Source: a virus. Taken from it: DNA of 33,217 nt. The notes beneath the pieces were generated by a model. It made no database searches. It was not told where the DNA came from and worked only from the letters and a program-made list of their open reading frames with translations. The DNA lies in IMG/VR virus record IMGVR_UViG_3300002835_012794, positions 1 through 33,217 of that record; one strand, given 5' to 3'. Positions 1 through 33,217 of the stretch are shown one piece after another. Position numbers and translations under genes: made by a program. How positions within the stretch are numbered: the stretch's first letter is position 1; each line of letters begins with the position of its first letter.

Positions 1-886
1 AGATTTTATTGTCACCAGTGATACTGACTCCTTATTTATTCAGTGTAAAGATTTATTAATAGCTAGGCATCCTGATATTGATTTTAATAATAGAGAAGAT
101 GTTATTAATAAGATATTAGTTATAGCTAATGAGTTGCAAAAAATGGCTAATGATTTTATTGGTAACTTTGCTAAAACTGCTTTTAATTTAGGAGATAAAG
201 CAACTCACTATTTTGAGTTAAAACAAGAAGTTGTACTAGATAGAGGTTATTTTGCAGGTAAGAGGAGATACGCCCAACATATTGTTAACAAGGAAGGTGT
301 ACCTGTAGATGAGTTGGATGTTAAAGGTTTGGATCTAATGAAATCTAATTTCCCACCATTATTTAGAAAGTTTGGGGAAAACATTATTAATGAAATTATG
401 TTTGGTAAACCTAAAACTGATATTGATAAACAAATATTAGATTTTAGAACTGAACTAAGAACTATTGATTGGAGGAAAATTCTTAAACCTACTGGTTTAA
501 AGAAAATGAGTGAGTATTTAGCTTCTCCTCCACGTGCTGGTGAGGTATTTTCTAAATTAGGATCAAAATGTCCTATTAATACTAAAGCAGCTATATTTTA
601 TAATGACATTCTGAAATTTAAAAATTTAGATAAAAAATATCCAACATTTCAAATAGGTGATAAAATGTATATTGCTTATTTAAAAGATAATCCATACCGA
701 ATTGATGTTGTTGGTTTCAATGGATTTAATGACCCTCCAGAACTAATGGAGTTTATAGAAAAATATATTGATAGAGATGGTTTGTTTGATTCAGTTTTGA
801 AAAACAAATTAGAATCATTATATTCAGATTTAGGATGGGGTGCAGTAGTACTTAATCACAATATTAATAAATTTTTTAAATTTTAA
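1..886 (+). CDS. Family B DNA polymerase, C-terminal part (T4 gp43-like), 5' partial
   Basis: This is the replicative DNA polymerase, cut by the left window edge; the reading frame is open from base 2. The palm-domain motif C (DTDS, bases 20-31, followed by LFI) holds catalytic aspartates of family B polymerases. About 80 codons later KRRYA (bases 260-274) matches the KKRYA thumb motif. The rest has the length and character of a gp43 thumb. The protein ends in a hydrophobic tail, NKFFKF. In T4 the polymerase C-terminus binds the sliding clamp, so this tail may do the same (inference). The clamp gene follows after 20 bases, which fits a replisome operon. The exonuclease and most of the palm lie outside the window. 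Confidence 0.93.
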   Translation, partial: DFIVTSDTDSLFIQCKDLLIARHPDIDFNNREDVINKILVIANELQKMANDFIGNFAKTAFNLGDKATHYFELKQEVVLDRGYFAGKRRYAQHIVNKEGVPVDELDVKGLDLMKSNFPPLFRKFGENIINEIMFGKPKTDIDKQILDFRTELRTIDWRKILKPTGLKKMSEYLASPPRAGEVFSKLGSKCPINTKAAIFYNDILKFKNLDKKYPTFQIGDKMYIAYLKDNPYRIDVVGFNGFNDPPELMEFIEKYIDRDGLFDSVLKNKLESLYSDLGWGAVVLNHNINKFFKF

Positions 887-906
887 ATATATATAATAAA
901 TAAGTT

Positions 907-1647
907 ATGATTAATAAAGCAGATTTAGTTTCGATTATTTCCAAGTATTACTTGAATGGAATGAATGAACGAGTTAAATGGGACATTCAAGATAACAAAT
1001 TAACCATTAAATTCAATTCTCCAGACAATTCAATGATTGGAACAGTAACATGTGATAACTTTGAATTAGAAGATTCACAAGTAGCTATTAGTAATACATC
1101 TCAATTACTTAAATTATTAGCTATTACAAATGGTTATTTAGAATTAAGTTATATAAAACAACATAAACTAATTACTAAACTTATTGTAGCAGATAATCAA
1201 TTTACTCTAAACTATGCTTTAGCTGATAATATGATTATTCCTAAAGCAGGAGAATATATTGGTGATGGTGTATACAATATTGAAGCCACGTTAGATAACG
1301 AGAGTATAAACGCTATAATCAAGGCCAAATCTGCACTCGCTGATACTGACACTGTTGTATTTAAACCGTTTATAAACGCTGATAGTGATTTGCAATTAGA
1401 AATGTTGTTTGGAGGAAATATTGAATACTCAAATAAAGTATCTTTTTACCTACCCGACATCACCACTAACAATTTACCTAATGAATTCAAAGCTCATTAT
1501 AATTCTAACTTGATTAAAGAAATCATGTATTGTAATAAAGATGTAGCTAATTGTGTTATGGGAATTAATTTAGAAGGAATTATGAGACTTGCTTTTGATA
1601 ACGGAAGTATTAAAAGTGAATACTATGTAATTGCTAAAGAGTTATAA
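907..1647 (+). CDS. Sliding clamp (T4 gp45-like)
   Basis: This 246-residue protein is probably the DNA polymerase processivity clamp, a ring around DNA that tethers the polymerase and, in T4, also activates late transcription. T4 gp45 has 228 residues. The alternating beta-rich pattern, the hydrophobic stretch in the middle, and the ending GIMRLAF then SEYYVIAKEL resemble gp45-family clamps. Its position directly after the polymerase and upstream of both clamp-loader genes supports the call. The ATG follows ATAAATAAGTT, a leader type repeated before many genes here. Sequence conservation in this family is low, so the call leans on context as well as pattern. Confidence 0.85.
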   Translation: MINKADLVSIISKYYLNGMNERVKWDIQDNKLTIKFNSPDNSMIGTVTCDNFELEDSQVAISNTSQLLKLLAITNGYLELSYIKQHKLITKLIVADNQFTLNYALADNMIIPKAGEYIGDGVYNIEATLDNESINAIIKAKSALADTDTVVFKPFINADSDLQLEMLFGGNIEYSNKVSFYLPDITTNNLPNEFKAHYNSNLIKEIMYCNKDVANCVMGINLEGIMRLAFDNGSIKSEYYVIAKEL

Positions 1648-1648
1648 T

Positions 1649-1864
1649 ATGAGTATTCCATTAATTACTATTAAAGATGATTTATATCATGTTATTAGAG
1701 TAATTCCTGAACATACAGGAATTGATACTAATTTATTTAGAGGTTATACAAATACAACAAATGTATTTAGAAAAGACGGAATGTTTTGGTTTGTTCGTTT
1801 AATAGAGGAGGCTCAAATTATTGAAGATGAACAACCACTTATTAAAGAAAGTTTGGAATCTTAA
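1649..1864 (+). CDS. Small hypothetical protein
   Basis: A 71-residue protein of unknown function. I chose the ATG at 1649, one base after the clamp stop codon, over an upstream in-frame TTG at 1631 inside the clamp gene. It begins MSIPLITIKDDLYHVIRV and ends with an acidic tail (EEAQIIEDEQ). No signal peptide, membrane segment or metal motif is visible. The end of the gene holds the -33-like half of a promoter for the next gene. Confidence 0.7.
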   Translation: MSIPLITIKDDLYHVIRVIPEHTGIDTNLFRGYTNTTNVFRKDGMFWFVRLIEEAQIIEDEQPLIKESLES

Positions 1865-1883
1865 AAGAAAAATGTTATATTAA
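1851..1883 (+). promoter_or_regulatory. Bacteroidota-type promoter, site A
   Basis: GTTTGG at 1851-1856 is followed, 23 bases after its first T, by TTATATTAA at 1875-1883. Five other places in the window have the same pair at the same spacing. The pair resembles the Bacteroidota -33 TTTG and -7 TAnnTTTG elements. A start about 7 bases downstream would fall at or next to the ATG at 1890, giving an almost leaderless message. Confidence 0.65.
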
Positions 1884-1889
1884 CATTAT

Positions 1890-2183
1890 ATGACTACCGA
1901 AAAAGAATATACCCGTTTTATTAATGATCCTATTATGGAACCTTATTTCATTTCAATGGACGACAATTGTATGACTGTAAATATTAAAATCACTCCTGAC
2001 ACTCGCTATAGTGATTCAGGTAAAGATTATAACAAAATTGTAGGTCATTACAGCAATTTAGGAAGTGCTTTAAAATCAATTGCTAAGGACAAAACAAATA
2101 GTAAATCATATGATTCATTACAAGAGTATATTGATGAATATACTAGTGTAGTTGAGTCATTCAATCAAAAATTCAATTTTTAA
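1890..2183 (+). CDS. Hypothetical phage protein
   Basis: A 97-residue protein that I do not recognise. It is soluble and mixed in charge, with a middle rich in Ser, Asp and Lys and an aromatic C-terminus (NQKFNF). It starts immediately after promoter site A and lies 3 bases before groES, so it may be the first gene of a transcript that carries the chaperonin genes. The aromatic tail loosely resembles the polymerase tail NKFFKF, but it is too short to draw conclusions. Confidence 0.75.
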   Translation: MTTEKEYTRFINDPIMEPYFISMDDNCMTVNIKITPDTRYSDSGKDYNKIVGHYSNLGSALKSIAKDKTNSKSYDSLQEYIDEYTSVVESFNQKFNF

Positions 2184-2186
2184 ATT

Positions 2187-2480
2187 ATGAAATTAGAAGC
2201 ATTATATAACGCAATTATTGTAAAACCTATGGAGGCAGAAGAAACTTCATATGGTGGTATTATTGTTCCCGATTTGGGAAATGAAAAAAACAAACTTGGA
2301 AAAGTAATAACAGTAGGTAAAGGATATTATTCAGTGACCGGAACTTGGATTGATACTGTTGTTCAAGAAGGAGATATTGTAGTATTACCTACAATGGGTT
2401 TTTCTAAATTAGAACATGAAGGTGAAGAGTATTGGATCGGTCCTGAGAATCAAGTTTTAGCAAAAGTAAATAAAGATTAA
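2187..2480 (+). CDS. groES: GroES-like co-chaperonin
   Basis: A full-length (97-residue) co-chaperonin, which caps the GroEL chamber. Family features are the N-terminal beta strand (YNAIIVKPM), the mobile-loop region containing GGIIVP (the GroEL-binding GGIVLT of E. coli), a VGKG turn, and VVQEGDIVVLP near residue 60, which matches the conserved V.GD.V.F/L segment. It lies one base before groEL, the usual bacterial order. Many T4-like phages encode only a co-chaperonin (gp31) and use host GroEL; this one has both. The likely role is folding of capsid or other abundant phage proteins, possibly with only its own GroEL. Confidence 0.95.
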   Translation: MKLEALYNAIIVKPMEAEETSYGGIIVPDLGNEKNKLGKVITVGKGYYSVTGTWIDTVVQEGDIVVLPTMGFSKLEHEGEEYWIGPENQVLAKVNKD

Positions 2481-2481
2481 T

Positions 2482-4095
2482 ATGAGCAAAATTATAGAAT
2501 TCGGCCCTGAGGCAAGGAAAAAAATGATTGATGGTATCGATAAGTTAGCAGATGCTGTGACAGCAACACTTGGTCCTAATGGACGTAATGTGGTTATTGC
2601 AAACGGAGGTATTCCTCAATCAACTAAAGATGGTGTTACAGTAGCTAAGTCAATCACATTAGAAGATCCAATTGAGGAATTAGGTGTACAATTAGTTAAA
2701 CAAGCAGCTATTAAAACAGCGGACAATGCAGGTGATGGTACTACTACTTCAACTTTGTTGGCTCGTGAAATGGCTAAACAAGGTCTTAAGTATCTTAACC
2801 ATGGTGAAAACGCTGTTGAAATTAAACGCAGTATTGATAAAGCAGTAAAAGAAGTAATTAACTACATTCATGATAATATTAAAGAAGATATTTCATCTGA
2901 AGAACAACTTAAACAAATCGCTACTATTTCAGCAAATAATGATCCTGAAGTAGGTGAATTGATTGCTACAGCGATGGAAAAAGTAGGTCGTGAAGGTGTT
3001 GTATTCATTGAAGAATCTAAAAATGGAGAAACATATCTTGAAACAGTAGAAGGTATGCAGTTTGATAGAGGTTACAAATCACCTTATTTTGTAACTGATA
3101 ATAACACTATGAGTACTACTATCAATGATCCTTATATTTTGATTGCTGATAAAAAGTTTACTACTGTAAAAGAATTGTTGCCTATTTTAGAAGCTGTATC
3201 TAACCAAAATAAACCATTGGTTATTATTGCTGAAGATGTAGATGGTGAAGCATTAGCTACTTTGATTGTGAACAAAGCAAGAGGTATTTTGAAAACAGTC
3301 GCTATTAAAGCTCCTGATTTTGGAGACCGTCGTAAATTATTACTTGAAGATATTGCTATCATGACAGGTGGACAAGTATTCAGTACTGAAAAAGGTATGA
3401 AACTTGATAAATTTAGTTGGGATTGGTTTGGTCAAGCACGTGTTGTTACTGTAAATAAAGAACAAACAACTATTGTTGATGGTAATGGCAATTCAGATAA
3501 AATCACAAACCGTATTGAAGAATTGCAATCACAAATTGATAAAGCACAATCTCCTTATGAACGCGAAAAATTACAAGAACGTTTAGCTAAGTTTATTGGT
3601 GGTGTAGCAATTGTGCATGTAGGTGGATTTACTGAATCAGAAATGAAGGAAAAGAAAGACCGAGTAGATGATGCTTTACAAGCTACTAAAGCTGCTTTAG
3701 AAGAAGGAATTGTACCTGGTGGTGGAATGGCTTTGTTACATGCTAGAAATGGAATTACGGATGTTAACAGTATTGGTGGTAGGATTGTTTATAATGCCTG
3801 TGCTGAACCATTTAAGAAAATTTTATCTAATGCTGGTTATGAATTAGAAGATATCTATAATGCATTGTCTGGAGCAACGGGGGGTGATTATTGGTATGGG
3901 TTTAACTTAATGGAAGAAGATTTTGATGATATGAGAGAATTAGGCATCATTGATCCATCTAAAGTAACTCGTACTGCACTTGAAAATGCAGCTTCAGTAG
4001 CAGGTACTATTTTATTAACAGAAGCTGTTGTAGTTGACAAGCCCGAAGAAAGTAAAAACGATGATGGGCTTGGAGGTATGATGGGAATGATGTAA
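2482..4095 (+). CDS. groEL: GroEL-like chaperonin, complete
   Basis: A complete 537-residue group I chaperonin (E. coli GroEL has 548). Visible family features are TKDGV with Asp50, the DGTTT nucleotide-binding motif at 85-89, the apical-domain segment from FDRGY to [20 protein letters not shown] and [18 protein letters not shown] with the ATPase Asp (E. coli Asp398 equivalent), and the C-terminal GGMMGMM tail. No deletion or frameshift is seen, so it should be an active ATP-driven folding chamber. It follows groES and sits between the sliding clamp and the clamp loader, which suggests expression alongside replication genes. Phage GroELs are known but uncommon; a recent host origin is possible but cannot be judged here. 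Confidence 0.97.
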
Positions 4096-4104
4096 ATTTA
4101 AATT

Positions 4105-4308
4105 ATGCAAGACGCAGTAGACTTAATAGGAAAAACCATTTATATAGGTGCTATAGAGTATACAATTGTAAAAGTATATTTTGTACCTGATGCTGTTAGT
4201 GATGATCATAATCTATATTTTGGATTATCTAAACACAACGAAATTACAACAGTAAATTATCCTTATTATAGTCTACTGCCTTACATGAAAAAATCAATTA
4301 AGTTATGA
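4105..4308 (+). CDS. Small hypothetical protein
   Basis: A 67-residue protein of unknown function. It contains a beta-rich core (KTIYIGAIEYTIVKVYFV) and several Tyr and Pro residues near the C-terminus (YPYYSLLPY). The ATG follows TTTAAATT. Its stop overlaps the next start in ATGA, so the two are probably translationally coupled. No known motif is visible. Confidence 0.65.
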   Translation: MQDAVDLIGKTIYIGAIEYTIVKVYFVPDAVSDDHNLYFGLSKHNEITTVNYPYYSLLPYMKKSIKL

Positions 4309-4565
4309 GCAAAACAGAAATACAAGAAAAATTAATTGAAATTGCTTATCGTGTACCACCAGGTGATAACTGGAAGGTAAGTAATGTTAATGAGGTTCAA
4401 AAATCTATAACAGATGCCTTAGAAGCTTGGTATCAAATAGCTACAATCAAACCTAAATCCTTCAAACTAGGTTTGGAAGAGGGTAAATTATATGCTATAT
4501 TAAATACAGAAGTGGAAATTAAAGAACCAGAACCTAAACGTTACAACATATATGGCGACTACTAA
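4305..4565 (+). CDS. Small hypothetical protein
   Basis: An 86-residue protein of unknown function, predicted mostly helical in its first half (QEKLIEIAYR, SITDALEAWYQIA) and strand-like later. It overlaps the upstream gene by 4 bases and the clamp-loader gene by 14 bases, which suggests translational coupling to the loader. A promoter-like pair lies inside its 3' half (4471-4503). No recognised domain. Confidence 0.65.
   Translation: MSKTEIQEKLIEIAYRVPPGDNWKVSNVNEVQKSITDALEAWYQIATIKPKSFKLGLEEGKLYAILNTEVEIKEPEPKRYNIYGDY
4471..4503 (+). promoter_or_regulatory. Bacteroidota-type promoter, site B, before the clamp-loader gene
   Basis: GTTTGG at 4471-4476 and CTATATTAA at 4495-4503 keep the same 23-base T-to-element spacing as the other sites. 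The site lies within the preceding coding sequence and would give a leader of roughly 40 bases before the ATG at 4552. Because it is intragenic, chance is a greater risk than at the intergenic sites. Confidence 0.45.
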
Positions 4566-5490
4566 ACAACATACCTTATGGGTTGAAAAATATCGTTCTC
4601 AAAATCTTTCTACATATGTAGGAAACGAACAAATTAAAGGTACTATCTCAAAGTATCTTGAACAGAATGATATTCAAAATTTTATTTTCTATGGTCCCGC
4701 TGGTACCGGTAAAACTACTCTTGCTAAACTTATTGTTAATAATCTTAATTGCGATTATCTCTATATTAATGCTTCCGATGAACGTGGTATTGATACTATT
4801 AGGGATAAGGTCCAGGGCTTCTCGTCTGTGGCATCGTTTAAGCCTCTTAAAGTTGTTATCTTGGATGAAGCAGATTTTCTTACAATTCAAGCGCAAGCGT
4901 CATTAAGAAACATTATTGAGACATTTGCTCGTACTACAAGGTTTATCTTGACTTGTAATTATATTGAGCGTATTATTGATCCTCTTCAATCTCGTTGCCA
5001 GGTACTTAAAATTGTACCTCCATCTAAACAAGATATTGCTTACCACATCATAGACATTCTTAAAAAAGAAGATGTTGGAATGGGAGCTGATGATTTGAAA
5101 TTAGTTATTAATCAATTTTATCCTGACCTACGTAAAATGCTTAACACACTACAAATGGGTGTAACAGGCGATGAAGTAGTTATTGATAAAAACATATTAG
5201 TGTCTAGTAACTACAAAAATCAAATACTCATGGAACTATGCAAACCAACATCTAAATCGTTTAATAACATTAGACAAATTATAGCAGATTCAGGAGCTAA
5301 TGACTTTGAGGATTTGTTTAGATTTTTATTTGATAATGTAGATAAATATGCTCCTACTAGTATGGGTGAAGTAATCATCTATATTGAAGAATACCAATAC
5401 CATTCTAACTTCAGAATTGATAAAGAAATAAATGCAATGGCTTTGCTATCTAGAATTTTATCATTAATTTTAAGTAAAAGAGTAATATGA
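4552..5490 (+). CDS. Clamp loader ATPase subunit (T4 gp44 / RFC small-subunit-like)
   Basis: This 312-residue AAA+ ATPase opens the sliding clamp and loads it on primer-template DNA. Order of motifs: N-terminal WVEKYR box (10-15), Walker A GPAGTGKTT (48-56), Walker B VVILDEAD (101-108), sensor 1 region (FILTCN), and the SRC arginine-finger motif (147-149) followed by a C-terminal helical collar. The WVEKYR and SRC boxes are diagnostic for RFC/gp44. T4 gp44 has 319 residues. It works with the gp62-like subunit at 5903, from which it is separated by two small genes; in T4 the two are adjacent. A promoter-like site lies 49 bases upstream. Confidence 0.96.
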   Translation: MATTKQHTLWVEKYRSQNLSTYVGNEQIKGTISKYLEQNDIQNFIFYGPAGTGKTTLAKLIVNNLNCDYLYINASDERGIDTIRDKVQGFSSVASFKPLKVVILDEADFLTIQAQASLRNIIETFARTTRFILTCNYIERIIDPLQSRCQVLKIVPPSKQDIAYHIIDILKKEDVGMGADDLKLVINQFYPDLRKMLNTLQMGVTGDEVVIDKNILVSSNYKNQILMELCKPTSKSFNNIRQIIADSGANDFEDLFRFLFDNVDKYAPTSMGEVIIYIEEYQYHSNFRIDKEINAMALLSRILSLILSKRVI

Positions 5491-5684
5491 AAAAATTCAT
5501 ACACTTTTTTATACTTTGGGTAGCAAGTAACTTATCTATACCTTTTTGGATGGTGGGTCATGTTCACTTAACTATGAATGTGTATGAAGATATAAAAGAA
5601 ATAGCAGCATCATTAGGTATGAATTTATTAGTTGGTGTTGGATTTTATTTAGAATGGAAAAAACATAAAGAAAATGAAAAATAA
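5487..5684 (+). CDS. Small membrane protein
   Basis: A 65-residue protein with two hydrophobic stretches, around residues 5-28 (FIHFFILWVASNLSIPFW) and 43-57 (GMNLLVGVGFY), and a charged C-terminus (EWKKHKENEK). It is probably an inner-membrane protein with two segments. It overlaps the clamp-loader stop in ATGA and the next gene by 11 bases. Function unknown. Confidence 0.65.
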   Translation: MKKFIHFFILWVASNLSIPFWMVGHVHLTMNVYEDIKEIAASLGMNLLVGVGFYLEWKKHKENEK

Positions 5685-5916
5685 TCAAATGAACATTAAT
5701 ATTGATTTGTCAAAGACAACATCAGTAGAAACTCCATCAGGAGGTAAAATTTGGAGTCAAGGAGTTATCCTTCGTAAAGTCTCTCGTTTTGTAGTAGGTG
5801 CTGATGAAGATGCTCTTATTCCTATTCCTGTATTTTATGATGTGGAAAGTGGAGAGATTCTAATTGAAACTTTACCTAAGGAATTGAGAAAAGAATACGG
5901 CGGTGACGATATTTGA
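5674..5916 (+). CDS. Hypothetical protein, possibly a cysteine-free relative of phage zinc-ribbon proteins
   Basis: An 80-residue protein of unknown function. The pattern NINIDLSKTTSVE, then VILRKVSRFVVG and LIPIPVF, recalls small phage proteins that in other genomes carry a zinc ribbon, but no cysteines are present here; this comparison is from memory and weak. It overlaps the upstream gene by 11 bases and the gp62-like gene by 14 bases, so it may set the translation level of gp62 by coupling. Confidence 0.6.
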   Translation: MKNNQMNINIDLSKTTSVETPSGGKIWSQGVILRKVSRFVVGADEDALIPIPVFYDVESGEILIETLPKELRKEYGGDDI

Positions 5917-6322
5917 TTGGTTAAAAGAAATTACTACTAACAAAACGTCCTGGGCTTCTTTTACAGAGGATCAGCGAGAATCATTTAATTCTTACATGGT
6001 TCATAGATTTGTAAGTATGTATGAAGGATACACTGAGGTTGCAAATTTGGGCCAAAGAATCCCTTATCCTGATAAAGAAAAAACTTATAAATACTATTGC
6101 TCCATGTTACCTAAAAAGAATGTTTTCCTCAAGTACATTAAATCTTCTAAAAAGAAGCCTAGTAATTCATTGCTACAGTATGTAGCTAATTTTTATACAA
6201 TATCATTAGGCGAAGCTGAAGATTATTTGTATATTCTTAAAAAAGAAGGAATAGAACATATTCTTGAGAAATCAGGAGTTGATGATAAGGAAATTAAAAA
6301 GTTATTAAAAGAAATCAAATGA
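5903..6322 (+). CDS. Clamp loader small subunit (T4 gp62-like)
   Basis: A 139-residue protein that starts TIFDWLKEIT, then WASFTEDQRESFNSYMVHRFVSM, a pattern typical of the N-terminus of phage gp62-type clamp-loader subunits. T4 gp62 is longer (187 residues). It would complete the loader with the gp44-like ATPase; in T4 the ratio is one gp62 to four gp44. The start is GTG, overlapping the preceding stop region by 14 bases with no other good start nearby. The weak start and overlap could keep its level below that of the ATPase. Confidence 0.8.
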   Translation: MTIFDWLKEITTNKTSWASFTEDQRESFNSYMVHRFVSMYEGYTEVANLGQRIPYPDKEKTYKYYCSMLPKKNVFLKYIKSSKKKPSNSLLQYVANFYTISLGEAEDYLYILKKEGIEHILEKSGVDDKEIKKLLKEIK

Positions 6323-6582
6323 CAAAAAATAGTGATGTTTATGGAGTCACATTTGACACTCCAAGTTTAAATACAAGAACCATTCCTAAAACAGACTCAA
6401 TTGTAGACTCAGTTATTGATGAGCATATTAAAAGAGCAGAAATGGGTAAAAACAAATATAATAATACTTTAGACAGAACTGATTTATCTGTATTAGAATA
6501 TTTACAACACGCCAAAGAAGAAGCAATGGATTTAGCTCTCTACTTAGAGAAAACAATTCAGATGCTGAACGGTAAAAAATAA
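6319..6582 (+). CDS. MazG-like small helical protein (possible nucleotide pyrophosphohydrolase fold)
   Basis: An 87-residue protein whose second half contains KYNNTLDRTDLS, then LQHAKEEAMDLALYLEK. The EEAMD segment matches the ExxxD half-motif of all-alpha NTP pyrophosphatases (MazG family), and similar short proteins are frequent in phages. The usual second acidic motif is not clear, so catalytic activity is uncertain. If active it could hydrolyse nucleotides near the replisome. It overlaps the gp62-like gene in ATGA. Confidence 0.55.
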   Translation: MTKNSDVYGVTFDTPSLNTRTIPKTDSIVDSVIDEHIKRAEMGKNKYNNTLDRTDLSVLEYLQHAKEEAMDLALYLEKTIQMLNGKK

Positions 6583-6585
6583 GTT

Positions 6586-7539
6586 TTGAGTAGAAAGAAA
6601 AAAATACCTGCAATTGTAAAACAAATCAAAAAACATACTCTAAAGGAAATTAATTACGCTACTGAAAAAGCAATTTCCTATAGTCAAATGTCTATGTTTT
6701 TGTCTTGCCCACGTAAATGGTCGTTACAATATAGAGACGGTTATTATACATCTGAACAGTCTATTCATATGACATTCGGAACTGCGTTACATGAGGTTAT
6801 ACAACATTATATAACAACTATATATGATGTTAGTGGCGCTGAAGCGGACCGAATTAATATAGAAGAATATTTTGAAGATCGATTTAGAGAAACATATTTA
6901 AAAGATTATAAATCTAATAAAAATGTTCATTTTTCTGATCCTGTTGAAATGAGAGAGTTTTATGAAGATGGATTAGCTATTTTAGATTTTGTAAAGAAAA
7001 AACGAAGTGGGTATTTTGGTAAACGAGGATGGTTTTTAGTAGGCTGTGAAGTACCTCTATTACTTAATCCTCATCCTGAATTTAGAACTATTTTATATAA
7101 AGGATACTTGGATGTTGTTTTGTATCATGAACCAACAAATACTTTTAAAATTATAGATATTAAAACATCTAGAAATGGTTGGGATGAAAAAACTAAAAAA
7201 GATGAAACCAAACAACTTCAATTAGTCCTTTATAAAAAGTTTTATAGTCAACAATTTGGGGTACCTGAAGACAATATTGAAATAGAATTTTTTATTGTTA
7301 AAAGAAAAATATGGGAAGAATCACCATTTCCTATATCTAGAATACAAGAATACACTCCAGCTAGTGGTAAAATCAAGATGAGTAAAGCAACTAACACTAT
7401 TAATTCATTTATAGAAGAAGTATTTAATCATGATGGTTCACATAAAAATAAAGTGTTTGAACCTAATCCTAGTAAATATAGTTGTATGTATTGTCCTTTT
7501 AAAAATAAAAAGGAACTTTGTAACGCTAGTATATCTTAA
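6586..7539 (+). CDS. PD-(D/E)XK nuclease with Cas4/AddB-type iron-sulfur cysteines
   Basis: A 317-residue RecB-family nuclease. Visible elements are the N-terminal SYSQMSMFLSCPRKW box with Cys41, GTALHE with His69, GYLDVV with Asp176, IIDIKTS with Asp191 and Lys193, QLQLVLY around 210-216, and a C-terminal Cys300, Cys303, Cys312 cluster (CMYCPF...LC). One early and three late cysteines form the 4Fe-4S staple of AddB and Cas4 nucleases. The likely role is DNA end processing, repair or recombination. The start is TTG at 6586: it lies in AATAAGTTTTG, matching the AATAAGTTATG leader of other genes, and the next ATG (about residue 35) would remove part of the SYSQM box. Confidence 0.87.
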   Translation: MSRKKKIPAIVKQIKKHTLKEINYATEKAISYSQMSMFLSCPRKWSLQYRDGYYTSEQSIHMTFGTALHEVIQHYITTIYDVSGAEADRINIEEYFEDRFRETYLKDYKSNKNVHFSDPVEMREFYEDGLAILDFVKKKRSGYFGKRGWFLVGCEVPLLLNPHPEFRTILYKGYLDVVLYHEPTNTFKIIDIKTSRNGWDEKTKKDETKQLQLVLYKKFYSQQFGVPEDNIEIEFFIVKRKIWEESPFPISRIQEYTPASGKIKMSKATNTINSFIEEVFNHDGSHKNKVFEPNPSKYSCMYCPFKNKKELCNASIS

Positions 7540-7548
7540 AGAATCCTA

Positions 7549-7560
7549 ATATATTTATAT
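7549..7560 (+). promoter_or_regulatory. ATATTTATA element, class 2, before the ribbon-helix-helix gene
   Basis: ATATATTTATAT lies in the 42-base gap before the gene at 7582. The core ATATTTATA recurs in three other gaps (15971, 28477, 31536), and none of the four has GTTTGG 23 bases upstream. It could be a phage-specific single-element promoter, perhaps a counterpart of the T4 late TATAAATA box, whose exact reverse complement it contains. Function is inferred only from position. Confidence 0.4.
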
Positions 7561-7581
7561 ACGATATTAAAAATAAAAGCT

Positions 7582-7776
7582 ATGACAAATAAAAAGGATA
7601 TGACTCTAACATCTGTAAAAGTACAGAGCGAGTTATTTGAAAGTTTTAAAATTGCTTGTGTTAAGTACAAATTTTCTCTACAAAAGCTTGCTGATCGCAC
7701 TATTCATTTGTATCTTACTGATGAAGATTTTAGAAAAAAAGTACATTCACATAACAATTTAGAAGTTAAAGATTAA
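7582..7776 (+). CDS. Ribbon-helix-helix-like DNA-binding protein
   Basis: A 64-residue protein with a strand-like start (MTLTSVKVQSELF) and two helices (ESFKIACVKYK; LQKLADRTIHLYLTDEDFRKKV). The layout matches short Arc/MetJ-type ribbon-helix-helix regulators, whose N-terminal strand reads the DNA major groove as a dimer. It stands alone behind its own ATATTTATA element and directly before the glycan island, so it may control itself or the island (inference). Length and fold fit; no target site could be identified. Confidence 0.6.
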   Translation: MTNKKDMTLTSVKVQSELFESFKIACVKYKFSLQKLADRTIHLYLTDEDFRKKVHSHNNLEVKD

Positions 7777-7788
7777 AATTAAAGTTAC

Positions 7789-9237
7789 ATGAAAGATAAA
7801 TTTGGTTATTTGCCTCCTGAAAAGAGGAAGAAGATTATGCTTATCTGTGATGACATCAGAGTCCACTCAGGTATTGCAACTGTCGCTAGAGAAATTGTGT
7901 TACACACAGCACAACATTTTAATTGGGTAAATATTGCTGGAGCAGTGACCCATCCTGAAAAAGGTAGAAAATTAGATCTTTCTGAAGATACTAATAAAAA
8001 TTCAGGGCTTACAGATTCATCTGTATCAATGTATCCAGTTGATGGTTATGGAGATCCAACACTTGTTAGACAATTAATTCAGATTGAAAAACCTGATGCT
8101 ATTATGTTGATCACAGATCCACGCTATTTTGTTTTCTTATTTGCTATTGAAAATGAAATTAGAAAACAAATTCCTATTACTTACTTAAACATTTGGGATG
8201 ACTATCCAGCACCATTATATAATAAACCATATTATGAGGCTTGTGATTTGTTGATGGGTATTTCAAAACAAACAGTAAATATTAATAGAATTGTATTGGG
8301 AGATGTAGCTAAAAATAGAATTTTAAAATACATTCCTCATGGATTAAATGATAAAATATTTAAATCTATTAAAGAAACAGATAAAGAATATGCTGATGTA
8401 GTTTCATTAAAAAAACAATTATTTGGTAAGTCACAACCTGAATTTATTGTTTTCTTTAATTCAAGAAACATTCGCCGTAAACAAATTCCAGACGCATTAA
8501 TGGCTTTTAGACTATTCTTAGATAAATTACCTAAAGAAAAAGCTAAAAAATGTAAAATGTTACTTCATACTGAGCAAGTAAGTGAGCATGGTACTGATTT
8601 GCCTGCTGTTATTGATTTGTTTTTTGAAGATGAATATAAAAACAATGTAGTCTTTACTAACATGAGAGCTAGTGCCTATGAAATGAGTTTATTATATAAT
8701 ATGTCTGATGTTCAAATTCTATTAACATCAAATGAAGGATGGGGATTAAGTTTAACTGAAGCTATGTTATGTGGTTTACCTATTATTGCCAATGTAACAG
8801 GAGGTATGCAAGACCAAATGCGTTTTGAATTTGAAGATGGAACTTGGATTGATTTTGATGAAAATTTTCCTTCAAACCATAGAGGCACTTATAAAAAACA
8901 TGGTGAATGGGCATTTCCCGTATATCCAACCTCACGTTCAATTGTAGGTTCTCCTCCAACACCTTATATTTTTGATGATAGATGTGAAGCGGAAGATGCT
9001 ACAGAACGTATTCTTGAAGTTTATAATATGAGTAAAGAAGATCGTAAAGCAAAAGGTTTAAAAGGTAGAGAATGGGCTGTAAGTGATGAAGCCGGGTTTA
9101 CATCTGAACATCAAGCTAAACGTGTTATTGAAGCATTTGATGAATTATTTAATACATGGACTCCTAGAGAAAAATTTGAATTTATTAAAGCTACTGACTA
9201 TCCTAAAAGAACATTAAAACATAAATTAATCTATTAA
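7789..9237 (+). CDS. GT-B glycosyltransferase (GT4-like)
   Basis: A 482-residue glycosyltransferase. The N-terminal Rossmann half begins IMLICDDIRVHSGIATVAREI, a typical GT4 opening with a Gly-rich acceptor loop. The C-terminal donor domain has TSNEGWGLSLTEAM, an E-x7-E motif with Glu316 and Glu324, followed by CGLPIIANVTGG. It would transfer a sugar from a nucleotide donor with retention of configuration; donor and acceptor are unknown. It is the first gene of island block A and its TAATG stop/start joins it to the second GT-B gene. No membrane segment is visible, so it acts in the cytoplasm. Confidence 0.9.
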   Translation: MKDKFGYLPPEKRKKIMLICDDIRVHSGIATVAREIVLHTAQHFNWVNIAGAVTHPEKGRKLDLSEDTNKNSGLTDSSVSMYPVDGYGDPTLVRQLIQIEKPDAIMLITDPRYFVFLFAIENEIRKQIPITYLNIWDDYPAPLYNKPYYEACDLLMGISKQTVNINRIVLGDVAKNRILKYIPHGLNDKIFKSIKETDKEYADVVSLKKQLFGKSQPEFIVFFNSRNIRRKQIPDALMAFRLFLDKLPKEKAKKCKMLLHTEQVSEHGTDLPAVIDLFFEDEYKNNVVFTNMRASAYEMSLLYNMSDVQILLTSNEGWGLSLTEAMLCGLPIIANVTGGMQDQMRFEFEDGTWIDFDENFPSNHRGTYKKHGEWAFPVYPTSRSIVGSPPTPYIFDDRCEAEDATERILEVYNMSKEDRKAKGLKGREWAVSDEAGFTSEHQAKRVIEAFDELFNTWTPREKFEFIKATDYPKRTLKHKLIY

Positions 9238-10568
9238 TGAAACCGTTATTTATAATTAGTTGCCCTATTGACACTTACAGTGGTTATGGAGCTCGCTCTC
9301 GAGATTTAGTCAAGTCAATTATTGAACTTGATAGGTATGATGTAAAAGTTATGTCCCAACGTTGGGGAGAAACACCTTGGGGATTTATCAATGATAATCC
9401 TGAATGGAAATTTCTTGAAAAACATATTTTAACATCTCCACAATTACCTAAACAACCTGAAATTTGGGCTCAAGTAACTGTGCCTAATGAATTTCAACCT
9501 ATTGGAAAATATAATATTGGTTTTACAGCTGGTATTGAAACAACTATTGCTATTCCTGAATGGATTGAAGGATGTAATAGGATGGATTTAAATATTGTTT
9601 CTTCTAAACATTCTTTAGATGTATTTAAAAACAGCCAATTTGAAAAAGTAAATGAACAAACAAAACAAAAAGATGGTGTTTTAAAATTAGAAAAACCTAT
9701 GGAAGTGTTGTTTGAAGGAGCTGACCTAAATAAGTATTTTGAAATAGCTGATGAAAACCTTCCAGACACTGATCTCATAACAACATTAGATAATATGCCT
9801 GAATCATTTGCTTATTTGTTTGTTGGTCATTGGATGCAAGGAGATATAAGTGAAGATAGAAAAAATGTTGGGTTGTTGATTAAAGCGTTTTTTGAAATAT
9901 TTAAAAACAAACCTAAAAAACCAGCATTAATTTTAAAAACTTCAGGTGCTGGCTCATCTTATTTAGATAGAGAAATGATTCTACATAAAATAAGACAAAT
10001 CCAAGATTCAGTTGAACATATAAATTTACCTAATGTTTATTTACTTCATGGTGAGTTTACAGATGAAGAAATGAATCATTTATATAATCATCCTAAAGTA
10101 AAAGCAATGATTAATTTGACTAAAGGTGAAGGATTTGGTAGACCATTACTTGAGTTTAGTTTAACTAAAAAACCAATTATTGTTTCAAATTGGTCAGGAC
10201 ATATGGATTTTCTAAATTCAGAATTTGTTGTAGCTTTAGATGGTAAATTAACTAATGTACATCCAAGTGCAGTTAATCAGTTCTTAATTCAAGATAGCCA
10301 ATGGTTTTCACCTGATCATAATCAAATAGGTACTTATATAAAAGAAGTATATGAAAATTATAAAAAATATACTGATGGTGCTAAACGTCAAGCATATAGA
10401 AGTAAGTCTATGTTTAACTTTGATGAAATGAAAAAATTAATAGGTAATTATCTTGAACAATATATTCCTGAATTTCCTAAACAGGTTCAAATAAAATTAC
10501 CATCAGTAAACAAAATAAATTTACCTAAAAAACCTGAATTAAAAAATGGACAATTTAGTAATTTGTGA
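9237..10568 (+). CDS. GT-B glycosyltransferase (GT4-like)
   Basis: A 443-residue glycosyltransferase. The N-terminus (FIISCPIDTYSGYGARSRDL) has the acceptor-side loop of GT4 enzymes; the donor side has KGEGFGRPLLEFSL, an E-x7-E motif with Glu298 and Glu306, and then KKPIIVSNWSGHMDFL. It is clearly different from the upstream GT-B, so the pair probably adds two different sugars or uses two acceptors. Start and upstream stop overlap in TAATG; its 3' end overlaps the zinc-ribbon gene by 23 bases. Confidence 0.9.
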   Translation: MKPLFIISCPIDTYSGYGARSRDLVKSIIELDRYDVKVMSQRWGETPWGFINDNPEWKFLEKHILTSPQLPKQPEIWAQVTVPNEFQPIGKYNIGFTAGIETTIAIPEWIEGCNRMDLNIVSSKHSLDVFKNSQFEKVNEQTKQKDGVLKLEKPMEVLFEGADLNKYFEIADENLPDTDLITTLDNMPESFAYLFVGHWMQGDISEDRKNVGLLIKAFFEIFKNKPKKPALILKTSGAGSSYLDREMILHKIRQIQDSVEHINLPNVYLLHGEFTDEEMNHLYNHPKVKAMINLTKGEGFGRPLLEFSLTKKPIIVSNWSGHMDFLNSEFVVALDGKLTNVHPSAVNQFLIQDSQWFSPDHNQIGTYIKEVYENYKKYTDGAKRQAYRSKSMFNFDEMKKLIGNYLEQYIPEFPKQVQIKLPSVNKINLPKKPELKNGQFSNL

Positions 10569-11013
10569 TCGTTGTGGGTCTGATGCTTGTTATGTTGATG
10601 AAGTAAATCAAGACATCAAAACTTATTTTTGTTATGGATGTGGTTTTCAAACTAATTCATTAATGAAAGAAGGTGAGAAATTTTATGAAGAGCAAATTTC
10701 AGTTCTTCCTGAATTGTATAAAGATTTAATGGTAAAAGATGATAATGGAAAAGTTTGGATGCCCTCATCAATAAACTTACCTTACCAAGGAATGATTTTT
10801 GCAAACGGCCCCTCTCCAGATAATTGGGAATGGGGGGCTGTTAAAGCAGTTCCAGTATTAGAAGAAGAAAAAACCAAATACCCTATTCCCGGAAAAACAG
10901 GACAATATTATGATTGGAGAATGGATATGTCTACAATAAAAAATTATCCTGAACGTGATTTTATAGAGGCATTAACGTATATTGGTGTTTTACCTGAAGA
11001 TAAAAATGATTAA
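10546..11013 (+). CDS. Zinc-ribbon protein of unknown function
   Basis: A 155-residue protein with an N-terminal zinc ribbon: Cys7 and Cys10 (CDRC), then Cys29 and Cys32 (CYGC). The rest has several Trp and Pro residues and no known domain. The knuckle spacing is that of a four-cysteine ribbon used for nucleic-acid or protein binding. It lies between glycosyltransferase genes and overlaps both neighbours, so a role in the glycan pathway is possible. A GC-rich inverted repeat lies in its middle (10804-10842). Confidence 0.75.
   Translation: MDNLVICDRCGSDACYVDEVNQDIKTYFCYGCGFQTNSLMKEGEKFYEEQISVLPELYKDLMVKDDNGKVWMPSSINLPYQGMIFANGPSPDNWEWGAVKAVPVLEEEKTKYPIPGKTGQYYDWRMDMSTIKNYPERDFIEALTYIGVLPEDKND
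10804..10842 (+). other. GC-rich inverted repeat inside the zinc-ribbon gene
   Basis: AACGGCCCCTC (10804-10814) can pair with GGGGGGCTGTT (10832-10842): 11 base pairs including two G-U pairs, with a 17-base loop. Runs of G and C like these are rare in this AT-rich sequence. It may slow ribosomes or shape the mRNA; it may also be chance. Confidence 0.3.
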
Positions 11014-11614
11014 TATAGCAATCACCGTTTGTAATGAACACCAGGAGTTAGAGATGTTACTTGATTATCTTCAAGAACGTGCTCTATCTCCTGGGTATGA
11101 GGTCGTAGTACAAATTGACCAAAATAACCATACTAAAGAAGTAGTAAGTGTTATTTTAGATAGAGGAATAAAACATTGGTTTTATCCTTTAGATAAAGAT
11201 TTCGCTTCATATAAAAATGAATTAGCAAACCATTGTTCTGGAGAATATATCTTCCAAATCGATGCTGATGAAATACCAGCATTAGAATTACTTAATATGC
11301 TTCCAAGTATATTAGAAAGTAATCCTGAAGTGGATGTATACTTAGTTCCTCGGATTAATACTGTAAGTGGTCTCACCGAGGAACATATCCAGAAATGGAG
11401 ATGGAATGTTGAAGATGATAGAATTAATTTTCCTGATTACCAATGGAGAATTTATCGTAATGATAAATCAATTAAATGGATAAATAAAGTTCATGAACGC
11501 TTAGATGGATTTAAACAATATGCTGCTTTACCTCCTGAAGATGAATTTTGTTTATTACATCCAAAAACAATAGAAAAACAAGAAAAACAAAATAATTTTT
11601 ACAATACGTTATGA
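11006..11614 (+). CDS. GT-A glycosyltransferase (family 2, WaaE-like)
   Basis: A 202-residue family 2 transferase. It opens with INIAITVCNE, has the metal-binding DxD motif as QIDADEIP (Asp86 and Asp88), and then YQWRIYRND followed by INKVHERL, a pattern seen in WaaE/KdtX-type core transferases. The enzyme would be inverting and metal-dependent. I chose ATG 11006, which overlaps the upstream stop, over an in-frame TTG at 10982, because INIAITV is the expected first beta strand. It is short for the family but contains the complete catalytic part. Confidence 0.85.
   Translation: MINIAITVCNEHQELEMLLDYLQERALSPGYEVVVQIDQNNHTKEVVSVILDRGIKHWFYPLDKDFASYKNELANHCSGEYIFQIDADEIPALELLNMLPSILESNPEVDVYLVPRINTVSGLTEEHIQKWRWNVEDDRINFPDYQWRIYRNDKSIKWINKVHERLDGFKQYAALPPEDEFCLLHPKTIEKQEKQNNFYNTL
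11345..11384 (+). other. Inverted repeat inside the GT2 gene
   Basis: GTTCCTCGG (11345-11353) and CCGAGGAAC (11376-11384) are perfect 9-base inverted copies with a 22-base loop. Six of the nine pairs are G-C, which is unusual for the local composition. Function unknown; chance cannot be excluded. Confidence 0.25.
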
Positions 11615-12753
11615 AAAAAATATGGTATGCTCCTAATCAATTTGAATCTTATGGAGAAGAAGAGATTCAAGCTGTTGTTGAATGTTTAAGATCAGGATGG
11701 TTAGCTGGTTTTGGTCCTAAATCAATTGAATTTGAAGAAAAAATAGCAAAACACTTCGGTAAAAAATATGGTGTGTTTGTAAATTCAGGCTCTTCAGCTT
11801 GTTTACTAGCATTAGCGTGTTTAAAATTTCCAAAAGGTACTAAAATTATTACTCCCGCATGTACATTCTCAACAACACTAGCCCCAATTATCCAATTAGG
11901 ATTAGTTCCAGTATTTGTAGATGTAGATTTAAATACTTATGTAGTTAATGTTGAAGAAGTATTAGCCGCTGTTACTGATGATGTAAAAGCACTTATGATT
12001 CCTAATCTAATTGGTAATAAACCAGATTGGAAAGCAATTAAAGAAGGTTTAATTAATATGGGTCGTGAAGATATTATTATTATTGAAGACTCAGCTGATA
12101 CTGTGACTAATACTCCTGAAACAGATATCGCAACTACTAGTTTTTATGCCTCACATGTTATTACAGCTGGTGGAGCAGGTGGAATGGTAATGGTAAATGA
12201 TATTAAATTAAGAGATATTATTCTACAATTCAGAGATTGGGGTCGTATGGGAGACAATTCAGAAATTATGGCTGACCGCTTTAATCATGTTGTTGATGGT
12301 ATTCCTTATGATCATAAGTTTTTATATGATGTTTTAGGTTATAACTTTAAATCATCAGAAATGAATGCTGCTTTTGGTTTAGTTCAATTAGAACGCTTTA
12401 AACAATTTGAAGGTATTAGAAGAGCAAATATTGAAAGATATTTAGAAAATCTTAAAGATGTAGAAGAAATTATATTACCTAATGATTCTATTAAACCTAA
12501 TTGGTTAGCAATTCCTTTACAGACAGAAAAACGTTATGAGTTGCTTAATTTCTTAGAAGACAATAATGTGCAGACCCGTGTTACATTCGCTGGTAATGTT
12601 ACTCGCCATCCAGTATACAGAGAGTACCTACAAGAATTCAAACACTCCGATATTATTATGAAAAATGGATTCTTGTTAGGTGCCCATCATGGAATGACTA
12701 TTGAGGATGTAGATTATGTTTGTGATAAAATTAAAGAATTTTTTACAAAATGA
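11611..12753 (+). CDS. PLP-dependent sugar 3-dehydratase-like protein (DegT fold, RfbH/E1-like, His in place of Lys)
   Basis: A 380-residue protein of the DegT/DnrJ/EryC1/StrS fold. Cofactor-site features include NSGSSA (58-63) and IIEDSADT with Asp160. The lysine that binds PLP in aminotransferases is replaced by His182 in SFYASHVITAGGAGG. The CDP-sugar 3-dehydratase E1 (RfbH/DdhC) and ColD have the same change and use it for dehydration. FRDWGR (207-212) and GYNFKSSEMNAAFGL.QLERF also match RfbH. The cysteines that hold the 2Fe-2S cluster of E1, just after FRDWGR, are missing, and the protein is shorter than E1 (437). It may therefore act in a cluster-free, ColD-like way. Its neighbour is a nucleotide-sugar 4,6-dehydratase, the expected preceding step. 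Confidence 0.85.
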   Translation: MKKIWYAPNQFESYGEEEIQAVVECLRSGWLAGFGPKSIEFEEKIAKHFGKKYGVFVNSGSSACLLALACLKFPKGTKIITPACTFSTTLAPIIQLGLVPVFVDVDLNTYVVNVEEVLAAVTDDVKALMIPNLIGNKPDWKAIKEGLINMGREDIIIIEDSADTVTNTPETDIATTSFYASHVITAGGAGGMVMVNDIKLRDIILQFRDWGRMGDNSEIMADRFNHVVDGIPYDHKFLYDVLGYNFKSSEMNAAFGLVQLERFKQFEGIRRANIERYLENLKDVEEIILPNDSIKPNWLAIPLQTEKRYELLNFLEDNNVQTRVTFAGNVTRHPVYREYLQEFKHSDIIMKNGFLLGAHHGMTIEDVDYVCDKIKEFFTK

Positions 12754-13703
12754 AAGTAGTTTATGTTACGGGTTGCTTAGGATTCATTGGATCCTATGTA
12801 ACCCGCAAATGTCTTGAAAAAGGATGGTATGTAAGAGGTATAGATAAAATTACATACGCGGCTAACATTGATTTGTTAGATGAATTTTTTAGTTATCAAA
12901 ATTTTATTTTTGAAGAGAAAGATATAAATGAGCTTGATTTTATATATGATTGTGATTATATAATTAATACAGCTGCTGAAACTCATGTTGGTAATAGTAT
13001 AGTCCAATCGGATGAATTTATACATTCTAACATAAATGGTGTTCATCATCTTTTAGAGTTAATTAAAAACTTTAGACAAGAAGGTAAAGACAAACCAGTA
13101 TTAATTCATTTTAGTACAGACGAGGTTTATGGTGATATTGAAAATGGTGCTCATAAAGAAACAGATTTATTAAAACCATCAAATCCATATTCAGCTACTA
13201 AGGCAGCAGCTGATCAATTGGTGTTGGCTTGGGCTCGTACTTATGATTTACCGTATGTTATTGTTAGACCAACTAACAATTATGGAATTGGTCAATATGT
13301 TGAAAAATTAATTCCAAAAACATTAAAATATTTAAAATTAGATCGTAAAATACCTTTACATAATAATGGTTCTCCTGTTCGTACTTGGTTACATGCTGAC
13401 GATACAGCAGAAGCTATTATGTCAATCATTGAATCAGGTAAAACAAATGAAATATACAACATTTCAGGTGGTTTTGAACAATCTAATTTAATGACTGTAT
13501 CTCAAATTATTAATCTATATTGTCCTGATACAACACAATCACTAGAAGATTATTGTAATTTTGAATTTAATAGAGATGGTCAAGATGTTAGATATTCTTT
13601 AGATGATTCTAAATTAAGAGCATTAGGTTGGAAACCTAAGCGTGTATTTCAAAATGAATTACCTTATATTGTAGAGTATTATAAAGATAAATTTATATGG
13701 TAA
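12750..13703 (+). CDS. NDP-sugar 4,6-dehydratase (RmlB-like SDR)
   Basis: A 317-residue extended SDR enzyme. Motifs in order: TGCLGFIGS NAD-binding loop (7-15), AAETHVGNSI (75-84; AAESHVDRSI in RmlB), FSTDEVYGD with catalytic Thr123, Asp124 and Glu125, YSATK with Tyr147 and Lys151, RPTNNYG, and VRTWLHADD. The D-E pair distinguishes 4,6-dehydratases from simple epimerases. The product would be an NDP-4-keto-6-deoxyhexose, the usual substrate of the dehydratase encoded just upstream. RmlB itself is about 350-360 residues, so this is compact. Which nucleotide (dTDP, CDP, GDP) is used cannot be told from the sequence alone. Confidence 0.92.
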   Translation: MKVVYVTGCLGFIGSYVTRKCLEKGWYVRGIDKITYAANIDLLDEFFSYQNFIFEEKDINELDFIYDCDYIINTAAETHVGNSIVQSDEFIHSNINGVHHLLELIKNFRQEGKDKPVLIHFSTDEVYGDIENGAHKETDLLKPSNPYSATKAAADQLVLAWARTYDLPYVIVRPTNNYGIGQYVEKLIPKTLKYLKLDRKIPLHNNGSPVRTWLHADDTAEAIMSIIESGKTNEIYNISGGFEQSNLMTVSQIINLYCPDTTQSLEDYCNFEFNRDGQDVRYSLDDSKLRALGWKPKRVFQNELPYIVEYYKDKFIW

Positions 13704-14188
13704 TATTAAAAAATGGAAGAGGTCAATTAGGAGATGAATTAATCAAAGCTAATCTCCAATGTAACCAAGATGTTTATATTTATCATACTTGGGAAGTAAA
13801 TGATAAACACCCAAATGCTCAATATGAATCACTTAAGAGATTTAAATATTTTGTAGATGAACATAAGTCTAGTAGGATTATTTTCATATCTACAACCTCC
13901 GAAAATGAGACACAGTATGTTTTAACTAAACATACTGCTGAAGCTTACTTAATTAATACAACCTCTAATGGGTTTGTTTTAAGGGTACCTATGTTTATAG
14001 GACCAAGAGTTATATCTAATTTTAAAGATGATTCTAAAAAACCTTATGGTACTATGGAATTAATCCACACTAGAGATGTAGTTGAAAAAATAAAAGAGTT
14101 ACTTAATTATGATGGGGTAAAAAGATTTCATACATTACATGGTGAAAAAATATCAGCACAATTAATTTACGACTTAGTTAGAATATAA
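13697..14188 (+). CDS. Compact SDR-like (RmlD-like) protein
   Basis: A 163-residue protein with signs of a shrunken SDR: a glycine loop NGRGQLGDEL at the start (compare GQVG/GQLG of RmlD reductases), FISTTS in place of the STDYVF strand, YVLTK as the Tyr-x3-Lys pair, and VLRVPMFIGPR. It is about half the length of RmlD, and the segment between the first and fourth strands is strongly shortened. It may still be a small NAD(P)-dependent reductase or epimerase, or it may have lost catalysis. It overlaps the 4,6-dehydratase by 7 bases, which supports a role in the next reduction step. Confidence 0.6.
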   Translation: MVILKNGRGQLGDELIKANLQCNQDVYIYHTWEVNDKHPNAQYESLKRFKYFVDEHKSSRIIFISTTSENETQYVLTKHTAEAYLINTTSNGFVLRVPMFIGPRVISNFKDDSKKPYGTMELIHTRDVVEKIKELLNYDGVKRFHTLHGEKISAQLIYDLVRI

Positions 14189-15105
14189 TGGTTACAAAAA
14201 TCACTTACCACATGATGCCTTGGGAGATTGACTATGCATTAATGTCATTTACCCAATTTAAAAAATCTAAATATTATTTAGACCCCAATGATAGAGTTAA
14301 AATAGATACGTTTCTTAACTTATCTAATTACATAATTGATTGGGATAATAGCAAATTACCAAAAGAGTTCTTTATTCAAAAATATAAGGACTTACAAAAT
14401 TTACTTTGTGATTATGAACATACATCTTTTATTTATGAAGGTGATGAGTGTTGGGGTATCTTAGATAAGCAAAGAATGGCTTATGATAAAGAAGTAGATT
14501 ATTATATGGAACTATGCCCTGATATGTACTTCCAGGAAACATTAATAGCATCTTTAATTGAGGCCGCTAAATCAGTTCCTAATAAATATTTTGTTATCAC
14601 ACCCCAACTATATAAAATGTGGGATCATACCTGGGATGTGTTAGTTGATAATCAATATTTAGCAATACCTTATGACCAATGGGATAAAGCTGATCTATTT
14701 GATATTAGATGGGATTTAAAATCTCAACAGCCTGATATGTCTTTAAGACCAATTAATGTTAGTAAATGGGCTAATTGGTTTGACTTATATAATAAAGCAT
14801 TTTATGAAGAAATGGTTCCAGTTCATGATGATTGGCATGGTTATGGTCCAGGTGATACTTACGGTATGATAGTTTCAGAGTATGCTAAATCAAAAGGAGT
14901 TGATTTTCAACAGTATGTTTTAGAAGGACAAACAATATTTGAATACCCAATTGGACCTTTAAAACAAAGAAATTTTACAAGTGCTTATAGAGATCTAATT
15001 GTTACTCGAGATGTGCCTAATCAAAGACAAGTGTTTGAAGCTAAATTTAATGAGTATGTAAACAAAGGTGTTCAAATGTTGATTGATAAAAAAATTATAT
15101 GTTAA
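14188..15105 (+). CDS. Unknown protein in the glycan cluster, possible glycosyltransferase
   Basis: A 305-residue protein that I do not recognise. It begins VTKITYHMMPWEIDYALMSF and contains a possible short acidic motif (CPDMYFQETLIASLIEAA) and many aromatic residues (WANWFDLY, HDDWHGYGPGD). No membrane segment or signal peptide is visible. Its place between sugar-modifying and fucosyltransferase-like genes, with a TAATG junction upstream and a 7-base overlap downstream, suggests a transferase of a diverged GT-A type, but no accepted motif proves it. Confidence 0.6.
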   Translation: MVTKITYHMMPWEIDYALMSFTQFKKSKYYLDPNDRVKIDTFLNLSNYIIDWDNSKLPKEFFIQKYKDLQNLLCDYEHTSFIYEGDECWGILDKQRMAYDKEVDYYMELCPDMYFQETLIASLIEAAKSVPNKYFVITPQLYKMWDHTWDVLVDNQYLAIPYDQWDKADLFDIRWDLKSQQPDMSLRPINVSKWANWFDLYNKAFYEEMVPVHDDWHGYGPGDTYGMIVSEYAKSKGVDFQQYVLEGQTIFEYPIGPLKQRNFTSAYRDLIVTRDVPNQRQVFEAKFNEYVNKGVQMLIDKKIIC

Positions 15106-15959
15106 AAATATTCTCCAACTTCAGATCTTTAGAAGATCCATTATATAATAGATTTAAAGCTAGATGTGCTGATAAACCTATAACTTTGTTTTATGATTAT
15201 ATTCCTAAGTCTATACAAGATTTAGAACACAATCCTTATAATTTTTTATTGTTGCATGAACCAAATGAATTTTTTGGAATGCATACTTGGGCTAAAAATA
15301 ACCATCAGTATTTTACAGCTATATTAACTTGGAATGAAGAATTATTAAATGAAGTACCAAACGCTATTTTATTTAATCACAACGCTAGGAATACTAGCGA
15401 TGAATATGTTGAATCATTCCGAAACATACTAGATAAAAAGTTTGAAGTTAGTTTTCTAGCAGGAGCTAAAACATTAGTAGAAGGTCATATCTTAAGACAA
15501 GAAATATTTAAATTAGGAGACCAAATAACAATTCCTAAAAAATGGTATCATACACTTCCTGATTTTAATCAAGATGATTTTAATAAAGGAGGAATTGGTA
15601 GACCTGCTACTGCTTGGGAAGGCAAAACAATCTGTTATAATGAACCTATGTTTCATGTGGCTGTTGAAAATGTCAAAGCAAATAATTGGTATACAGAAAA
15701 AATAGGAGAAGCATTTTCAACTAAAACATTACCTATCTATTGGGGTTGTCCTAATATAGGAGATTTTTATGATTCAAGAGGAATTATTACCTTTGAATCA
15801 AAAGATGAATTAGTTGACATTGTTAATAATTTAACTCCAGAATTATATTATGAAATGAAACCATACATAGACCATAATTATGAGGTAGCGTTTCATGATA
15901 ATTTTGAATATAAACTTGATAATTTCTTTAAAGAATTAATAGAACTTAATAACCTTTAG
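15099..15959 (+). CDS. GT10 (fucosyltransferase)-like glycosyltransferase
   Basis: A 286-residue protein whose C-terminal half has the GT10 signature: FHVAVEN (185-191), YTEK (198-201) and LPIYWGCPN (211-219). This matches the alpha-1,3-fucosyltransferase block F..xFEN...YvTEK....vPiy.G. The N-terminal half is poorly conserved, as is usual. It likely transfers fucose or a related 6-deoxysugar from a GDP donor, although the island's own sugar might be the donor. It ends block A; a 44-base gap with an ATATTTATA element follows. Confidence 0.8.
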   Translation: MLKIFSNFRSLEDPLYNRFKARCADKPITLFYDYIPKSIQDLEHNPYNFLLLHEPNEFFGMHTWAKNNHQYFTAILTWNEELLNEVPNAILFNHNARNTSDEYVESFRNILDKKFEVSFLAGAKTLVEGHILRQEIFKLGDQITIPKKWYHTLPDFNQDDFNKGGIGRPATAWEGKTICYNEPMFHVAVENVKANNWYTEKIGEAFSTKTLPIYWGCPNIGDFYDSRGIITFESKDELVDIVNNLTPELYYEMKPYIDHNYEVAFHDNFEYKLDNFFKELIELNNL

Positions 15960-15968
15960 GGAATAATT

Positions 15969-15980
15969 ATATATTTATAT
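15969..15980 (+). promoter_or_regulatory. ATATTTATA element, class 2, at the head of island block B
   Basis: ATATATTTATAT occurs in the 44-base gap before the gene at 16004, at nearly the same distance from the ATG (33 bases from the ATATTTATA core) as the copy at 7549-7560 (31 bases). The 12-base sequence is identical to that copy. It may start transcription of block B. Confidence 0.4.
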
Positions 15981-16003
15981 CAAATAATTAGTTTTAATAG
16001 AAT

Positions 16004-16942
16004 ATGAAAAAAGTTTTAATAACAGGAGGAGCTGGTTACCTTGGTTCCGTTTTAACAGAAGTATTATTAGGTAAAGATTACCAAGTAACTATTTTAGACA
16101 ACTTAATTTACAAACAAACATCCGTAGCACCTTTTGCACATCACCCCAATTTTGATTTTGTTTTTGGTGATGTTACTAATGAATCTTTACTTAAATCATT
16201 AGTAGAAAAACACGATGTTATTATTCCTTTAGCAGCAATTGTAGGTATGCCTGCTTGTAAAGCGCAACCTGAGTTAACTGTAAAAGTAAATTATGAACAA
16301 GTAAAAAATATTACTAAATGGATTACTAAAGATCAAAAAGTAATCATTCCAAACACAAACAGTCAGTATGGTTCATCAACTGAAATTATTACTGAAGATT
16401 CTCCATTTAAACCATTATCACTTTATGCTGAAACTAAATGTAACGCTGAAAAAGCAGTACTGGATTCAGGTAACGGAATAGCATTAAGATTAGCTACTGT
16501 ATTTGGTATGTCATACCGCATGAGAATGGATTTATTAGTGCAGGACTTCGTTTATAAAGCAGTTACAGATGGTTATTTAGTATTGTTCGAGTCTCATTTT
16601 ATCCGTAATTATATACACATTAGGGATATAGCTAATGCTTTTTTATTCATGATTGAAAATTATGAAAAATGCAACAACAATGCTTTTAATGTTGGTTTAA
16701 CATCAGCAAATTGTACTAAATTAGAATTAGCTCAAACAATTCAAAAGTTTGTTCCTGATTTAGTAATTGTAGAAAATAACTTTAAACAAGATTTTGATCA
16801 AAGAAATTACATGGTTTCTAACTCTAAATTGGAGTCCCAAGGATGGATACCTACATTTACACTTGAAGATGGGATCCAAGAACTAATCAAAGGATACCAA
16901 TTAATCAAAAAGTTTAAAGATAAAGATTTTACTAACCTTTAA
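16004..16942 (+). CDS. NAD-dependent nucleotide-sugar epimerase/reductase (extended SDR)
   Basis: A 312-residue extended SDR enzyme. Motifs: TGGAGYLGS at 7-15, AAIVGMPAC in place of the usual NAG/H-x-AA segment, IPNTNSQYG with Ser120, YAETK with Tyr141 and Lys145, and ALRLATVFG. The Asp-Glu pair of 4,6-dehydratases is absent, so epimerisation or reduction of a 4-keto sugar is more likely. It is the first gene of block B and comes 12 bases before the split transketolase. SDRs next to such transketolase pairs occur in bacterial O-antigen clusters. The exact substrate is unknown. Confidence 0.85.
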   Translation: MKKVLITGGAGYLGSVLTEVLLGKDYQVTILDNLIYKQTSVAPFAHHPNFDFVFGDVTNESLLKSLVEKHDVIIPLAAIVGMPACKAQPELTVKVNYEQVKNITKWITKDQKVIIPNTNSQYGSSTEIITEDSPFKPLSLYAETKCNAEKAVLDSGNGIALRLATVFGMSYRMRMDLLVQDFVYKAVTDGYLVLFESHFIRNYIHIRDIANAFLFMIENYEKCNNNAFNVGLTSANCTKLELAQTIQKFVPDLVIVENNFKQDFDQRNYMVSNSKLESQGWIPTFTLEDGIQELIKGYQLIKKFKDKDFTNL

Positions 16943-16954
16943 TATAAAAAAATA

Positions 16955-17728
16955 ATGACTAATACAGAATTAGAAAAAATTGCTAAATCGGTTAGGAAAG
17001 AGGTTTTCAAGTTTAAAACACAAACAGGAAACGGTCACCTAGCTAGTTGTTTGAGCACAGTAGATGTTGTTGTATCTCTTTATTATGATGAAAGTACTCC
17101 TTTTAATCATGAAAAAGATATCCTCATCTTCAGTAAAGCTCATGGTTCACCTGTTGTTTATCCTATCTTAGCTGATTTAGGATACTATCCAAAAGACGAG
17201 TTAGACAAGTACTGTACACCTGAAGGTATCTTAAGACTACACTCTGACCAATCAATTCCAGGTTGCCATTTTGTAGGTGGTAGTTTAGGTAACGGTATTG
17301 GTTATGCGGCTGGAGTTGCTATGGCTAATCCAGATAAACAAGTATATGTTGTTTTGGGTGATGCTGAGTTGTATGAAGGTGCTGTTTGGGAAACTATGAT
17401 GTTTATTACTCATCATAATCTAACTAATGTAACTTTGATTGTTGATAGAAACCAATTAGGTATTTTAGGAGCAACTGAAGAGTTACTTAAATTAGAACCA
17501 TTAGCTGATAAATTTAGAGCATTTGGTTATGACACTCAAGTATGTGGTGGTCATGATTTTAACCAAATTCAAGTAGCATTTAAGTATGTTGCAACTAAAC
17601 CTAAAGCAATTATCTTTAATACTATTAAAGGTAAAGGTGTAAGTTATATGGAAGGTAAGTATGAGTATCATACTATTATTCCTAAAAGTGAACAAGACAT
17701 TAACACAGGACTAAACGAGTTATCATGA
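16955..17728 (+). CDS. Transketolase-like, N-terminal (TPP-binding) subunit
   Basis: A 257-residue half-transketolase that binds thiamine diphosphate. Family residues: GNGHLAS with His28, FSKAHGSPVVY with His63, GGSLGNGIGYAAG (108-120), and the TPP motif GDAELYEGAVWE...N (Gly135-Asp136, Glu141, Asn166). Together with the next gene it forms a complete two-subunit enzyme of the COG3959/COG3958 type. It would move two-carbon ketol units. In a sugar island it may add a two-carbon branch to a keto sugar or make sedoheptulose 7-phosphate for a heptose; the sequence does not decide between these. Confidence 0.92.
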   Translation: MTNTELEKIAKSVRKEVFKFKTQTGNGHLASCLSTVDVVVSLYYDESTPFNHEKDILIFSKAHGSPVVYPILADLGYYPKDELDKYCTPEGILRLHSDQSIPGCHFVGGSLGNGIGYAAGVAMANPDKQVYVVLGDAELYEGAVWETMMFITHHNLTNVTLIVDRNQLGILGATEELLKLEPLADKFRAFGYDTQVCGGHDFNQIQVAFKYVATKPKAIIFNTIKGKGVSYMEGKYEYHTIIPKSEQDINTGLNELS

Positions 17729-18666
17729 AAGCACAAAGAGATACTTTTATAAGCGAGTTATTTGAACTCGCCAAAACAGACAAAGACATTATTTTAATGT
17801 CCGTAGATATGGGAGCACCATCTCTTGATATCTGGAGAGAAACATTACCAGACCAATTTATTGCTGCTGGTATTTCAGAACAAAATGCTATTAATGTAGC
17901 AGCAGGTTTAGCTAATTCAGGTAAAAAAGTATATGTTTACTTTATGGCTGCTTGGGTTGCTCGTTGTTTTGAACAAATTAGATATTCATGTGCAATGGCA
18001 AAAAATCCAATTACTGTTTTAGGTAATGGTGTTGCTTTAGGATATGCACCAGCAGGTCCTGCTCATGAACCAAATGAAGATATTGGTTATATGAGAACTA
18101 TTAATGGTATTGAGATTTGGTCACCTGCTAATACATCAGCCACCAAATCATTAGTTCAATTAACTATTGAAAAACCAGCATTACGTTATATTCGTTTAGA
18201 AAGAAACCATGCTAAAGAAGTTGAGTCATTTGACTTTAATACAAACAATACAATTAACTTAATCCGCTCAGGTTTAAAAGAACCAGTTAATGGTGAGCCT
18301 CGTATTGCTATTTTGAGTAGTGGTTATATGTTAGGTAGAGCAGATAATGTTTGGTCTACATTAATTAATAAGCATCAAATTTCACTTTATGATGTTTGGA
18401 GAATTAAACCATTGAATGCTTCTCAATTAGGTAATATTTTAAGTAATTACACTCATGTGGTTACTATTGAGGAACAAACACTTGATGGTGGATTTGGTTC
18501 TGCTATTTGTGAAGCTATTTGTGACTTAGGTTTAAATAAAAAAGTACTTCGTTTAGGTTTACCTGAAAGGTTTATTTTTGAAAACGGATCTAGAGATCAT
18601 TTGATTAATACAAATGGTTTGTCTGTACAAAACATTGTAGAAAAAATTGAAACATTTATAAAATGA
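17725..18666 (+). CDS. Transketolase-like, C-terminal subunit
   Basis: A 313-residue partner subunit. It has the pyrimidine-binding domain with the catalytic glutamate of thiamine enzymes (GISEQNAINVAAGLA, Glu52), YVYFMAAWVARCFEQIR, and a C-terminal transketolase domain ending near RLGLPERF. The start overlaps the first subunit in ATGA, consistent with coupled equal synthesis. Splitting of transketolase into two proteins is normal in archaea and in special bacterial sugar clusters and is not a frameshift: each half has its own start and a full domain. Confidence 0.92.
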   Translation: MKAQRDTFISELFELAKTDKDIILMSVDMGAPSLDIWRETLPDQFIAAGISEQNAINVAAGLANSGKKVYVYFMAAWVARCFEQIRYSCAMAKNPITVLGNGVALGYAPAGPAHEPNEDIGYMRTINGIEIWSPANTSATKSLVQLTIEKPALRYIRLERNHAKEVESFDFNTNNTINLIRSGLKEPVNGEPRIAILSSGYMLGRADNVWSTLINKHQISLYDVWRIKPLNASQLGNILSNYTHVVTIEEQTLDGGFGSAICEAICDLGLNKKVLRLGLPERFIFENGSRDHLINTNGLSVQNIVEKIETFIK

Positions 18667-19166
18667 AAAAAGGAATATTAAAAGATATCCAAGAATACAC
18701 TCCCTCCTCCTATGAAGATTTTAGGGGGGAGTTATTCACTACTTGGAAAAAAGATGAATTCAAAAACATTTTTGGAATTGATTTAGAATTTGTTCATGAT
18801 AAAACTTCAGTATCAAAGAAAAATGTACTAAGAGGTATTCATGGAGATTCTAAATCATGGAAGTTAATGATTTGTAATTATGGTGAACTTTATTATGTTG
18901 TTGTAGATAACAGACCTGACTCACCAACATATAAACAATGGGATTGGGATGTACTAACAGCAGCTAACAGAAAAATGTTATTAATTCCTCCTGGATTTGG
19001 TAGTAGTTTTTATGTAATGAGTGATTTAGCCGTTGTAAATTACAAATGGGCCTATCCAGGAGCTTATCCAGATGTTGAAGATCAATTTACTTTAAGTTGG
19101 AATTCACCAGAACTTAACATACATTGGCCAACAAAAACACCAATTTTATCAGAAAGAGATGCATAA
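18663..19166 (+). CDS. RmlC-like NDP-4-keto-sugar 3,5-epimerase
   Basis: A 167-residue cupin. RmlC features are DFRGELF (19-25), FVHDKTSVSKKNVLRGIH with the probable catalytic base His60, KLMICNYGELYYVVVDNRPDSPTY, and LIPPGFGSSFYV, where RmlC has PxGFAHGF; the metal-free epimerase pocket otherwise looks kept. The change of FAHGF to FGSSF may alter substrate choice. It would epimerise C3 and/or C5 of a 4-keto-6-deoxy sugar made by the 4,6-dehydratase. It overlaps both neighbours (ATGA upstream; 8 bases downstream). A strong hairpin lies in its first codons. Confidence 0.85.
   Translation: MKKGILKDIQEYTPSSYEDFRGELFTTWKKDEFKNIFGIDLEFVHDKTSVSKKNVLRGIHGDSKSWKLMICNYGELYYVVVDNRPDSPTYKQWDWDVLTAANRKMLLIPPGFGSSFYVMSDLAVVNYKWAYPGAYPDVEDQFTLSWNSPELNIHWPTKTPILSERDA
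18699..18732 (+). other. GC-rich hairpin in the 5' part of the RmlC-like gene
   Basis: ACTCCCTCCT (18699-18708) pairs with AGGGGGGAGT (18723-18732), 10 base pairs with one G-U, and a 14-base loop. It lies within codons 13-24. It could lower translation or cause premature termination between the transketolase and downstream genes. Confidence 0.35.
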
Positions 19167-20697
19167 TTTAGACGTATTATTTATTAGCCCCGGTAACGCT
19201 TCAGAAATTTACCAAGACTTAGCTAAAGATTATGCTTCAATAGAGACTCCAACATGGGCTTTATTGTTAGCAGAATCTTGTAGATCAATTGGTCATAAAG
19301 TAGCTATTTTAGACATTAATGCTGAACGTATTAAAAACAGTGAATCAATTGAACGTATTAAAGCCTACAATCCAAAATTTATTTGTTTTGTTGTTTATGG
19401 ACAGAATGTAAATGCGGGTACAGTTAGTATGAGTGGAGCTGTTAAACTCTCTACTGATATTAAAGAAGCAGGAATTAGTACTCCAATTGGTTTTATTGGT
19501 TCATATGTTCAAGCATTACCTAAAAAGACATTAATTGATGAACCATCAATTGATATTGTGTTTATGAATGAGGGTGTATATTCATTAAGAAATGTATTAT
19601 CGCAAGATATTATTGATCTTAATAATCTCGATCATATAAACGGTATAGCATGGCGTAAAAATGGTGAAATTACATTTAATGCTCCTGAAAAAGTAGTACC
19701 AACTGAAAGAATGGATATTGACTTACCAGGTTACGCTTGGGATTTATTACCATTTAAAGAACGACCATTAGATTTATATAGAGCTCCTATGTGGCATGCC
19801 GAATATGATCTTGAAAAACGTTCTCCATATGCCGCGCTACAAACTTCATTAGGTTGTCAGTTTGGTTGTACATTCTGTATGATTAATATCTTGAATAGAG
19901 ATGACAATGATGAAATTGGAGTAGCAGGTAACTACAGTAAGATGAGATTTTGGTCACCTGAATTCATTATCAAAGAATTTGATAAGTTAGTTGAAATGGG
20001 GGTTGAGACAATTCGTATTGTAGATGAAATGTTCTTATTAAATAAAAAATATTATGTTCCACTTTGTCAAATGTTAAAAGATAGAGGGTATGGTGATAAA
20101 GTAAGAATGTGGGCTTATTCAAGAGTAGATACAGTTACTGATCCTGATCGTTTGAAACTAGTACGTGAGGCTGGTATTAAGTGGTTATGTTTAGGTATTG
20201 AAAGTGCTGATAGAAATGTACGTTTGGAAGTATCTAAAGGTAAATTCCAAGATGTTGATATTAGTAAAGTAATTAAACAAGTACATGATGCTGGTATTGA
20301 AGTAATGGCTAATTATATTGTAGGCCTACCAGGAGATACTATGGAAACAATGCAGAAAACACTTGACTTGTCTTTAGAATTAAATACAGCAGGTTGGAAC
20401 ACATACGCAGCAATGGCACTTCCAGGTAGTCAATTATATAAAACAGCATTAATTAATGGTTATGAATTACCAACTACATATACTGGTTATTCATTCCATG
20501 CTTATGATACTGTACCAATGCCTACTGATACTTTGACTCCGGCTCAAATTTTGAAATTTAGAGATGAAGCATTTGGTATTTACCATAATGACCCTAAATT
20601 TTTAGCTCGTATTGAAAGATTATTTGGTAAACCAGCAGCTGATAATATTCAAGAAATGACTAAAGTAAAATTGAAACGTAAAATTTTAGGAGATTAA
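19159..20697 (+). CDS. Radical SAM protein with N-terminal B12-binding-like domain
   Basis: A 512-residue protein in two parts. Residues 1-150 look like a cobalamin-binding Rossmann domain (VLFISPG, then IGFIGSYVQALPKKTL, matching GG.H.TALP..TL of B12-radical SAM proteins), although the classical DxHxxG is absent. Residues 225-430 are the radical SAM barrel with CQFGCTFC (Cys233, Cys237, Cys240; CxxxCxxC), RIVDEMF, and GIESADRNV. Such enzymes often methylate unreactive carbons or rearrange sugars. In this cluster a C-methylation or deoxygenation of a sugar is a plausible job. It needs reduced electrons and forms 5'-deoxyadenosine (or SAH), which the downstream genes could supply and remove. 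Confidence 0.88.
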   Translation: MHNLDVLFISPGNASEIYQDLAKDYASIETPTWALLLAESCRSIGHKVAILDINAERIKNSESIERIKAYNPKFICFVVYGQNVNAGTVSMSGAVKLSTDIKEAGISTPIGFIGSYVQALPKKTLIDEPSIDIVFMNEGVYSLRNVLSQDIIDLNNLDHINGIAWRKNGEITFNAPEKVVPTERMDIDLPGYAWDLLPFKERPLDLYRAPMWHAEYDLEKRSPYAALQTSLGCQFGCTFCMINILNRDDNDEIGVAGNYSKMRFWSPEFIIKEFDKLVEMGVETIRIVDEMFLLNKKYYVPLCQMLKDRGYGDKVRMWAYSRVDTVTDPDRLKLVREAGIKWLCLGIESADRNVRLEVSKGKFQDVDISKVIKQVHDAGIEVMANYIVGLPGDTMETMQKTLDLSLELNTAGWNTYAAMALPGSQLYKTALINGYELPTTYTGYSFHAYDTVPMPTDTLTPAQILKFRDEAFGIYHNDPKFLARIERLFGKPAADNIQEMTKVKLKRKILGD

Positions 20698-20698
20698 T

Positions 20699-21445
20699 AT
20701 GGAACAACAAGCTGTAAAATTACAGGTAACTAGTGCTCCTATTAAAGGATTTATAGAATTAATAGAAAACTACAATAAAGAAAATTTAGTAGTTGCTGAA
20801 ATTGGAACTTATGTAGGGGCTACAACTGTTGTAGCCGCTACATTAGTCAAAAAATTAAAAGGAAAATACATAGCTATTGATTGGTTTAAAGGTAGTGAAG
20901 ATACATTTGGCCCTCATAAAACAAATACTTTAAAAGATCAATCAATAATAGATATTTTTAAAGATAATATTAAAAAAGCAGAAGTTGATGATATTGTTGA
21001 AGTATTTAATATGACTTCATTAGAAGCGGCTAAAGTTATTCCTGATAATTTTTTAGATATTTGTTTTATAGATGCTGACCACACATATGAAAATGTAAAA
21101 GCAGATATTTTAGCTTATTTACCCAAACTCAAACCAGGAGGAATAATTTGTGGTCATGATTTTGAAAAAATAGGAGCTTTTATATATAATGAAATAAATA
21201 AAGATGATTTAAAAGTAGATTACACTTTTAGATACTCAACTCAAGAAACAACAATAACAGAAAAATACAAAGAAACAGTTATTAATAATAAAGTAATTCA
21301 TGACACTATAAGCCTAACATGGTTCCATCCAGGAGTAATAAAAGCAGTGGGTGATTTGTTTGATTTTGATCATGTTTATCTTTATAGTGATAATGTTTGG
21401 GCTATAACTAACTTACAAAAAGCATTAAAAAAAGACAATGAGTAA
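20699..21445 (+). CDS. Class I SAM-dependent methyltransferase
   Basis: A 248-residue methyltransferase of the Methyltransf_24 type. Motif I is AEIGTYVGATTVV (34-46), the acidic residue after strand 2 is in YIAIDWF, and DICFIDADHTYENVK plus LKPGGIICGHDF form motifs IV and V, with a metal-site look (DADH). Enzymes of this type O-methylate sugars or small molecules. It begins one base after the radical SAM stop and overlaps the ColD-like gene by 8 bases. The target is probably a sugar hydroxyl, judged only by neighbours. A strong hairpin is encoded in the motif I region. Confidence 0.85.
   Translation: MEQQAVKLQVTSAPIKGFIELIENYNKENLVVAEIGTYVGATTVVAATLVKKLKGKYIAIDWFKGSEDTFGPHKTNTLKDQSIIDIFKDNIKKAEVDDIVEVFNMTSLEAAKVIPDNFLDICFIDADHTYENVKADILAYLPKLKPGGIICGHDFEKIGAFIYNEINKDDLKVDYTFRYSTQETTITEKYKETVINNKVIHDTISLTWFHPGVIKAVGDLFDFDHVYLYSDNVWAITNLQKALKKDNE
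20811..20843 (+). other. Long near-perfect hairpin in the methyltransferase gene
   Basis: Bases 20811-20825 and 20829-20843 form a 15-base inverted repeat with a single G-G mismatch and a 3-base CTG loop. This is the most stable stem I found inside a gene. It encodes the SAM-binding loop GATTVV, so some of the pairing is tied to protein sequence, but the codon choices (GGG, GCC) are rare here. Confidence 0.4.
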
Positions 21446-22613
21446 TTTTTATTTACCTTTAATGAGTGATAACATTGATAAGGAAGATGTTAACGCGTTG
21501 ATTGACTTCTTAAGTCAAGACCAAATTCCTAAACTAACTAATGGACCTAAAGTTATTGAGTTTGAAAACGCTTGGGGTGAATGGTTAGGCACTAAATATA
21601 ACCTTATGGTTAACTCAGGAGCATCAGCAAACGAATTAACTATGTTGGCCTTAAATTATATCCATGGTGAAGGTGAAATTATTGTTCCACCACTTACTTG
21701 GATTTCAGATATTTCATCTGTTATCTTTAGTGGAATGAAACCTGTATTTTGTGATATTAATTTAAAGAATTTTTCATTTGATATTGAAAAATTAAAACAA
21801 GTTATCACTCCAAATACAAGAGCAATATTCTTAACTCATGTACTTGGTGTTAATGGATTGACAGACGAATTAATTCAATTATGTAATGAAAATAACATTT
21901 TGTTAATTGAAGACGTTTGTGAATCTCATGGTACAACATTTAAAGGACAAAAAGTAGGTACTTATGGATTTGCTAGTAATTTTAGTTTCTATTTTGCTCA
22001 CCATATGTCTACTATTGAAGGTGGAATGATTTGTACTAATGATGAAAAATTTTATCAAGTATGTAGAGCATTACGTTCTCATGGTATGATGAGGGAAATG
22101 ACTAATAATGAAATGAAACAAGAAATCATTGATGCTAACCCTGATTTGAATCCTGACTTTATTTTTATTCGTCCCGCTCATAACTTCAGAAGTACTGAAT
22201 TAAATGCGGTTATTGGTTTGTCTCAAATTAAAAAATTAGATTCAAATAATTTGCATCGTGTTGATAATTTTAAGTACTTTATGGAACGTTTAGATTCAAC
22301 TAAATATCATACTGATATTGAAATGGATGGACAATGTAATTATGCTTTCATAGTTGTATTAAAAGATGGTGATTTTGAATTTAGAAATAAAGTAGAATCA
22401 ACATTACGTGAAAACGGAATTGAATTTAGACGTGGCCTATCAGGTGGAGGTAATCAATTAAGACAGCCTTGGTTTAAAAAACACTATAATATTGATCATT
22501 CTCAATTCCCAAATATGGATCATGTTCATCATTTTGGTTGGTATGTTGGAAACTATCCTTCATTAGAACGAGAAAAAATTGATACTTTAATTACTGTATT
22601 AAATGGACTTTAA
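21438..22613 (+). CDS. PLP-dependent sugar 3-dehydratase, ColD-like (DegT fold, His in place of Lys)
   Basis: A 391-residue protein of the DegT fold with near-identical length to ColD (388). NSGASANEL (59-67) contacts PLP phosphate, and LLIEDVCESHG holds the PLP-nitrogen aspartate (Asp159). The active-site segment is SFYFAHHMSTIEGG; His188 sits where aminotransferases have Lys, the same residue number as the known catalytic His188 of ColD (GDP-4-keto-6-deoxymannose 3-dehydratase). The expected reaction is removal of the C3 hydroxyl from a 4-keto-6-deoxy sugar using PMP. It overlaps the methyltransferase by 8 bases and APRT by 11. A second, different His-type enzyme lies at 11611. Confidence 0.9.
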   Translation: MSNFYLPLMSDNIDKEDVNALIDFLSQDQIPKLTNGPKVIEFENAWGEWLGTKYNLMVNSGASANELTMLALNYIHGEGEIIVPPLTWISDISSVIFSGMKPVFCDINLKNFSFDIEKLKQVITPNTRAIFLTHVLGVNGLTDELIQLCNENNILLIEDVCESHGTTFKGQKVGTYGFASNFSFYFAHHMSTIEGGMICTNDEKFYQVCRALRSHGMMREMTNNEMKQEIIDANPDLNPDFIFIRPAHNFRSTELNAVIGLSQIKKLDSNNLHRVDNFKYFMERLDSTKYHTDIEMDGQCNYAFIVVLKDGDFEFRNKVESTLRENGIEFRRGLSGGGNQLRQPWFKKHYNIDHSQFPNMDHVHHFGWYVGNYPSLEREKIDTLITVLNGL

Positions 22614-23082
22614 AAAATACATTACAGAGACCCCTGATTTTCCAAAACCAGGGGTTTCTTTTAAAGACATTTCTCCCTTATTGAAATCAACTTGGTTACC
22701 TTATGCTATCCATAATATGAAAGGACTAGTTAAACATCCTGATTATTGGGTAGGGATTGATTCAAGAGGATTTATATTCGCTTCAGCAATTGCTGCTTCT
22801 AATGGTGGAGGATTTATAATGTGTAGAAAAAAAGGCAAATTACCCCCTCCAGTAGTAAGTCAAACATATTCTCTAGAATATGGAGAAGATACTTTGGAAA
22901 TGCAACCTGGAACAGGTAAAGTAGTAATTGTAGATGATGTATATGCTACTGGTGGTACAATGAATGCTGTAGAACAGCTGTGTATTAAAGCAGGTTATGA
23001 AGTAATTGATAAATTAGTATTAATTGATTTGAAATACCTTCATGAATCTAATAATGTTAAAAGTCTAATTCAATATGAGTAA
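22603..23082 (+). CDS. apt: Adenine phosphoribosyltransferase (APRT)
   Basis: A 159-residue APRT, somewhat shorter than E. coli Apt (183). It converts adenine and PRPP to AMP. Motifs: PDFPKPGVSFKDISPLL (11-27), a signature of APRT; GIDSRGFIF (51-59); RKKGKLP (75-81); and the PRPP loop VVIVDDVYATGGTM (107-120). The C-terminus is short but all catalytic loops are present. The nucleosidase encoded next releases adenine, so the two form a salvage pair. It overlaps the ColD-like gene by 11 bases and the nucleosidase by 8. A terminator-like hairpin lies within its first codons. Confidence 0.93.
   Translation: MDFKKYITETPDFPKPGVSFKDISPLLKSTWLPYAIHNMKGLVKHPDYWVGIDSRGFIFASAIAASNGGGFIMCRKKGKLPPPVVSQTYSLEYGEDTLEMQPGTGKVVIVDDVYATGGTMNAVEQLCIKAGYEVIDKLVLIDLKYLHESNNVKSLIQYE
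22630..22662 (+). other. Terminator-like hairpin at the start of the APRT gene
   Basis: ACCCCTG (22630-22636) and CAGGGGT (22649-22655) pair perfectly, with possible further TTTT/AAAA pairing in the loop, and are followed by TTCTTTT. This looks like a weak intrinsic terminator but lies in codons 10-20 of APRT, within its conserved PDFPKPG block. Confidence 0.35.
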
Positions 23083-23626
23083 AAAAGTAATTATTGTTGC
23101 TTCACCTTTAGAAACAGGTTTAGCAAATGATGTAAATGGATACCCTATAATTTATAGTGGTGTTGGTAAAATTAATGCTACAATAGCTGCTTATAAAGCA
23201 TTTACTGAAGGGTATGATGAAATAATTAATATTGGATCATGCGGTTCATTAAAACTTGAACGTGGGGATATAATTAATGTTGGATTAGTTTATCAAGATA
23301 TTGATGCTACTCCATTAAGTAATTATGGTCATACACCTTTTGAATCAAATTCTTATCAAATTATTGCAAACCGTCTTTCTGATTTAACTTGTTTTACCAC
23401 AGATTATTTCGTAGATTTACAACAATTAGAAAAATATTCACCATCTTATATTAGTATGATACATAGGTGTGACTGTTTTGATATGGAGTGTTTTGCTATT
23501 GCTAAAGTAGCTAAACGTTTTAATATCAAATTCAAAGCATACAAATGGGTTTCAGACAATGGAGGTGATGTGAGTTGGGAAGAAAATTGTAAAATTGGTT
23601 TTGATAAAGTAAAAGAATTAATATGA
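23075..23626 (+). CDS. MTA/SAH nucleosidase-like purine nucleoside hydrolase
   Basis: A 183-residue member of the PNP/UDP nucleosidase family, shorter than E. coli MtnN (232). Visible: SGVGKINA (28-35), NIGSCGSL (52-59), the ribose-binding DMECFAIA (Asp136-Met137-Glu138), and WVSDNGG with the catalytic Asp161. These fit MTA/SAH nucleosidase, which cleaves S-adenosylhomocysteine, methylthioadenosine and 5'-deoxyadenosine to adenine. These are by-products of the methyltransferases and radical SAM protein nearby. The preceding gene recycles the adenine. Another specificity within the family cannot be excluded because the middle part is shortened. Confidence 0.85.
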   Translation: MSKKVIIVASPLETGLANDVNGYPIIYSGVGKINATIAAYKAFTEGYDEIINIGSCGSLKLERGDIINVGLVYQDIDATPLSNYGHTPFESNSYQIIANRLSDLTCFTTDYFVDLQQLEKYSPSYISMIHRCDCFDMECFAIAKVAKRFNIKFKAYKWVSDNGGDVSWEENCKIGFDKVKELI

Positions 23627-23811
23627 AATATACTGAACTGTTTAAATATAAACATAAAGTACACGGGTGGATAGCTCGTAGTAATGGAAGAATGGGTAGT
23701 GATGTATTTGAATATTTTAATACAGTTGCTAATTTATATGAATTTACTAAGGAAGAAATATTAGCCCATAGTCAAGATTGGATTCAGTTAAAGTATAATG
23801 ATCAAGAATAA
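23623..23811 (+). CDS. Small hypothetical protein
   Basis: A 62-residue basic and aromatic protein (KYTELFKYKHKVHGWIARSNGRMG at the start, written here only as its opening pattern of Lys, Tyr and His). It overlaps the nucleosidase in ATGA and the flavoprotein start in TAATG, so it is translated with the SAM-salvage genes. No domain recognised. Confidence 0.6.
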   Translation: MKYTELFKYKHKVHGWIARSNGRMGSDVFEYFNTVANLYEFTKEEILAHSQDWIQLKYNDQE

Positions 23812-24545
23812 TGCCAACCGCTAAGTTATATCATATTTTAGACGAAACACCTACAACTAAACGTTTCTTTTTTGAAGCTATTGATTTGGAAAAATTAAAT
23901 TTTATTCCTGGTCAATTTATTTCATTTGAATTTCCTATACATGAAAAACCATCAAAACGAGTAAGACATTTTTCAATTGCTAGTTGCCCAAATGATAATA
24001 ATTTATTTGAAGTAGTAATTGTTAAAAAAGAAGGTGGGGCAGGTACTGAATGGTTATGGAAACAAGAAATTGGAGTTGAAATACCATTTACAGGACCATC
24101 AGGTATTATGGTTATGGATGAAAATAAAGTAAAAAACCACATATTTATTTGTACTGGTACTGGGGTAGGACCATTTAGAAGTATGCTTTGGGACATTCAT
24201 AACAACAACATTCCTACAGGTGATTTAATTATGGTGTTTGGTACTCGTGATAAACAAAGTATGCTTTATGTTGATGATATGTTGAAATTGGAAGAAAGTT
24301 TACCTCAAATGAAATATTTACCTATTTTATCTCGTGAAGAAATAAATGGTAAACAAGGATATGTTCATAAAGTATACACTGAAGTAGTAAATGATTATTT
24401 TAAACAAATGGAAGAAGGTAAATACAATGATTTAGATTGTGTGTTCTACATTTGTGGATGGAAGGATATGGTTAAGGAAGCTAGAGCCAATTTAATGGCT
24501 ATGGGTTTTGATAAAAAACAAATTAAACAAGAAATTTATGAGTAA
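23811..24545 (+). CDS. Ferredoxin/flavodoxin-NAD(P) reductase-like flavoprotein
   Basis: A 244-residue FNR-fold protein. FAD-binding is shown by RHFSIAS (52-58; the RxYS-type motif), NAD(P)-binding by CTGTGVGPFRSML (114-126), and the C-terminal YICGWKDMV carries the Cys-Gly found in this family. The length matches E. coli Fpr (248). It has no 2Fe-2S ferredoxin domain, unlike the E3 reductase that partners E1 dehydratase. Two roles are possible: donating electrons through a flavodoxin or ferredoxin to the radical SAM enzyme, or reduction in 3-deoxysugar synthesis. No ferredoxin gene lies in the window, so the carrier would be a host or distant phage protein. Confidence 0.87.
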   Translation: MPTAKLYHILDETPTTKRFFFEAIDLEKLNFIPGQFISFEFPIHEKPSKRVRHFSIASCPNDNNLFEVVIVKKEGGAGTEWLWKQEIGVEIPFTGPSGIMVMDENKVKNHIFICTGTGVGPFRSMLWDIHNNNIPTGDLIMVFGTRDKQSMLYVDDMLKLEESLPQMKYLPILSREEINGKQGYVHKVYTEVVNDYFKQMEEGKYNDLDCVFYICGWKDMVKEARANLMAMGFDKKQIKQEIYE

Positions 24546-25320
24546 TCTCAAAAAAGAAGAATTTAAACAATTTAACGTTTTAGTTATAGGAGATACTTGC
24601 CTCGATGAATTTGTATATGGTTCAGCATTCAGATTAGCTCCTGAAGCGCCGGTTCCTGTTTTTAATCCTGTTTATAAGGAAACAAATAACGGAATGGCAG
24701 GTAATGTAGTTGCTAATTTGCAAGCATTAGATATTAATACTATTTTTATTAGTAATAATGAAAATGTAGTAAAAACCAGATATGTTGATGATAGATCAGG
24801 CCAAATATTACTTCGTGTAGATAAAAACGATAAAGTTAACAGAATATCAGAACAAATACTTAAAGGAATTAAAGAAAATGAGTATATGTTTCTAAAAATA
24901 GATGCTATTATTATAAGTGATTATGATAAAGGATTTTTAGATGAAGAAGATATTCAATGGATTTGTAAACATAATAAAAATGTATTTATTGATACTAAAA
25001 AAATATTAGATGAGTGGTGTGTTGACGCTTCATTTATTAAAATTAATCATGTTGAATATGAACGCACAGAATATACTTTAAATCATTTAAATATTGAAGA
25101 TAAATTAGTAGTTACTTTATCTAATAAAGGATGTCAATATAAAGGTAAATTATTTCCTGTTGATAAAGTACAAATTAAAGATGTTTCAGGAGCAGGAGAC
25201 ACATTCCTATCAGGATTAGTAGCAGAATATATTTTAACTAAAGAAATAGAAAAAGCAATTTTGTTCGCACAACAATGTGCGACAGTAGTAGTACAAAAAC
25301 AAGGAGTAGCAACAATATGA
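24538..25320 (+). CDS. PfkB-family kinase, HldE kinase-domain-like
   Basis: A 260-residue sugar kinase of the ribokinase/PfkB fold. RLAPEAPVPVF (32-42) is a hallmark of HldE/RfaE heptose-7-phosphate kinase (RISPEAPVPVV), followed by GMAGNVVANL, the DYDKG segment, and the catalytic GAGDTFLSG with Asp221. The C-terminal nucleotidylyltransferase domain of HldE is missing and the protein is also shorter than the HldE kinase half (about 318). It probably phosphorylates a sugar phosphate, giving a 1,7-bisphosphate if it is a true heptose kinase. I chose ATG 24538, which overlaps the flavoprotein end by 8 bases, over an in-frame TTG at 24508. Confidence 0.85.
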   Translation: MSNLKKEEFKQFNVLVIGDTCLDEFVYGSAFRLAPEAPVPVFNPVYKETNNGMAGNVVANLQALDINTIFISNNENVVKTRYVDDRSGQILLRVDKNDKVNRISEQILKGIKENEYMFLKIDAIIISDYDKGFLDEEDIQWICKHNKNVFIDTKKILDEWCVDASFIKINHVEYERTEYTLNHLNIEDKLVVTLSNKGCQYKGKLFPVDKVQIKDVSGAGDTFLSGLVAEYILTKEIEKAILFAQQCATVVVQKQGVATI

Positions 25321-26996
25321 TAACACATAAAATAGAATCAATCGGTGAAGTATCATTTCATGAGGATTTTAATCCTGATACATTCAAATTTAGACATGAA
25401 AAATTTTCAGAAATTATACCTGAGGGTTCAGTAGCTTTAGATATTGGAGCCCATGTAGGTACGTTTGGTTTAGTATTTGCTAGTTGTGTTGGTAAAGAAG
25501 GTAAAGTAATTGCTTTTGAACCTAATCCAAAAACATATAATGTTATGTTAGAAAATATTAAAAACAATCCTAATTTTAATATTGACGCTCATAATTTAGC
25601 ATGTACTAGTGAAACCAAAAAATATACTTTTAATTATTCAGACCCAACCATTTATAATAATGGAATGAATGGAGGTTATTTTGATGAATTAAAACATGGT
25701 AATCAAATAAAACAATTCCACTCATATAAGGTTGAAGTTGATGGTGTTAATACAACTGATTTTTTAAATGAAAAATATGGAGAGTTAGTTGATAAAATTA
25801 AATTTATTAAAACAGATACTGAAGGATTAGATAAAGAAGTACTTAAAACATTAGCCCCTATTATTAAAGCAAACAAACCAGTATTAATGGTAGAAGCGTT
25901 TGTTAGTTTAACTGATGAGGAAGTAGAAGATTATTATAATGTTTTAAAATCATTTGATTATGAAATTTATGATGTATCACCTTTAGATAATAAAACAGAT
26001 TGTACAGGCCCCTTAACTAAAGAAGAATTTGGTCATTACATTCATAAAGTAGTTGATAATGGTAATTTCTTTTGTTTCCATAAAGATGAAGTACATAAGT
26101 ATAATTTACCAGTTACAGTACCTGGTAAAACAGCTGTAGTTATTTTTGGTAGAAATGATGGATATAAAGAAAAAGAACGATTTGCTATCCATTTAACTAC
26201 AATGTTGGAGACATTTGATGAAGTAATTTATGTTGACTGGAATTCACCAAACCATAGTTTCTTATATGAAGTTATGGATATGATTCCTCATACTGGTAGA
26301 TTAAAACATTATGCTATTCCTCCTGAGTATGCTACTATGATGGCTATGAATGATGAAAGAGCACAAGTATGTAATACTGTATTAGCGTTTAATTTAGGTA
26401 TGAGACGTACTGATGCTGAATGGATTATATTAGCTACTACTGATATTATTCCTCCTACTAAAGAAGCATTAAATGAGTTTATATCTAAATCAAATAAAAA
26501 TGCAATGTATACATTTAGTAGACGAGACATTGAGTATGATGATGTAATTGCTAATTTAGATAATTTAGATGAATACAGAAAACATTTAGACCAAACTACT
26601 GAACCTCGTATATTCCCAGCTCAAGTAACTCCTAATGATCGCTGGAGTATATTTAACTGTTGTGGGGATTTTCAATTAGCAACTAAAAATCTTTGGTATA
26701 AAATTAGAGGATATGAGGAACCAATGTTGTATGCTTGTTTTGTAGACACTAATGCTCAGAAGAAAGCTACATTATATGGGTTTGAATTAATTCCTATTTA
26801 TGATGTTCCTTTATATCATATGTCTCATAAAGGTATGTCTAATGATGGTTCATCACCTTCAAAACAATTTTATAATGATGCTTGGGATTGGGTAGAAACA
26901 TTTGATAAGTATTTAGATCATGACCATATAATGTATTCACGTAATGCTGATACTTGGGGATTTTCAAATATTGAAATTGAACATGAAACTATTTAA
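25317..26996 (+). CDS. FkbM methyltransferase fused to a GT-A-like glycosyltransferase
   Basis: A 559-residue two-domain protein. Residues about 1-257 are an FkbM-type SAM methyltransferase: VALDIGAHVGTFGL (39-52), VIAFEPNP (64-71), and FIKTDTEGLDKEVL (163-176). Residues about 268-545 look like a GT-A glycosyltransferase: AVVIFGRNDGY, FDEVIYVDWNSP, and CCGDFQLATKNLW..IRGYEE, like the acceptor region of galactosyltransferase C-terminal domains. Such a fusion would O-methylate and extend a glycan. The start at 25317 gives an ATGA overlap with the kinase; an upstream in-frame ATG (25275) lies deep in the kinase gene and is less likely. It closes the island. Confidence 0.82.
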   Translation: MITHKIESIGEVSFHEDFNPDTFKFRHEKFSEIIPEGSVALDIGAHVGTFGLVFASCVGKEGKVIAFEPNPKTYNVMLENIKNNPNFNIDAHNLACTSETKKYTFNYSDPTIYNNGMNGGYFDELKHGNQIKQFHSYKVEVDGVNTTDFLNEKYGELVDKIKFIKTDTEGLDKEVLKTLAPIIKANKPVLMVEAFVSLTDEEVEDYYNVLKSFDYEIYDVSPLDNKTDCTGPLTKEEFGHYIHKVVDNGNFFCFHKDEVHKYNLPVTVPGKTAVVIFGRNDGYKEKERFAIHLTTMLETFDEVIYVDWNSPNHSFLYEVMDMIPHTGRLKHYAIPPEYATMMAMNDERAQVCNTVLAFNLGMRRTDAEWIILATTDIIPPTKEALNEFISKSNKNAMYTFSRRDIEYDDVIANLDNLDEYRKHLDQTTEPRIFPAQVTPNDRWSIFNCCGDFQLATKNLWYKIRGYEEPMLYACFVDTNAQKKATLYGFELIPIYDVPLYHMSHKGMSNDGSSPSKQFYNDAWDWVETFDKYLDHDHIMYSRNADTWGFSNIEIEHETI

Positions 26997-27007
26997 TACT
27001 TATTATT

Positions 27008-27166
27008 ATGATATTTAAGTTTTATAATCGAAATGACAAAGATAAAGAAACAATCGGTCGTGTAGTTACTACTTCAAGGTTACAAGCAGCTAAAATGTTT
27101 GCTGAACGTAAACAATTACCCCTAAAAGAATTTTTAAAAATATTTGGTGTAACAACTATCCTATGA
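27008..27166 (+). CDS. Small hypothetical protein (52 aa)
   Basis: A short gene with a clear ATG and stop, 11 bases after the fusion gene. The protein starts MIFKFYNRNDKDKETIG and continues with a helix TSRLQAAKMFAERKQLPLKEFLKIF. The regular amphipathic helix, the ATGA overlap with the next gene, and the filled space support a real gene. Function unknown; the helix-rich second half could bind DNA or protein. Confidence 0.65.
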   Translation: MIFKFYNRNDKDKETIGRVVTTSRLQAAKMFAERKQLPLKEFLKIFGVTTIL

Positions 27167-27543
27167 AAAACTTTGGTAAAAATTTAAAAATAGAACCTAA
27201 GAAAAAAGGTATAAGTGAAAAAGAATTATTTATAGATATTATAAATGTTTTTGATGAATGCAATCAACGTACTGAGGATTTAGAGGAAACGTATATGATG
27301 GGCATTTCTAATTATGATGAGGCCTTCTATTTAATGATTGAGAACTTGCTTTATATACACTATGGTGAGTGGAAAACCGATATTATATTATGGTGGGTGT
27401 ATGATAGATTTGGACCTGAAGGTGAAATTATGCCTATTGAATTAAACGATCATGATACTAATTCCAAAGAATCAGTTGTTGTTGAAACAGCAGAACAATT
27501 ATGGTCATTTTTAAAACGAATTGATAAATTAGAAAGTAAATAA
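27163..27543 (+). CDS. Hypothetical phage protein
   Basis: A 126-residue, mostly helical, acidic protein of unknown function. Its middle (YDEAFYLMIENLLYIHYGEWKTDIILWWVYDRF) is rich in aromatics but contains charged residues throughout, so I do not call a membrane segment. It starts in an ATGA overlap with the 52-residue gene and ends 3 bases before the DksA-like gene, both in the same AATAAGTT-type context. Confidence 0.7.
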   Translation: MKNFGKNLKIEPKKKGISEKELFIDIINVFDECNQRTEDLEETYMMGISNYDEAFYLMIENLLYIHYGEWKTDIILWWVYDRFGPEGEIMPIELNDHDTNSKESVVVETAEQLWSFLKRIDKLESK

Positions 27544-27546
27544 GTT

Positions 27547-27843
27547 ATGAGAAATTGTACAGGATGTGGTGAACCAATTCACCCAAAACGACTAGAAATT
27601 ATGCCTAACACAACTCGTTGTGTTGCATGTTCAACAGTACAGAAAAAAGGAGCAGTAACCATTATGAAAGGTGAAGGTGACCATACTTGGATTGAAACAA
27701 TCCATTTGGAACATGATGACTTTGTAAAATATATGGAAGCAGAAAAGAAAATTAAACATATTTCTGAATTAGATGCCCCTGCAGATTCAGATGTACCGTT
27801 TGGGTTTAGTGAAACTAAATTAGATAAAGACATAGATGCCTAA
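27547..27843 (+). CDS. DksA/TraR-type zinc-finger protein
   Basis: A 98-residue protein with a C4 zinc finger at its N-terminus: Cys4 and Cys7 (CTGC), IHPKRLEIMP, then Cys25 and Cys28 (CVAC). This CxxCG..I...RLe..P....C..C pattern is that of DksA/TraR proteins, which modify RNA polymerase. The long N-terminal coiled coil of DksA is absent, as in small phage TraR-like proteins, and an acidic tail follows. It may tune host transcription. The start follows AATAAGTT and it overlaps the next gene by 8 bases. Confidence 0.75.
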   Translation: MRNCTGCGEPIHPKRLEIMPNTTRCVACSTVQKKGAVTIMKGEGDHTWIETIHLEHDDFVKYMEAEKKIKHISELDAPADSDVPFGFSETKLDKDIDA

Positions 27844-28477
27844 AGCTAAACCACTATCTAAAGAAATGATAGTGGCGGCAATGAATAAAACTAAGTCAAA
27901 TAAAGCCGCCGCTCGTTACTTAAATGTATCTTATATTCACTATAAGAAATGGGCTAAACTTTATCAAGATGCTGTAACAGGTGAAGTATTATTTGATAAG
28001 CATAAAAACCAATCAGGTAAAGGTATTCCCAAATTCTTAAGTAATGGTAACCCTAGAAAGGATTTTGCATTATTAGATTTAATTGAAGGTAGAATTGATC
28101 CATCATCATTTAATCCAGCTAAAATTAAATATAGACTTATACAAGAAGGATATTTAAAGGAGGAATGTACTTCATGTGGTTTCCATGAACGTAGAGTATT
28201 AGATTATAAAATGCCCTTAATAATGAATTTTAGGGATGGCAATAAACAACATTACAGATTAGATAATATTCAATTATTATGTTATAATTGCTATTACCTT
28301 CAGATTGGAGACTTATTTACTGGTAAACAAATTGAGGGAATGGAAGACCATATATCTAAAAATGAATCTAAAGTGGATTGGGAAGTAGATGATTACACTC
28401 AACAACGACTTAAAGAATTAGGTTTATATGATTCTAAACCTGTTGATGATGGTTCTGAATTTATTTCTCGTCTTTAA
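27836..28477 (+). CDS. Zinc-binding HNH-like protein with N-terminal helix-turn-helix
   Basis: A 213-residue protein. The first 45 residues resemble a helix-turn-helix (IVAAMNKTKSNKAAARYLNV, then YIHYKKWAKLY). Residues 111-152 carry Cys111, Cys114 (CTSC) and Cys149, Cys152 (CYNC), with HERRVLDYKMPLIMNFRDGN and RLDNIQLLCYNCY between; this is the zinc-knuckle and N-x-x-L-L-C layout of HNH nucleases. A canonical catalytic HH pair is not obvious (HERR then HYRLDN), so activity is uncertain. It may be a DNA-binding or nicking protein. The stand-alone HTH makes a regulatory role possible. Confidence 0.65.
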   Translation: MPKAKPLSKEMIVAAMNKTKSNKAAARYLNVSYIHYKKWAKLYQDAVTGEVLFDKHKNQSGKGIPKFLSNGNPRKDFALLDLIEGRIDPSSFNPAKIKYRLIQEGYLKEECTSCGFHERRVLDYKMPLIMNFRDGNKQHYRLDNIQLLCYNCYYLQIGDLFTGKQIEGMEDHISKNESKVDWEVDDYTQQRLKELGLYDSKPVDDGSEFISRL

Positions 28478-28485
28478 TATTTATA
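28475..28485 (+). promoter_or_regulatory. ATATTTATA element, class 2, before the Lys-rich gene
   Basis: TAATATTTATA straddles the upstream stop and ends 3 bases before the ATG at 28489. If it is a promoter, the transcript would start at or inside the next gene, so the element may instead serve the gene after it or be chance. Confidence 0.3.
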
Positions 28486-28488
28486 ATC

Positions 28489-28674
28489 ATGGTTAAAAAA
28501 ATACCATTGCTTAAAAAAAGTAAGCATAAAAAACATGATGCTATTGTTAATGACTTTGAAAGTCAAAAGAACAAACAACTTGAAAAATTAGCAACAAAAA
28601 GCTTGGCTGAGCAAGAAAAGCTTAGTAGATTAAAGGAAAAGAACATCAAAACAGATTTTTTTAAATTATTTTAA
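28489..28674 (+). CDS. Lys-rich helical protein with polymerase-like aromatic tail
   Basis: A 61-residue basic protein predicted as one long helix (DFESQKNKQLEKLATKSLAEQEKLSRLKEK), ending KTDFFKLF. The C-terminal aromatic tail resembles the polymerase end NKFFKF in this window. In T4, polymerase, the late coactivator gp33 and the late sigma gp55 all bind the clamp through short hydrophobic C-terminal tails. A gp33-like role is therefore conceivable but rests only on the tail and small size. Confidence 0.6.
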   Translation: MVKKIPLLKKSKHKKHDAIVNDFESQKNKQLEKLATKSLAEQEKLSRLKEKNIKTDFFKLF

Positions 28675-28676
28675 CT

Positions 28677-29009
28677 ATGGTAGCAGAAATTACAGTAAAC
28701 AATTCAGATGAATTTCAAGAATTGGTAGACCAAAAAGATTTTAGAATATCTAAAGCAATTGTAGAAGGTATTTTAGATAATGTTAAGTCAAAGAAAAAAC
28801 ATGTTCATGTTTTATCTATTACTTGCCTTGAGGAAGGAGAGATATATGATATTACTGTTGAACGTAAACACTTTGCTGAAACATTAGAGGAAAATTTACC
28901 TTATTATATTAGAGAAGAACAGTATGAGGATTGTAGTCGTATTGTAAGAACAATTGATGAGTTGAAAAATCCTGTTGTTAAGCAAAGAGGTAGACCAAAG
29001 AAATCTTAA
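28677..29009 (+). CDS. Hypothetical protein with C-terminal AT-hook-like motif
   Basis: A 110-residue protein with a soluble alpha/beta body and the C-terminus VVKQRGRPKKS. RGRP flanked by Lys is the core of the AT-hook, which binds the minor groove of AT-rich DNA, a good match for this AT-rich genome. Two cysteines (ITCLEE; EDCSR) are far apart and not a metal site. It lies 2 bases after the Lys-rich gene. Possible nucleoid or regulatory protein. Confidence 0.65.
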   Translation: MVAEITVNNSDEFQELVDQKDFRISKAIVEGILDNVKSKKKHVHVLSITCLEEGEIYDITVERKHFAETLEENLPYYIREEQYEDCSRIVRTIDELKNPVVKQRGRPKKS

Positions 29010-29013
29010 TTTA

Positions 29014-29046
29014 GTTAGGCTATTTAAAGCCTTATTATTATATTTA
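29014..29046 (+). promoter_or_regulatory. Bacteroidota-type promoter, site C, with overlapping small hairpin
   Basis: GTTAGG (29014-29019) and TTATATTTA (29038-29046) have the fixed 23-base spacing. A short stem AGGCT/AGCCT (29017-29021 with 29028-29032) overlaps the -33 side and is followed by TATTATTATATTT, so a weak terminator for the upstream gene and the promoter for 29064 may share bases. The leader would be about 11 bases. Confidence 0.6.
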
Positions 29047-29063
29047 AAACAAAAATAAATGTT

Positions 29064-29375
29064 ATGAAAAATTTAATCACAGAAGAGTTCAAAGAAAAAT
29101 TCAAAGCAGCATTTGCTCGCTTTATGAACATTACTATTGTAGCATCAACTTTGATTGCTGGTTTTGGTCTAGGTTATTACTTTAATGAGTTAAAGATGAA
29201 ACCTAAATCAGTTAATGAAACTATTCTTAACAAAGAAGTTAGAATCGCTATTGATTCAGAAAACAAATTGATTATGATGGACCGTAAAACTGGAGGCTAT
29301 ACTATCTATAGTGATTCAATAGGTCAAATCATTTTTAAAATGTATGCTTCTAAGATCGCTAGTCCTATTAACTAA
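29064..29375 (+). CDS. Single-pass membrane protein
   Basis: A 103-residue protein with a charged N-terminal part (EEFKEKFKAAFARF), one membrane segment at about residues 22-40 (NITIVASTLIAGFGLGYYF), and a small C-terminal domain (VRIAIDSENKLIMMDRKTGGY). It is followed after 12 bases by a membrane-anchored lytic transglycosylase, so it may belong to lysis or cell-envelope functions, for instance as a spanin- or holin-like partner, though no lipobox or holin pattern is visible. It is driven by promoter site C. Confidence 0.65.
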   Translation: MKNLITEEFKEKFKAAFARFMNITIVASTLIAGFGLGYYFNELKMKPKSVNETILNKEVRIAIDSENKLIMMDRKTGGYTIYSDSIGQIIFKMYASKIASPIN

Positions 29376-29387
29376 ATAAATTAAAAT

Positions 29388-29921
29388 ATGTTTGCTAAAT
29401 TAAAAAGTTGGTATTTAATTATTATTCTGGGTATTATTATAACTATGTTCTATAATATTAATAGAAGAATGGATGATTTTGAAGACAAATTAGATTTAGC
29501 TGCTGGAACAACATCACTCCAGATGTATGAGTCAATTGAACACTGGAGTGATAGTTTCAATATTCCTAAACATATTGCTTACAATGTTGCTTATTTAGAA
29601 ACACGTTACCAAGGTCCATTTGATTTTGATTATGAACATCGTAAAACATCATCTGCTGGTGCTGTAGGGCCTATGCAAATTATTACAAGATGGGCTCAAC
29701 CATATGCTAAGAAACGTGTTACTACAAAAGAATTACGTAACAATATTGATTTGAATGTTATGATTAGTATGAAAATGCTTCGCAAATGGTATTCAATTCA
29801 TCACGATTGGACACTCGCGTGTGGAGCATATAATAGTGGCCAACCAATTAGAAATGCATATGCTGTTTATGCTACTACTAATAAGGATTATAAAGAAAAG
29901 TGGGATCGAATTTATGAATAA
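29388..29921 (+). CDS. Membrane-anchored lytic transglycosylase
   Basis: A 177-residue protein with an N-terminal membrane anchor (about 8-23, YLIIILGIIITMFY) and a lysozyme-like SLT domain. The catalytic glutamate is Glu71 in YLETRYQ (ES.Y-type motif), followed by SAGAVGPMQI (89-98) and ACGAYNSGQP (144-153), the three conserved SLT blocks. It cleaves peptidoglycan glycan strands to anhydromuropeptides, either at infection or at lysis. The anchor suggests action in the periplasm from the inner membrane; a signal-anchor is more likely than a cleaved signal peptide. Confidence 0.85.
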   Translation: MFAKLKSWYLIIILGIIITMFYNINRRMDDFEDKLDLAAGTTSLQMYESIEHWSDSFNIPKHIAYNVAYLETRYQGPFDFDYEHRKTSSAGAVGPMQIITRWAQPYAKKRVTTKELRNNIDLNVMISMKMLRKWYSIHHDWTLACGAYNSGQPIRNAYAVYATTNKDYKEKWDRIYE

Positions 29922-29939
29922 GTCGCCGTATGTATTGGC

Positions 29940-30095
29940 ATGGCAGCAGCAAAATCTAAAAAAACGACCCTAAGTGCATCTTCACTTTACAAAGCAAAAC
30001 CTAAAAAATCAAGAAAAGGTATCGTAGCTAAAACAAAAACAAGTAAAACAAAAACATCAAAATTATATAAAAAATTATCAGTAGGACAAGGTTAA
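29940..30095 (+). CDS. Small Lys-rich protein (51 aa)
   Basis: A very basic 51-residue protein: it starts MAAAKSKKTTLSASSLYKAK and ends with a repeat-like KLYKKLSVGQG. SLYKAKPKK and KLYKKLS look like two copies of a short unit. Nearly half of the residues are Lys, Ser or Thr, which suggests nucleic-acid binding. It fills most of a gap between longer genes. No domain recognised. Confidence 0.6.
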   Translation: MAAAKSKKTTLSASSLYKAKPKKSRKGIVAKTKTSKTKTSKLYKKLSVGQG

Positions 30096-30102
30096 AACAT
30101 TT

Positions 30103-30225
30103 ATGAGCAAAACAAGCAACAATCAAAAATTGGCAGTTCTGAAAATTTGGTTAGAAGAACTTAAACGTAAAGGTAAAATTAAAAAACAACCCAATTGGTT
30201 GAAAGAAATATTAAATGAAGATTGA
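30103..30225 (+). CDS. Small helical protein (40 aa)
   Basis: A 40-residue basic helical protein (LAVLKIWLEELKRKGKIKKQ, then NWLKEILNED). It starts at an ATG 7 bases after the preceding stop and overlaps the next gene by 11 bases. Good amphipathic pattern, but the short length makes it uncertain. Function unknown. Confidence 0.5.
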   Translation: MSKTSNNQKLAVLKIWLEELKRKGKIKKQPNWLKEILNED

Positions 30226-30388
30226 TGGTAACATTATAGAATTTTTTGACAGTATGCCTGATGAGTTGTTAACTAAATTAGCAATTTATGATAGGGATGC
30301 TTTAGAAAGAATATGTGTTGCTCTTACTTTAGACATACAGTTACTTAAAGAAGAAATCGAAAGGGAAAAAATCCGTTTGGCTTCATAA
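30215..30388 (+). CDS. Small acidic helical protein (57 aa)
   Basis: A 57-residue protein (starts MKIDGNIIEFFDSMPDELL) that is predicted as a helical hairpin with a coiled-coil-like end (LKEEIEREKIRL). It overlaps the gene before it by 11 bases. Promoter site D begins in its last codons. Function unknown. Confidence 0.6.
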   Translation: MKIDGNIIEFFDSMPDELLTKLAIYDRDALERICVALTLDIQLLKEEIEREKIRLAS

Positions 30389-30407
30389 AATTCATTTGTT
30401 ATATTTA
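30375..30407 (+). promoter_or_regulatory. Bacteroidota-type promoter, site D
   Basis: GTTTGG (30375-30380) and TTATATTTA (30399-30407) at 23-base spacing. GTTTGGCTT is shared exactly with sites E and F. The leader to ATG 30432 would be roughly 18 bases and includes AATAAAGGTT. Confidence 0.7.
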
Positions 30408-30431
30408 TGTCATAATAAAAAAATAAAGGTT

Positions 30432-33217: not shown

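Follow-up and report, generated by a model that had tools for sequence, protein, structure and literature searches.

We propose, with a probability of roughly 55%, that the sugar island described here is a glycan cassette in a fixed slot of a T4-like phage genome, that its cargo enzymes complete a rare sugar from a host nucleotide sugar, and that the resulting glycan is placed on a phage protein, likely one of the virion. The window (the whole 33,217-nucleotide stretch that was analysed, IMG/VR record IMGVR_UViG_3300002835_012794) contains 22 consecutive + strand ORFs spanning 7789-26996, mostly overlapping or a few bases apart, and nearly all are sugar- or cofactor-related. The ORF listing thus agrees with the sequence-only reading that first described the block, and profile searches (Pfam/NCBIfam) and alignments bear out its 4,6-dehydratase, two His-type DegT proteins, RmlC, SDRs (the short third by inspection), split transketolase, heptose-kinase-like protein, B12-type radical-SAM protein and methyltransferases. 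Its count of at least five glycosyltransferases also holds: two GT4, one GT2, one GT10-like and one of GT-A fold, with a sixth in the C-terminal half of 25275-26996, which by inspection is probably a GT-A domain. The features are as follows.

2-7776, + strand: left flank, with the end of a family B DNA polymerase, a clamp-like gene, groES/groEL, a clamp-loader-like ATPase, a PD-(D/E)XK exonuclease and g7582 (small; left edge of the slot)
7789-9237, + strand: GT4a, constant first slot gene (Pfam Glycos_transf_1, 5.5e-12)
9237-10568, + strand: GT4b, constant second slot gene (phrog_2170 glycosyltransferase, 3.5e-25)
10546-11013, + strand: zinc-ribbon protein with invariant Cys, near-constant in the slot
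10982-11614, + strand: GT2, near-constant slot member (Pfam Glycos_transf_2, 5.5e-7)
11611-12753, + strand: DegTa, RfbH/ColD-like sugar 3-dehydratase without the Fe-S cysteines of RfbH (PDB 3bcx, 4e-64)
12750-13703, + strand: RmlB-like NDP-glucose 4,6-dehydratase (TIGR01181, 287 bits, below the cut-off of 365; TDEVYG and YSATK intact)
13697-14188, + strand: short protein resembling SDRs, part of the RmlB module, assigned by inspection (GRGQLG motif)
14188-15105, + strand: GT-A-fold glycosyltransferase (AlphaFold pLDDT 94.5; Foldseek)
15099-15959, + strand: GT10 (fucosyltransferase)-like protein (PDB 2nzw, 6e-7; EN...WYTEK motif)
16004-16942, + strand: SDR2, GDP-heptose C4-dehydrogenase-like (PDB 6vo6, 6e-103; next match 7e-17)
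16955-17728, + strand: transketolase N half, ThDP-binding (Pfam Transketolase_N, 3.7e-20)
17725-18666, + strand: transketolase C half, GISEQ glutamate intact (Pfam Transket_pyr, 1.4e-22)
18663-19166, + strand: RmlC-type epimerase (dTDP_sugar_isom), nearest to Campylobacter GDP-4-keto-heptose epimerases
19159-20697, + strand: B12-type radical-SAM protein (B12-binding and Radical_SAM; invariant C233/C237/C240)
20699-21445, + strand: methyltransferase (Methyltransf_24, 2.5e-21)
21438-22613, + strand: DegTb, ColD-like C3-dehydratase (PDB ColD, 5e-53; His188 conserved)
22603-23082, + strand: adenine phosphoribosyltransferase (APRT)-like, adenine salvage (Pribosyltran, 1.3e-11)
23075-23626, + strand: MTA/SAH nucleosidase (MTAN)-like (PNP_UDP_1, 2.6e-12)
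23623-23811, + strand: small ORF, no PHROG match
23811-24545, + strand: FAD/NAD reductase, FNR-like (NAD_binding_1, 5e-17; FAD_binding_6, 8e-9)
24508-25320, + strand: HldK, PfkB-type heptose-phosphate-kinase-like, rfaE-domain-I type (TIGR02198, 133 bits, below the cut-off of 345; PDB 4e84, 5e-14)
25275-26996, + strand: fusion of an FkbM methyltransferase with a probable GT-A domain (Methyltransf_21, 3.7e-13)
27163-28477, + strand: right flank, with g27163, g27547 and an HNH endonuclease

Judged by its backbone, the contig is that of a T4-like phage: a gp43-like polymerase lies within the window, and the Gp23 capsid family is present in 8 of 12 related records. The phage, a large virus, has aquatic bacteria of Flavobacterium type as hosts, and its lineage infects aquatic Bacteroidota. 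Near-identical DNA was absent from the phage records searched, and the window held neither Rfam families nor tRNAs. An integrated bacterial O-antigen locus, which the sequence-only reading had named as the finding that would overturn it, was rejected since phage genes border the sugar cluster on both sides and the slot recurs.

The slot is delimited by the exonuclease and g7582 on the left and by the HNH gene on the right. Among the clamp-loader contigs, 80 of 433 relatives were taken in. Glycan genes fill the slot in every locus having both flanks (31/31) and in every locus having g7582 (91/91), and GT4a directly follows g7582 in 91/91, and the arrangement, whose gene order it had been suggested to seek in other phages, does recur. 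The front is near-constant (GT4, GT4, zinc-ribbon, GT2) and the remainder, 5.4-20.9 kb, is variable, with amino-sugar or sulfation genes as cargo in sister slots; an arrangement seen again on dozens of contigs is more than chance. The cultured Flavobacterium phage vB_FspM_immuto carries glycan genes in the same slot (NC_055915, 48.0-62.1 kb), with common flanks, the same four-gene front and variable sugar cargo; its GT4a is 56% and its zinc-ribbon protein 44% identical to ours. Annotations in the immuto slot differ from the window: they point to aminosugar-type cargo (transaminases, 'pilin glycosylation protein') and include no radical-SAM or transketolase gene. The zinc-ribbon protein has a confident structural model, yet no PDB match at E<=0.001 and no informative fold match, and at 14188-15105 most top Foldseek PDB matches are glycosyltransferases (E about 1e-6). 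Every active-site motif examined proved intact (TDEVYG/YSATK, YAETK, GISEQ, CxxxCxxC, RGIHGD, GAGD), which disposes of the idea that the enzymes are dead. Sequence comparison therefore demonstrates a fixed, exchangeable glycan-cassette slot, with its front genes, its variable cargo and enzyme families with intact motifs. Such an island is unusual, as had been claimed, against phages in general; in this lineage, however, it is the rule.

The core of the cargo resembles GDP-heptose modification in Campylobacter jejuni (Cj1427, C3-dehydratase, C3/C5 epimerases, C4-reductases), with SDR2, DegTb and the RmlC-type protein as counterparts. SDR2 has a single strong PDB match, 6vo6, which we take to be Cj1427, and is by homology the candidate GDP-heptose C4-dehydrogenase of the island; DegTb is likewise the candidate His-type PLP C3-dehydratase. 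Aligned to RfbH, ColD and their His mutants in the PDB, both DegTa and DegTb have His at the position of the aminotransferases' catalytic Lys. A Campylobacter C4-dehydrogenase and PLP C3-dehydratase together yield GDP-3-deoxy-4-keto-heptose in vitro (PMC10680097), and a 3,6-dideoxyheptose route is known (PMC10440746). In the part of the literature available on it, the Campylobacter pathway lacks a ThDP or radical-SAM step, whereas the phage window lacks GDP-heptose synthesis genes.

A ThDP enzyme and a 3-dehydratase occur together in the window: the transketolase C half, whose nearest solved relative is the split transketolase 6yaj, lies 2.8 kb from DegTb, with the RmlC, radical-SAM and methyltransferase genes between them. 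Phage relatives of the transketolase halves, among the matches listed, are <30% identical to those of the window. DegT genes are accompanied by ThDP genes in 19/30 versus 4/30 slots (Fisher p=1.4e-4; the loci are not fully independent and shared descent is ignored). The ThDP enzymes adjoining DegT genes are of three kinds (split transketolase, split E1-like, acetolactate-synthase/YerE-like), and for each kind sugar branching is either established or proposed (PMC12247030). In the pathways for C4-branched sugars (yersiniose/YerE; alpha-ketoacid-dehydrogenase type; miharamycin/amipurimycin transketolase) ThDP enzymes are likewise paired with deoxy-keto-sugar enzymes; the heptose-type partners and the radical-SAM gene set the window apart from them.

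The nearest solved relative of the radical-SAM protein is AprD4 (6fd2, 1e-13), and its scores are AprD4-, HpnJ-, BchE- and PhpK-like, compatible with methyl transfer or dehydration. No relative was found among 50,697 phage records. Phage and bacterial copies interleave in its tree (12 label changes, 8 forced), which indicates several phage-bacteria exchanges. The bacterial loci hold split ThDP pairs, His-type DegT and GDP-heptose genes alongside (HddA-like in 52/80, HddC-like in 39/80, GmhA-like in 18/80, SDR2-like in 47/80); the Bradyrhizobium copies are 48% (SDR2, in a GDP-heptose locus) and 53% (DegTb) identical to those of the phage. The window contains none of the supply genes GmhA, HddA, GmhB and HddC, so that the island would be at most the modifying, host-fed part of a pathway. 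NTP_transferase and SIS_2 (GmhA) also had no match in the 12 related records, and we therefore consider the donor to be probably host-derived.

The APRT-like and MTAN-like genes (22603, 23075) were not named in the sequence-only reading. They travel with the radical-SAM module, in few independent loci; MTAN accompanies radical-SAM in 4/4 versus 1/56 slots, counts that ignore shared descent. The earlier phrase 'near-complete pathway with its own cofactor recycling' is too strong; steps that activate the nucleotide sugar are missing. The sequence-only interpretation is thus supported in part: the analysis does back a phage-encoded and enzymatically plausible route to a rare deoxy, branched or heptose-type sugar, one that lacks machinery for export or polymerisation.

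We hypothesize the following route. The host would supply the nucleotide sugar that the cargo enzymes finish. SDR2 would oxidise C4 of GDP-heptose, DegTb would remove the 3-hydroxyl, and the RmlC-type epimerase would reset C3 and/or C5; the split transketolase would then transfer two carbons onto the ketone at C4, giving a branched sugar. Further changes would come from the radical-SAM protein and methyltransferases, with spent SAM products cleared by the MTAN-like and APRT-like proteins, and HldK would make or recycle heptose phosphate. RmlB and DegTa would produce a second, hexose-derived deoxysugar, and glycan assembly by the glycosyltransferases would take place in the cytoplasm, with a phage protein, most likely the virion's, as acceptor. 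The products we infer are two, a 3-deoxy-heptose branched at C4 and another deoxysugar, attached to an acceptor in the cytoplasm for which a virion protein is the likeliest candidate. More tentatively, at clearly below even odds, the sugar is an undescribed 3-deoxy-heptose (or 3,6-dideoxyhexose), C4-branched by the split ThDP enzyme, altered by the radical-SAM protein and displayed on virions, and sister phages exchange whole cassettes to show other glycans (sulfated, amino, branched), much as O-antigens are exchanged among bacteria.

A somewhat unlikely alternative, compatible with any acceptor, is that the core module acts on a hexose (GDP-mannose type or dTDP-glucose) and yields a branched 3,6-dideoxyhexose like yersiniose. 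ColD itself works on GDP-4-keto-6-deoxymannose, an RmlB-like gene lies in the island, a YerE-like gene occurs within sister slots, and the RmlC pocket is hexose-like. Ile56/His123 of DdahB have been proposed as C7 contacts (PMC7949155), and the phage protein has Ser49/Phe116 there, as in the hexose enzyme. However, the pair is also missing from the RmlC encoded in a GDP-heptose locus of SAR11, so these residues do not decide between hexose and heptose, and in the PDB the phage protein matches the Campylobacter heptose epimerase 8dak (4e-48) better than 1dzr, the best ordinary RmlC (7e-26). Against a hexose are the single strong match of SDR2 to a Campylobacter heptose enzyme, the HddA/HddC/GmhA-like genes flanking the bacterial copies, and the mutual exclusivity of phage HldK and HddA (HldK alone 67, HddA alone 37, both 0, n=137 loci). 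HldK also counts against GDP-heptose, being PfkB-type (ADP-heptose route), whereas HddA is usual for GDP-heptose.

The nearest relative of DegTa is RfbH, and for this reason a CDP-ascarylose/tyvelose-type pathway was considered; it was dropped as the main reading once the bacterial module was seen to have GDP-heptose genes as neighbours. DegTa is no RfbH-type [2Fe-2S] dehydratase, as the aligned cysteines are missing, and the ColD-likeness of DegTb makes it an unlikely one. The FNR-like gene is therefore not accounted for as an RfbI-type partner, and is possibly an electron donor. The short SDR-like protein at 13697-14188 matched no Pfam/NCBIfam family and is possibly a reductase remnant.

As for the acceptor, we favour a virion protein and disfavour DNA only weakly. 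Glycosylated virion proteins are known from mycobacteriophages, which are unrelated phages (cited in PMC12619734). A glycan on host LPS or capsule, blocking superinfection or altering phage receptors, seems unlikely to us. The cargo enzymes do resemble O-antigen/capsule enzymes, and the bacterial radical-SAM module lies in apparent surface-polysaccharide loci. Against this, profiles (Pfam/NCBIfam) found no nucleotidylyltransferase, polymerase or flippase in the island, as the sequence-only reading had said, nor was there a Pfam match or clear membrane segment for Wzx/Wzy or ABC export, or any ligase; the highest 19-residue hydropathy is 1.62 in a crude test, and the lack of a clear membrane protein itself speaks against a polymerase or flippase. 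The phage also looks lytic (T4-like, with no integrase among the identified window genes), which would leave little time for surface remodelling.

Sugars on the phage DNA, as hypermodification against restriction, are still less probable. Replication genes adjoin the slot, and other base chemistries are conceivable, such as that of a QueF-annotated gene in immuto. The residue at the diagnostic motif is Asn in thymidylate synthase and Asp in dCMP hydroxymethylase. Genes of the thymidylate synthase family occur in 11/12 related records, and the three motifs read are of the Asn, thymidylate synthase, type; no dCMP hydroxymethylase was found among the identified window genes. Phage glycosyltransferase clusters that glycosylate DNA are a precedent (cited in PMC12619734), but five or six glycosyltransferases, FkbM and the sulfation genes of sister slots better suit a protein or surface glycan. 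That the cargo is filler, consisting of sugar genes picked up from hosts and now serving no purpose, as raised for cyanophage LPS clusters (PMC3037559), is very improbable given intact active-site motifs, lineage-wide conservation of the front genes and modules that stay together.

Sugar clusters in T4-like phages are already known. The cyanophages P-SSM2, S-SSM7 and S-CAM7 also carry a large one with DegT dehydratase relatives; that of S-CAM7, which adjoins a tail fibre gene and comprises Gmd, Fcl, a C3-dehydrase and an APS kinase, looks GDP-colitose-like, unlike the window. The pathway proposed here looks undescribed; a literature search returned no description of the radical-SAM/split-ThDP/His-DegT/GDP-heptose gene set. 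Found also in SAR11, Verrucomicrobiota and Bradyrhizobium, this set looks like a widespread sugar pathway. It has long been asked whether the big sugar clusters in T4-like phages have a function and which structures receive the sugars; with a cultured member, the lineage described here would allow that question to be tested.

The island comprises 22 consecutive open reading frames on the + strand of a 33,217-base IMG/VR virus record (7789 to 26996 in the ORF listing). Pfam and NCBIfam family matches bear out in substance the sugar-modifying enzymes and glycosyltransferases named in the sequence-only reading, and add an adenine phosphoribosyltransferase-like and an MTA/SAH-nucleosidase-like (MTAN) gene that it had left unnamed.

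Left of the island: end of a gp43-like polymerase, GroES/GroEL, clamp-loader-like ATPase, exonuclease
7789-9237 and 9237-10568, +: glycosyltransferases GT4a and GT4b
10546-11013, +: zinc-ribbon protein
10982-11614, +: glycosyltransferase GT2
11611-12753 and 21438-22613, +: DegTa and DegTb
12750-13703, +: RmlB-like
14188-15105, +: predicted glycosyltransferase-A fold (confident model, pLDDT 94.5)
15099-15959, +: GT10-like
16004-16942, +: SDR2
16955-18666, +: split transketolase (ThDP)
18663-19166, +: RmlC
19159-20697, +: radical-SAM protein
23075-23626, +: MTAN-like
24508-25320, +: HldK
Right of the island: HNH endonuclease and small genes

This island occupies a fixed slot whose cargo is exchanged among related phages. 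GT4a is the next matched gene after the left-flank gene g7582 in 91 of 91 loci, and GT4a-GT4b opens the inter-flank sequence in all 31 loci showing both flanks, with some loci in these counts sharing a contig. Inter-flank length ranges from 5.4 to 20.9 kb, and cargo is replaced although the flanks can be 92-100% identical. In L017/L071, for example, the exonuclease, DegTb and MTAN are each 99% identical, while GT2 reaches only 70% and the radical-SAM protein 71%, and DegTa, RmlB and transketolase are missing. By inspection, a sister slot (L086:16555-18819) holds sulfotransferase-like, APS-kinase-like, HAD and small nucleotidyltransferase-like genes, probably for glycan sulfation, and another (L145:6630-7727) a UDP-galactopyranose-mutase-like gene. 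At L172:4216-6003 a full-length acetolactate-synthase/YerE-like ThDP enzyme directly follows a His-type DegT, probably a yersiniose-like branched-sugar operon in a phage. The zinc-ribbon protein, confidently modelled without a solved-structure match, adjoins glycosyltransferases in nearly every slot and may serve as an adaptor to the acceptor.

In alignments with RfbH, ColD and their PDB His mutants, the aminotransferase Lys is replaced by His in DegTa and DegTb alike, and DegTa lacks cysteines at the iron-sulfur ligand positions of RfbH. SDR2 has a sole outstanding match, 6vo6 (6e-103; next match 7e-17), which is Campylobacter Cj1427, a GDP-heptose C4-dehydrogenase. The closest matches are Campylobacter GDP-4-keto-heptose epimerases for RmlC (4e-48 vs 7e-26 for the best ordinary RmlC) and ColD for DegTb. 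The Campylobacter GDP-heptose C4-dehydrogenase has been described, and with a C3-dehydratase yields GDP-3-deoxy-4-keto-heptose in vitro (PMC10680097); GDP-3,6-dideoxyheptoses are made in Campylobacter via a PLP C3-dehydratase (PMC10440746), and C4 branching by ThDP enzymes acts on the 4-keto, 3-deoxy type of substrate (PMC12247030). Three kinds of ThDP enzyme adjoin DegT genes in phage slots, occurring in 19 of 30 slots with DegT against 4 of 30 without (p=1.4e-4; 60 loci, near-copies filtered, shared descent ignored). His-type proteins make up 115 of 125 distinct DegTs, a set drawn partly via searches for radical-SAM and ThDP genes themselves. HldK accompanies RmlC (12/16 vs 3/44 loci), a better supported pairing than MTAN with radical-SAM (4/4 vs 1/56; few loci). 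The single exception to the latter is L155, where the radical-SAM gene lies immediately past the end of the stretch, on the contig shared with L035.

A single search of GTDB genomes, made with the radical-SAM alignment, yielded 80 bacterial loci, and in most of them a split ThDP enzyme and a DegT of the His type are encoded only a few genes away; HddA-like kinases occur in 52, SDR2-like genes in 47, HddC-like in 39 and GmhA-like in 18. NCBIfam labels of the proteins checked concur, with nearly all scores below curated cut-offs. Bradyrhizobium L374:9995-18855 consecutively encodes radical-SAM, HddA-like, GDP-fucose-synthase-like SDR, split transketolase, His-DegT, HddC-, GmhA- and SDR2-like proteins, apparently an undescribed GDP-heptose pathway; related sets occur in SAR11, Verrucomicrobiota and methanotrophs.

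HldK and HddA never occur together in 137 partly overlapping phage loci (HldK alone 67, HddA alone 37), which suggests that they substitute for each other. This exclusivity and the bacterial neighbours lead us to favour a heptose over a hexose substrate. On the hexose side, window RmlC has Ser49 and Phe116, as in the hexose enzyme, at the positions of DdahB Ile56 and His123, proposed C7 contacts (PMC7949155). Because RmlC of a SAR11 GDP-heptose locus (L323) carries the same Ser, the pocket residues do not discriminate between the two substrates. No GDP-heptose synthesis gene was found in phages of the lineage, as judged from NTP_transferase and SIS_2 matches in 12 related records.

The T4 Gp23 capsid family is present in 8 of 12 related contigs. 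Among cultured phages, the closest one that has the slot is Flavobacterium phage vB_FspM_immuto (GT4a 56%, zinc-ribbon 44%; cargo annotated as transaminases and 'pilin glycosylation protein'), and the window's first 12 kb has no near match among 50,697 phage records; a Bacteroidota host is therefore likely. Beside the same groES/groEL, the polymerase is family B in the window phage (2-886) and family A in immuto (L140:1899-4232). Some relatives (L149, L146 and L170) have another HldK-like gene, with about 40% identity, to the right of HNH and outside the slot, at about 12.2-12.4 kb.

Large sugar clusters are already known in T4-like cyanophages, their function left open, with 'stuffer DNA' one suggestion (PMC3037559), and four glycosyltransferases belong to the core genes of a large lineage of aquatic phages predicted to infect Bacteroidota (PMC12619734). 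Cyanophage S-CAM7 carries a GDP-colitose-like set, Gmd, Fcl, C3-dehydrase, GT11 and APS kinase, adjoining a tail fibre gene (L399:12079-19442). The window's pathway appears undescribed, since the 50,697 phage records hold no radical-SAM relative at E 1e-5 and the literature searched, most subscription journals lying outside it, offered nothing relevant on this enzyme combination.

As in the sequence-only reading, which saw no polymerase or flippase, genes for export or polymerisation are absent from the island, and a crude hydropathy scan found no clear membrane segment in it; a cytoplasmic acceptor is therefore likely. No dCMP-hydroxymethylase route to glycosylated DNA turned up in 12 related records, 11 of which have thymidylate-synthase-family genes, with LPFNIAS in all three whose motif was read. 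Near the immuto polymerase lies a gene annotated as QueF/GTP-cyclohydrolase (L140:96-1016), a hint of deazaguanine chemistry there. Given that phage virion glycosylation is known, as cited in PMC12619734, and that in S-CAM7 the sugar genes adjoin one for a tail fibre, we favour, by analogy, a virion protein as the acceptor.
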